NCBI GenBank assembly: GCA_039583875.1
Contig: CM077151.1
Coordinates: 19,984,326-20,048,325 of the forward strand
Direction of reading: 5' to 3'
Source: Platanthera guangdongensis
Taxonomy: Eukaryota; Streptophyta; Magnoliopsida; Asparagales; Orchidaceae
DNA: 64,000 nt
This document shows, one piece after another, positions 1 through 64,000 of the stretch. The notes beneath the pieces were generated by a model that was not told where the DNA came from, did no database searches, and saw nothing but the letters and a program-made list of their open reading frames with translations. A program made the position numbers and the translations under genes. The first letter of the stretch is position 1. Each line of letters opens with the position of its first letter.

Positions 1-1126
1 CGACATTGTTCAGATCATCATCCTCCCGCGGTGCAACATCACCTTCTTCAGCGATGTGATGATCATCGTGAGCCCGCTCGACAACAGCAGCGACAACCTC
101 AAGGGCATTGTGCGCAATCGCATCGAACATGTGACTCGACCAAATTGCATTATCAGCGATTGATTCCGCGACCATTCCAAGTGATTCAAGTTGCCCTGCA
201 GGAATTTCGGGCAGTTGAGGAAGGGATTGTCCAAATGCTGTCGTCAATCCATATTCGTCGTCACAATCATGAATCGAGAGAGGCAATAAATGAAACATCG
301 TCGACAGAGATGTAAGCGAGGGAGTGATGCCATCGGTCGGAAATAGTGCGAGATATTGAGTGAGAATGATATGCATCCCAGATATTGGCAAATACGCTCA
401 GCGATGATCGAATTGGAGTTTGCCTCAAAAGTTGATTTGAGCAACAACGGCATGGAGCAACAAGTTCCCTCCTTCCAGGGATATGGTCTCCGGGCAAATG
501 GCTCGTCCATGACGCCACAAGTTTTTGTTCTTCTCCGATCCACGACGCAGACTCGAACGAAAGAAGCGATCCAAAATGGTAGTCGATGTGGATGCGGGCG
601 GAGTTAAGCAATTTCTGATGTGTTTTTTCTGTGTCTCGTGGCAAGCGAGAAGTTTGATTGTCACGATGCGCTTGGATGAGGGCACATCATTCTCGATTTC
701 CCACTTTTTAATGCAATCCAACAATGCATCCAATTCAGCCTTAATGATGGAGCCTTCCCGCATTGGATGTTGTCAAGTGCCGACAATGATTTCGGCCACG
801 ACAACCATGAATTGTTCGTGCCGAGCACGATCCGTGTTGTTCGAATTGTACCGGTACCTTGTGATCAGGTGGTGATTGTCGAGGAGAACAATGATGTTCT
901 CGAACTCTTCCAGCCATTCCCGATCAACGCAACACTTGTCCAGGTACATGATGAGCAGTGAAGTATCAATACTGTAAGCGTTGTACCGTCTTAGCAAACC
1001 CCGACTAACAGATCGACGTTCCGCATTGCATGTCGTGCTTGTGAATTGATGAGAGAGGATTTGTTGGCGCTCGTTCACGACAGAGTGCAATCCAGCAACG
1101 GGGGTGAATTTCCTGCCGTTGAACAC
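1..1126 (-). pseudogene. Unrecognised minus-strand coding remnant
   Basis: I do not recognise this protein. Reading leftwards from 1126, one frame runs to an in-frame TGA at 775-773 and resumes in the same frame to about 640. Plausible coding then continues in other minus frames (543-244, then 234-10), so introns or small indels are present. The predicted peptide is not low-complexity, has ordinary amino-acid composition and contains helical stretches such as LDKCCVDREWLEEFENIIVL and AELDALLDCIKKWEIENDV. No catalytic motif, zinc finger or transmembrane segment is visible. No LTR or TIR borders it in the window, and it may continue off the left edge. It could be the 3' part of a host gene or a decayed copy. 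The coding nature is moderately supported; the function is unknown. Confidence 0.4.
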
Positions 1127-3002
1127 GTCTGTTAATTTCTTCGGTGGGTGAAAACTAATGACAATTTAACCCCTTTGGTCACGACGGCGACCACCGTGCT
1201 TAACAGAGTTGATGTTTTTTAGTTTCTTAAAGCAAGAATGACGATTTAGTGAGATTAATTTGTTCCTCCCAACCCTGACTAAATTATGCATATCATTTTG
1301 AACAAATTTTGCCGACTATTTCTCCTCCTTAATCATTCTACTATGAGTTTATTTTACACAGTATTCTTAACTTCCACAGATGCTAAGAAGACAAAATTAC
1401 TATAATAAGGGAGGAATGGATGTAGGTAAAGCAAATGGAGGACGAATTGAATGAGTGTTGGAAGGGTCAGAGAAGTATTGGTGGGGTTTAGAATGGGATG
1501 GAGAATGGCTTGTGAGGGTCGACTAGGTCAGAGAACCTGTGATGGGGAGGTAGTATGTAAGGGGGAGGGTGACGAGGAAAGAGGAGGTATGGATGGTCGG
1601 TCAGGTCTTGGAATGGGCATGAGAGGGTCGACCTGAGAGGAGAGGTGGAGCATCGTCCAGGCCATAGATGGCCCTGGAAGGGTCAATCTAGCCTGAAATG
1701 GGCATGGATGGGGCAATTGGGCTATGGGGTAGCCATAAGGTGGTTAACGGTTGTTGGACAGAGATTTCTTGGGTTAATACTTGGTGGAAAAACTATGGGG
1801 AGGGGCAACATTTCAAGGAAAATAAGGAAATTACAATGTGAGGATAATGACTAGGATTTGTGGAGTCGGCATTGCGAATGACCAGTGTATGAAGTTAGAA
1901 CTATCCAAAATCTGTAAGGGAGACAAAGTTAGTCCCTACACCCATTGAAATAGGCACGGAAGAAGACAACCATCATGAACGGCCCAAATTGCATGTGCAA
2001 CTGTGCGTGATGATTATCAAGTCTCCATAAATAAATAAACAAAAAATAAATGAAAATATAAAAAAATATGTCGTCGTTGCTTTGTATGCGATTACGGACT
2101 CGAGTCATCCAGATGATGACCATATCAGTCTCTCCTGCAAGTGTAGACCCGTGCGGGCCTCAATGGATGATGATCCACTCTCAAACGGTGATCCCCATCA
2201 GGTTAGTCTAAATCACTTCCTCTTAACCCAACCCTAAAAAATCTCCTCATTTACAAATTGTTGATATTCACATAATCTCCTTTTGACTCGACACATAATT
2301 TTGACCTCCGCCTCATTTCGCGCATCCATGGATGAAATTCTCTTCCCCTCCCTCCAATTGTAATTCAATGCATGCATGTTAAGCTTTGATATTTCAACTC
2401 CCTTAATGACCCTTTCTTGAAATTACCAAAAAAAACTTTGGAATTTCATCAGGCTCTGCATATTCCACATCAATGATGATAACTTCATCCCTTGGGATAC
2501 TCATTCTCCTCTACAAATAGTATCCATATGTTGCATTTTAGGTACACCATGGTAAAACAATTAAAGTTATTGAGTCTACCTTTGTGTATACCATTGTGTA
2601 TGATCCTCAAGTAATTTTCTAGTAAAATACATTTAGAGGAGAGTGAGAGTGGCCCTTGATAAAGGACCCCCAATGAATCAAAGAAATTATCTCCATGAAG
2701 GATTGTCTATGAATTCAGTTCAGTTGGAAAGATGAAGTGGCTCTGCGGCAGAGAACTGTATGTAGAAACCAACCTTCATATTTTGATCGCAGCAATTTTT
2801 TCTTATGAAGATCTTGAAAATGTGTTTGAATCTATACTCAAAAAAAGCAATGAAATACATCTATCAGTTATAAGTGGCTCTTTGAATATCATGCTTGATT
2901 ATCTCCCAATTGAATCAGAAATCAGAAGCAGAACAATGATGGAAACAAAGAATATGTGGAAGGAGTTGCATACCTAGAGAGCGAAGAAGGGCGGTGGAAA
3001 GA
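1127..3002. other. Intergenic, no gene seen
   Basis: Mostly AT-rich sequence with a purine-rich, G-biased stretch at about 1440-1830 rich in GGGTCGAC-like motifs. The short open frames here show no recognisable domain. The frame at 2732-2977 has protein-like composition (SYEDLENVFESILKKSNEIH) but no identifiable family and could be a lone exon of something decayed. Confidence 0.4.
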
Positions 3003-3270
3003 TTAAGAGGGGGGCGATCTCCGGCTCTGGACACAGTGGAGCTTGAGCGGGCGAATCGCTTAAGAGGGGGGCGATCTCCGGCTCTGGCGATGCGCAGGAA
3101 TGGAGAACTGGATGATGAGGAGCGACTGAGAAGGGCGAGTGATGACGCCAAACGTTGCCGATACGGAAGAAGACCTAGCGCGATTGTAGATGGATTTTGC
3201 CAGACAAGAGATCCGGGGCGCCGGAGAAGGTGAGCGCGACTGTAGATGGATTTGGCCGGAGAAGAGATCG
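3003..3270. repeat. Short direct duplications, about 57-bp period
   Basis: The block TTAAGAGGGGGGCGATCTCC with its flank occurs at about 3003 and again at about 3060. A second block reading GTAGATGGATTT(T/G)GCC is present at about 3185 and 3242. Spacing is about 56-57 bp in both cases, which suggests local tandem duplication followed by divergence. Confidence 0.6.
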
Positions 3271-4805
3271 AGACGGGAGGAGGTTTTCACGACCGGCTAG
3301 CGAGCAGTGCGAGAGAGGGCGCGCGACGGGTTGTTGAGGTGCGGTAGATGAATGGCGAGAGTGAGAAACTCGAGCGGGGAAGGTAGGGTATCGGGCAAAT
3401 CGCAAGAAAGCGGAGGATATTTTCGGAATAGCCAAACTTCAGTCCGATTCAGTCGGACTGAAGAGAGGCCCGACCGGGGGGGAGGGTAAGTGGCGCTTGT
3501 CCCTTGCGGGTTGCGCCCCGCGGCCGCGAGAGGCGGCCACGAGGAGGGGTGGTTGCGGCGCGGCTCCGGTATATCCGGCCGGCCACGGGCCGTCCGACGC
3601 TGGTGATAGTTGCGCCGACAACTTGTCGTGGTGGTGGATTGGACGGTGCACGTAGATCATGTGTGGCGATCGAGTGTGCGGCCGTCAAATCCATGATCTC
3701 ATCAAGTTGGTGGGGATCATGGGGAGGGAGTTATATGCACCCCAATATTCTATAAATTTCATGACGGCATCAATAAACAGTCCACAATTTATATATAAAA
3801 GCCAAAAAAATAACAATTTAAGAATATTTAAGTAAACAGATTAAAAATTACCATTTAAAATGTAAGCATACAAGAAAAGTTTGAGACATTACCATTTGCG
3901 CACTCAGAGATGGAATATTAACAATATTACTGTGTTTATTGTTGTAGTTGACATCATCATCCATTATATTGTCTGCACATGAAACAAATTTGCAATACAC
4001 AACTGAGAGGCAAATCAAAAATGATGTGAGAAGCAAGGGTTAAACAAATATTGGCATGCAGAATTTAAGAATCACCGTTGATATTGAGAAGCAACGGTCA
4101 AACAAGTATTAAGAATCACATTTTGTATGCACTAGAATGAAAAGGGAAGAAAAAAATCAAACAAATATTAGCATTCCCCAAACCCTAGAATCCAAAGGGA
4201 AAAAAAGGTTTGCTTACATTTGGTGCTCGGCCTCAGCTTACGCGGTCACCGGTGAGGAGATGGCTGAAATCAGGCTCGACATGGCTTTACGTCGCCGGAA
4301 AGGAGAGATCCGGTGGAAAAGAGGGCTCGGCTTGTCGGGCAGGCTACGTCGGGCTCAGCCGATGGCTCGATCGAGGAAGAGGATGTTGTCGGAGTTGTTG
4401 GGGATGAATGTGGTGAGCCGCCGTCGAGTGGGGGATGCTAATCCAGGAAGATGGGAGGTTGCGGTGGCGGAAATCGCTCTTGCGAGGGAGTAGAGCACGA
4501 GAGCGTTATATCTGCAGATGTACAAAGGGATCTTAACTATGTTAAATCAGGTAAAAAAAATTGATCTGCAAATAGATAAAAATGGTCTACGTGTAAGAAC
4601 AACCAAAATTTTATATAAGCGCAGCGCATATGTTGAGGATCGTGCGTAGAAATTTTTTTTTTTGCTCAAAAACATAATTTTAAATTTCAATCCAAAAAAT
4701 CAATGTTCAGAATTTTTTTCCGCTTATTTTTATCAACAAATTACTGTTCAAATTATAGTTGTAAATTTAACTATATTTTTATCGAGGCGTTTTAAATTTC
4801 AAAAT
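3271..4805. other. Intergenic with a GC-rich island
   Basis: 3439-3720 is strongly GC-rich, with several CCGCGGCCGC and GGCCGG stretches, in otherwise AT-rich sequence. Open frames here run on both strands and look compositional. 4137-4493 also has an open frame that is Arg/Gly-rich and of no known family. I see no supported gene. Confidence 0.35.
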
Positions 4806-4966
4806 TGTTGGAGTTAATAGTTTCATCGTAATATTTAAGTCTTCTAGTATGTTTAAATTTTAGTCACACACCGCGGGTTCAGTTTTTGTGTCATTTGTAT
4901 TTCCTATATATTTGTCCCTATGTGGAAGAATAAAATATCCTCTATTGTAACTTTTAATATCCAACA
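4806..4966 (+). repeat. TRIM 5' terminal repeat
   Basis: 161 bp, TG...CA ends, with inverted TGTTGG/CCAACA termini. It shares blocks such as TCGTAATATTTAAGTC and CTATATATTTG with the second repeat. Confidence 0.72.
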
Positions 4967-5387
4967 ATGTTTGGGACAAAGGCGACTTGGCTGATCTTTC
5001 TCGACTTTCGCCTTCGTTCCACACAGTCTATATGCGTAAGTCATGTGATGTTTGTGTCACCTCATGTTTGTCATTCGATTGGTCATGTGTTGGGGCGTGA
5101 TCGTGTTGGTTGTTCTGATCTCAGCGGGTTGTGTTGTATATGACCGTGTCGTGAGGGACCGCTTTCTTATGCGGATAATGCCCAACGGATTATAACCCGA
5201 CGGATTATCCCCAGTTTCCCAATTGATAATTTGCTCTGCATATTTTGTTCTCTTTCGCATGTTGTGTGTGTAGGTGATGTTTGTTGACCAGTTTCCCGCG
5301 AGTCCACACTGTGTGGGTCCTGCGTCGTATGGGTCCCGCTTCGTGTGTGGTCAGCGTAGTCTGTGACTATGTCAGTTTGAGTGGGAG

Positions 5388-6963
5388 TATTGGAGTTATT
5401 TGTTTTATCGTAATATTTAAGTCCTTTAGTATGTTTGAGATTGAGAATTGATATTAGCAGTCCTTGAATGGATATTCGCAGTCCACTTATATTCACAGTC
5501 CATAGATTATATTCGTAGTCCAAAATGAAACTCACAGTACAAAAAAAAAATTCTTTAGTAGAATTAAATAAAAAAAGTTCAATTATACAAAAATAAAATC
5601 TCAAACAACAAAAAAATTAAAATGAGCAAAATTGTTGATTTAGCGCCCTCGTTGCGATCATCTGCAAATCTGCAAGAAGAAACAAACACAAAAACAACAT
5701 GTAAATGTTTATGTTCCAAGCAAAAACAGTTTTGATTTTACTTCCTCATAAAAAATTTCTCATCATCCATCTCCATGGATTGAAGCTGAACGGCTCCGGA
5801 TATAAGTAAGGATCATAGTTAATCTCCCTTGTGTAGACATAAATTCTCTATCCTTTCGGAATTACAAATCCTGCAACTCAAAATTACACTGAGAATCAAT
5901 ACCTTTTAAAGCAGGTATATAGTGAAGTTAAGTTTTTATAAGTTTACCTTTCATTTCTATGTCTTGATCTGTTCTTCAGTCAGTTTTGATTTCATATTAT
6001 CATCGGCCTTGAGGAGTAGATCAAGCATATCAGTCTGGGAGCAAAGAGAACTCATCCACTTCTCCTTTTAAGAATTAGATTAAAAACACACTCACAAAAC
6101 AGAGAAAATGATCAAAATGTTGTCATAATTAGTTAACAAGTATTGATTTTGACTGCACTTTTGTTCTCGTCTCTTGACTTATCCAAGCCAGATCCCAGCT
6201 CAATCGTCTGAAATCAATGGAAGAGGATAGTGTTGGTAACAGTTGGATAAGTTCATATTGGAGAAACAAAAAAAATGTTGTTAAAATCACCACATCCTCA
6301 ACAATCATGGGATCAGTTTAATCATCTTCTTTCATATGGGAGCAATGAGAGAGTTCCTAAAACAAGCTGAAATACTTAAGCTAAGAGGAGGATCGTGATA
6401 TGATCAAAACCCAAAATCAGAAAGTGACAAATCTAACATTTTTTTCAGGAAATGAAAAACATCGGTTATGGGGAAGAAGACGACGCTGTTCCAGGAGGGA
6501 GAAATCGAATGTGTACGCCGCCGTTCGGGGAAGAAGAGGAAGTCGTCGGCTTTTTTGAAGCAGGGGCGACGATGTCCGACGCGAAGAGGAGTCGGCGTTT
6601 TTGCAGTAGGGGCGACGGTGTCCAGGTGCAAAGAGGAGGAGCCATCGTTCGGGGAGGGAAAAATCGATTGAGGAGGCGGCATCCGGGGTGAACAGGAGGT
6701 TGGGATCGCGAAAGAGACGGCGTCGGGGGTGGGCAACAGTTAAACCTAACATGGGGTGCGAGCTAAATAATAAGGGGTTTTACAAAAGAGAATTTTTCAT
6801 TTCGTTTTGGACTACGAATATCCATTTAAGGACTGCTAATATCAATTCTCTTGAGATTTACTCTTACACCGTGAGTTCACTTTGTGTATCATTGTATTTT
6901 CTATATATTTGCCCCTATATTGAAGAATAAAGTATCTTTTATTGTAATTTTTAATACCCAACA
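5388..6963 (+). repeat. TRIM 3' terminal repeat, interrupted
   Basis: The homologue of 4806-4966 is present as 5388-5442 and 6851-6963, separated by the DNA element at 5443-6850. Removing the insert and one 8-bp target copy restores colinearity with the 5' repeat. Confidence 0.72.
5443..6850. mobile_element. Non-autonomous TIR DNA transposon, 1.4 kb
   Basis: Terminal inverted repeats of about 42 bp start GAGAATTGATATTAGCAGTC at both ends and differ at only about two positions. The element is flanked by a perfect 8-bp target duplication TTGAGATT (5435-5442 and 6851-6858). Behind the left TIR the motif ATATTCnCAGTCC recurs, giving subterminal repeats. The interior is AT-rich with a GC-rich part at about 6450-6720 whose open frames run on both strands and match no transposase. 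The 8-bp duplication suggests the hAT superfamily; the TIR sequence itself is not one I can assign. Confidence 0.85.
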
Positions 6964-7171
6964 AAAACATATATGTATGAGTTCTTAAAATGACAATAAA
7001 AATCTCATAGTTTATATTCTGTAATTTAGTTATTTTTTAAAGTATCATTCAACAAAATAAACCCAATTTTCTGCAAAAAACCCTCCAATACACAATGCTC
7101 ACATGCGTTGTCCGTATAGAAAATTATCTCATTTGAATGAGGGCAGCAGTCGACACAGACTATCGTACAAC

Positions 7172-7372
7172 TCAGCTCGCATAAGAACAATGCGTCTTCG
7201 CATTAATCATCAGAACTCCACCTCTCACTGCATAACTGCATCCTTTGTAATTCAGTCTGCCCAGTGATATTAAATTCATATGTAGCTTGGGAACCATATG
7301 CAGACACTCAATCTTACGCAGTACTCCGTCATAGGTCTGGATTTTCACCGTCTTGTCCCCGCGACACCACAT
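7172..7372 (-). pseudogene. Copia polyprotein fragment (protease / pre-integrase)
   Basis: The peptide contains VKIQTYDGVLRKIECLHMVP followed by a LISLGRLNYKGCSY-like stretch. This is the conserved block between the aspartic protease and GAG-pre-integrase of Ty1/copia. Related sequence continues to about 7500 in other frames. No LTR is visible nearby, so this is an isolated relic, 1.5 kb downstream of the glucanase stop codon. Confidence 0.7.
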
Positions 7373-8836
7373 GCTGAGTCATCATCCAGAAAAACTGACA
7401 TACATATGCACACGCTCAATCCGTCTAAAGGACGCACAAGATTCACCGGAATCCTTCGACGACGATATACGGCATCCAACAAGCAATCATGAACGATCCC
7501 TCCTGTGCTCGTGTTCTCCAAAAGCAAAACTTGTTAGCAGGGTCGAACAAGGTCTCCACCTTCCGATGACTGCATTCCAGCACCAGCAACACCTCCTTCT
7601 CGGTCAACTCTTCTTCTTACTTCACGACGACAACACCTCCAACACAAGGGATATAAACCTTTTGTATAACAGGAGAGGGTGACAACCCTCCACCACCGGG
7701 CATGAGGATGAGCCAAAGGAAGAAACGACGGTATGTGGAGGAGAGAGGACTGACGATGGACGACAGCGAGAAGGGCAACAACTATGGCGCTTGTCCTCTC
7801 CCAAGATCGGGAGGCTTCAGCATCCTTTGCATTCGACTTCTCCTTTCAGCACCCTTCCCTGGCTACAAGTCACTATGTAGGAATCAGATTTTTTTTAGAA
7901 CATATGCTTGTGAGAAAATGTTGCTGGAGTGTAATTGGCCTTATTGATTGCCACATGGGGATTAATCATTAATGGATGATGCCAATAGGTCGACGTGGAA
8001 TGATCCTCTCGTCCACGCGAAAGAGGCGTGAAGAAGAGTTAATTCAAATAATAATAGAGCATTTTATTCGAATTCCACAACCAAGTGGTGATACAATTTG
8101 ATCTTCTTAGGTTCTGTGTTGGGATTGTTGTGAGAGCAGCAAATTTAGGCTTTTGTTTAAAGCAGCAATTTTGCTCAGGTGAATTTGGACAAAAAAAGCG
8201 CCATGAGAGAATGTATGTTTGATATGACCAAAAAATAATTTTGAACATAAAAAAAAAGATGAATTTCTTAAATAAGGCTGACGTTCACAAACAATTGTTC
8301 ATAACTACTACATTCAAAACAGCTGCCGCTGCCTCAAACGGCACCTGGAGACACCTCTTCAGTGGTGAGATTAGAGTTACGGAAAACAACCGTAAAAAAT
8401 CCGTAAGAAGAGAATATGATCACTGCAACAGGTTGGAGCCACCACCTCTTCACCCTAAAATTTGATAATAAGATCATTTTAAATGCAAAAAGTAGATTGA
8501 AACTTCTAGTCTGCTTGAATTTGGAAGCACCTACATACAACACAGGATCAAAGAATATACACGAAAAGCAGGAGATAATTGTCCCCTGCTTTGGCACTTA
8601 AGCTTGCTTCAGTTATCCTTAGAATCTAGGAAGAAAATAACCTGACAAAAAGCTGAATCCTGTCTTAAAAATTGGCGCACAGGTTCTCCAGGAGCAGCAC
8701 CAAAGCTAAAAGATTGCTAGCAGCACCTGGCTTTGTACAATATCATCTGCACCTCTCTAATTCCTGAGTTAAACAAAATTGAGCACTTACTCTATCAGGT
8801 TCAGCACATTCTAAGCAGACTAGGCATACAGAATCT
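7373..8836. other. 3' flank of the glucanase gene
   Basis: No convincing gene. 8600-8836 should hold the glucanase 3' UTR, though I see no perfect AATAAA there. The sequence at about 8172-8226 resembles 10975-11039 (GCTC(A/T)GGTGA(A/G)TTTG, then an A-run, AGAATG and ATGAC) and may be the end of a small dispersed repeat. Confidence 0.35.
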
Positions 8837-10547
8837 CTACACCAGGAGCATGGTCAATAGAAGTAGCGCTCCCATGAGCTGAATGATTTCAGCAGCGCCC
8901 TCATAATACTGCCTCTGAGCCCCGCTGCTCCCAGCTGTGGAGTTCGACGAAGGTGCTAAAGTCGTTCCATTCTCAAAAGTTCCATTCTTCCCATTACTGC
9001 AAGAATAGAAATAGACGTTCCATTAGAAATACCACTTTGTTGATGCGGAGAAGAAGCATGGAGAACGAAAAACAATAAGGTTCATTCGTGTGGACGAAGA
9101 GCATTGGAATTTGATCTTAAATTTCAATTCCGAAACTCCAATTCTGTCTAACCGAATGAACCTGGAGAGAATTGATTCATACCTTCCTGGAAACTTGCAA
9201 GCATCATGACCTGCGTTCACAAAAAGAGAGAATCAATATGATCACTACCCATCATCCTTTAGAAGCAATTGAAAGATCATCAATCTAACTTACTTGGATC
9301 TGTGGTGGTGATAGCTGCCACCCCATTGAAGTAGCAGCTCCCAGCAGACATTCCCATTTTATGGTAATACGCGTTGAACGCGTAGCTCGCATGCGAACCA
9401 ACTGTGTCGGGATCATAGCACAGCTGCCCCTGCTGCAGCACCGAGCACTCCACCTTCCCGGGCCCGCACGCCCAATCGAGCGCCGCCTGCAGCATCTTCT
9501 CGTCGACCCCGTCCTTGGCGATGCAGTAAGTCTGGTTCGTAGTATCGTTGGCCAGCACGAGCCCGGAACCGGTAAGATGCAGGGTGTAGTCGGGCACTCC
9601 GTCGCCATTGAACAACCCCCAGAATTGCTCGGACATCGCTCCCGGCCTTTGGTCCTCATCGTAGAGCTCGTAGATGTATGTGCTCACAGCCATCCCCGGG
9701 TGCTTCGGGGTGCCTGTGTTGTTGAGCACGTGGCGGATGAGGTTGCTATTGTAAGTGTTGGCATTATCCACGGTCGCATCGGGTTCGTTGGAGTCCCCCT
9801 TGTGTGGCCACCCCGATTCCATAACAATGACGGGGAGGTTGGTCACATTGAGGTAGGCCATGGCAAAATAGGAGGCGTCAACCACCGCGTCAAAGACGTT
9901 GGTGTAGTGGAGCAGAGTATTGGAGTCAACCGCCTCCTTGTTCGGCGGGAGTGGACGGAATAAGGCGTAGTCGAGTGGAACCACTCCGTTGGATTGCATG
10001 TAGTCGTAGTAGGGATATACATTGAGCATGAAGTAGGAGTCAGTGGATTGGAGGAATTTGAGGATGGGGGCAATGACGGGCTCCCATGAGCGGTTGAAGA
10101 AGGCTTGGGAGGGGGGGAAGGAGTCAAGGATGATGGAGGAGGAGTGGGGGGTGGAGACCTTGATCTGGAGGTCGAGATTGGCGGCAACGAGGGCGGAGTG
10201 GATGAATCGGAGGGCGGGGAGGAGGACGGGGGCGGCATTGGGGAGAGAAGTTAGAATCTCGGAGCCGACGGCGACAGAAGAGATGTTGACGGCGGGGAGG
10301 TGGGCCAAGACATTGCGGGAGACCCAGTTGGCCGCAGTGGCATTGGATTGGCCGACGGCGAGGAGCTGCTCGTTGGGGACGGAAACAGTGACGTGAATGT
10401 TGGAGTTGGCAAGGGCAGCGAGCATGGCGGGGTCGGCGTCGTAGAGGCGGATGTGTCGGATTTGCTGGGACTTGAGGAGGGCGACCACTTGGGTCGGGGA
10501 GGGCATGGAGGAGAGTGCAGTGCCGATGTTCACTCCGATGAAGGCGC
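8837..10547 (-). CDS. Glucan endo-1,3-beta-glucosidase, GH17 with X8 domain and GPI tail, exons 2-4
   Basis: Hydrolyses internal beta-1,3-glucan (callose) bonds and is expected at the outer plasma membrane, cell wall or plasmodesmata. Exons read here: 10547-9294, 9210-9183 (28 bp) and 8996-8837 with TAG stop; introns carry GT-AG ends (GTAAGT, GTATGA donors). With exon 1 at 52304-52247 the frame is 499 codons. The GH17 barrel spans about residues 21-340, with acid/base Glu in VAVGSEIL (about residue 116) and nucleophile Glu in VIVMESGWPHKGD (about 263). The X8/CBM43 cysteine domain lies at about 361-430 (CIAKDGVDEKMLQAALDWAC). A Ser/Asn-rich linker and a hydrophobic end (LMGALLLLTMLLV) form a GPI signal. 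An ATG at 10557 opens the same frame but lies in the intron acceptor region and would lack a signal peptide, so it is not the start. No stop or frameshift interrupts the gene. Confidence 0.95.
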
Positions 10548-10548
10548 C

Positions 10549-11546
10549 TGCAAGCATGGGTGCAAGTTAGTAGAAGAAATGAAGGGAGGGTGCACGTTAG
10601 AAAAGTAATGGAGGTAATGCTGTGTAAGTTAGAAACGGGATTATTCAAATAGCTAGTTTTCCCCCAGTGTGATCCCTGGGATATTGCATGCAGCCCGCTG
10701 GGCTATTCATGAGTGGAGAAGTGACCAAAGTAACCTTATCCATATATGTGTTTAATATATTTTAAAAATAATTCAAAATTCTTTTTTTCAAAAAAAATTG
10801 ATGGGGCGGGAGAACCTGTCCAATTAAAAAAAGTTAATAACAAATACAAATCTAGTAAGGACTTCTTTGTATTTGAAGAAAATAAAATAAATAATAATAC
10901 TTTGATAAAAGAAATTGAATAATTATATTTTTGGTATCAATTTTGAGTTTTAGGCTCCGCTTGACGTGGTGTTTTTGCTCTGGTGAGTTTGAAAAAAAAA
11001 AATCCACCTTCATAGAATGAATACCTGTTTGGCATGACAACGGTTATGACCGCCACCGACAAAGATTACCGCACCCATGATTTTTCGGTGCAACCACAAC
11101 CGGCTTGCCGGTACAATTTCAACAAGCCTGTTCCGGCGTGACTCCGAGTTTGTTTTGTGCTCCGAACAGACGACAGAGCATCTGCAGAAACCACTCTCCG
11201 TCATAAGCACATCTGATGCGAGTGGCACTGCACGTAGCACGGCATACCGCACAGCGCAAGTACTGTGCGCAAGGCACGCCGCTGCAGGTAATGTCTTCGC
11301 ACACCACGACCGTGCAAGGTTTGCGCGAGGCATGCGCGAAAATCCTCCGTGCAAACCCTGCACGACAAATATTGCGCGCAAGAATCCGCGCTGCACGGGA
11401 ATTCTCCCGCGCGTGGGAAACATCCGGCGCATGAATCATCCTGCGCGGGATTTTCCCTCCAAGAGCAATGGGGCGCTAATTTCTAGCGCCCCCATTGGCT
11501 GGAAGGGGCGCTGACCAAGTCAGCGCCCCTCTGGGCGGTTATCCTC
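10549..11546. other. Intron sequence next to exon 2, with hairpins
   Basis: AT-rich to 11040, then GC-rich with alternating GCGC and TGCAC motifs to 11460. Two adjacent hairpins sharing GGGGCGCT lie at 11466-11497 and 11504-11530 (see findings). No gene is seen. Open frames at 11077-11514 on both strands look compositional. Confidence 0.45.
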
Positions 11547-11947
11547 TGTTGCAGTATGGAGACCGAGCGGTCTGGCAGCTTGTGTCTGGCGGTTTCACTC
11601 TGGCGACTTGGTAGCCGAACGATCTGGCGGCTTCTCTCGAGCGGCTTGGTAGCCGAGTTGTTGCTGATTGGAGACCGGACGGTCTAGTGGTCTCTCCTAG
11701 CGGCTTCACTTCTCTTTATAGTAGTTGTCGGGCGGTTAGCCTACTCGTCTAACCGCGCGATTTGTGCGGTCTGATTTTATGTATAGCCGGTTGTAACATT
11801 GTACATTTGTCTCACATTGTTTATTCGTAATCTCTCATCTCTTCTCAATTCTATAAAATGAAGGTTATACCTTTGTAATACTTACATTTTTTGGATAATA
11901 AAATTCCGTTAGTCCAAATTTCGGTCTACTTTTTTCTTATTCGCACA
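11547..11947 (+). repeat. Copia-1 5' LTR (left edge uncertain)
   Basis: The right edge is set by the primer site. The left edge is a guess at TGTTGCAG because no 3' LTR survives for comparison. It contains a TATA-like TTTATAG at about 11715 and an AATAAAATT stretch near 11896. Confidence 0.5.
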
Positions 11948-11959
11948 TGGTATCAGAGG
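11948..11959 (+). other. Copia-1 primer binding site
   Basis: TGGTATCAGAGG, complementary to the 3' end of initiator tRNA-Met, directly after the LTR. Confidence 0.85.
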
Positions 11960-12442
11960 ACTCAATCTTTTCCAGCGGAGTCAGTGAGCTTCCTTTGTCA
12001 GCGCGACCTGTCTTCGCGGCTTGCTCCTTCTTCTCGCGACCTATCTTCGCGACTATTTCTCCCTCCAGTTTGCGTACTGTTCGCGCGGTTTCTTTCTCAT
12101 CCTTGTCGTTGCCTTTTGTGGGCGCAACCTCTCCTATTGCCCTTCCTTCTCGCCGCGACCTGCTCTTAAGTCGCCGCAACCTGTCCTTCTCACCGCGATT
12201 AGTTCCTAGTCGTCGCGCCCTCCTCATCTCGACGCGACTTATTCTTTTCACTGTGACTTGTTCTTCTCGCAGCGACCTGTTCGTCTAGCCGTGACCTGCT
12301 CTTAGTCGACGCGACCTAGTCTTCTCGCCGCGACTTGTTCATCTCGCCGCGACCTGTTCGTCTAGCCGCGACCTACTCTTAGTCGTCGCGACCTAATCTT
12401 CTCGCCGCAACTTGTTGTTCTCGCTGCTCTCTGCTTACTTTT

Positions 12443-13784
12443 ATGGCTCTCTCTGACACCTCTTCAAAGCAGTCCGTCTCCGTGGTCACGTCTTCGGGTA
12501 GTGCCCACGTCGTTATTCAAGGAAAATGGCTGATCGACTCTGGCGCTGTCAATCATATGACCGACAATCCTCAGTATTTTTCTTTCCTATAAACACATGA
12601 TCGGTTGCCCCCTGTCTTTATTGTGGACGGCTCTCCCTCACCGGTCAATGGGACGGGAGTGGTTCAAGTCTCTCCGTTTCTTCGCTTGCTGGATACTCTT
12701 TACGTGCCAAAGTTTCCTTGCAATTTATTATCTGTAACTTCTCTATGCAAGCAACTACAGTGTACCGTCACATTCACTCATATTTCGTGTTTTTTTCAGG
12801 ATCTGGACTACCAACGGACGATTGCTACTGGGACTGAGAGTGACGGCTTTTACTTCCTCGACAACGTTTCTGCTATTTCCGCCTTCTCCTCCTCTTCTAC
12901 AGACCTTCTGCAATGGCATATTCGCCTTGGTCATCCTCCTCCACGGCTTGTTCGTCAACTTCTGCCCAACCTTCCTCCGCACAGTCCTCCTCTCAACTGT
13001 GACGCATGTCAGCTTGTCAAGCATCACCGCTCATCCTTCCCACGAGAGCAAGGTCGTGGATCTTCCCGTCTGTTTGACCTCGTTCACTCCGATGTCTGGG
13101 GTCCTGCTCCTACCCTCACAATAGGTCAGTGTAGTTTATATTTTGTAACTTTTATTGATGATTTCTCACGCTGCACGTGGGTGTATCTTTTAAAAGATCG
13201 CTTCGAGTTATTCTCTGTATGGACATCCTTTTATTTTATGATTAAAACTCAGTTCGATGTCTCTATTAAATTGTTTCGCTCTGATAATGCCAAAAAATAT
13301 CTTAGTCATGATTTTTCTTCTTTCTGTATGCAACATAAGATTATTCATCAAATTAGTTGTGTCTATACCTCACAGCAAAATGGAGTAGCGGAACGCAAAA
13401 AACCGTCACCTCCTTGATGTCGCTTGCACTCTAATGACACAAGTGCAGATTCATCGCTCTTATTGGGGCTATGTCATTCTCATCTCCTGTTATCTCATCA
13501 ATCGCATTCCCTCCACGATTTTCCATGGTCAAACCCCATTCTTCATTCTCTATCTGGGCAAGGATCTGTTTTTTCTCCATATACGTATCTTTGGGTGCAC
13601 GGCTTTTGTGCACGCTCCCTCCGCCACCCGTGACAAACTCTCCCCATGTGCCACCAAATGTATCTTTCTGGGATACTCTACAACTCGGAAAGGTTATTGT
13701 TGTTTTGACCATGTTTTTTGCAAGCATTTCGTCTTTGCGGACGTAACTTTCTTCGAAAATGCGTCCCATTTCTCTCGCAACTCC
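12443..13784 (+). pseudogene. Copia-1 protease, GAG-pre-integrase and integrase, broken
   Basis: Starts MALSDTSSKQ and within about 30 codons reaches the protease motif LIDSGAVNHMT, so gag is absent. An in-frame TAA follows at about 12590. The frame resumes through LLQWHIRLGHPPPRLV (GAG-pre-integrase) and the integrase core (LVHSDVWGPAPT, YFVTFIDDFSRCTWVY). It shifts near 13400 at an A-run after the AERKK motif and continues to 13784, where the solo LTR enters. The leader at 12140-12420 is built of imperfect repeats of CGCCGCGACCTGTTC. Confidence 0.8.
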
Positions 13785-15051
13785 TGATACGCCCGAAACA
13801 GCTGTACTTATTACACGTAAGTGCACGTGTCGGTTCAAGTAATAAAGAGTGAATAGAGATCGTTTCCACGGAGAGGTGGTGAATTCAGTGCTTGAAATTA
13901 CTAGCTAGACCTTTTCTTTAAATTCAAGTGAATCAAGATGATGATTTTGATTTAATAAACTAAATTATGAGAAATTTCTAAAATAAGATAAAATAAACTA
14001 TAGTTTCTTAGGAGAAAACTTTAAATTCAGATTTGAGAAGTAATCTTTTGCGGTGATTTCCTATCTCTACTGCAATGAATTTATAAATGATACTTTGTGA
14101 AAATGAGTGGTGAAACACCTTGCAACGATTTTAGAGTAGACAGTTGTATCTCTCGATATCGGAAGTCCCTAATCCTCTATTACCCCTCGGGTGAAATAGG
14201 AAATCAATTAAAGATTGAAAACCAAAGTTGCTAACATCAAGAGGAAATCTCTTTCTTCAATCAAGTGTTATATGGAATCTATAACACACTTACGCAACTG
14301 CTCTCTCAATTTATGAAACAGAGTAAAAAGGCAAAACCGTGATCAAAGGCTTCAGAATATAGATTATAAATTCAATAAAGGTTCATTCACCAAACAATTA
14401 CAAAAAGAAAACAAAAGAGCATTTATCACAAAAGACATAGTACTTTCATATCACAAAATCGAGGAAATTAGTTCATGATGACGAAAGAAAACCACAAGAA
14501 TAGGTAGATCTTACAGCACATGATGATAGAGATTAAAGACTTGTAGAGTTTCTCTCTCCGATTCGACCGAAATCCGTCCGTCTTCAAGATCTAGCCGCTC
14601 TTCTTCAATGGAGGATTTTTACAAACCCTAGATGAAGATCTCTTGGTTTCCTCTCCTCCTCCCTCTTAGAATGCGTTGGAATCGATTATTTGGTGGAGAT
14701 TTTCCCTCTTAAAAACGTAGCCACTCCTTTGGAAAGAAGCACTTTTCCATATTTGAAATTGGAGCCAACTTTGAATTTCAAAATCTGAAATTCATCCAGA
14801 CCACGTTGCAACCTGCTTCCCGCTCGTTGTGACCTACTGTTCTAGTTTTTATATTTGGGCAGATTTCTTCCTCCAAGTAGATTTTTTTGGCATTTCTCGC
14901 AATGACACCAGGGAAAAAGACCGAATTAGCCACAAAATAAATAAATATGGATTTAATTTCAGTTCTATCTTATTTAAAATCATTTTAAGCATTTTATAAC
15001 GAATATTAAGTCTAAAATTGGGCTAGATAACTTCTTTTTGAGAAATTATCA
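13785..15051. mobile_element. Solo LTR inserted in Copia-1
   Basis: 1267 bp starting TGATACGC and ending AATTATCA (inverted TGATA/TATCA ends), flanked by ACTCC and ACTCA (4 of 5 match). It splits the copia linker between integrase and reverse transcriptase, and the polyprotein resumes on the far side. It carries the CACGTAAGTGCACGTG and AAGTAATAAAG motifs near its start. No internal domain or second copy is present, so it looks like the product of LTR-LTR recombination. Confidence 0.75.
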
Positions 15052-16146
15052 ACTCATCTTCTCTTCCTGATGTTCCTGCTTCTCATACCGTCCCCTCCGT
15101 CTCATCTACACCTACTGAGATTTCTCCTCCTCCACCGTGTCCACTGTCTCCTCTCTCTCCGTCTTCGTTATCTTCCTCTTCTCCACAACCGTCTCTCTAC
15201 TCCCGGGCCAGCTCTCTCTACCATGAATGCATCGGATACTGAGGAACACGCCGACCTGGATCTTCCTATTGCTCTTCGCAAAGGGGTGCGGACATGTACT
15301 CAGCACTAGCTAGTTATTGTTGTTTCCTATGCTCGTCTTAATCTTTCTCGCAGGACTTTTGCATTTGCGATCTCTGTCACTGCAACTCCTCGCACCTACC
15401 AGGAAGCCCTTGTTGTTCCTCATTGGAAGGCGATCATGGATGAGAAAATTGCTACCCTCACTGAGCTGGGTACATGGACCCTTGTTCCTCCTCCATTGGA
15501 CACCGATGTTGTTGGCTGTCGCTGGGTCTTTGTTGTGAAATTCAGTCTGGACGGCAGTGTGGATCGTAACAAGGCTCGTCTTGTCGCCAAAAACTTCACT
15601 CAGACTTATGGTGTTGATTATTTTGACACCTTCTCTCTCATTGCTCGTCTGAGCACTATTCGGGTTCTCCTTTCTGTGGTCGTCAACAGGGATCGGCCCA
15701 TTTCCCAACTAAATGTCAAGAATGTCTTTCTCTATGGTGATCTTCAGGAGGATGTCTACTTGGAGCAACATCCTGAGTATGTTTCTCTGGGGGAGACACG
15801 GGTATGCAGGCTGAAGAAGGCCATCTATGGCCTAAAGCAAAGCCTTCGGGCTTGGTTTGACAAGTTTAGCGGCATTGTGGTAGCTGTGGGTTTTACAATA
15901 AGTTTTGTCGATCACTCATTGTTCATTCGCAAAACCTCCCTGAGTCTATTGGTTCTTGCAGTATATGTGAATGATATTCTTCTCAATGGAGATGATCATG
16001 CTAGGGTAGCCTTGACAAAGAAACATCTCCGTCAACACCGGGTCACGAAGGATATGGGCTCCCCAAAATACTTTTTGAGGATAGAAATCTCTCGAAAGCC
16101 CAACTCCTTGGTCCTCTCCCAACGTAAGTATGCTCTTGATCTTTAA
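15052..16146 (+). pseudogene. Copia-1 linker and reverse transcriptase, truncated
   Basis: Ser/Pro-rich linker, then reverse transcriptase from about 15436 (WTLVPPPLDTDVVGCRWVF, YGLKQSLRAWFDKF). The catalytic YVDD box reads YVND (AVYVNDILLNGDD), so the enzyme would be dead. The frame ends at the element junction. Confidence 0.82.
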
Positions 16147-16169
16147 AAGGAAACAAGGTTAATATGGGC

Positions 16170-16601
16170 TCCACGACCAACAGGCATAGATCGCCCGGTC
16201 AACCAGCGGACTTGGCGGACTCTGCGAGTACCCTAGAATTGTCACAGATTGTGACCAAGTCCAGCAACCCACCAAGATCATGGCGTGAGCTCGGCGGACA
16301 CGAAGCCAGATCGTTATCTCCAAAGTCAGTCTGCCAACCACGAACGTCAACAAGTGTACGGGCAAATGCAGACCTTGCGATCTCCAAACGCAGTCCGCAA
16401 CGGGCGGACTCCGCGAGCACAAAGGAGACCGCCACATCCGCCATGCGGATATACCTCCTATCCGCCCGGTTCAAGGAACAGCTGAAGAATCACAGCCATG
16501 TCGCATCAAACAGGCCGCCTAGGCCGCTCAGGTCGCACCATCAGACCGCCCAGGCCGCGCGGTCTGCTTGATCAACCACTTCCACTTTAACAATTTCAAC
16601 A
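16170..16601 (-). repeat. Copia-2 3' LTR, truncated
   Basis: 432 bp matching 21568-22000 of the 5' LTR. The remaining about 880 bp is missing at the junction with Copia-1. Confidence 0.85.
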
Positions 16602-16619
16602 CTCCCGCTTGAAGTGAGA

Positions 16620-18394
16620 AGTTGAAATCAGCCCAAGAAAACTCCGCAATCGGGTGAATGGTCCCTTGGCTAGCGGTTTTGTGAATATGTATGTCATATT
16701 GTCCATACTCCGAACATGTTTGACAATGAGGGATCCCTCCAGCATCTTCTCACAGATGAAGTGGTGTTCGATCCCTATATGTTTGGTTCTTGCGTGACAA
16801 ACTGGTTTATTTACCAGTTTGAGAGCACTTTCATTGTCCCCGCGGAGCAGAGTAGGACCTCAAACCTTTATATGGATGTCATCCACCAATCTTCTGAGCC
16901 AGATGGCTTCTTGAGCCGCCAAGGCTGAAGCCTTGTATTCTGCTTCTGTGGTAAAGACAGACATCGAGTCCTATTTCTTGCTGCACCAGAATACAGTTGT
17001 TTGGCCCGCCATAAAGACGTATCCAAACGTCGACTTCCGATCATCTGAATCTCCCTCATAATCATCATCCATATAACCATGCAACTCGAAATTTGTGCCT
17101 CTCCTATAAAAGAGACCCATATCAGAGGTCGACTTCACATACTTTAAGATGCTTTTTGCTGCCATCAGATGAGGTTTCCGTGGTTCCACCATGTACCGAC
17201 TCACCCTGTCAACTGCATATGCAATATCTGGCCTAGTGATCGTCAAATAGATCAAGCTTCCAACCAGCGCTCGGAACACCAATGGATCATAAAGACTTCT
17301 CCCCTCATCACGTCGAAGTTTCAGACCAGCTTCAAGAGGTGTAGAACTGCTTTTCCCCCTTTCATGCCAAATCGTTGTACGATCCGATTTGCATAGCCAG
17401 TCTGAGACACAAGCACTCCGTTCTCCCGCCTCTGTACCTCGAGTCCAAGGAAATGATGAAGCTCACCCATATCATTTATCTCAAATCTGATAGCAAGCTC
17501 GGCCCTCAGCCTGGCTACCTCCTCCTTTGAATTTCCGGTAACAATCATGTCATCCACATACAACAGTACGATGACCTAAAGCTCCCCCTTCTTCTTGACA
17601 AACAAGCTTGAGTCTGAATCTGAAACAAAAAATCCGCAGAACAAGAGATATTCTGCAATCTTCTCATACCTTGCTCTTGGCGCTTGCTTCAGCCCATAAA
17701 AGGCTTTCTTCAGCTTGCAAACGTAGTTCGGATGTTCTTTAGAGATAAACCCAGACGGCTGGATCATGAAGATATCCTTGTCAATCTCGCCATATAAGAA
17801 GACATTCTTCACGTCGAGCTGCCAAATTTCTCATCCACTGATCGCTGCTAAGACAATAACCATCCGTACTGAAGTCATCTTAGCAACTGTACTAAATGTC
17901 TCATCATAATCTTCCCCGTACTGCTGTGAAAATCCTCGAGCTACAAGGCGAGCCTTGTACCGCTCGATGCTACCATCTGCTTTCTTCTTCAACTTGTAGA
18001 CCCACTTGCAAGTCACTATAGTGATGTCTTCTGGCTTAGGTACAAGTGACCACGTCTCGTTCTTCTTAAGAGCAGTCATCTCCTCCTCCATAGCACAGTC
18101 CCACTTCTTGACTCCTGTTGCCTTCTCGAAACATGATGGCTCCTGCTCATCCAGAGGACCCGCAAAGAAACATGAGACAAAACTCACCATGTTTCCTTCC
18201 GTGTAACGAGCTGGTGGCTTGATAGTTCTCTTTGATCTCCTCAAGGTTTGTGCTTGACTGACCACCTCCTCAACTGTCTCTTCTGTACTAGCTTCTCTTT
18301 CAGACGCGCCTGGAGCATCGCTCCCCCTACTTCCGAAACCAGAAGTTTCCGCCTCTGAGCTAGACACGGTTGGAGCTCCTGCTGAAACAGGCAA
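16620..18394 (-). pseudogene. Copia-2 reverse transcriptase and RNase H, multiply broken
   Basis: Segments 18394-17831 (CKWVYKLKKKADGSIERYKA), 17812-17576 (MKNVFLYGEIDKDIFMIQPS), 17563-17321 (MYVDDMIVTGNS, catalytic YVDD kept) and 17282-16971 (LVGSLIYLTITRPDIAYAVD). Below 16971 only RNase H scraps in mixed frames remain, down to the purine tract. Confidence 0.85.
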
Positions 18395-18805
18395 CTCTAC
18401 TTGAAGACTTACAACAACTTTTTCTTGTCTGTCAGCCCTGCTCTCAGGTAGTTCAATCCCTGAACTCTCTTTCTAAGAAGTCAACTCATCAAACACCACA
18501 TTCCGAGAAACGACAAATCTCTGTGTCTCTGGATCCATGCATTTTCATCCCTTCTTTCTGTCATCACACCCCACGAAAACTAACTTTCATGTTTTCGCAT
18601 CTAGCTTTGTCCGAAGAGTGTCAGGAACATGCACATAACAAGTTGACCTAAATACCCGAAGGTGAGCAACACTTGGTTTCTCGTTGAACATCAATTCATG
18701 AGGAGTCATCATGTTAATTGGACTTAGAGGCATTCAGTTAATAACATAGGCTGCACAAGACATTCCCTCCGCCCAGAAGGACCTTGGGATACTCTTGGCA
18801 TGAAT

Positions 18806-19327
18806 TCAGCACTTGCAGGTCTCCGTCAAATGACGGATCTTCCTTTCTGCAACTTCGTTCTGTCGTGGGGTATGTGCACAGGTAAGCTCTCTTCGAATAC
18901 CGCTCTTCCTGCAAAAATTAAACTCGGCAGAGGTGAACTCTCCACCATTGTCAGTCCTCAATTTCTTGATTCGCAGGCCTAATCGGCCTTCCACGAGCTC
19001 CTTAAACCCCACAAATTTTCCGAACGCTTCGGGCTTTTCTTTCAAAAAATACACCCAGACATATCTGATGTAATCATCAATTAATACCAGCATGTACGTG
19101 TTGCCTCTGAGACTTGGGGTGATAGTTGGTCCCATCAGATCCTCGTGAATGCACTCCAATGGTTTTTTACTTCTGATTTGTGATTTATCAAATGGAAGTC
19201 GATGAGACTTACCATACTGACATCCCGCGCAAACATGACCGTCTCCGTAGGAGGACAAGCTAGGCAAGCAATTGACCAGACCTTTTACCGCCATAGCTTT
19301 TAATTTGTCAATTCCTACATGCCTCAA
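18806..19327 (-). pseudogene. Copia-2 pre-integrase and integrase
   Basis: Contains the zinc-binding H/C region (CAGCQYGKSHRLPF) and the DDE core (HEDLMGPTITPS; LRTDNGGEFTS; HTPRQNEVAERK). The end of the domain is shifted out of frame. Confidence 0.85.
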
Positions 19328-19336
19328 TCTCTCATG

Positions 19337-20497
19337 TCAAATGACTGCGCTATCATTTTTCCTCATCTTATCAACGTAAGAACTCGTAGATAGAACATAC
19401 AAGTCTTTTGCTCTCCTCCCAATGTGAACAACATCAGTTTTTACGACTGATATATTTCGAAGAAATTTTACTTCCGTTGGACCAAACAAAACGTGATACC
19501 AAGCGTCAACAGTGTTGGTCATGGAGAAGAGATTCTTTTTCATACCAGGCACATGATATACACTCTTTAGAGTGAGTGGCCCTCTATCACTGCCTATGGA
19601 GACAATCCCTTCCTTCTCAACAGCATGAACAGTATCATCAGCGGTGATAATAACATCATTACCTGAGTATGACTGTGATGAGGAGAACTTTGATTCATCT
19701 CCAGTAAGGTGATGACCGTACCCGGAGTCCACGATCCAATCCTCCTGATAGTTGATAGGAGCAGAAGCACAAAGAGTAGCCGAGAAGGCTCCTCCCCAAC
19801 CACCATCATCCTCTCTGGCATCAGGTTCCTCCTTCTCAGCAGCATGTCCTAGCTGGAGATTAACTCTGCAGTCCCTTCTGAAATGACCTAGCTTGTTACA
19901 CCTGTAACACCTAAGCCCTTCCTTCTTCCCCTCAGACTTAGGAGCATAGCTCCTCTCCTGCTGACCTGAAGATGACGGCCCATCGCCTCCAAAAGGCTTC
20001 TTCTTCTTCTCCCACTTCTTCTTCCCATAAAACAACACCTCGTTCTCTCCTTCTGAGATAGACACCCCCGCCATCTGTCTTGTCAAGCTCTCCTGCGATG
20101 AAAGCAGATACTCCTTCCGCAAACCGCGGATAATATGCCTCTTCAGCTTCGCCTCAGAGATAGGCTTATCGGGATCCAAAGCAGAAATCTCTACGCAGAG
20201 GTTTTTCATTTTAAGAAAGAAGGTGGAAACAGGTAAATCTCTTTGAGTGGCCTTTCCCAACTCATTTTCTAAGAATTGTAGCCGAGCTACATTCTTCCTG
20301 TTGAAGAGGCCATCCAAGGCCATCCAGATCTCAGCGGCTGATTTGCAACCAATGATGTGATCGAAGAGTTCAAGTGAAATAGCTCTCTTAAGAGTAAACT
20401 CAGCCTTTGCATTTGTTCTCTTCGAAGTCTTCACTTCTTGAGCATTATCAGCAGCAAGAACAACTTCCTGAGTATCATCTCCTCCAACCACCTGCAA
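19337..20497 (-). pseudogene. Copia-2 gag, zinc knuckle and protease
   Basis: UBN2-type gag with AEIWMALDGLFNRKNVARLQ, a CCHC knuckle (CYRCNKLGHFRRDC) and the protease region WIVDSGYGHHLTGDESKF, where the usual DSGA/DTGA reads DSGY. The open part is 386 codons and is followed by an in-frame stop before GAG-pre-integrase (MRHVGIDKLKAM at 19327). Confidence 0.85.
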
Positions 20498-20677
20498 GAG
20501 GTCCTCACCCAGTAGATAACTCTCCGTACAAGACTTTCACTTCTTGTAGTTAGTCTGTGTCAGAAGTTCAATACCGAGACCTCTTGCATATCCTGCTTCC
20601 ATGGCTCTAACACGGTATTCTCTTCACAAGAGCAACAACAACTCCTAGTTGATCACTGCTTAACCACTCCAACCTCT

Positions 20678-20688
20678 CTCTGATACCA
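20678..20688 (-). other. Copia-2 primer binding site
   Basis: TGGTATCAGAG on the minus strand, the initiator tRNA-Met complement, directly abutting the LTR end. Confidence 0.85.
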
Positions 20689-22000
20689 TGTTAAGTTTTT
20701 GGATCTTGGAATGAGCAGTAGTTGTATCAACTAAAAATTTGAACACAACAGCAAACAAGGTTCTTTATTGATAATATCTGTCACCTTACAAAGCGAGACA
20801 TACGTGGTGAGACATGATTTCGCCAGCATGTAACAAAACAAACAGAACAGAAACAACCCACAGGAAGATAAACGCGGCCTGGAAGATCAGTCCGTCGAGA
20901 CCGCTACAGACTGCACCTGCAGTTCGTCAGTCCGCCAAGACCAGCACACAGCACTAGCCGCTCTAGCACGAACACAGTCCGCAACCTTCAGAACCAGACC
21001 GCCGCTTCAGAACTACTTCACAGATTGCTACCCGCAAACTGCCCAAAACCGCCAGCTAGAAGAAGAGCTGCTTGGACCTGTTCACACAACCTGCACAGAG
21101 AAGTAACTTCAGCAAGATGCGCGGTCTGAAGAATTCAGTCCGCAGATTCCAATATGAGTTGTGCTTACTGTTCTTCGATGATTTTGTTGTCAACGGGGGG
21201 TCCTATTTATAGGTACGAAGAGAGATGTGATCACCGACCTAGCTGATAGAAACACCACCCCCAGCCCGCAAACTACCTTCACCAGACCACCCAGTCCGCA
21301 TGGACATGGTCGTTCCACAAGCTAATCCACCAACACTCCTGAATAAGGACTAGTCCGCAACACCTGCGGACACCACTCTTGTTCGCAACAGACAGCTCAG
21401 TTCGCTAAGCCAGGAAGCCAGTCCGCTATCTGGCGGACAGCACACCAGTCCGCACATTGCACAACACGGACACAGCAACAGCCCTCACTGCAACAGTCCA
21501 CACGCTGCACGCGGACATAGCACCAACCCGCTCAGCCCGCGAACATGGCACCAGTCAGGCACACAAGTCCACGACCAACAGACACAGATCGCTCGGTCAA
21601 CCAGCGGACTTGGCGGACTCTGCGAGTACCCTAGACTTATCACAGATTGTGACCAAGTCCAACAACCCACCAAGAACATGGCGCGAGCTCGGTGGACACG
21701 AAGCCAGATCGTTATCTCCAAAGTCAGTCCGCCAACCACGAACGTCAACAAGTGCACGGGCAAATGCAGACCTTGCGATCTACAAACGCAGTCCGCAACG
21801 GGCGGACTCCGCGAGCACAAAAGGAGACCGCCACATCCGCCCTGCGGATATACCTCCTATCCTCCCGGTTCAAGGAACAGCTGAAGAATCACAGCCAGGT
21901 CGCATCAAACAGGCCGTCTAGGCCGCCCAGGTCGCACCATCAGACAGCCCAGGCCGCGCAGTTTGCTTGATCAACCACTTCCACTTCAACAATTTCAACA
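20689..22000 (-). repeat. Copia-2 5' LTR
   Basis: 1312 bp. On the minus strand it begins TGTTGAAATTG and ends CTTAACA before TGGTATCAGAG. Bases 21568-22000 are nearly identical to 16170-16601. Confidence 0.85.
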
Positions 22001-23120
22001 AAAACAAGTGTAGAACAATCAATAACTACACTCAAGCCTTTATCCCACTATAGTGAGATGAGTGGAGAACAATCAAATAAACAAAAAATCAAAAACAGAG
22101 AGACAAATTTACGTGGATCACACCCTAAGATGAGATACGTCCACCGGCAATAGCAGTTTGTTTTTCACTAGATCAAGAACAAAGACGATTACAGGGAGGT
22201 TACAAGAAAGTGGGTAGATTTCATATTTGTGAATACCTGTAACCTTAGAACAAAAAAGAGTTTATATAACATTCCGCACATTTACAAAGTACCACAAATA
22301 CCCATGATATCAGTGTCAACGTTGTCTTTGGGTTAGGATTCGAGGCATATAATTAACATGGAGTTCCATTTAATTGTGTCATGTTTCATGTGGTATTATT
22401 AACCTGAGAGTTGGTGAAGAAATAAATAGTTGCTGAAGAAATATGTGCACTCAGTTTAATATATAATCGGAAATCAATTCATGTATCCCACAAAGGGAAA
22501 TCTGTAGTGTGATTATAAAATTTTGTTTATTATTTGACTTCTCAACTTTTGCATTTTCATGGCATAATGTTTTGAACTTCACAAATAATCACAAGGTTGG
22601 AGCCATCTGTCAAGCTTAATATTGTGGTATTCTTATAAAATGTTAAGACCTAAATTTGGTGTCACTTCCTCCTAAAAAAATCTTATATATACGCTTACAT
22701 TCCACTGTTCTGGGTAAATGGTGAGCATGTAATTTAGACGGCACTTCTACTGGCTTTGTAATCATTGCCCCACAAAAAACATGTCTGGAGATTAGTTCTG
22801 AGTACTGCCCATCTCACGCTTTTAACGAGTCATTCTTGACACGCCTATGTGATTTGTACTATATCCGTTGAATATGGCTATACAATTATCTCTATTGTTC
22901 TTTAGTTACTGATGGAATTGAAAAATATCCAAATACAATTAGTGGCTTAGACCCAATAAATGAATAGTTTATTTTTCTTTTCATTTTCAATTCCTCCCTT
23001 TCATTCCTCCCATTGTTTTCGAGATTTTGCGAAAAATCATGCTAAATCAATTGTCCCTTCCAGGATAGAGAATGTAGAACTTCAAAAGCTAATCACTGAG
23101 AACAAGTTGCTGGTGGAGGA
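22001..23120. other. Intron sequence with possible LTR relic
   Basis: 22001-22350 has the look of an old copia LTR on the minus strand (TTACGTGGATCACACC, a TATATAA-like box at about 22262) but has no partner copy. 22960-23190 has an open frame ending in SRIENVELQKLITENKLLVEDD, which could be an exon scrap. I see no supported gene. Confidence 0.35.
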
Positions 23121-23257
23121 TGATAGGAATTGGAATGAATCAATCATCTTTACTATGGACAAAAGTAATATATATACAAGTACAATATAGGATAATCTCA
23201 ACACCCGAGGTGACACTAAGCTAACTCTATCACTCATAATGAACATTGTATCTAACA
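23121..23257 (-). repeat. Copia-3B 3' LTR, short
   Basis: On the minus strand, a G-rich polypurine tract (about 23275-23258) is followed by TGTTAGATACAATG and about 137 bp ending CCTATCA. It includes a TATATATATTAC stretch. The right end is firm; the left end is the best TG...CA fit. Confidence 0.6.
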
Positions 23258-23471
23258 CCCCCCCCCCACCCCACAAAGTCACGGGGGATCATACACCGAG
23301 AGTTTGGACAATAGATATGCATGTTGGGTCCTCGTCTGCGGTTTTGTCATCAAATCTGCAATCTGCTGCTCGAAAGGAATAAAGGAGGGAGCAAGAGTGC
23401 CACTACCATAATGCTCGCGAAGGAAGAAAACATCCACCCCAATATTCTTGGAGATAGAGTCTTCACCGGGT

Positions 23472-26257
23472 TTAAAGTAATTTGAATGATACCGGTATTA
23501 TCACAGTGAAGTGGAGTGGGATGAAAAAAAAAACACCAAGGTCCTCAAGAAGCCAACGAATCCAAATAATATCCTCGGCAGTGGTAGTCGTGGCCCGAAG
23601 CTCAGCCTCAGTACTGGAACGAAAAACACCAGTCTGTTTTTTGGATTTCCATGCAATAAGTGAAAAACCCAAGAATAGACAGAAACCAGTGACAGAGCCT
23701 CGGTCAACAAGATCACTGGCGCAGGTAGCATCTGAATAAGTACGGAGTTTTAGAGAACTACTGTTAGAGAAGAAGAGACCACGAGAAGTCGTCACCCGGA
23801 GATAACACAGTAGTCGCAGCAGGTGACCGTAATGCACAGAGGTGGGTGCACTAACGAACTGGCTCAACACATGAACAATATGGGCAATGTCGGGCCGAGT
23901 AATGGTGAGGTAGACGAGACTCCCAACAAGGTGGCGGTAGCAAGTAAGATCAGTGAGTGGAACCCCATCAAGACGTAACTGAAGGTGAAGCTCTATATGG
24001 GTGTCCACTGTGCGAGAATCAGAGAGCAGTCTGAGCTAGCAGATCTGATGTGTAACGCTGCTGAGAAAGGCAAAAATCACGGTCTGTAGAATTGACTTCA
24101 AAACCCAAAACGTAGCTCAGCTGTCCAAGGTCAGTCATCTAAAATTGTTGCTGAAGGTGATGCTTGACGAATGTCACATGAGAAGGATCATCACCAGTAA
24201 TGATCATATCATCCAGATAAAGTAACAACAAAGTTCGACCACAAGAGGAGTGCACAAACAGAGCTGGATCATGTGAACTTGACTGGAAACCAGCGGCTGT
24301 AACGACTGAGCTGAAACCTGCAAATCACGCGCGGGGTGCCTGCTTGAGCCCATAAAGAGCTCACCTCAAACGACAGACAAGATCTGGAGGATAGGATAGA
24401 CCAGAAGGAGGAAACATGTATACCTCTTGCATAAGATCACCGTGAAAAAAGACATTCTTCACGTCGAGTTGAGACAGAGACCAACGGCGAACCGCTGCAA
24501 CTGCAATAAGAGTCTGAACTGTAGTCATATGCGCGACTGGAGCAAAGGTCTCGCCATAATCTCTCTCGTGCTCCTGCTGAAAACCACCAGCAACTAGTCG
24601 AGCCTTGTACCTCTCCACGGAACCATCAGAGCGAGTCTTGACATTGAAGAACCACTTGCAAGTAATAGGAACATCATGCGGAAGAGGAACAAGATCCCAT
24701 ATATGAGTGTGCTCAAGTGCCGCCAACTCAGCCAGACATAGCAGTCTGCCACTCAGGTACCTGAACAGCCTCACGATAGGAAACCGGCCCTGGAGTAGTG
24801 CAAACAGTAGCAGGAAGGGCAGGTAGATCCAGTGGTAGTGTAGCAAGGCTAAGACGGTCGAGAGGACATCGCTCACGAGATGGATTGCAACGCACTAGTG
24901 GATCATCCTCAAAGCACTCGCTGAAGGAGGCAGGCACTGAGTCTGGGGGAACTGGAGACGAGGAAGCAAGAGGAGGAGGACGAGTGTAGTGATATGGAAG
25001 GGGAGCGACGAGCGCATCAGAGGGATATGTAGGTGGCGAAAGGGATGAGTGAGAAGGTGACGGAGTAAACTGCGACAATGGAGGAGGAGGTGACGAAGTA
25101 GACTGTGACAAGGGAAGAGGAGGCGGACACACCAGAGGGGAGGATTCATGAGGCGGGGAGATGAGAAGAGTGAGAAATTGTACATCAGAGGGAGTAACGG
25201 ATGAATGTGAGGTCGAGGGAACAGATGACACGAAGAAAAGGTGAGAGACTCATCAAAAGTGATATCACGTGAGATGCAGAGTCAACGTGCAACCGGGTCA
25301 TAACATAAATAGCCCTTATGCTCGGTGTTGTATCCAAGAAAAGCACAAGGAACAGACCGAGCAGAGAGCTTTGTACGCTCACGTAGAGGGAGAAGAACAT
25401 AAGATCAACAGCCAAAAATGCGAAGATGAGTGCAACGCGGGGGTCAAGAGTACAAACACTCACCCGGACACTGGCCCTGAAGGAAAGTGGAGGGTTGCAT
25501 GTTAATGAGATAGACAACAATGGAGACGACCTCAGCCCAAAAATGAGGAGGAACGTGATAAGAGATAAGAAGGGTGTGGGCTGTCTCAATAATGTGGCAA
25601 TGCTTCCTTTCAGCAGTGTCATTCTAAGCGTGAGCACCGGACAACCCACACCCTTCTTATCTCTTATCACGTTCCTCCTCATTTTTGGGCTGAGGCCGTC
25701 TCAATAATGTGGCAATGCTTCCTTTCAGCAGTGTCATTCTGAGCGTGAGCACCGGGACATGCAAACTGAGGGATAGTGTCGTGGGTAGCTAGCAGATCTC
25801 GAAAAACATGAGAGACCTCCCCTGAATCTGAACAGAAAATACGTAAGAAAGTAGAGAACTGTATACGCACCATAGTAGAAAAAGTAACATAAGTCTAAAA
25901 GAACTCAGAGCGAGAACGCATAAAGTACACCCAACTATAACGGGAATAATCATCAACAAAAATAGCATAATACCGGTGTCCGCTCTTGGATACAAAAAGT
26001 GCAGGACCCTATACATCAGAGTGAACAAGATCAAAAAGACGTTGAGACCTAAACTCACTTGATGGATATGGGAGTTGCAGTTGTTTACCAAGCTTACAAC
26101 TCGTGCAAGAGTGGGACCGATCAACAGGAACACGACCAAGGAAGCCATGACTAATGAGAGTCGCAAGACGCGAACCATTAGGATGATCAAGACGATGATG
26201 TCACTGAGAGAAGCTCACCGAAGGAAGACAAAGAGTAAGACTGTCAGTGACGATGAT
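23472..26257 (-). pseudogene. Copia-3B integrase, reverse transcriptase and RNase H
   Basis: Pre-integrase (HHRLDHPNGSRLATLISHGF) and integrase fragments from 26200 to 25680, a Pro/Ser-rich linker at 25231-24880, reverse transcriptase at 24876-24361 (CKWFFNVKTRSDGSVERYKA) and RNase H at 24008-23472 (LVGSLVYLTITRPDIAHIVH; SSTEAELRATTTTAEDIIWI). Many frameshifts. The integrase is further scrambled by the inverted duplication at 25536-25762. Confidence 0.82.
25536..25762. repeat. Inverted plus direct duplication in integrase
   Basis: A segment of about 48 bp (from CCCAAAAATGAGGAGG to GGGTGTGGG) at 25538-25586 reappears inverted at about 25647-25695. The next about 60 bp (TCTCAATAATGTGGCAATG through GAGCACCGG) occurs directly at about 25587 and again at about 25699. 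Confidence 0.85.
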
Positions 26258-28451
26258 GCACGTTTTTTCTCCTTTCAGTAGCCCTTTTTATGCAGCTCCA
26301 ACAACCCTCTCTCGTTCATGTGGTCAAGTCTGGCATGCCACAACAGAGAGGAATCCTCATCTATAGACGTAGAAACTGTCACATCTCCAGCTATAGTGGT
26401 CTCAATCAGTCTGCAGAGAGTACCAGAACGCTCGCCTTTCATCACAACCAGAGCGTCTTTCTTGACTTTCAAATAATCATCATCACCAATATAGGAATAA
26501 CCGGCCTCCTCCAAAGTGTCTAAAGAAATCAGGCTCTTTCTTAGATCGGGAACATATCTGACATTTGTAAGTGTTCTGATCGTTCCGTCAAACATTTTGA
26601 TTCGGATACTTCCAATCTCCAGCATTCTGCACCCTAAATTATTCCCCATCAGAACACGCCCACCATCACATTGTCTGAAGCTATGGAACCATTCTTTATT
26701 CGGGCACATTATCCAGCCTGATGTGGCTCTTGAGTCAAGTATCCATAATCCAGGCATCTGTAGTGTATGATAGGGAACATAAAGATACTTATTTACATTG
26801 TAGGAGCATCAAGTATTCATGATCCAGACATCTGTAGTGTCGAGACTGGATGAAACATGAAGAACGCCAACATCGCTCTCATTATCGGATGCCACCGCAG
26901 TCTGCTGTGGCTCTTGAGTCCTCTACTTAAGCTTCTTCTTTTGGCAGTTATTTTTCTAATGTCCTTCTTCCTTGCAATAATGACATCTGTTATTTCTACC
27001 TCTGGACTTAGACCTGGGTCTGTTTCCATTCTTGTATCTGTCTCTAAATCTGCCTCTGACCGGGTCGTTGCTCTTAGCAAGTAAACTTTCACTGGTGCTA
27101 GAACCTGACTTGCTTCTCATTTCATTAGACAACAACGTAGTCATCACCTCTTTCATCTTGAGGGTGTCCTTCTGATGTAGTCCCCCAATTTCGATCTGTT
27201 GATCGGCCCTGAGGAAGATGACGATCTCCAAGGTTCGGTGGAACCCGTCTTGAATCTGGTTGGTGCAAAGGTTGATGATGGGGGAAAAGAGAAGAGGGGA
27301 GAAGAGAGTAAAAGAAGAGAGGAGGGTGTCCTTCTGATGTAGTCCAAGGTTCGGGGTGTCCTTCTGATGTAGTCCCCCGACTTCGATCTGTTGATCGGCC
27401 CTGAGGAAGATGACAATCTCCAAGATTCGATGGAAACCGTCTTGAATCTGGTCGGTGCAATGGTTGATGATGGGGGAAAAGAAGAGGGGAGAAGAGAGTA
27501 AAAGAAGAGAGGAGAGAAGAGAGGGGAAACAAGGGGGGAGATGGACGGAGGAAGAGGGCCGAGAGAGGTGGATGGCGGGCGCTGGATTGCGGAAGCGGGT
27601 CTGCTAGGGTTCCGCGGGAACGAGAGGGGGTAAAGAGAGAGAGGGAAGAGTTAGAGAGAGATAGGGAAAAGGAAAATTACTTCTTGCCTACTGATTTTCA
27701 GTCCAAGCCGATTCATAAACCCCGGTTCCACAAACATGCCCGCCACTTACGGTTAAACACGTGGGATAAAAATAAAACATAGTACGAAATAAAAACGCAA
27801 TACAAACATAAAGAAACATCCCTCATGCGGAAGTGGTCGGTGGTCGACGCTGGTAAGTGCGACCCCAACGTGGATCGGGCTCGTCCCGCATCGTGTCCGG
27901 CATCGTAACATCTTCCCATAAAAGATCGTGGTGATCAAGTGATCAAAATACTTCGGCAATGAAGACAGCAGAAGAAGAGTTTGGTCTTCTTCTTCAACTT
28001 TCACATTCATACTGTGTAGCTGAGAGATAAGCTTATTGAACACGTTCATGTGCTCCAGCAACTGAATACTCTCAGACATCCTTAAGTTGTATAACTGCTT
28101 CTTAACATACATTTTATTCGTGAGTGACTTTGACATGCATAGCTGCTCCAATTTCTTCCACAAATCTGTTGTAGTCTCAGCGTCGACTACATTATACATC
28201 ACTTCGTCTGTGAGGCACAACTGAATTGTATCGATGGTCTTCAGATCCAATTCTTCCCATTCGCCGTCCTCCTTCCCTGACTTCTCCTTGCCAAGAAGTG
28301 CTTTATGGAGACCTTGCTGAACGAGAACAGCCTTGATTCGTTTATGCCACAGACCAAAATCGATCTTGTCATCATACTTCGAAATCTCAAACTTTGTCAT
28401 CATTGCTCTGATTAGGTTTTTCCGAGAACCGAAACCTAGCACTGATACCAA
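26258..28451 (-). pseudogene. Copia-3A gag, zinc knuckle, protease and pre-integrase
   Basis: Gag at 28451-27911 (MTKFEISKYDDKIDFGLWHK; YVKKQLYNLRMSESIQLLEH) and 27172-26900, the CCHC knuckle CHYCKEEGH near 26970, protease WILDSRATSGWIM (usual DSGA reads DSRA) and pre-integrase LLWHARLDHMNERGLLELHK ending at 26275. Gag is split by the 738-bp insertion at 27173-27910; the two halves join as FYGK-DTLKMKEV. A duplicated block (CAAGTAT(C/T)CAT) lies at 26738 and 26810. Confidence 0.82.
27173..27910 (-). mobile_element. Solo-LTR-like insertion in gag, internally duplicated
   Basis: On the minus strand it starts TGTTACGATG and ends ACATCA, with flanks GAAGA and GAAGG (4 of 5). Near its end a unit of about 190 bp is repeated (27173-27340 and 27365-27526), with a third partial start at 27334. 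The repeats copy 11 bp of the flanking gag too (GGGTGTCCTTC), so duplication followed insertion. Confidence 0.6.
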
Positions 28452-28452
28452 T

Positions 28453-29833
28453 TGTTATGAAATCCGCACTAATTTCTTACTGCCGCGGAACGCGCAATGC
28501 AATAGCAATAGCAATAGCGACAAAAAGGAGAAAAATGCAGAGATAAAAACAAGCACACAAATGACACAAGATATACGTGGTTCGGAGAGAAGCTCCTGTA
28601 AGTTTTTCTAATTATGAGTGGACTAATTCAATCGAGCCGTCTCGATCAAGTGTGTGCATTACTTTCAATTCGTTCATATCTCCCGCGAGTGTGCGTCAAA
28701 ATTGGTTTGCGCAAATTGACGAAACCTGTGATAGGTGGGCTAGACAAATTCGAACATTCATTACGCAAGCTTGGTCTTCCCTTGGCACGTGCAGATTAAT
28801 CAGTTTTAATTTGTGCGCTCGATTCATTTTACGTGTGCACAAATTATAAATTATGTAAGAGATGATTTGGGGTGCCTTTAGTGTTTTCTCCTAACTCTTT
28901 AAATCCCTCTCCTATTAAAGGGAATTAAAAGCCGATTATAGGATGTGAGAAATCCGTTTTGTGAACAAGGCGAAACAATGCTTGTGGTTACTGTTTTCCT
29001 CTCCAGAAATTGCAATTTGTTCATCTCTTGGCTGGCGGTTTTGCTGTAAAAGTTTTCGGGTTCTCGACTCTTTTTGTTTTTCTTCAGATCAGACAATATT
29101 TCGACTGACAAGGACCGCATCGAACATCTGTTGGAGAGCTGTCTATTTTTCTTTCCCAAGACGCGAACACGGCTTGACTTTTCATGTCCTGTTTTTCACC
29201 CAAAAGGCAAAATACTCTTTTCCTGCTATAAAGTGCTGCTTTCATTTCTTACCAAAACAGTATTTCCGGCCTGTTTTAACTGTTTCCTGAGCATTGGTGT
29301 AAGGCTCTGTTAAAGAAAGAAGAAGACAACCAAGTGCTCAGTGGGTTTTCTTCTTCTTGGAATTAACAATATTTAGTACAAGGAGTATATTATATCTTCC
29401 TATCATTGGATTGAGAGGAGAATTAACGGGAGGGAGAAAAGATTTGCATAGTTGATGCTTTCTTAGCCACTAAGTGCGGAAGATTTTATCCGAAGAATTA
29501 TCGGCGCAGATTTTATCCGAAGAATTACCGGCACATTATTTAGGATGTCGGCGACTATGCGACACGAAGCCGGCTCCAAGAACGGTACGTAAATTTAATT
29601 AGATTTCCGCATTTAATTTTATAGCGTACCAGTTCTATGCTTCACCGCATATTTTTTTATGACAAAGTGCTGGCATAAATCTATAAGTGATTAATTTTTA
29701 TACACAATCGGTTAAAAATTAATTAATTATGTTCATGGCGATCCTGCGCGCATAGGTCATGTAAGATTATTTGATTTTATTGATCTCATTTCGTGAATGA
29801 TTGTGACATACGCGCTTAAAATAATATCTAACA
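28453..29833 (-). repeat. Copia-3A 5' LTR
   Basis: 1381 bp; on the minus strand it begins TGTTAGATATT and ends TTTCATAACA, two bases before the primer site TGGTATCAGTGC (28450-28439). There is no matching copy in the window. Confidence 0.65.
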
Positions 29834-31008
29834 GCTCCTACATCTACGGGAAGTGCGCCGAAGAAGATCCACTAAAATAATATGATTGTTTACAACACTA
29901 AAAAAAATTCAGAACATGGAGCGAGAGAGATTTCACAATCAACTTTGGTAAATCAATGGCATCCAAGACGCCACCGGTCTCACGCTCCAAAGACCATGAA
30001 TCAACAAACAGGATCTCCCTCTTCCTTTTGGACTGGACGAAGAGCGTGTGTCCAGTCCTCCTTCCTGTTTGATGCTCTGGATGAGAAAGCCCTCACTGAG
30101 AGCCCTGGAGTGGGGCGTCTCCCCCTCCTACGGGCCTGCAACAGCAGATCTCTCCGGCGGCAGCCCTTCGGCGATGGCGGAATCCGGCGGTGATGGGACT
30201 CTGTCGCTCCTCTCTCTCAGCAATGTCCGTGAATGAGTTCGGCACTGCTCTGATTTGCCCTAGCTTAGAATAATCCATGAACTCATATAACTTTATAGTA
30301 TAAGCAAAGACCAAAACAAGAATGGTGTAAAATTCACATCCCCAAAATGCCCTCAATAATAGTGTAACATTCACATCCCCAAAATACCCTCAATAAAGAT
30401 CTCTTTATTTTAAAAATCTTGATTTTTTGGTCATTTAATTTCCAACCAAACTTTCCCCTCCATGCCTTTCTTTATTTCAAATAACCTTTTTTTTATTTCA
30501 AATCAATTGAATGCTGCTACTCCATTACTTCCCCACCACACCACCTTTGTAGCTTCCCCCGCCTATTTTTATTTCAAATCAATTGTCAGCTGCTCCACTT
30601 CTTCCACGCTACCTCCACAGCTTTTTCAACTCCCTTGACAGAGCCTCTTCTACTATACATCTCTTCTGCCGCTCCTTGCAGAGCCTCCTCCTCTGTCCTC
30701 TCCTTGCAGAGCCTCCTCCTCGATAGCTCCACCTCGACACCTCCTCCTCAGCATCTCATCCTGCATACTTCCTCTTCGATGCCTACTCCATCGCAACTGC
30801 CTCCAAGAACTCAGCTTGCTCGACGACAATTCTTTTTGTAGATCATTGAAGGTGTGTCGTGAGTCACTGATTGCTACCTGCTTTTACTTCTATATTAGTC
30901 CATCTACCTCTATCTCTCTCTTTTGCTCTCTGTCTCTCAAAACTCTGCTTTCAGATTTTTGGGCTATGAGTTGGTCATCTACCTCTATTTTCTTAATGTA
31001 GCAGAACT
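29834..31008. other. Intron sequence, no gene
   Basis: A 30-bp block (ATTCACATCCCCAAAAT) occurs twice at about 30330 and 30371. TATTTCAAATCAATTG occurs at about 30496 and 30570. Open frames at 29882-30236 and 30635-30841 are Ser/Pro-rich and unsupported. The last five bases, GAACT, are the target duplication of Copia-4. Confidence 0.45.
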
Positions 31009-31768
31009 TGTTGGAAACGTGTATGGGCTCACAATCGATTCCACTTGACCCCAAAACACAAACACAAAACTTGCGAGACCGCCACAAACCGCGCGAGCTC
31101 TTCTTGCGAGATGGCCACACGTGAGATCAACACCAAACCGCGACAGGTCGCGCGAACTCTTTCCTGCAGGCGAGTAGTCCACTCGGCGAGATCAAACCTG
31201 CGGGACCACCACACGCGGGCACCCAACCCGCGAGTACACCAGCGAGACCTCCACACGTGAGTACACAAGCCGCGACCTCTCCTCCTCGCGGCGAGATCAA
31301 GCTGACTCGCGTCCCGCCTTACTCGCGACTAGTCCACTACCTCTCGCCAATCCCCTCTCCCTCGGTGGCGAGCTCAGCAAACCGCCCGGTTACCCCTTCA
31401 AGCCGCTCGGGACAAACCAACTCGCCGAGACCAAACGGCGGGATCTCCCAATCCGGCGAGTACTCCAACTCGCCCGGCAAGCCTCTCTACCCGCTCGACA
31501 AGGCTCCTGCGCTGCAGCGCTTCTCTTTCTCTCTCTAAGAACCGGAATTTGGGAGCTTCTCTCTCTATTTCATCAATCATAAAAAGGGACTACAAATGGC
31601 CTATTTATAGGCAAAGGAAAACAAGCAAAAGAAATCTCTCTCCTAATAATTACAACCTCTCATCTACCCATTTAATACATACTCTCTTCCTATTCATTAA
31701 AAGCAACCATAAATGAAATGGTAATTCCAAGAAACTTGTGGGGCCCGATCAACTTAATAACTCCAGCA
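31009..31768 (-). repeat. Copia-4 3' LTR
   Basis: 760 bp; on the minus strand it begins TGCTGGAGTTATTAAG and ends CGTTTCCAACA. Rich in CGCGAG motifs in its R/U5 part. Confidence 0.93.
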
Positions 31769-31786
31769 AACTCCCCCTCAAACTTG

Positions 31787-32746
31787 TCAGACCATGCCGA
31801 GTTTGCTCTTTAGTTTCAGAAAAATTTCTACTTTCAATGTCTTAGTGAAGATGTCCGCAACCTGCTCTTCGGTTGGGCAATACACTACTTCAACTGTCTT
31901 CAGCTCCACTTGCTCCCGAAGGAAATGATACCTCGTCTCGATGTGCTTGCTCCTCCCATGCAGCACCGGGTTCTTCGCGAGCTGGATGGCCGACATGTTA
32001 TCCACTAGCACTGTCGTGGGCCCTTCCTGCGCATGATGCAACTCTCCCAGAAGGTTTCTCAGCCATATAGCTTGGCAAGCACATGCCGCAGCTGCAATGT
32101 ACTCTGCATCACATGATGATAAGGCTATCGTAGCCTGCTTCTTAGAACTCCATGAGAACGCCGCGGTTCCTATGTTGAACGCATACCCGGAAGTGTTCTT
32201 CCGGTCGTTCACATCTCCTCCATAGTAGCTATCCAAGTAGCCGACTAGCTTCAACTCTCCTCCAGATGAGTACTTCAGGCCATGGTCCCGAGTCTCGTTC
32301 ACATACCTCAGGATCCTCTTCGCTGCTGTGAAGTGGTCCTGCTTGGGTTCCTCCATGTGCCAGCTTACTATCCCGACCGCATACATGATGTCCGGCCTAG
32401 TGAAAGTCAAGTACCTTAGACTTCCTACCAGGCTCTTGAACATAGTTGGGTCCACTTCTTCCTCTTCGGAATCCTTCCTTAGCTTTGTTCCAGGGTCCGC
32501 AGGAGTGGAGATAGCCTTGCTACCCTCCATCCTGAACCTTTTCAGAATCTCCTCGGCATACTTCTTTTGGGAGATGAAAATCTCGTCTTCTCTTTGCTGC
32601 ACCTCAACTCCTAAGAAATAGCTCAGCTCTCCCAAGTCCGTCATCTCGAACTCCTTCTTCATCAGCCTCTTGAATTCTTCGAACATCGCAGGGTTGCTCC
32701 CAGTGAATATCATGTCATCCACGTATAGACATAGGATCATTGTACA
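31787..32746 (-). pseudogene. Copia-4 reverse transcriptase (C-terminal half) and RNase H
   Basis: An uninterrupted frame carrying LCLYVDDMIFTGSNP (catalytic YVDD), the LVGSLRYLTFTRPDIMYAVG block, RNase H (SSKKQATIALSSCDAEYIAA) and the tail VADIFTKTLKVEIFLKLKSKLG ending at a normal stop. It is split from its N-terminal half (39167-38316) by the gag-only element. The frame upstream of YVDD runs into that element's LTR copy and is not native. Confidence 0.9.
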
Positions 32747-34252
32747 ACCCCGTATTCGCGAAGAGTGGACCCCAAACAAGGCATGCGCGTTTTTAAGCTT
32801 TTTGGGAATTTTGCACTCCTAGGGGCCAATTTTGGGTGAACATGTAGAACATACTAGTATGGGGAGAAAATATTTCTCCCCCCCCAAGGCACTCTTGAGA
32901 AGTCGGTCAAGCCGTCCAAGCCGCCCCAACCCACAGGCCGCCGAGCTCCCCCAGGCCGCCGAGCTCACCCCAGGCCGCCGAGCTCACCCCAGGCCGCCGA
33001 GCTCACCCCAGGCCGCCGAGCTCACCCCAGGCCGCCGAGCTCACCCAAGGCCGCCGAGCTCACCCCAGGCCGCCGAGCTCACCCCAGGTCGCCGAGCTCC
33101 CCCAGGCCGCCGAGCTCACCCAAGGCCGCCGAGCTCACCCCAGGCCGCCGAGCTCACCCCAGGCCGCCGAGCTCACCCCAGGCCGCCGAGCTCACCCCAG
33201 GCCGCCGAGCTCACCCCAGGCCGCCGAGCTCACCCAGCCCCAGGCCGTCGAGCTCATCCAGATGAGTACTTCAGGCCATGGTCCCGAGTCTCCATTCACA
33301 TACCTCAGGATCCTCTTCGCTGCTGTGAAGTGGTCCTGCTTGGGTTCCTCCATGTGCCAGCTTACTATCCCGACCGCATACATGATGTCCGGCCTAGTGA
33401 AAGTCAAGTACCTTAGACTTCCGACCAGGCTCTTGAACATAGTTGGGTCCACTTCTTCCTCTTCGGAATCCTTCCTTAGCTTTGTTCCAGGGTCCGCAGG
33501 AGTGGAGATAGCCTTGCTACCCTCCATCCTGAACCTTTTCAGAATCTCCTCGGCATACTTCTTTTGGGAGATGAAAATCTCGCCTTCTCTCTGCTGCACC
33601 TCAACTCCTAAGAAATAGCTCAGCTCTCCCAAGTCCGTCATCTCGAACTCCTTCTTCATCAGCCTCTTGAATTCTTCGAACATCGCAGGGTTGCTCCCAG
33701 TGAATATCATGTCATCCACGTATAGACATAGGATCATTGTACAACCCCGTATTCGCGAAGAGTGGACCCCAAACAAGGCATGCGCGTTTTTAAGCTTTTT
33801 GGGAATTTTGCACTCCTAGGGGCCAATTTTGGGTGAACATGTAGAACATACTAGTAGGGGGAGAAAATATTTCTCCCCCCCAAAGGCACTCTTGAGAAGT
33901 CGGTCAAGCCGTCCAAGCCGCCCCAACCCACAGGCCGCCGAGCTCCCCCAGGCCGCCGAGCTCACCCCAGGCCGCCGAGCTCACCCCAGGCCGCCGAGCT
34001 CACCCCAGGCCGCCGAGCTCACCCCAGGCCGCCGAGCTCACCCAAGGCCGCCGAGCTCACCCCAGGCCGCCGAGCTCACCCCAGGTCGCCGAGCTCCCCC
34101 AGGTCGCCGAGCTCCCCCAGGCCGCCGAGCTCACCCAAGGCCGCCGAGCTCACCCCAGGCCGCCGAGCTCACCCCAGGCCGCCGAGCTCACCCCAGGCCG
34201 CCGAGCTCACCCCAGGCCGCCGAGCTCACCCAGCCCCAGGCCGCCGAGCTCA
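32261..34252. repeat. 996-bp tandem duplication across the nest junction
   Basis: 32261-33256 and 33257-34252 are near-identical. Each holds about 480 bp of Copia-4 reverse transcriptase, the target site ATCAT and the first about 520 bp of the gag-only element's LTR. The junction shares TCCAG with both parents. The sequence 32741-33260 is thus a truncated third LTR, not a separate insertion. Confidence 0.88.
32934..33255. repeat. 19-bp GC-rich minisatellite in LTRs
   Basis: Unit CCCCAGGCCGCCGAGCTCA, about 16-20 near-perfect copies per array. Related arrays lie at about 33931-34330 and 37490-37850. Three units make 57 bp, so long frames encoding AELTPGRRAHPRPPS-type peptides stay open. These frames are a by-product of the repeat, not genes. 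Confidence 0.92.
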
Positions 34253-34783
34253 TCCAGCCCCAGGCCGCCGAGCTCACCCAGCCCCAGTACGCCGAGCTCA
34301 CCCAGCCCCAGGCCGACGAGCTCACCCTGGCCGCCTACTCGCCCAGCTCGCGGGGCTTCCCCTGGTGGACTGCATTTAGCTATTTAGAACAGCGGGATTT
34401 GGCTGTTGGCGGACCAATTTGGGGGCATTTCAGTAATTTCAGAGCAATGGAGGTTGGTTATTTGCAGACCATTCCCAGAAAACTATAAATAGACCCCCTT
34501 GGGTGCCTTTGGGGGGGACTTTTCCTTGTTTCCTCCTCCCTTAGCTTCTTCTTGGTAGAGTAGAGAGAGCTCCTCCAAGGCACCCTAGCTCGAGCATTGA
34601 CTAGGGAGGGGAAGTGCTCAGGCAGCCTTCCGGGTGTGAGGTGCGACCTCCACGCTAGAGCCGAAGGTCTGTTTCTAGCTTCTTGATCTTTGGTCCGTGA
34701 CGTTCCTCCGGGTGCAGTAGTTGTGAGGTCACCCCTTTCTAGGGACCCCGAACTCCACAGAGACCAAATTTTTGGTTTCAACA
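33738..34783 (+). repeat. Gag-only element 5' LTR
   Basis: 1046 bp. Contains a 19-bp GC-rich minisatellite (about 33931-34330), then a TATAAATAG box at about 34483 and a CT-rich leader. Confidence 0.9.
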
Positions 34784-34837
34784 TTTTGGTGCGGTGAGCG
34801 TGGAGGTGACCAGCACAGAAGATCTCGGGAGAGTGTC

Positions 34838-36298
34838 ATGACAGGAGGTCAAGGAGGTAGTGATGATCTCGGCGAGCTCCCCAGCTCAGGACCCTTTGTG
34901 GGGAGGCAAGAGTTCATGGCCTCCATCCAAGGCATCATGGAGATGCTGCGCAGCATTGCTCCTCAGGGTAGAAGCTCCACCCCGACCCCCCAGGAGTTAA
35001 CTCCCCCTCTCGACGAGCCGACTCTCAGGGGTCTAGGCGAGATGACCCCAGCGGGGGGAGAAGGAAGTGCACCAGGAAGAAGTCCAGGGAAGGAGAGGAT
35101 GGGAGATGGGGTCGAGCGAGACCTTACCGGCCGGGAGCTGTTCTCCAGCCCGGCGAGTACCAACCTCCCAGACGAGCAGGCCGCGCGAGTAGAAGTGGCG
35201 AGACCACCCCTTAGGGGGTCACCCTTCAGCGAGCTGATCATCTCAGCTCCCGTTCCCGAGGGGTTCAGAGAGCCAGACATGGCTTACTATTCCGGGAAGG
35301 ATGATCCCGTCCAGCACCTGCAATGGTTCGAGGATGCGGTCTCCATCAGGCCGATGACAGATGCCTTCAAGTGTCGCATCTTTGCGATCACGTTGAAGGA
35401 GAAGGCAAGGGACTGGTTCCATCAACTCCCTCCAAGGTCGATCTACGGGTTCGAGGACTTGAGCCGGAGCTTCCAGCTTCGCTTCTCCACCTCCAAGAAG
35501 AGGAAGAGGAGTCCTGAGTCCATCTTCCTGATAAGGCAGGGGGTCGAGGAGTCGCTGGCCCGCTACGTTGACAGGTTCCAAGAAGAGATCTTGGAGGTCC
35601 AAGAGATGCCCGGGTATGCTCTCCAGATGGCCTTCACCGTTGGGCTGAAGGAGGGCTTCTTCAAGATGAGCTTGACCCGGAAGGCCCCCCTTTCCTTTGA
35701 AGAGCTGATGGAAAGGGCGGCAGAGGAGATAGCCATGGAGGCGGCCAACCCGTCATTTGTCAAAAATTTGGCAAGGCTGACAGAGGCGGAGTCGAAGAAG
35801 CAAGGAGGCGCAAGACATCAGGAAGGAAGAAGAAGAGAGGAGCAGAGAGCTCAGGGGTTCCAGGGACAGGAGGGTCCAGAACCAGGTTGGAGGCAGCAGG
35901 AAGGACCCATTCAGGGTCCAGGAAGAGGTCACAACCAGGGTGGGGGGGATTTTCATGAAGGCCGAGGGAGGTTCAACTTCCAAAGGCAAGCCCCTAGGCA
36001 ACTCCTACCCCTACCACAGCAAGCGATGGAAATTGGTCGAAGGGAGAGGAGGAACCGCACGGGAAGGAGAAGAGTCAGAGTAGAGTTACCCTACTGTGAG
36101 TTCCACCAGGAGGAAGGTCACGCAACATCTACTTGCCCCGAATTTCTGGAGTTGAGAAGGACAAGAGCTCCAGCACCGCAACCTCATCAGCCTCAACAAG
36201 CGCAAGACCCGGTGCGGATTGAAGAAGTCCGACCCGAGGCAGCAGAGGAGAGATGTGAGGACAGGGTTGATGTGGGCACCCGGGGAAGGATCGGATAA
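34838..36298 (+). CDS. Gag of the gag-only LTR element
   Basis: 486 codons, intact, from ATG at 34838 (an earlier in-frame ATG at 34772 lies in the LTR before the primer region and is unlikely). The retrotransposon gag domain spans about residues 140-300 (ARDWFHQLPPRSIYGFEDLS; SLARYVDRFQEEILEVQEMP; MAFTVGLKEGFFKMSLTRKA), typical of Ty3/gypsy. A basic Arg/Gly/Gln-rich stretch follows, then a zinc knuckle YCEFHQEEGHATSTC in which the second cysteine is His, a common plant gypsy variant. The N-terminal 130 residues are acidic/Pro-rich. Expected role: particle formation and RNA packaging. No protease follows. Confidence 0.9.
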   Translation: MTGGQGGSDDLGELPSSGPFVGRQEFMASIQGIMEMLRSIAPQGRSSTPTPQELTPPLDEPTLRGLGEMTPAGGEGSAPGRSPGKERMGDGVERDLTGRELFSSPASTNLPDEQAARVEVARPPLRGSPFSELIISAPVPEGFREPDMAYYSGKDDPVQHLQWFEDAVSIRPMTDAFKCRIFAITLKEKARDWFHQLPPRSIYGFEDLSRSFQLRFSTSKKRKRSPESIFLIRQGVEESLARYVDRFQEEILEVQEMPGYALQMAFTVGLKEGFFKMSLTRKAPLSFEELMERAAEEIAMEAANPSFVKNLARLTEAESKKQGGARHQEGRRREEQRAQGFQGQEGPEPGWRQQEGPIQGPGRGHNQGGGDFHEGRGRFNFQRQAPRQLLPLPQQAMEIGRRERRNRTGRRRVRVELPYCEFHQEEGHATSTCPEFLELRRTRAPAPQPHQPQQAQDPVRIEEVRPEAAEERCEDRVDVGTRGRIG

Positions 36299-36419
36299 TT
36301 CACGGGGGAAGAGGGAGGTAAGAGAGAAGTGAATCATCTCTTTGTAATGAACTTAGCTTGCGTTGTATCAGCTATGATTAATGGTAGAAACCACCGAAAA
36401 ATATTTATGGTCCATGAAA

Positions 36420-37215
36420 AGTCTCACTCCAAGATGGATTCCGCTGTTAGGCTCTCATAAGCTGGCAGGGCAGGTTGATCTCTCGTCGAGGCTAAGTCCT
36501 TTTAGCTCCGAGATGGATTCCGCTGTCAGGCTCTCACAAGCTGACAGGGCAGGTTGATCTCTCGTGGAGGCCAAGTCCTTTTAGCTCCGAGATGGATTCC
36601 GCTGTCATGCTCTCACTAGCTGACAGTGCAGGTTGATCTCTCGTGGAGGCTAAGTCCTTTTTAGCTTCGAGATGGATTCCGCTGTCAGGCTCTCACTAGC
36701 TGGCAGGACAAGTTGATCTCTCGTGGAGGCTAAGTCCTTTTAGCTCCGAGACGGATTCCGCTGTCAGGCTCTCACAAGCTGGCAGGGCAGGTTGATCTCT
36801 CGTGTAGGCTAAGTCCTTTTCGCTCCGAGACGGATTCCGCTGTCAGGCTCCCACAAGCTGGCAGAGCAGGTTGATCTCTCGTGGAGGTTAAGTCCTTTTA
36901 GCTCCGAGATGGATTCCGCCGTCAGGCTCTCACTAGCTGGCAGGGCAGGTTGATCTCTCGTGGAGGCTAAGTCCTTTTAGCTCCGAGATGGATTCCGTTG
37001 TCAGGCTCTCACTAGCTGACAGGGCAGGTTGATCTCTCATGGAGGCCAAGTGTTTTTTACCCCGAGGTCGTCTCGTCACCCAGGCTCCCATTAGCTGGCT
37101 TGACAGGTCGACCCCTCGGGGAGGCCAAATGTTTTCTACCCCGAGGCCGCCTCGTCACCCAGGCTCCAATTAGCTGGCTTGACGGGCTGACTCTCCTGGG
37201 AGGGGCCAGGTGCAT
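36420..37215 (+). repeat. 79-bp tandem array, about 10 copies
   Basis: Units start at about 36431, 36511, 36590, 36670, 36749, 36828, 36907 and 36986, each with GATGGATTCCGCTGTCAGGC and GGTTGATCTCTCGTGGAGGC. Two diverged units follow at about 37065 and 37144 (CCGAGG, CTCGTCACCCAGGCTCC). The array lies between the gag stop and the purine tract. Confidence 0.9.
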
Positions 37216-37298
37216 TTCGGCTCAAGCCCACTCCGCGAATACGTTGGGTTGGATGTTTCTTTCCGAGCTTGTGCCAACCTCAAAAAGAGCGGGGATTG

Positions 37299-38310
37299 TG
37301 TACAACCCCGTATTCGCGAAGAGTGGACCCCAAACAAGGCATGCACGTTTTTAAGCTTTTTGGGAATTTTGCACTCCTAGGGGCCAATTTTGGGTGAACA
37401 TGTAGAACATACTAGTAGGGGGAGAAAATATTTCCCCCCCAAGGCACTCTTGAGAAGTCGGTCAAGCCGTCCAAGCCGCCCCAGCCCACAGGCCGCCGAG
37501 CTCCCCCAGGCCGCCGAGCTCACCCCAGGCCGCCGAGCCCACCCCAGGCCGCCGAGCGCACCCCAGGCCGTCGAGCTCACCCCAGGCCGCCGAGCTCCCC
37601 CAGGCCGCCGAGCTCACCCCAGGCCGCCGAGCTCACCCCAGGCCGCCGAGCTCACCCCAGGCCGTCGAGCTCACCCCAGGCCGCCGAGCTCACCCCAGGC
37701 CGCCGAGCTCACCCCAGGCCGCCGAGCTCACCCCAGGCCGCCGAGCTCACCCAGCCCCAGGCCGCCGAGCTCATCCAGCCCCAGGCCGCCGAGCTCACCC
37801 AGCCCCAGTACGCCGAGCTCACCCAGCCCCAGGCCGACGAGCTCACCCTGGCCGCCTACTCGCCCAGCTCGAGGGGCTTCCCCTGGTGGACTGCATTTAG
37901 CTATTTAGAACAGCGGGATTTGGCTGTTGGCGGACCAATTTGGGGGCATTTCAGTAATTTCAGAGCAATGGAGGTTGGTTATTTGCAGACCATTCCCAGA
38001 AAACTATAAATAGACCCCCTTGGGTGCCTTTGGGGGGGGGGGGGGCTTTTCCTTGCTTCCTCCTCCCTTAGCTTCTTTTTGGTAGAGTAGAAAGAGCTTC
38101 TTCAAGGCACCCTAGCTCGAACATTGGCTAGGGAGGGGAAGTGCTCAGGCAGCCTTCCGGGTGTGAGGTGGGACCTCCACGCTAGAGCCGAGGGTCTGTT
38201 TCTAGCTTCTTGATCTTTGGTCCGTGACGTTCCTCCGGGTGCAGTAGGTGTGAGGTCACCCCTTTCTAGGGACCCCGAACTCCACAGAGACCAAATTTTT
38301 GGTTTCAACA
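37299..38310 (+). repeat. Gag-only element 3' LTR
   Basis: 1012 bp, homologous to 33738-34783, with fewer 19-bp units and a longer G run at about 38031-38045. Confidence 0.9.
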
Positions 38311-38315
38311 ATCAT

Positions 38316-39167
38316 GATGTCCCCGCTCTTCTCCACCTTCATGTAGAGAGCATACTCATATGGACACTTGATATACCCATGCTCCTGAAGGAATTTGTCT
38401 ATCCTCCCATTCCAAGCTCGAGCTCACTGCTTCAGTCCGTACAAGGCTCTGCTCAGCTTGCAGATCTTTCTCTCCTTGTCTTTCACAACGTACCCTGGAG
38501 GCTGCTCGATGTACACATCCTCCTCCAGGTACCCATTCAGATATGCCGCCACAGCATCCATTTGCATGATAGTCCATCCGTAGTGTGCCGCCAGTGCGAT
38601 GATCAACCTTATAGTATCAATCCGCGCCACTGGGGCGTAGACTTCATCATAGTCCACCCCTTGGACTTGTCTATACCCTTTCACCACCAGCCTTGTCTTG
38701 TGCTTCTCCACAGCTCTATCTTTGTTTTTCTTCACCTTGTAAACCCACTTCACCCCGAGGGGTTTGTGGCCCGCCGGTGGGTCAACTAGCTCCCATGTAT
38801 CGTTCTTCTTTTTGGAGGCCATCTCGACATCCATCGCCATCCTCCAAGATTTCTCCTGAGAAACTTCTTCATAGGACCGTGGCTCGCAATCTGCTAAGAG
38901 ACAATATAATGAATAGTTAGCATGAATTGGGACCGTCTCCTCATAGAGCTCCGCCAACCCCTTCATCCTGGGTGGTGGACTCTCGGAGTCACTCCGGCTC
39001 CCGCTTCCTCCTCCAGAATTGCCTCCACTTGAGCCTTCCCCTCTTGAATAGGAGGTGGAAGCTCCCCCTGAATTTCTACTCGGTGGTGATGGCGGCTCAA
39101 CTCCACCATTCTCGGCTCCAGCCTCGTGACCACCCTCTTCTTCATCTTCAAAGAACATGCCCTTCAT
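38316..39167 (-). pseudogene. Copia-4 linker and reverse transcriptase (N-terminal half)
   Basis: Ser/Gly/Glu-rich linker, then SWRMAMDVEMASKKKNDTWE, VKWVYKVKKNKDRAVEKHKT and LSRALYGLKQ followed by one in-frame stop at 38424. Coding-like sequence continues to 38316 where the gag-only element begins (target copy ATCAT). Confidence 0.88.
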
Positions 39168-39191
39168 ACTTCTTGTCTCCTCATCCCAGCT

Positions 39192-40046
39192 TCAGCTGCT
39201 TCCTTCTTCAAACACCACGTCCCTCGAGACTATGGCCTTTCCCATCACCGGATTGTAAAATTTATATGTCTTGCTCTCCGGAGCGTAACCAACAAAAATG
39301 CACTTCTCGCTCCTATCATCGAGCTTCTTCCTTCTCTGGTCTGGGATGTGAGCATGAGCTACACACCCGAAGACCCTTAGGGGCTTCACACTTGGCTTCC
39401 AGCCGCTCCATGCTTCAAACGGTGTCATGAACTTCACACTCTTTGTGGGGCATCTGTTCAGTAGATACACCGCACATTGCACTCCTTCCGCCCAGAACTT
39501 CTTCGGTAGCCCTTTCTCCTTCACCATGCTCCTCGCCATGTTCATGATGGTGAGATTTTTCCTCTCTGCCACTCTGTTCTTCTGCGGTGAGTATGCCGCC
39601 GTCAGTTGGTGTGATATTTCATTCTCCTTGCAGAAATTATCAAACAGCCTCGAGGTGTACTCCCCACCTCGATCTGTCATCAGCACCTTCAATGGTTGCC
39701 CACTCTCCTTCTCGGTTATCGCCTTGAACTCCCTGAACTTGTCAAGGGCCTCAGACTTCTCTCTCAGAAAATACACCCAACACTTCCGACTATAGTCATC
39801 CGTGAATATGATGTAGTACTTGCTTTCGCCTATTGAGGTGGTCTCAAACGGACCCGCGATGTCCGAGTGAAGCAGTTCAAGTTGTCGCCTTGCTCTCCAG
39901 GACTTCCCTCCTTCGAATGTTTGCCTCTTGAGCTTCCTCTTCGTGCACGCTTCACACACCTTCTGCGGAGAGAAGAACATAGGCAGATCCGCCACCATCT
40001 TGGAGTGGGATAGTAGCTTCAACCCTGTGAAGCTCAAGTGCCCCAT
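39192..40046 (-). pseudogene. Copia-4 pre-integrase and integrase
   Basis: Open for 284 codons. Zinc-binding [14 protein letters not shown], catalytic core [34 protein letters not shown] and [16 protein letters not shown] (Asp, Asp and Glu present), then [19 protein letters not shown]. Confidence 0.9.
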
Positions 40047-40061
40047 CCTATGGTGTCATAG

Positions 40062-40640
40062 TCACGCTTCTTCCTCTTCTTTTGTTCTCGCGAGATAAGC
40101 CGTCTCTTGAGCATCCATCTTCAGCGTGAAGAGACGGTTCGTCGTCATGTTCATCTTCACTACCTCCTTCCCTTGATCATTCTTCATTGTCAGAGACCTA
40201 TCCTTCATCTGCACGCAGTAGCATCTCTCCACTAACTGCCCAATGCTCAAGATGTTGGTCTTCAACCCTGGTACGTAGCACACATCATTCAAGTGTACTC
40301 TCTCCCCGTTCAGTTTCACAACAACTAGGCCCTTTTCTTCCAAGGAAATGTTCGAAGCATCCCTGAAGCTAACCTCACCCCCACTGGGTTCAAGGTTAGA
40401 GAACATCTCCTTATCTCCACACATGTGGTTGCTCGCCCCTGTGTCCAGGTACCATACTTCATTTCTTCCTTCTTCTGCACCTCGGTAGGTTAGAAACATC
40501 ATTGGGTCTCCACCCCTAGCATCGTTCCCCTTGTTCCTAGCCTCCGCATAATGGTTGGCTTCTTTTGTCTTCTTCGGAACCCAACAGTCATAGCTCATGT
40601 GCCCAAACTTGTTGCAGTTGTAACACTGAACTTGGGCTCT
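40062..40640 (-). pseudogene. Copia-4 zinc knuckle and protease
   Basis: CCHC knuckle CYNCNKFGHMSYDC at about 40620-40585 and aspartic protease EVWYLDTGASNHMCGDKEMF (DTGA intact). The following pre-integrase is in the same frame after one stop near 40062. A run of Glu/Lys codons at 40640-40800 has shifted frame. Confidence 0.88.
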
Positions 40641-40688
40641 TCCTCCTCGGCCTCTTCCTTGGCCTCTTCCTCTGCCTCTTCCTTCTTG

Positions 40689-41498
40689 TCATCTTCCTCC
40701 TTGAGGTTGCTCTGTCTCTCTCTGGTGATATTGGTTTCTTCCCTGATCTCTTCCTCCTTTTCTTCCTCTTCCTCTGCCTTTTTGACCTCGGCCACACTGG
40801 CTGCCTCCTCTTCCGGAGCTCTCTCCGAAGTTCAGCTGGTTCTGGAGTGCTTTTCCCAAGCCACTCGCTTCTTCATCATCTTGCATCATCCTGTACTCAT
40901 GAGCTTGCAATGAGCCTACAAGCTTGTCAACAGTCATCAAGGTGAGGTCCTTCGACTCTTTGATCGCCACAACCACATGACGGAACATCCGCGACATCGA
41001 TCTCAGCAGCTTCTCCATGAGGCTCACATCATCTATCGTCTCTCCGTTTCTCTTCATCTCGTTTGTGAGCGTCCGCAGAGGGGTCACAAAGTCTCCGACC
41101 TTCTCCGTTGTCTGCATTCTCAACATTTCATATTCACCCCGGAGAGACTGCAGCTTCACTTTCTTCGCCTTGTCTACTCCTTGCATGGAGCGTTGCAACA
41201 CTTCTCATGTTTCCTTCAAACTTCCCGCATCAGAGATCTTCTCAAAAGTCGCCTCATCGACCCCTTGGTATAATAAGAACAATGTCTTCTTATCTCGCTT
41301 CTTCAACTCTCTCAATGTCGTCCTCTGAGCGTTCGTCAAAGCCGTTTCTGCTTCAGCAGTAAGCTCTTCATAGCCGTCCTCGACGACTTCCCATAGCTCC
41401 TTCGAGGCGAGCAACACTTTCATTTGGATGCTCCAATTTCCATAGTTCGTCTTTGTCAATTTATGGACTTGCCCTGGCATGGCACTTCCAAATTCCAT
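40689..41498 (-). pseudogene. Copia-4 gag
   Basis: Starts MEFGSAMPGQVHKLTKTNYG at 41498. An in-frame TGA at 41207-41205 lies where related gags have Trp (KEx-W-E), fitting a single G-to-A change. The same frame then continues (KVKLQSLRGEYEMLRMQTTE; MMQDDEEASGLGKALQNQLN) into a Gly/Arg-rich tail. Confidence 0.9.
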
Positions 41499-41712
41499 CT
41501 CTCCTTTACTTCAAACCTTCCGAGTCACCGTAAAGGTTTGTAACCTCGCTTTGATACCACTTGTTGGAAACGTGTACGGGCTCACAATCGATTCCACTTG
41601 ACCCCAAAACACAAACCCAAAACTTGCGAGACCGCCACAAACCGCGCGAGCACTTCCAAATTCCATCTCTCCATTACTTCAAACCTTCCGAGTCACCGTA
41701 AAGGTTTGTAAC
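41483..41712. repeat. 168-bp tandem duplication of leader, primer site and LTR edge
   Basis: 41483-41650 (gag start, leader, primer site, first 89 bp of the LTR edge) is repeated as 41651-41712 plus 46842-46947. The second copy is interrupted by Copia-5. Both copies carry TGATACCA, the primer site on the plus strand. Confidence 0.88.
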
Positions 41713-41893
41713 TGTTGGAGGAGAAAAGTTAATTGAGTTTATTCATCCACATGGGGGTATTTATACAAATACAACGATATGACACGTCACTGATCCGTGT
41801 GCTCTCATATTTCCTAAATAGGAATCGATCTATTTAGGAAACAAATAACGTAATCAATACAAAGATTATATGCAATCAATGCAATATCTAACA
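41713..41893 (-). repeat. Copia-5 3' LTR
   Basis: 181 bp; TGTTAGATATTG start on the minus strand, CCTCCAACA end. Confidence 0.93.
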
Positions 41894-41900
41894 CCCCCCC

Positions 41901-44900
41901 TCAAATTGGGCGTGTGATGTCAGCCATGCCGAACTTGCCAATAAGATCTGCGAACATATTGGAACTTAGACACTTTGTGAGAACATCGGTCAACTGTTGG
42001 TCAGATGGTATGAATGGGATAACAACGGTTCCTCGGTCGATATTGTCCTTGATGAAATGTTTGTCAATCTCAATGTGTTTCGTACGATCATGTTGTACCG
42101 GATTGTGGGCAATGGAGATTGCAGCTTTGTTGTCACAATACAATCTGATGGGCTCACTTCCTTTAAGCCCAAGTTCCTTCAGGATAGTGGAGACCCATAA
42201 CCCTTCACAGATGCCATGTGCGATTGCTCTAAACTCGGCCTCAGCACTGGACCTAGCAACAACATGTTGCTTCTTGCTTCTCCAGCTGACCAAATTCCCA
42301 CAAATCATGGAACAATATCTAGTTGTGGAGCGCCTATCGGTGGGCGATCCAGCCCAGTCCGCGTCAGTGTAAACTTCAATAATCAACTCCTTATTTGGTG
42401 AGAATAGGATGCCCTTCCCTCGTGAGGACTTGAGGTATCGGAGGACACGATACGCGGCATCAATATGACGGGCCTTTGGAGAGTGCATAAACTGGCTGAG
42501 AACTCCCACAGCATAAGAGATATCTGGTCGAGTGTGAGATAAGTAGATTAATTTCCCTACCAGCCTCTGGTAACTGGGAATGTCATCGATCACATCGCCA
42601 TCTTCTCTGCCGAGCTTGTGATTGGCTTCGATTGGGGTGTCGGCAGGCCGACACCCGCTCATCCCAGTGGCTTCAAGGAGGTCGAGCACATACTTCCTTT
42701 GTGATAGGAAAATGTCATATTTTGATCTTGCAACTTCAATGCCGAGAAAGTATTTGAGATTTCTCAAATCTTTCACTTCAAATTCTTTTGCCAATTTCTC
42801 CTTCAGTGCTTGAATCTCCTCCTTGTCATCCCCAGTGATTATGATATCATCCACGTAGACAATCAGGACGGTTAACTTTCCCTTGTTGATTCTGATAAAG
42901 AGGGTGTGGTCGACATTGCTCTGACGGTATCCAAACCTATTCATGGCTTTGTGGAATCTTCCAAACCAGGCCCTGGCTGATTGTTTCAGGCCATAGAGTG
43001 GCCTCCGTAATCTGCACACTTTCCCTTTTGATCCGCTAGGGCTGAGTCCCGGAGGGAGAGCCATGTAGATCTCTTCTTCCAGGTCGCCATGAAGATAAGC
43101 ATTCTTCACATCCAATTGGCAGAGTTGCCAATCCTTGCAGGCAGCACAAGATATGAGAATTCTGATCGAATTCATTTTTGCAACAGGAGCAAAGGTCTCC
43201 TGGTAGTCTATGCCCTCTGTCTGAGTATAGCCTCTTGCCACGAGTCGTGCCTTGTATCTTTCTACAATGCCCGAGGGGTTCTGTTTGACGGTGAATACCC
43301 ATTTGCATCCAACAACCTTTTTTCTTGGTGGCAGTTGTATCAGGTCCCATGTGCCATTTTTTTCCAGGGCACTCATTTCTTCGAGCATTGCTAACTTCCA
43401 CCTGTCGTCGGAAAGGGCATCCTGCCATGAAGTGGGGATGGAGACAGAGGACAAAGAGGAAACAAATGTTTCATGGGAAGCTGTTAGGGATGAGTAAGAA
43501 ACAAACTGAGATAATGGATGTTGAGTGGAGGTACCTTCCGTAGGGATGATGGATCCTGACGACGGGTCAGGTGGGTGGTCTGATATCCAGATGTTGGGCC
43601 GCGTGTTCGATCCCTTGGGTCGACGAGAGTACACCTGCGGAGGTTTAGTAACAGGGACCTGGAAAGGAGGGGCGCAAGGAGTAGGAGGTGTAGACTGAGA
43701 GGGATGATATACCGGAGGAATAGGTAGAGGGGTGTCAGAGTAAGGTAAGGTACTCACTTCCGTTGTGGGAAGAGACCCCCCCTGAAGTGAGGACCCATAG
43801 TAGCCTTCAGATTCCCGGAAGGTAACGTCCATGATAACGTAAACCTTCTTGTTGACTGGGTCAAAACATTTATATCCCTTCTGAGTAGGGGAGTAGCCAA
43901 TGAAGACGCACTTGTGCGCACGAGCATCAAGTTTCGGGCGGTGGTGGATATGGACGAAACAAACACACTCAAAAACATGTGGTGGGAGAGTGGTAGGTGG
44001 AACCCCAAGTGTGGTGAGGGGAGTTTTGAAACCGAGAACACGGGATGGCATACGGTTTATAAGGTACGCTGCGGTGAGTACAGCATCCCCCCAGTAGTAT
44101 TTAGGGAGTTGCATGTGGAGGAGGAGACACCGAGCAACTTCCAATAGGTGGTGGTTCTTACGCTCAGCCACCCCATTTTGAGCCGGGGAGTAGGCGCAGG
44201 ATGTCTGATGGATAATCCCCCGATTGGCGAGGAACTGCTCGAAGGTGGAATCAATGAATTCACGGCCATTATCAGTGCGGAGGATCTTGATGGGGGTCGA
44301 AAACTGTGTAGAGACCATGTTGTAGAATCGCTAGAACAAGGGAAAGACCTCATTTTTGGCTTTCATAAGGTAAACCCAGGTGGTACGTGAAAAACAGTCG
44401 ATAAAAGTTACAAACCAAAAACAACCCGAAATAGATGCAACCCGGCAAGGACCCCAAACATCACTATGTATCAAATGGAAATGAGCAGGACTTGGAGAAG
44501 AAATATGATTAAAAGAGGTACGATGATTTTTACCACGATCACATGCATCACAACGAAATTTATCAACTAACCCAGACGGGAAATTAGGAAATAAACGTTT
44601 CATAGAATGGATAGACGGATGTCCCAGCCGACAGTGCCAGGACTCCAAAGTAGTTGTCCGATCCACATGGAGAGCTCGGGGAGGAGAGGCCGGGGTGGAA
44701 GAATCGAACACATATAGCCCGTCCACCAGACTATCAGTTCCAATCACCGTTCCCGTCTTCAGGTCCTGAAAAATGCAAGAAGAAGGAAAGAAAGTTACTG
44801 AGCAGTGCATAGAATTGGTTATATGACTAATGGAAAGGAGATTGCGGGTAAAGTTCGGAACATGAAGAACCGAGGAAAGAGTTAGGGAGGAGCACGGGAT

Positions 44901-46178
44901 GGAACCTTTTTCGGCAATGGGAGAGAGGGAACCATCTGCGATGCTCACTTTGTCCCGACCAGACAACGGAAGGTAGGACACAAAACCTGAGGAGGAGCCG
45001 GTCATATGGTATGTTGCTCCAGAATCAATGATCCAGTGAGTAGAGGGACGGGTGGAGGCAGCATGAGCACCGGAAGGCCCCTGATGGGCATATGAGGACG
45101 AAGAGGCATGTGGCTCTGGTGATGGGCCCTGCATCAGGCGTCGGAAAGCAAGGACCTCATCAGGCGTCAGAGTCAATGTGGGAGTTGTCGGAAGCTGTGG
45201 CTCGTCGAAAACATCAGACAGGTGCGCGGAGCGAGGCTGGGTAGAGCGACCCGAAGTGCGACCGGGACCGCGACCGCTATGAGAGGAAGAGCCGCCACGG
45301 GGTGTAGGGAACCCATGAAGCCGAAAGCAAGTCTCCCGTGTATGACGGTTCTTCCCGCAATAGTCACAGAGGAGGTGATCCTTGTCAGTGGACTTCGGCC
45401 GAGAATCACGAGCCGCGCGTAGCCCAACCGGGGCCGTCAAGGCCGAACCATCTGGAGGAGGCTCAGGAGTCCAAGTTTGCCTTCGATCAAATTCCTGCTG
45501 AACGAGACTGAAAACCTCTGGAAGAGAGGGTAAGGGTGAGCGGCCAAGTATCTGCACACTGATTTGGTCAAAGTCCCTATGTAGCCCATGAAGGAACTCG
45601 AAAACTCGGTTGCGATCTTCCCGTGCGCGAACCAGGAGCTCAGGCGATGCCAAAGTAATGGAGTCAAAGTGATCGTACTCCTGATATAGCTGGGTGAACT
45701 CGAGGTAGTAGGCAGACGGAGGGCGATCTCCTTGGCGAAGAAGGAAGATCTTGCGTCGCAGCTGAAAGATCTGGGCCGCGTTGCCGCAACAGGAGTAGGT
45801 ATTTTCCGCCCTTCGCCAAATGTCCGCAGCCGTATCCAGAAAGAGATAGTTACGAGCGATGGAGTCGACCATGGAGTTAGTCAGCCAGGACATGACGAGG
45901 GAGTTCTCTGATTCCCATTGCACCCAATCTGGGGAATCTGAACGAGGTATGGGTGTAGTGCCCAGGACATATCCAAACAGCCGCCTGCTCTTCAAAGCAA
46001 GAGTAATAGCCCGAGACCACGGGAGATAGTTGGTACCATCCAGACAAATCGTCGTGATTTGAGGCGTATTGTGGTCATGTCCCGGGCGAGGGAAGCCGTT
46101 GGACGTCACGGTAGTTGGGGGTGTACTGGTGGTGGAAGATTCGGTAGGGGAGCCATTGGTCCCGGCCATGGTGAGCAA
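41901..46178 (-). pseudogene. Copia-5 gag-pol polyprotein with one nonsense codon
   Basis: A single frame of 1426 codons including stops. Order: gag (TICLDGTNYLPWSRAITLAL), knuckle CDYCGKNRHTRETCFRLHGF, protease WIIDSGATYHMTGSSSGFV, pre-integrase WHCRLGHPSIHSMKRLFPNF, integrase (LIHSDVWGPCRV; LRTDNGREFIDS; SPAQNGVAERKN), Pro/Ser linker, reverse transcriptase (WDLIQLPPRKKVVGCKWVFT; LIVYVDDIIITGDDKEE) and RNase H (SSAEAEFRAIAHGICEGLWV) to the normal end. An in-frame TAG at about 44333-44331, between integrase blocks, is the only break; the frame is identical on both sides. Catalytic residues look intact. Expected length for copia is about 1300-1450 residues. Confidence 0.93.
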
Positions 46179-46637
46179 GCATACAAAGCAAGATCCCCCG
46201 GGAGAGCAAAGAGCAGCCTAGATAGAAACTAGGTCGGCCTCATAGAAAGATGAAGGAACCAAAAAAATGGTGTAGGCACCGGAAAGGACATTAGGAGGAG
46301 CACCGCATGTGCGATATCAAGGAGACGACGCAGGACAGGGGCCGGAGGTACTGGCGGTGGCCGAGGGGCCGCTGGAAGAGGGCCGAAGCCCGACAGGCGC
46401 TGGTGCGGGAGGCGCGGCGTGCGTACAACGTCTGGAGGCGGTTGCGGGGTGCGGCGGAGGAGTGGGAGGGGAAATCGGTCGTGGCTAGGTGGGGCTAGGG
46501 GCCGCCGGAGCCAGCGGGTCGGGAGTTGCTCGCTGAGGTCGGCGGAGTTGCGGGCGGAGGTCGGCGGGTTGTTCGTGCGGGAGAAAGAAGGAAAAGACGT
46601 ACGGGAGAGGTATTTTAGCCCTAAGGCTCTGATACCA

Positions 46638-46836
46638 TGTTGGAGGAGAAAAGTTAATTGAGTTTATTCATCCACATGGGGGTATTTATACAAATACAAC
46701 GATATGACACGTCACTGATCCGTGTGCTCTCATATTTCCTAAATAGGAATCGATCTATTTAGGAAACAAATAACGTAATCAATACAAAGATTATATGCAA
46801 TACAAAGATTATATGCAATCAATGCAATATCCAACA
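46638..46836 (-). repeat. Copia-5 5' LTR
   Basis: 199 bp; same as the 3' LTR except for a duplicated TACAAAGATTATATGCAA and one base at the outer end. A TATTTATAC box lies near 46683. Confidence 0.93.
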
Positions 46837-46858
46837 GTAACCTCGCTTTGATACCACT

Positions 46859-47618
46859 TGTTAGAAACGTGTATGGGCTCACAATCGATTCCACTTGACC
46901 CCAAAACACAAACCCAAAACTTGCGAGACCGCCACAAACCGCGCGAGCTCTTCTTGCGAGATGGCCACACGCGAGATCAACACCAAACCGCGACAGGTCG
47001 CGCGAACTCTTTCCTGCAGGCGAGTAGTCCACTCGGCGAGATCAAACCTGCGGGACCACCACACGCGGGCACCCAACCCGCGAGTACACCAGCGAGACCT
47101 CCACACGTGAGTATACAAGCCGCGACCTCTCCTCCTCGCGGCGAGATCAAGCCGACTCGCGTCCCGCCTTACTCGCGACTAGTCCACTACCTCTCGCCAA
47201 TCCCCTCTCCCTCGGTGGCGAGCTCAGGAAACCGCCCGGTTACCCCTTCAAGCCGCTCGGGACAAACCAACTCGCCGAGACCAAACGGCGGGATCTCCCA
47301 ATCCGGCGAGAACTCCAACTCGCCCGGCAAGCCTCTCTACCCGCTCGACAAGGCTCGTGCGCTGCAGCGCTTCTCTTTTTCTCTCTAAGAACCGGAATTT
47401 GGGAGCTTCTCTCTCTATTTCATCAATCATAAAAAGGGACTACAAATGGCCTATTTATAGGCAAAGGAAAACAAGCAAAAGAAATCTCTCTCCTAATAAT
47501 TACAAACTCTCATCTACCCATTTAATACATACTCTCTTTCTATTCATTAAAAGCAACCATAAATGAAATGGTAATTCCAAGAAACTTGTGGGGCCCGGTC
47601 AACTTAATAACTCCAGCA
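46859..47618 (-). repeat. Copia-4 5' LTR
   Basis: 760 bp, nearly identical to 31009-31768. Its inner edge and the leader are duplicated at 41562-41650. Confidence 0.93.
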
Positions 47619-49315
47619 GAACTGTTCAAAGCGGGATTTCGGCTCCTCTAGAACTTGGGCTGCGTATACTCCAGAACTTGACCCGATGACTTTTTCCCCT
47701 CTATCCACGCTTCGCCAAAGCTCCTCTCTGGTGGCCATCATCACTCTCTACAGAAGAAGGTAACTCACATCTCCCGGCTAATTAAACTCCTTTTTATTTA
47801 GCAAACACTCTTCAGAAGAAGGTAAATTTTTAGTTAAATGGTTGGTAAGATCACCTGTGAGGTTCTGAAATTTTAACACTGCAGCGGATCTTGAGCTTCG
47901 GCCTTTGATTTTGCAAGCTATTTCAAACTTCTGCCTTTCTTGGTTGCAGTTTATGAACATATTTTTTTAATAATTAGCACATGATTATCATCTGTCACAA
48001 AAGTTGCAGTGGAGGTAACAAATCATCTTGGAAGGAGGAGGGGCGAGTGAAAAAACTACTGAAGAGGAAGAAGACATGATGATCCTTCTTCTTTACTTTT
48101 TTTGTTGCAGGAGAGATAGAAAATTATTCGTTTAAATTATTGGAGAAGGGAGAGTAAAGTGAAGAGAGTTGTGTTCACATTTATGTGTTTAAGCAGCTGA
48201 AGAGATAGAAAATTAGCAGATCTTCTTTACTCTCAGTTCTACTTGCTTCTATTTCTCTTGGTCCATATATCTGTTATCTCTTTTTCTTATTAATGAAATT
48301 CAAACAAAAGAGAATAATATTACTAATCGATTCAAGCAAGTTATATTTCTCTCGGTAGGAACCACAATTTAATCAACTCACAGCGGGTAGTAACCGCCAT
48401 TTAATCAAACCACTTTTTCTATAACCTCCATTCAAGCAAAAGAAAAAAGTGGTTTGATTTTTACATGCTTCTATTTCTCTTGGTCCCAAATGGATTCAAG
48501 TGTCTGATCAAACCGCCATTTTAACTGCTTCATAAATCTCTAGAGTTTTCTAATGGAAAAATGCTGAATTTTGTTTTTCAGATTTGTTTTTTTTTTTATT
48601 TTTCAGTAACTTTGAACATAGTTGTCTTCTCAATGTGATGTCGCATCCATTTGAGAATTCCCTTGCATTTCTATGAGTGTTCTTCTTGATATAGGATACT
48701 TGAAACATACTTCCCTATCCTGGGTTTGGAGTTTGTGTATTTTGAACTTAAATCATATTTGAACATTTTGTTGAGCTTTAATTGAACTCTCACTTAAATT
48801 ATAGTTTTGGATTAGTATTTTTAAATTGATATTTTTTGTGCTAGTTCAAGTTGGTTGTGACTTTACTTGGTGGTTTTGAGGATTGTTGAGGTTGACTGGT
48901 GGTGCGGAAGATGTTATCAAATTAATTTGATTTCCAGAATTAATGTCTAAATACACCTAATCTGATGGAAAGAAATTGATTAAATGATTAGGGTCCAAAT
49001 GAAATTTTTATTTGAGTAATTATCTATTCAGTGGCTTCAAAGTAATAAACAATTTGTAGTTTGTTTGTTTCATTTTGATTATATTGTTTTAATCGCGAAC
49101 TCTCTTCAAGATTTATAACTCTTCCTAAATTTTATTTTTGAAGGACAAAACAAGCAATTATGAGTATAGGGGAGAAAATGGATCTCATCGTTGAGATAAT
49201 AATTTCAAATTAAACATTATTTTAATATGATTTTGTATTAGGGAACAAATGAACAATACAACTTAGAATTACAAGGCATCACTATAATGTCATTCTCTCA
49301 TTTGTTGCGCGTCGA
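47619..49315. other. AT-rich intron sequence, no gene
   Basis: Begins with the right-hand GAACT target copy. A CTCTTCAGAAGAAGGTAA-type block occurs twice (about 47750 and 47809), and CTTCTATTTCTCTTGGTCC occurs at about 48245 and 48467. Otherwise nothing recognisable. Confidence 0.5.
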
Positions 49316-50090
49316 TTTATGCCGATCTCTGAATAATGCTGCCCATCAAATGATGTTGCTCGCAGAATGTTACTGCCCATTGAATATTGCAGCACGCTGA
49401 ATGATCATGCCTGTCGAATGTTGTCGTCTATCAAATGTTGTTGTCTGTTAAATATTGTCGCACGCCGAATGATGCAACCAGTCGAATATTGTCGTACGCC
49501 GAATAATGTTACCCGTCAAATATTGCCGCACGCTGAATGATGTTGCCTGTCGATTGTCGTCGTCCCCGCAAATGTCAACCCCGCGACAAATGTCGTCCCC
49601 CACGACAAATGTCATCCCCACGACAAATGATGCCCTCACGACAAATGTCGCCCCCGGAACAAATGTCGCCCCCGGGACAAATGTCGCCCCCACGACAAAT
49701 GTCGCCGCCTCGACAAATGTCACCCCCACGACAAATGTCGTCCCATGGACAAATGTCGTCCCAACGACGAATGTCGCCCCAACGACGAATGTCGCCGCCC
49801 ACCCCCACCCCCCGTCGAATGTCGCCCCCGCCAAATGTCGCCCCCGCCGAATGTGGCCCCCACGATGAATGTCGTCACCACGACGAATGTCGTTACCACG
49901 ACGAATGTCGTCACCTCGACAAATGTCGCCCCCACGTAAAATATCGCCCCACGACAAATGTCGCACCTACGATAAATGTCGCCCCCACGACAAATGTCGC
50001 CCCCTCGAAGAATGTCGCACCCACGACGAATTTCGCACCCTCAACAAATGTCACACCCACGACGAATGTTGCCCGCAAGGGGTCCCGCAT
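49316..50090. repeat. 18-bp minisatellite array
   Basis: Core unit GTCGCCCCCACGACAAAT, repeated about 30 times between 49570 and 50075, with diverged copies (GAATGTTGCC, CAAATGTTGTCG) back to about 49320. Because 18 is a multiple of three, frames on both strands remain open (MSPPRQ-type on plus, FVVGATFVVGATF-type on minus). I interpret these as repeat artefacts. Confidence 0.9.
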
Positions 50091-50164
50091 GCACGACTGC
50101 TTGTCAATATATATGTGAATAGTAAGGGCCAAATGAACCGCCCTGTTCAGAATAAGATGGGCGG

Positions 50165-51045
50165 TGATGGGAATGAAGCTCCATTTAAAGCCTTGGGGGT
50201 GCATTTAACCACTATCCCCCATGATTTCTTCTATTATGGAGATCATGGTTTTGACCGGTCAACCCACTTCTCATGATCTCCTCCACAATAGGAGGATCAT
50301 GGGGGACACCCTTTCAATAACTACCACTGCCGGCCGCGGCCTCCGCCACGGTCGCGGTCGCCGCCGCCGCTTGACAGTCACGTCGTCGCCGCTTGCAGGT
50401 AGGATACTGTCCGATCACTACGGAGCCTCCATGTCGTCCGATCATTACGGAGCCTCCATCGCCGTCCGATCTACAGGTAACCACCCACTAACCACCAGAT
50501 TAGTAGGGGTCCACCATAACCACCTCCTGGAGATTATAAAGGGAGCATCAGGTCTCCTCATTTCTCACCTTTTTGCTCCCCTAGCCTTCATCTTCCTCAG
50601 GTCAGAGCTCTGTCGAACTCCCTCGGGTCATCTTCAAGCCGCCAACGAGGCAAAAGAACTCTCAAGTCCCCAAGTGCGCAGAAAAGGGAAGAAGACGACT
50701 ATCACCAGCACTCAAGCACATCAGCCACCAAGCAGCATCCAACTCCCCCTCGGCGCAGCCTGTTGCCCGTTGCGAGTCAGGAATTCTCTCTCACCACCAA
50801 CTTGTAACGAGAAGCGGTCTGTCGCCATCAATTCTCCAAGCATATTGTAACCACAAACTGATAGTAGATTTTGACCGACACAGATCCGGTCACGTGGTTT
50901 TTTACTCAGTTGAGGGGTTTTCCACGTTAAAACCTTTTGTGTCAACTCTCTATTTTCATTGGCTGTTTGCGCGCTCGACCATCCAGAGAGCTAAGGTGGT
51001 CCAGTTTATTCCGGTCCGACCGGGACGCCGAGTTAGTCCGCAACA
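50165..51045 (+). mobile_element. Gypsy solo LTR in the intron
   Basis: 881 bp homologous to the gypsy LTR at 60502-61411, starting TGATGGG and ending CGCAACA. Flanks GGCGG and GACGG match at 4 of 5. Shared blocks include TTTTGACCGGTCAAC and ACGTGGTTTTTTAC. No primer site or coding sequence follows, so it is a solo LTR. It abuts the end of the minisatellite. Confidence 0.78.
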
Positions 51046-52246
51046 GACGGCAATAAACAACACACCTCCCCCCCTATGGAGGGAGAGTTGTGTGTCCGTC
51101 TCACCTGTGTCGTGCTCAGCAATGCCTTTAGCAGGGGAAGTTCCTATAGACTTTCGGGTGTATAGCGGAACTTGCTCGTTGCAGCACACGCGTCTTGTTT
51201 GTAGGCAATTTAGGAAAATTTCTTGTGATTACTAGTCTCTTCTCGTCATATCTCATCTGGGTCGACCACTAGACTAGTAAACTTTGATCGCCCCTGGGTC
51301 CGAATAAACCCCAAAAATCTTGGCTCCAATAGTTTTGTTTGAGGGGGAGTTTTTATATACTCGAGTGTGCGTAGTGAGACTCTGAGACCTCTTAGTTGTG
51401 GCTAGCCAATTGGAAGTCGAGCAACTAGACCCCAGTCATTCCCGTTCTGGATTTTAGACAAGTGGAGTTTTACTTTTGTGGGTCAGTAACTTCGGCCTAT
51501 GCCCAAATCGGGTCTAACACATTACTCAAATTTTATCAGCCTGCACGTTCTTTTAACGACAATAAATATAACTCACATAAACACTAAAAGGCATATAAAG
51601 CTAAGTCCTGAATAAGATAGCAAGCAAGATTAATCTCTTGCACGTCAAAAACGTTGCTCCAACAAAAATTCTCCCAGCAATCCAGCCGACAGATCTATCT
51701 CCTCCTACAGATCTACTGCTTCTCTTTAGACAAAAATAAGAGAAAAAATGAACGTAAAAAGAAAATCTCTTCAAAAAATTCCAGTCATCATCTGTTTCTT
51801 CATTATTACTGCAATATCCCACAAGATACAAGATGACAACGCAGAGATAAATCTACCCCCATCACAGCCGTCAATGCATCTGGACGGTTGGATTTCATAG
51901 ATTCACGCCATAGTTGAAGAACCCTAGCTAGTTGAATAGATGAATTTCATATTGAATTTACTAGCTGCCGGCATTAATGCAAGAAAGTACGGCAAATGCC
52001 GGATTCTACAGCACAAGTGGGCCCATCTTCCATGGGTGATTTCATGGTTCATTGGTGAGTATAACGCGAGTTAGTAAACTTTAAAAGCAGATACAAACAG
52101 AAATTTAAGCTGATGGACAGCTAAGAAAGCTGAGCTTCACTTGTTTTTAGCTACAGCAGCTCATTGCGCGGTGGCTAATAGGCAATCGGAGTTAAAACAA
52201 TAAATTAAAGAAATGTGTAGCAAAATCAAAGATATTCGAATCATAC
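51046..52246. other. Intron sequence next to exon 1, no gene
   Basis: 51046-51540 has LTR-like features (GTTTGAGGGGGAGTTT at about 51336) without a partner copy. 51540-52246 is AT-rich and probably native intron. No open frame has domain support. Confidence 0.4.
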
Positions 52247-52304
52247 CTTCATCAGCGCAAGCCACCGAGAATGTGAGTAAAAGAAGCAGCAATCGCATCC
52301 CCAT
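52247..52304 (-). CDS. Glucanase exon 1: signal peptide
   Basis: The ATG at 52304 opens MGMRLLLLLLTFSVACADE, a textbook secretion signal, and stops at a donor GAAG|GTATGA (52246). The exon ends one base into a codon. Exon 2 at 10547 starts with the other two bases after TTGCAG, giving a Gly followed by AFIGVNIG. The joined ADE-GAFIGVNIG is what this family has at its signal-peptide/GH17 boundary, where a phase-1 intron is normal. The acceptor side carries TACTAAC, a perfect branch-point consensus, about 20 bases before the AG. No other signal-peptide exon is visible nearer exon 2. Assignment is by phase, strand, motif and total length, not by transcript evidence. Confidence 0.85.
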
Positions 52305-52540
52305 GAATACCTCGGGTTACCTTCTCCTTTCCTCCAGAAAAACACTGAAAACTACCTCAATCTGAAGCGGAAGAGTAGGGGATTCTGAAATGTTGAAGAA
52401 AAGGAGCAGGAGAAGTAGAAGAGATCGGCAATCTTCGCCCTTCGATTCTGATCTCTCACTCCTGAGTGGTGAGGAGCAAGGAGAGGAATAAACGGGGACA
52501 GGAATTGGGGAGAGGTTTAGGTTTTTATATTGGGGAGGTC
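52305..52540 (-). promoter_or_regulatory. Glucanase 5' UTR and core promoter
   Basis: On the minus strand an AATATAAAAAC TATA-like box lies at about 52533-52523, some 220 bp before the ATG. The intervening leader is CT/AG-rich, as in many plant 5' UTRs. Between this promoter and the MULE end at about 52967 there is only about 430 bp, so the two genes face away from each other across a short shared region. Confidence 0.55.
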
Positions 52541-52966
52541 CCATGCTGACTTGAGGGATTTCTACTTTATTTCAGCCTTTACCCTCGTCCATCGAGAACC
52601 GTCTGTTTTAGATCGAACGCTGAGGAATCCTCCCAGGCATATCACCAAGTGAAGTTTTGGAGGATTTTATTATGTAGCCATTTGTGTGGCATTGGTCTTT
52701 GTTCCCGGCCTGCCCGATCAATGCGGGAGCCGCTACAGGGCTAGCTACATGGATCGTGTCCCGAGGGTTGGGCAGTTTTTGCTGGAAGTCCTGGATCAAC
52801 GGTCATATTTTGGAACAGAAGACTTGTCATTATTCCTTATTATTATTTTTTTTACATTTGCCAAGTTTTTTCGGCCGCTGAGAATTTGAGAGAGAAATCT
52901 TTGTGGATGGACTTCACTTATTATTATGGGTAAGTGGGCTGTAAAATGAGGAAAATTTTTCCCTAC
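52541..52966. other. Short spacer between glucanase promoter and MULE
   Basis: About 430 bp with no gene. Open frames at 52608-52889 on both strands have no family match. This spacer may hold upstream control elements of the glucanase. Confidence 0.4.
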
Positions 52967-52989
52967 GGGTAATGCAGGAAGGAGTCCTG

Positions 52990-53064
52990 CGGAAATAAAT
53001 AGTCGGGGCTCACCTTTTTACTTTTCGAAATTACTGTTTTTCTCTAACCCTTCGCAACCCTTCG
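52990..53064. repeat. MULE left terminal inverted repeat (inner part)
   Basis: Aligns by eye with the reverse complement of 59900-59976 at about three bases in four. Confidence 0.65.
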
Positions 53065-53329
53065 TCGCTCTTGCTCCCGACTCCGCTCCCCGACCTTCGC
53101 CGCGCCTCCTGCTCCCGCCGCTCCTCCTCCAGCCGCTCCGTCATTTACTCGAGCTCCCGCAGATCGCGAGACTCTTTCTCTGGAACAGTCTACCTGCATA
53201 GTCTCTCACGCTCAGAAGATTTGGAGCACTGAAACCCTAACCTGAAGAAGAAGGTCCACGAAAAGTAGTGTAATGTGTATAAAAATTTTCATTTTGCTGT
53301 ACTTCAATCCGAATTTGTATGTCAACCAT

Positions 53330-53960
53330 GTTTATTGCAGTCGCATTTGTATGGCAAATATGTTTGCAGTCGCATTTATCCGTTTGCAGTTGTTGTTTAG
53401 GGTTGTGCACTAAATTATGTTGGTTGCGGTTGCATTGCTAGTTGATTGAAGTTGTATTGTTTTGTGGTTTCCTGTTTGCAGTTGTTTCCCCTGAGAACTA
53501 GTGTACAAAATGTATGTCATTCTTGTTGATTGCAGTCGCATTTTTAGGGTAAATATGTTTGCAGTTGTATTTATCTGTTTTGCTAGTGCTTGTTATGGGT
53601 AATGCGCTAAATTAGGTTGGTTGCAGTTGCATTGCTAGTTGGTTGCAGTTGTTTTTCTTTTTTTTGGTTTCTTTTTTGCAGTTGGTTACCCTGAGAATTA
53701 GTGTAATATGTTTGCAGTTGCATTACCTGCATATGCTTGTTTGCAGCTGCATTACATGTATTTTACTGTTGAGTTTGCAGTTGCATTAACAGTTTATTCC
53801 CGTAGAGCTTGCAGTTGCATTACCTCCATATTTCTGTATTGTTTCCAGTTGCATTATCAGTGTACTCCCGTACATTTTCCAGTTGAATTTTCAATATATA
53901 CTGATTTATATGCAGTTTCCTTACCTGCATATTCCTGTATAGTTTGCACTAGTGTTATTT
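53330..53960. repeat. Subterminal TGCAGTTGCATT repeats
   Basis: At least fifteen variants of GTTTGCAGTTGCATT occur in this stretch, interspersed with ACCTGCATAT. The same word recurs at 59340-59600 near the other end, so it is probably a property of the element. Confidence 0.75.
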
Positions 53961-53990
53961 TTGCTTATTTTTTCTTTGTTTTCAGCTAAA

Positions 53991-56491
53991 ATGCCTGGAA
54001 GTAAGTACTTGTCATCCCGTTGCTCATCCAAGTCATTCACTGCGCACGTTACCCCCCTGGTGAATATTTTGTCTGAAGACTCTAAAGAAGCCTTACGCCT
54101 GGCTTGCATTTTCCCACTGCTGATGATACCTGGGATTCCACAGAACATACCACTGTTGTATGTTCTTCTCAGGTTATATAATAGGGATAAGCAAGCGTTC
54201 CTTATAGGTAACTACTACATGAAACTTACCGTCAATGAGGTCGCACTCGTATTGGGCCTCCCAAATTCTGGAGTTCCATTTAAGTTCACTCGGAGTCCCC
54301 TCCTAGACCTCACACACAAGTGCCTCAATGAAAAATTAAGTGAAGTTACCGAGGAGGAGTGGTCCCCTGCATTGGAGGAGAGAAGGATCTCCCTTATAGT
54401 TAAATATTATTATGCATGTTCTTTTTCCCCCTTAAGAATTTGAAGGTCCCGGCTTGCCTCGATGCCATAAAAGATATTCAGGATTTTGTGAAGTACAACT
54501 GGCCGCAGGCAATCCATGGCTTCCTGCATAGCCAGTTTGATGGATTGAGCAAAATCTGCGAAGTAAGGGGGGCAGGGGAGAACATCAGGTATTTGGAGGG
54601 CTGCTCCACCGTGTTGCTGGTATGAAAGCGTTTTTATTTACCTTTCATTTTATTTTTTTATGTTGGCAACTTCGTATGTGTTTTTGTAAAGGTGTGGTTA
54701 TACGAGCACACGAAGATTCAGCCACCACTGGTCGAGGCAGCACGGCCCCGCATATATTGGTGGTCTCCCACTCTTAGCTACAGTGCTAAATTCTGCCTCG
54801 AAGTAGAACGCAACCTCAGGCGAAGAAAGTATGTATGTGTTCTCATTTATGATTTATGCTAAATCTAGGTATTAATATGTAAATGTTAAAGTAATATTCT
54901 GGTCTTTTATCTTGAATCTTTACATAGGTTATCACCACCTTTGCTAATGTTGGTGATGACGAGCTGTCATTGCTTGGAGTTGAGGAACTGGAGTCCGATT
55001 TTGAGAAAGTGCCGGAAAAGAAGGAGAAGAGAAAGAGGGACGTGAAGGTGGACTCTCTTGGCTATGAGAGTGAGAAAGAGAAGAAAATGAAAAATAAGAA
55101 GCAAGAGCAGGAACTATTGAAGAAGATTATGTCGGAGATAAAGAAGGAGAGGAGAGGCATGGAAGCCCGGCTCAAATCTTATATTAAATCGGAGGTGGAG
55201 GGTTTAAAGACCTTTTGCGAGTCTTTATTCCTGAAATTTCAAGCAGGGCTAAAGCCTACTCATACTCCATCACCACCGCCGCATTCACCACTCTCACCTC
55301 ATTCACCCATCATGACATATGTATCCCCTACACCGTTGTCGCAACCCGCTTCCACTCTCAAGTGCACGTTAGTGTCTCCCACACAGATTCGCTCGCAAGA
55401 GTTAGTTAGTAGGACCCCAAGGAAGGGTTTTCTACGGGCCAAGACCGTTTCTAGACGGACCTTTCAGAAGGGCCAAATCATTGAATATGAGTCGTATCAC
55501 CCGGGACGGCTCCATGTGGCAGATAAAACAAGAAAAACCCTTGATTCAGTGTTAAGCAAATCGGTTGATAGATAATTTTTTATGTTTATGGCACAGTATT
55601 TTTTTTCCTGAACATTATTATTTTCATGCATTTTTGACTATGATGTCCATTATTTGGTGGTCTTTAACAGGAATATGTTGATTATTGAATGCAGGAATAT
55701 TTCAATGAGTAGAGGTGATCTGGATGACCTTCTAGGGGTTGGTTGGGTCATGGATTCGCATTTGAATGCGTACGCCATAGTCCTCGGAGCCCGTAGGAAA
55801 AAAAACTCTGATCTAGTTCGAAGTTTCCTTTATGTGTCGCCCAACCACGTCGTGCGTTACTTGAATATCTACTATTATCTTTAAGTTTTACTACGTACTC
55901 ATTTATAAAACATTATCGGTTTTGCAGTACTACAAGCAGAGCAAGGCGAGGAACTACCAAGCTCTGATAGCCCACATTACCCCCGAGTCGGTTGAGGCTT
56001 CAGATTTAGTTCTCATGTCGTGTCATCTTGGGAGTCATTCGGCTTTGCTAGTAGGCTGGTTGAAGGAACAAAGGTGGGAGTACCTCGATTCCCTTCCAAG
56101 TAGCCTGCACCATTCTGGTGTACGCGCAAATGTACGTTTAACCGGCTATGATTTATTCCTTTGGCTTATTTTATAACATTGTGCACTTCTAATTCTTTTT
56201 TTTCATGTCATGTAGCTAAAAGCCCTTCAGGAAGATGCACTCCATGCATTTCCTGAAGGATTCATTGATTGGCCAGTGGTGGACGCAAGGAAATCACCAC
56301 AACAAAGCAATAGCTACGATTGCGGGGTGTTCGTTATAAAGTACATGGAGGTGGTAACGTCGTTCGAAGACGTCACTTGGCAGGATCACCAAGGATGGCA
56401 AGCCGACATGGCCAGATTTCGGGCCGAAATCGCCGCTCAAATTTGCCAAACCTTTGCAAAGCATATTGCGGACAAGATGACTCCATGTTAA
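53991..56491 (+). pseudogene. Ulp1/C48 cysteine-protease-like gene of the MULE
   Basis: A multi-exon plus-strand gene starting MPGSKYLSSRC at 53991. The N-terminal part (to about 54830) resembles plant transposon DUF1985-type domains (NYYMKLTVNEVALVLGLPNS; FVKYNWPQAIHGFLHSQFDG), with an apparent one-base shift near 54430. Exons then run about 54692-54830, 54929-55575 (Lys/Glu coiled coil, Pro/Ser-rich), 55670-55854, 55928-56131 and 56217-56491, joined by GT-AG sites such as CAC GTC|GTGCGT and TTTTGCAG|TAC. The C-terminal C48 domain shows His in GSHSALLV, Asp in WEYLDSLP, Gln in PQQSN and Cys in SYDCGVFVIKYME, so the triad appears complete. Such proteases remove SUMO-like modifiers. The frameshift and a stop at 55573 that lacks a clear donor leave it uncertain whether the gene is functional. 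Confidence 0.72.
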
Positions 56492-57139
56492 CATTATTGT
56501 GCAACATATTTTTTTGTGGTTGGGATAACATTATTGATGCTGTGATTTCCTCCAGGTTAGATGATGTGAACTATTATTATATTAGTCTAATGTGAACATA
56601 TTATCTTAAGCGTCCCAAGAGAACACTGCCTACATTCAAGGACTCGTATACTCAAATGAACAAAAAACACTCATTTTATTTATAAATTTTTTTTTTTGCA
56701 CAATATGTTATTTAATTTTGAGCAAATAAACTCGGAATAATTTTTATCCTGAGCTTAGGCGAGTCGTATCTGTGGTTTTAATGTATCTGAGCATGTAAGT
56801 GTCTGTTTGGTGCGGCCTTTTTACTCCGATGAGTTTGTACTGTCATAAAATTTGTTTTTGACATAACAGTGATGCCGCCACCAAGAAAAAAACTTATTTT
56901 GAGCAATTTCTTATCTCAAGTAGTTGGGATAAATCTGATCCCAAGTAATTGGTAAACATAGATACATTGAACGTGCATTTGAATTGTCTAGAATTATTTT
57001 TCTCTACATACACCAAACTTCATTACATATGGGGCTTAAACACATTCGGGACGCCAGGAAAATCAAATGACAAATCAAAAAAACTATCCTCGTTGATATC
57101 CATTTGTGCATCGGCCGTGGCAGGATGCTGATTTTGGGA
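56492..57139. other. Spacer between the convergent MULE genes
   Basis: AT-rich, no gene. Should contain both transcript ends. A stretch at about 56800-56900 (CTGTTTGGTGCGGC, CCGCCACCAAG) resembles a small MITE end but has no clear inverted partner. Confidence 0.4.
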
Positions 57140-59655
57140 CTATATATTGAGAAAATCTATCTCATGCACATCACTCGAAGCTTCCCCTACAAATGTGGGC
57201 TTTGATTTAACTGTGGCATTTTTCTCTGAAAATGATAAGCAAAAAATAGAATTGAGTTAAACAAACAACAACAATAGGAAAATTATTTGAATGTTGAAAG
57301 AAATACTTGGTTTTTTGGTTCTTGTTTCCCAATGTCCCTTCAAACGTGCATTTGAAATTCCTTTTGGTTTCTTCTTGGCCGGATCCTTAACGAGTGGAGT
57401 GCTTATTTCCTTCTGACCGTCAGTGTACCCTTGCTTTTCCTTTTCTTCCGCCGCCACCATGTCGTCAACCTCCTTACCCAACTCATTTAATACTGTCAGG
57501 ACCCTTGCCCTTGCAGGTTGGCAGTTCCTCATACGGTTTGCGAGGTCATACGAATAACGCACCAAATGATTTCGAAATACCAAATTGGAGTCGCATTGTA
57601 ACATGCATGGGGTATTTGGTAGGTATATATTTTTTTTGGCGTTTTGAGAAAATCGTTTAAGCAAGTATTGGTTCGAAACTTGCCGGACATTTTTCATATT
57701 GTATATCCTTAGTATATGCTTGCATAGTATGCCCCGCGTCTCGAAACCTCTGCATGAACATTGAGATTCATTGGAATCGGAATGCAAGTTCACAAACCAT
57801 CGTTTGTCTTCTTCAGAACCGTCACATTTCTTCGTTACATAGAGAGAATGATTTTCGTCATATCTAGTCTCATCAACAACGCAAACGCCAACGGCTCCCT
57901 CCATGTACGCTTTCTCAAAAATACTAAACATTTTGCGTGTGTAAAATTTGGAAGCATGACGGAGTAAACAACTATTAAACTTTAAGCATACCGTCCCTTG
58001 ACTGCCTCTAAAATCTTTGTCACGCTCGGCTCTACGCCAAGAGCCGACCATTTTCTCCAACCCGTGGAAACACTCCACTAGTGTACTCGTGCTCTTTGAA
58101 CATCCGTGCATGCCATTGTTGGCTGATTCGCTGCGTTGTGTTGATAATATACCCAAATCCAATACATCTTTGTTGAACGCCGTTGACCACTTTCTTCTAA
58201 CCTGATGCAGATCTCCTAACCATTTGTTATCTTCTAGAGATCCCTTCGAAACCATCTCATTCCAATGTCTATCGAACTCAATCTCGCTGTCACACTTACT
58301 TAAACATTGATAAAAAAGTGCACGGACACTTTTGTCTTTATTGAAGCAAGGTACTTTGGAGGGGGCCTTCTTCGAAATATGCCACTGGCATAGGCGGTGA
58401 CGACTCTGCGTAAGTACTCTACCAATCGCTACGGACATTGCCTGATCTTGATCCGTGAATATAGTCGTTGGTTGTTTGCCTCCGACAAATTTTAAAAATG
58501 TTTCAAACACCCAAACAAAGGATTCAATGGTCTCTTCAGCGATGAAAGCGCCGCCAATAAAAATATTCTGCCATTGATTGTTGACTGCGATTAATGGAGC
58601 ACAAGCCAAATTATACTTGTTCAATCTGTAGGTTGTATCAAATATAATAACATCCCCATAGCAGTCATAATCTATTTTACTATGTCCGTCCATCCAAAAG
58701 AAGCTTGTTAACCTGTTTAGTTCATCCGTACGAACATCGAACGAAAACATGTTGTCCTCCAAATGCTTTCCCTGGAGTATCTTCAAAAGACTAAGTGAAT
58801 CACCGCTCTCTATCAAGGCCTTTCTTTCCCGCTGCAAAAAGTTATAGGCATCAAATTTGGAGAACCCAACATTCTCCACCCCTCCAACTTCATTGGATAA
58901 AAAGTTGTATGCATGAACAGTTCTAACCCCAGCATCTGTCAAATTTTTCATAAGATTACCCTGCATGTTTGAAATGCTACGGTGCGATCTCAACAAATGC
59001 TGCTCCTTCTCGGTGGCAAGGGGATGCTTGTGCTCCTCAACGAACTTCGACACTGTCCAATTTTTGCCTTCTTTGTCTGCGGAAAAAAATATACATGCCA
59101 GACAACCTGTTCGTGTCTCCAATTTTCGATACTTTTTTGGAGACGGACCGACACTTCAAAATCCGGTTTTGGAGCAACTGTACTCCCGAGATCTAATAAT
59201 CCGAGTGTGCGTCCAGTAGGTTATGTGTTGTTTTCGGACACTAAAACCTATGCAATGAGCATACTGACAATACATAGCGTAGGCCTCGTCCTCTAAATGA
59301 ACTACTGGAAACACCACAGGTTTTTTTGGGATCTGACAATTTTCGAAGGAATGCAGTTGAAAACTGTGCTGATGGTAAAAAAAAATGCAGTTACAATCAT
59401 CAAAGAAATGCAGTTGCATTAACTTACAGTTACCTCTTCTACAACAATATTACCGGAACCCTGACTACTTGTTGCTCCCACTTCAGACATTTTTGGGACC
59501 TGACATTTTTCGAAGGAATGCAGTTGAAAAATGTGCTAATATTCAAAAAATGCAGTTACAATCATCAAAGAAATGCAGTTGCATTAACTTACCCCGGCAT
59601 CTTCTACAACAACACTACCAGAAGCCTGACTACTTGTTGCTCCCACTTCAGACAT
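57140..59655 (-). pseudogene. FAR1-related MULE transposase, one in-frame stop
   Basis: First exon MSEVGATSSQASGSVVVEDAG at 59655-59593 with donor GTAAGT; the next exon begins after TTGTCAG near 59325. Then comes a FAR1-type DNA-binding domain (PVVHLEDEAYAMYCQYAHCI; GFSVR; TRTGCLACIFF), the MULE transposase core (DTTYRLNKYNLACAPLIAV; TIFTDQDQAMSVAIGRVL; HRLCQWHI) and a SWIM finger CSCRGFETRGILCKHIL. The main frame is open from 59122 to 57307, donor GTATTT, and the last exon is 57225-57140 ending in TAG. The only visible lesion is a TGA at 59158-59156 inside the DNA-binding domain, between SKTGF and SVGPSPKK, in the same frame as the flanks. It moves the element by cut-and-paste and is related to host FHY3/FAR1 regulators; the MULE TIRs argue that this copy is a transposase. 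Confidence 0.85.
59321..59655 (-). repeat. About 169-bp tandem duplication over transposase exon 1
   Basis: 59321-59489 and 59490-59655 are near-identical, each with TTGGGA(T/C)CTGACA, TTTCGAAGGAATGCAGTTGA and ACTACTTGTTGCTCCCACTT. Each copy contains a start codon for MSEVGATSSQ, so there are two alternative first exons. Confidence 0.85.
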
Positions 59656-59899
59656 TTTCGCCTACAACTTTCCCGAAAAATACAGAGACATAAGAGAAAT
59701 CTGATGAAGTTTATAATGATAGGGTAAGCACTAAATCACAATACCTGGACTGAAACGTTTTGAAAAACTGTAGGGAGCACGAACATGGGCAAAGAAGGAG
59801 AAGGAGCTGCGAGTTGCAGGAGAACTAGGGGCGGCGAGCGGCGAGTTGCCGAAGTTCACTGATTTTCGGTCGATAGTTTTAGCTCCCGCAGCTGCTCAG

Positions 59900-59976
59900 A
59901 AGGGAAGAAGCGGGGTGGAGGGAAAAACAATAATTTCAGAAAGTAAAAAGATGGGCCTTGGGCTATTTATTTTCGC
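59900..59976. repeat. MULE right terminal inverted repeat (inner part)
   Basis: Reverse complement begins GCGAAAATAAATAG and runs colinear with the left repeat. Confidence 0.65.
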
Positions 59977-59993
59977 ACTGTGTGTGGGTGCCC

Positions 59994-60027
59994 GCATATA
60001 TCTCAAAGCTGTTTGAGATATATCTGC
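59994..60027. other. Perfect-arm hairpin next to the MULE end
   Basis: ATATATCTCAAA, loop GCTG, TTTGAGATATAT. It sits at the outer edge of the MULE and obscures the target duplication. Confidence 0.7.
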
Positions 60028-60047
60028 TTTGATATATAAGTGATTGA

Positions 60048-60267
60048 GGCTCTATTTGTTTGGGCATTTTGCAACTCCGTTTTGGGCAAACGCCGCCGGA
60101 AGGAGGGTAAACAAATGAACCTCCGGCGGCGTTTGCTCCGTTTTCACCCGTCCGTCTTGAGAAACGCCCCAAAAAGCTCCGTTTGGAGCAGCCACCTCTC
60201 CCCTCCGGTTCGAACCCTCCGTTTCCACCCGCCGGATCGACCCGCCACCGCCGAAACAAATGAAGCC
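60048..60267. mobile_element. Tourist-like MITE, 220 bp
   Basis: Inverted ends GGCTCTATTTGTTTGG and GGCTTCATTTGTTTCGG, flanked by TGA (60045-60047 and 60268-60270). TIR sequence and 3-bp target point to PIF/Harbinger. The interior is GC-rich and contains its own palindrome, AAACGCCGCCGGA facing TCCGGCGGCGTTT (about 60087-60134). No coding capacity. Confidence 0.82.
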
Positions 60268-60270
60268 TGA

Positions 60271-60501
60271 GTCATTTGAGTGGGCATCACACGGGCAGTT
60301 GGATGCCAACAATTTAGGTGTAGCGTAAATGTGTTTTCTGAGAAAATAAATTTTTGCTATTTGTCGAGATCATAAATCAATTCTAATCTCCTGGAAATGA
60401 ACGAGAGATTGTTTTATGAGGAAATATTTGGGAGATCATTCTATGAGATCATTTCTTCTCTTTTGGAGTGCATAAATGATCTCCCATGAGATCATTTTTA
60501 T
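60271..60501. other. Spacer with short palindromic repeats
   Basis: AT-rich, with several TGAGATCATT / AATGATCTC words (60410-60495). No gene. Confidence 0.4.
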
Positions 60502-61411
60502 TGATGGGGATGAAATTTCATTTACAGACTTGAGTGTGCAATTAACCACTTCCTCTTTGATTCCTCCTATTGTGGAGATCATGGGTTTGACCGGTCAACT
60601 CACTCCCTGTGATCTTCACCACAATAGGAATCATGGGGGTCTCTCATTCAACAACTACCGCCGTCACCGCCCGCCGCCGCCCGTCGCTACCGCCGTCCGC
60701 CGCCACCCGCCGGCGCCGCTCGTCGCCGCCACCGTCGCTCTCCGCCGACCGGCCGCCGCCGCCAACCGCCATTGTCGCTTGTAGGATGACCACCATCCGA
60801 TCGCTACAGAGCATTCATCGTCGGCTGATCTACAGGTAATCATCCACTAACCACCAAGTTAGTGGGGGGATCCACCATAACCACCTCGTGGAGGCTATAA
60901 AAGGAGCATCAGGTCTCCTCATTTCTCACCTTTCGCTCCCCGAGTCTTCTTATTTCTCAAGTCAGAACTCTGCCGAACTCCTCCCTCGGGTCATCTTCAA
61001 GCCGCCTATGAGCCAGAGGAATGTCCAAGTCCCCAAGTGAGCGGAGAAGGGAAGAAGACGAGTACCACCAACGCTCAAGCACACCAGCAACCAAGTTAGC
61101 ATCCAGTACTCTCTCGGCACAGCCTATTGCCCGTTGAAAGTCAGAAATTCTCTCTCACCTCCAAGTTGTGACGAGGAGTGGCATGTCACCCTCGATTCTC
61201 TGACATATTGTAACTGCAACCTGATAGTGGACTTTGACCGGCACAGATCCTCAGTCACGTGGTTTTTTACCCAGTTGAGGGGTTTTTCCACGTTAAAACA
61301 TCTTGTGTCACCTCTCTATTTTCATTGACTGTGTGTGCGCTCGACCGTCCCGAAAGCTAAGGCGGTCTAGTTTATTTCGGTCCGACCAGGACGTCGAGCT
61401 AGACCACAACA
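60502..61411 (+). repeat. Gypsy 5' LTR
   Basis: 910 bp, TGATGGGG...CACAACA. CG-rich CCGCCGCC stretch at 60650-60780, and a TATAAAAGG box at about 60896 with a transcript start expected about 30 bp on. Confidence 0.78.
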
Positions 61412-61430
61412 GTTTGGCGCCGTCTATGGG
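61412..61430 (+). other. Gypsy primer binding site
   Basis: GTTTGGCGCCGTCTATGGG directly after the LTR, a form common in plant Ty3/gypsy elements. Confidence 0.8.
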
Positions 61431-61539
61431 AATCACGATCCCCAACATCCTTCAGAAGTCAAGACCTTCATCCTTGTAACATTCAAGTTCCGCTTCAACG
61501 ACAAAAAGAAGCTCCCGCATAGCTGAAGGATTTGTACCA

Positions 61540-62067
61540 GAAGGACACACTGAACAAGCACACTCTCACTCTCTAGTGGACGTGTCATTGACCGCAGAGG
61601 CCGCTTTCGCACATATTACCGCCCCCGTGGGGCGTGTTCGACAAATGGAGGAGCAACAAGCTGAAATGTTTGCTTTGCTTAGGAATTTGGGAGCGCCTCC
61701 TGCCCCTCCTCTAGCACCAGTTAATCCATCATAGCCAAATCATGGTAGGGCGCAAGAAGCACAAAGACAAGAGGCACCCGAAGAATACTCTGACGTCGCC
61801 AACTCCACTCACCCGACTCGTGGAGGAACTGAAACTGGGCGACACTGCCGCAACTGGGAGGATGGGTCCCGACTTCCCCCGCTCGAGAGGTTCACCCAGG
61901 AAGAGATTCAGGAGGTGATCGTAGAAGAATACCGACAGGCGGGACGACGAGATATTCATACTCGCCGACCACTCTGCCAAGGCTCCCTCCTCGTACCACG
62001 GTTCCTGACTCATCCAATTCCTCATGGTTTCAAGCTGTCAAATATCGAGACGTTCGACAGAACTGAC
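61540..62067 (+). pseudogene. Gypsy gag N-terminus, broken
   Basis: RQMEEQQAEMFALLRNLGAP, an in-frame TAG at about 61731, then RFTQEEIQEVIVEEYRQAGR and the pre-gag motif HPIPHGFKLSNIETFDRTD, where the next LTR interrupts. Confidence 0.72.
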
Positions 62068-64000
62068 TGTAACATCCCGACATTTATTGGGCCAACAGAA
62101 CCCTAGTGGGCCCAATAAAAGTGACCCGAACCTCTACCCGTGACCGGTAGGAGGCAACCCTAGGCAGGGTATCGAGCTAGAGAACTCGGATTTGAGTTAT
62201 GTCAGTTCATGTGGCCTCATATAGTAAATACGAGCGTGTCGGAACTCGTTCCGTTGAATTTTGAGGTCATATGGTGGATGTGGTTGTTCCTCGTAAAACG
62301 TCGCGAAAATGAGATTTTTGAATATCGAGCTAGAGAACTCCGATTTGAATTTTGTCAGTTCCTGTGACCTCGTATAGTCAATATGAGTGCGTTGGAACTC
62401 GTTCCGTTGAATTCCAAGGTCATATGGTGGATATGGCCGTTTCTCTCAAAACGTCGCGAAAACGAGATTTTTGAATATTGATCTAGAGAACTCCAATTCA
62501 AGTTCTGTCAGTTCCTATGACTTCATATAGTCAATACAAACGCATCAGAACACGTTGCGCCGCGATTCGAAACCTAACGATGATTATGAGTGTTTTGATC
62601 ATTTTAGCGCGCTGCGACGCTCAAATTTTGAATACATAGTGATGGAGACGTTTCTGACACGGCCGTCATTGATCCCCGTCTGAGAGAGTTCGTCGATTGG
62701 GATGATCACTGCCGCAAGCTCAAGGATGAGATCGACGTCCGTCGCCATTATATAAAAATATATAATTATAAATTAAATAATCATAATTATATATATTTTT
62801 ATATTTTTATTATTTTAGCAATTTTATTTTAGGTATTTATTTCATGTTTTAATTTTCATTTTCATGTGTAATGATGGGTGCTTATAACTATCATGTGTTG
62901 TTTTAATTATTTCATTTCATGTGCTATGATGAGTGCATATAACAATCATATTTTCAATTTTGAATTTTGAATTTTAAATTTTGAATAAAGGGTTGATTGA
63001 GTGGTGTAAGCCTATATATAGGACATGATATTTGTCATATTGTTGGAGAGAAGAAGAATAAGAAAATAATCCCCGTGAAATCTTTTTGAGATCCTCCTTC
63101 CCCCTTGGCAAAATTCGGCCACCTCCCTCCCCCTCCTCCTCTTGGTCGTTGGCCCTCTTTCTCCCCCCTCTTAGTGGCTCGGCCACCTTCCCCCTCCCCT
63201 CTTGCTCCTTCCTCTCTCTATTCGGCTATCCCTAAACCGCCACCTTTTTCTCTCACTTTCTCCCTCACGATTTCTCCCTCCACCGCCACCCTCAAAGCCT
63301 CCTCATCTCTAACCTGATCACCTCCACTAATCCCTAACCCGGCCACCCTAGGCTACAACCGGACACCCTCCACCAAAACCATATAATCCGACCACCCCTC
63401 TCTTTTATTGGTTAGGCCAAATTGTTGGCAACAAATTTTCGTGGATCTCGGCCAAGGCGTGAAGCGACGAAGGCGGACAAGTTTCTTTTCCTTCCGACGT
63501 GACTCCGGCGGAGCCGTTGACAGGCGATCCAAGCAAAGAAATCATAATCATCCATTCCGATTGGGTAACGAAAAATTTCTACTCTCGTGTGTTTTTTTTC
63601 CTAGATATTCTTGTGGTGAAAATTCTTGACATTGCATCTTGAAGCGATGAATAATCGTGGTTTTCTTTCGATTGTTTGTGTTTATCTTGATTGATTTTAT
63701 TTTTGAAAAGACTTGGCAAACCGTCATTATCTTTTGTTGGGAGAAATCTACCGTTTTCTGAATCGTTACTTTTGATAGATCTCTTTTGCTACAACACCGC
63801 TCATTCGGACCGGGTGGGTCCTTTTAGCCAAAAAGGATATTGTCTTATAGCCATTGTTCGATCCTAAGTAGTTTGGCTACCCGTACATTAGCATATAATT
63901 GATAGATTTAATTAACGTGGTGTTGCGTAAAACGATTGTGCGAGTGTAGGATTGGATCATTATAAAGGCAAACGTGTTCGTCAGTAAATATATTCGGTGT
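62068..64000 (+). repeat. LTR of another element inserted in gypsy gag, open at right edge
   Basis: Starts TGTAACATCCCGACATTTATTGG after CTGAC. It contains three tandem units of about 153 bp, a CTATATATAGGAC TATA box at about 63011-63023 and a CT-rich transcribed leader. No internal domain appears by 64000, so the element or LTR continues outside. The TGTAACAnCCCGA start is common in plant gypsy chromovirus LTRs. Confidence 0.65.
62169..62570. repeat. Three tandem units of about 153 bp
   Basis: Units begin GAGCTAGAGAACTC at about 62173 and 62326 and GATCTAGAGAACTC at about 62480. Each contains GTCAGTTC, CATATAGT and (in the first two) GGTCATATGGTGGAT, with GCGAAAA(T/C)GAGATTTTTGAATAT at the joins. 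Confidence 0.85.

Follow-up and report, generated by a model that had tools for sequence, protein, structure and literature searches.

A probably functional orchid endo-1,3-beta-glucanase gene with a retrotransposon-filled 41.7-kb first intron, and hAT-like elements carrying its first exon

The window analysed here, 64,000 nucleotides of Platanthera guangdongensis contig CM077151.1, in all probability contains a functional GH17/X8 gene whose first intron has been enlarged by retrotransposons and would be transcribed through and spliced. The predicted product is a secreted, probably GPI-anchored GH17/X8 endo-1,3-beta-glucanase of the 'glucan endo-1,3-beta-glucosidase 2/3' type. The gene is organized as follows:

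52304-52247, minus strand: exon 1, with the ATG, the predicted signal peptide MGMRLLLLLLTFSVACADE and the first base of a G codon, ending in a phase-1 GT donor
52246-10548, minus strand: intron 1, GT...AG, 41,699 nt, borders GTATGATT...TTGCAG
10547-9294, minus strand: exon 2, GH17 domain and X8 domain
9210-9183, minus strand: exon 3
8996-8837, minus strand: exon 4, C-terminal tail with a hydrophobic end (GPI-signal-like by eye) and the stop
52522-52529, minus strand: TATA-like box TATAAAAA, lying some 220 nt 5' of the ATG, a putative promoter element

Exon 1 is 58 nt long, its 3' end reading ...GATGAAG/GTATGA (the slash marks the exon border), and introns 2 and 3 are 83 and 186 nt. Joined, the four exons form a 1,500-nt frame of 499 aa with no stop or frameshift across its 499 codons, and stops arise at both acceptor offsets tried (+1 and -1 base). 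The string CTACTAACTTGCA is present upstream of the exon 2 acceptor. The preliminary description had proposed this four-exon model, including its coordinates, splice sites, phase and branch-like string, and the model is borne out in each respect; at the level of sequence, exons 52304-52247 through 8996-8837 are confirmed as one gene with the right first exon and an intact frame. A tRNA scan of the window returned 0 genes.

The predicted protein matches Glyco_hydro_17 (PF00332, 268.1 bits) over its full length (profile positions 1-304 of 306) and the X8 domain (PF07983, 68.5 bits) at residues 360-430. Its N-terminus is hydrophobic in a scan and its C-terminus is hydrophobic as judged by eye. 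A structure alignment to the solved chain 6jms, made with the 87% identical relative P0003 in place of the window protein, places VGSEIL and MESGWP of the window protein at E residues of that chain, and we take the Glu residues of these two motifs to be catalytic. The X8 domain, the length of about 500 aa and the catalytic Glu residues that had been claimed are all recovered in these comparisons. Domain order, length (about 500 aa) and hydrophobic N- and C-termini are shared with plant GH17 and X8 glucan endo-1,3-beta-glucosidase 2/3-like proteins, from which the window protein shows no difference, whereas intron 1 of the window gene is very long. The protein would be expected to have enzyme activity, and the earlier view that the gene is still functional holds up as very probable, given the intact frame, a relative (P0001) at 94% identity and the GH17 and X8 domains.

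Placement of the first exon so far upstream is supported by the relatives. P0001, a 497-aa protein from a 1,669-nt contig, aligns with 100% of the window protein, including the signal peptide, at 94% identity; P0002 is 90% identical and P0003 from Dendrobium, the best named match, 87%. The exon 1 peptide MGMRLLLLLLTFSVACADE/G matches MGMRLLLLLLLAFSTACADE/G in P0001 and MGVPLLLLLLLAFSVARADE/G in Dendrobium P0003, and all nine relatives read by residue (9 of 120 listed) start with a hydrophobic stretch ending in an ADE/ADD-like motif. Once 497 codons and a stop are accounted for, 175 nt of the P0001 contig are left; because introns 2 and 3 of the window gene add up to more than this, the contig looks spliced, and P0001, a relative distinct from the window locus, would provide transcript-like support. 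We scanned positions 10548-60000 (minus strand) for an ATG followed by a hydrophobic peptide and a phase-1 GT donor, and these 49 kb yielded 12 candidate rows at four places, among which the 52304 exon has the top donor score (9.9 bits; best elsewhere, 5.4). For the paralogue L017, a plausible phase-1 first exon is located some 2.7 kb upstream. A genome search with the exon 1 region gave six candidates, all scored, with one full-length match and five partial ones, and the partial matches elsewhere in the 4.25 Gb extend over at most 175 nt. Phase, the P0001 and Dendrobium P0003 peptides and the best donor score in the scan thus uphold the signal-peptide exon that had been placed at 52304-52247.

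About 74% of intron 1 consists of retrotransposon (Copia-bearing) stretches with hand-set limits. In all there are six bodies or fragments of Copia elements, five of them in sense with the gene, and one antisense gag-only LTR element, in agreement with the at least six LTR-element bodies, several in sense, of the preliminary description:

12146-16169, plus strand (antisense to the gene): Copia fragment A, gag pre-integrase and integrase by family search
16170-22000, minus strand (sense): Copia B, direct repeats 16170-16601 and 21568-22000, 95.1% identical
23472-25682, minus strand (sense): Copia C fragments, ORFs, labelled from reading the translation
26275-28451, minus strand (sense): Copia D fragments (gag, Pol_BBD), ORFs and family search
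31009-47618, minus strand (sense): Copia G, LTRs 31009-31770 and 46859-47618, 98.4% identical, target-site duplication GAACT, labelled from ORF reading
32741-38310, plus strand (antisense): gag-only LTR element inserted within Copia G (from reading, into its RT region), target-site duplication ATCAT
41713-46836, minus strand (sense): Copia I, inserted into the leader of Copia G, LTRs 99.4% identical, target-site duplication GTAAC

The family searches took in ORFs of Copias A, B, D and I and of the gag-only element, and Copias C and G were named from their translations. In Copia A the RT lies at 15436-16146 by reading, and the left limit is approximate, set by a tandem repeat. A target-site duplication was looked for at Copia B and none was found, its left outer end not being resolved. 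Copia G carries two nested insertions, and the target-site search there also gave a second end at 47673, a misfit with the LTR edge. The duplications GAACT, GTAAC and ATCAT at three insertions mark these as ordinary insertions, and all four of the repeat pairs that were dated look young, with ages of 0.2-1.9 My under an assumed rate. GC-rich 19-bp arrays lie in the gag-only element, which also overlaps a tandem duplication of 996 bp. AATAAA strings occur 23 times on the sense strand of intron 1 and 20 times on the antisense strand; given the 23 on the sense strand, truncated transcripts are possible.

With 41.7 kb between them, the exons at 52304 and 10547 might come from different genes or have been joined by an assembly misjoin. 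We regard this as extremely unlikely, as the phase, the family-specific peptide and the relatives' sequences agree, and the exon 1 region recurs elsewhere in the genome only as the short partial matches given above; we also rejected a misjoin or a wrong first exon on the strength of the target-site duplications, of the scan for candidate first exons and of the one full-length match in the genome. A start near exon 2, or an intronic LTR promoter with another first exon, is a very improbable alternative. An in-frame ATG at 10557 does open a 425-aa ORF (MLAGAFIGVN..., no signal peptide), but it sits within the final ten bases of the intron and yields no secreted protein, and the hydrophobic opening with its ADE/ADD-like end recurs in each of the relatives read by residue. 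We also considered whether the repeats 50165-51046 and 60502-61412, which flank exon 1 and are 78-84% identical, are the ends of one large LTR element that encloses it. The sequence TTTGGCGCCGTC, which we take to be a primer-binding-like motif, follows the right copy and none was seen after the left copy; because this placement is opposite to that required, an enclosing element was rejected.

It could also be argued that the gene is dying, in that the intron has become too long, most transcripts end at poly(A) sites in the sense retrotransposons and exons 2-4 no longer give rise to a secreted enzyme. Five Copia bodies are indeed sense-oriented, and with repeat pairs as young as these, coding decay would not show yet. 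This reading nevertheless seems improbable in view of the 499 codons without a stop or frameshift, the 94% identity to P0001 and a further GH17 gene of the genome whose still longer intron has proper borders.

For the functional gene that we favor, the phase-1 intron after the signal peptide would have grown stepwise to 41.7 kb as retrotransposons inserted into it, several of them recently and in nested positions. Transcription would begin close to the TATA-like box at 52.53 kb, RNA polymerase would read the entire intron, and exon 1 would be spliced to exon 2; other genes of this genome that have long introns must be read and spliced in the same way. The inserts would presumably be silenced. 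The locus offers a clean, datable case in which nested retrotransposons have lengthened an intron while the orchid gene around it has stayed intact, and a useful test case for transcription through long transposon-filled introns. It also carries a caution for annotation, as a first exon of 58 nt at a distance of 42 kb is easily lost.

The suggestion that this is a special natural case finds no support, and the 41.7-kb intron is not exceptional for so large a genome. Among other GH17 introns in the 4.25-Gb genome, one is about 50 kb long and has proper splice borders and another measures about 35 kb, and chaperonin genes, taken as a control family, have gaps of up to 79 kb, which are upper bounds for introns. 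Orchid introns longer than 10 kb and packed with transposable elements are already described in parts of a published account (PMC10487979), and the window gene fits this description in both length and content. The same source gives transposon-expanded introns of up to 101,025 bp for Vanilla planifolia MSH1; plant family, size class and cause are the same, whereas the gene differs and the window intron is the first one. Introns are generally long in Dendrobium chrysotoxum and Cymbidium ensifolium, according to sections of PMC8408244 and PMC8633000, again in the same plant family and size class. The rice average of 446.9 bp, from a portion of PMC7145194, is far below the length of the window intron. 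Genes with intronic heterochromatin, treated for Arabidopsis and rice in PMC4417168, PMC7145194 and PMC10241880, likewise have transposable elements within the introns of protein-making genes; they are defined by DNA methylation or H3K9me2 on the intron together with full-length transcripts, a state that the window gene may share.

What is new here is a set of hAT-like elements that carry a copied exon 1 together with its splice donor. The region concerned is:

52192-52382, minus strand: part of the 5' leader, exon 1 and the start of the intron, parts of which recur in five hAT-like transposons elsewhere

Exon 1 and its donor are found at 80-84% identity in five dispersed copies (L037-L041) of a hAT-like transposon family; the exon 1 region is present in 5 of 5, this match being the feature by which the copies were located. 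Terminal inverted repeats (TAGG..TGTGCAAAA and TAGKGGTGYAA) and an 8-bp target-site duplication are present in three of the five copies, the duplication being imperfect in all three (7/8, 6/8 and 7/8 bases matching); for L038 and L041 both ends were not located. A transposon origin of exon 1 was rejected. The window copy lacks the flanking sequence that is common to the other copies beyond the 5' leader and intron start, keeps the ADE/G of P0001 and P0003 and has the TATA-like box, and the other copies have drifted; therefore, the elements copied the gene.

Neither selection on the captured exon nor any extra conservation of it emerged from a comparison of four copies (L037, which aligns over less of the element, was omitted): of the ungapped columns, 15 of 123 are variable in the captured stretch and 87 of 570 outside it (p = 0.48). 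Mismatches between pairs of copies number 49/747 in the captured stretch, 103/1,817 to its left and 203/1,801 to its right. Chimeric genes formed with the captured exon were looked for in the five loci of about 9.9 kb by listing open stretches of at least 110 codons; by eye, several of these look like retroelement protein and no host gene was recognised. It seems highly doubtful that the elements serve as carriers of a complete secretory first exon (start codon, signal peptide and phase-1 splice donor), such that one landing upstream of a gene could make that gene's product secreted, and that some orchid genes already use such a copy.

Judged by its sequence features, the set L037-L041 appears to be a gene capture of the Pack-hAT kind. 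Pack-TYPE transposons, including Pack-hAT, are terminal-inverted-repeat elements with a captured host exon, as set out in part of PMC8903248, and the copies resemble Pack-hAT in being such an element holding a host exon. They differ in the piece captured, a gene's first exon complete with its start codon, signal peptide and splice donor, and they provide a worked example of a transposon copying the latter two.

The minus-strand gene for a GH17 beta-1,3-glucanase with an X8 domain very probably consists of four exons:

52304-52247, minus strand: exon 1, with start codon and hydrophobic leader; its 3′ end is a GT donor in phase 1
10547-9294, minus strand: exon 2, GT/AG borders
9210-9183, minus strand: exon 3, GT/AG borders
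8996-8837, minus strand: exon 4, GT/AG borders, ending in the stop codon

Spliced together, these exons give an open frame of 1,500 nt (499 aa plus stop), and stops arise once the exon 2 acceptor is moved by one base in either direction. A family search with the predicted protein returned almost the entire PF00332 profile (268.1 bits) and the X8 profile PF07983 (68.5 bits). The distant first exon, the coordinates and the 499-aa frame proposed in the preliminary description are confirmed. The best named relative is from Dendrobium thyrsiflorum (87% identity over 96%); in sequence comparisons this protein (P0003) matched solved plant beta-1,3-glucanases, e.g. 2cyg and 1ghs, and chain 2jon across the X8 part. 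Such protein relatives suggest that the DNA is from an orchid. The window lies at G000:C5:19984326-20048325 in an assembly of 4,245,561,818 bases and 274 contigs. That assembly holds 69 GH17 profile matches, a large number of which represent single exons of split genes, and identities of 31–52% to the 14 other loci compared indicate that the gene is without a close paralogue among them.

Several observations bear on whether the far exon 1 is correctly assigned. Of the related proteins, P0001 is the closest and covers 100% of the query at 94% identity, and a second, P0002, covers 100% at 90%. The P0001 source contig is 1,669 nt in total, of which 497 codons and a stop take up 1,494; the remaining 175 nt are less than introns 2 and 3 of our gene together (83 and 186 nt), and the contig therefore looks like spliced sequence. 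We take its source label, 'lgn', to denote assembled sequencing reads. The exon 1 peptide, read through the splice junction, closely matches the N-termini of P0001, P0002 and the Dendrobium relative. When 49 kb were scanned for an ATG, a hydrophobic peptide and a phase-1 donor, four places yielded a total of 12 candidate rows, with exon 1 scoring highest as a donor (9.9 bits) and the runner-up elsewhere reaching 5.4 bits, on assumed donor weights. The 441 nt surrounding exon 1 have a single full-length match in the genome, the locus itself.

Intron 1 is 41,699 nt long. Copia-bearing stretches, with limits set by hand, make up ∼74% of it, rising to 78% once a block of tandem repeats and an additional repeat are counted. 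Five Copia bodies lie in sense orientation to the gene, and Copia A and a gag-only element in antisense orientation. Names were assigned from a family search of some ORFs for A, B, D, I and the gag-only element, and by reading for C and G. AATAAA strings number 23 on the sense strand and 20 on the antisense strand. Three insertions have target-site duplications (TSDs):

31009-47618, sense: Copia G, the clearest insertion; TSD GAACT, LTRs 98.4% identical (12 substitutions/760)
41713-46836, sense: Copia I, within Copia G; TSD GTAAC, LTRs 99.4% identical (1 substitution/180 plus 19 gap columns)
32741-38310, antisense: gag-only LTR element, within Copia G in opposite orientation; TSD ATCAT

The end search gave a second candidate end for Copia G, 47673, which is inconsistent with the LTR edge. 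The Copia B repeats are 95.1% identical, and a search for a target-site duplication around them found none. At 1.3e-8 substitutions per site per year, a rate assumed from rice, the repeat pairs date to ∼0.6 (Copia G), ∼0.2 (Copia I), ∼1.9 (Copia B) and, with approximate repeat limits, ∼0.8 million years (gag-only element). Given these young ages, 16.6 kb of intron 1 looks like a recent addition. We also note that ∼117 bp from the LTR edge and leader of Copia G are repeated at 41540-41707; this copy adjoins the Copia I insertion site and seems to have arisen by duplication within the Copia G leader. In the gag-only element, tandem arrays of a GC-rich 19-bp unit (ACCCCAGGCCGCCGAGCTC) occupy 32929-33235, 33926-34327 and 37489-37800, and a 996-bp tandem duplication (32257-33261/33253-34257) extends into the RT-coding sequence of Copia G.

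Transcription would be expected to start near a TATA-like box at 52.53 kb; the polymerase would then read through the retrotransposon inserts, after which exon 1 would be spliced to exon 2. Work on intronic transposable elements and heterochromatin has named the factors IBM2 and EDM2, and the mechanism known from that field may also apply to this locus.

The preliminary description presented the gene as a special natural case, a claim that comparison with other introns does not support. Many GH17 genes of the genome are split, as judged from profile matches. We checked borders in six split pairs, picked mostly for a long-looking gap, with other pairs, including some with short gaps, outside the sample; in 6/6, GT/AG borders are present and, on visual inspection, join in frame. 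Their profile matches are separated by 50,299, 34,575, 17,446, 14,271, 13,803 and 2,108 nt, and one of these gaps exceeds the intron in hand. The two longest, both with GT/AG borders by eye, are:

G000:C6:63394551-63444851: GH17 gene with an intron of ∼50 kb
G000:C10:194024044-194058620: GH17 gene with an intron of ∼35 kb

As a control outside GH17, we took 19 neighbouring gaps from the list of 64 chaperonin matches (PF00118): eight exceed 29 kb, four exceed 41.7 kb (maximum 79,148) and six are below 6 kb. Each of the four largest omits at least 43 profile positions, making missed exons likely, so a single intron can be at most as long as the gap. Introns are reported to be generally long in orchids (PMC8408244, PMC8633000); for MSH1, the share of orchid introns longer than 10 kb is 26.98%, with a maximum of 101,025 bp in Vanilla, and transposable element content correlates with gene length (PMC10487979). 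An expressed Cycas gene has an intron of ∼1.5 Mb (PMC9023351). Taken together, the longer GH17 gap, the chaperonin gaps and the published introns indicate that the 41.7-kb intron, itself correctly identified, is ordinary.

On sequence evidence, a hAT-like transposon family has captured exon 1 together with its splice donor. Five other places (L037–L041) contain parts of the exon 1 region (within 52382-52192) at 80–84% identity; L038–L041 have ∼0.8–1.1 kb in common, and L037 matches them in several shorter pieces. Ends could be resolved in three of the five copies (TAGGNNTGTGCAAAA... and TAGKGGTGYAA...). Their imperfect inversion and imperfect 8-bp target-site duplications (7/8, 6/8 and 7/8) fit hAT elements, a superfamily assignment made from general features of such elements. 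The elements measure 1,490 (L037), 4,372 (L039) and 2,706 nt (L040). A genome search with ∼1.1 kb of the L038 copy gave at least 42 matches, a lower bound because 40 of 877 candidates were scored; among the matches listed, the captured exon is covered at three places (C8, C3 and C4) besides the query copy, giving at least five carriers when L037 is counted from the exon 1 region search. An open leader and GT donor are kept in four of the five copies (the L041 leader, one codon shorter, was read from the alignment), and L039 has two stops. The captured stretch is about as variable as the rest of the element (15/123 versus 87/570 variable columns, p = 0.48); column variation thus revealed no conservation beyond the element background and nothing that points to a function. 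In maize, a Pack-hAT element is reported to have captured exon sequence (PMC8903248), and the capture of glucanase exon 1 by these hAT-like elements resembles it.

Upstream of the gene, a minus-strand MULE transposase ORF (57257-59122, 621 aa) has a SWIM zinc finger and a FAR1 match below the cut-off. Direct repeats at 50165-51046 and 60502-61412, 78–84% identical, flank exon 1 on both sides; since a string resembling a primer-binding site was seen only after the right copy, we read each as an LTR separate from the other.
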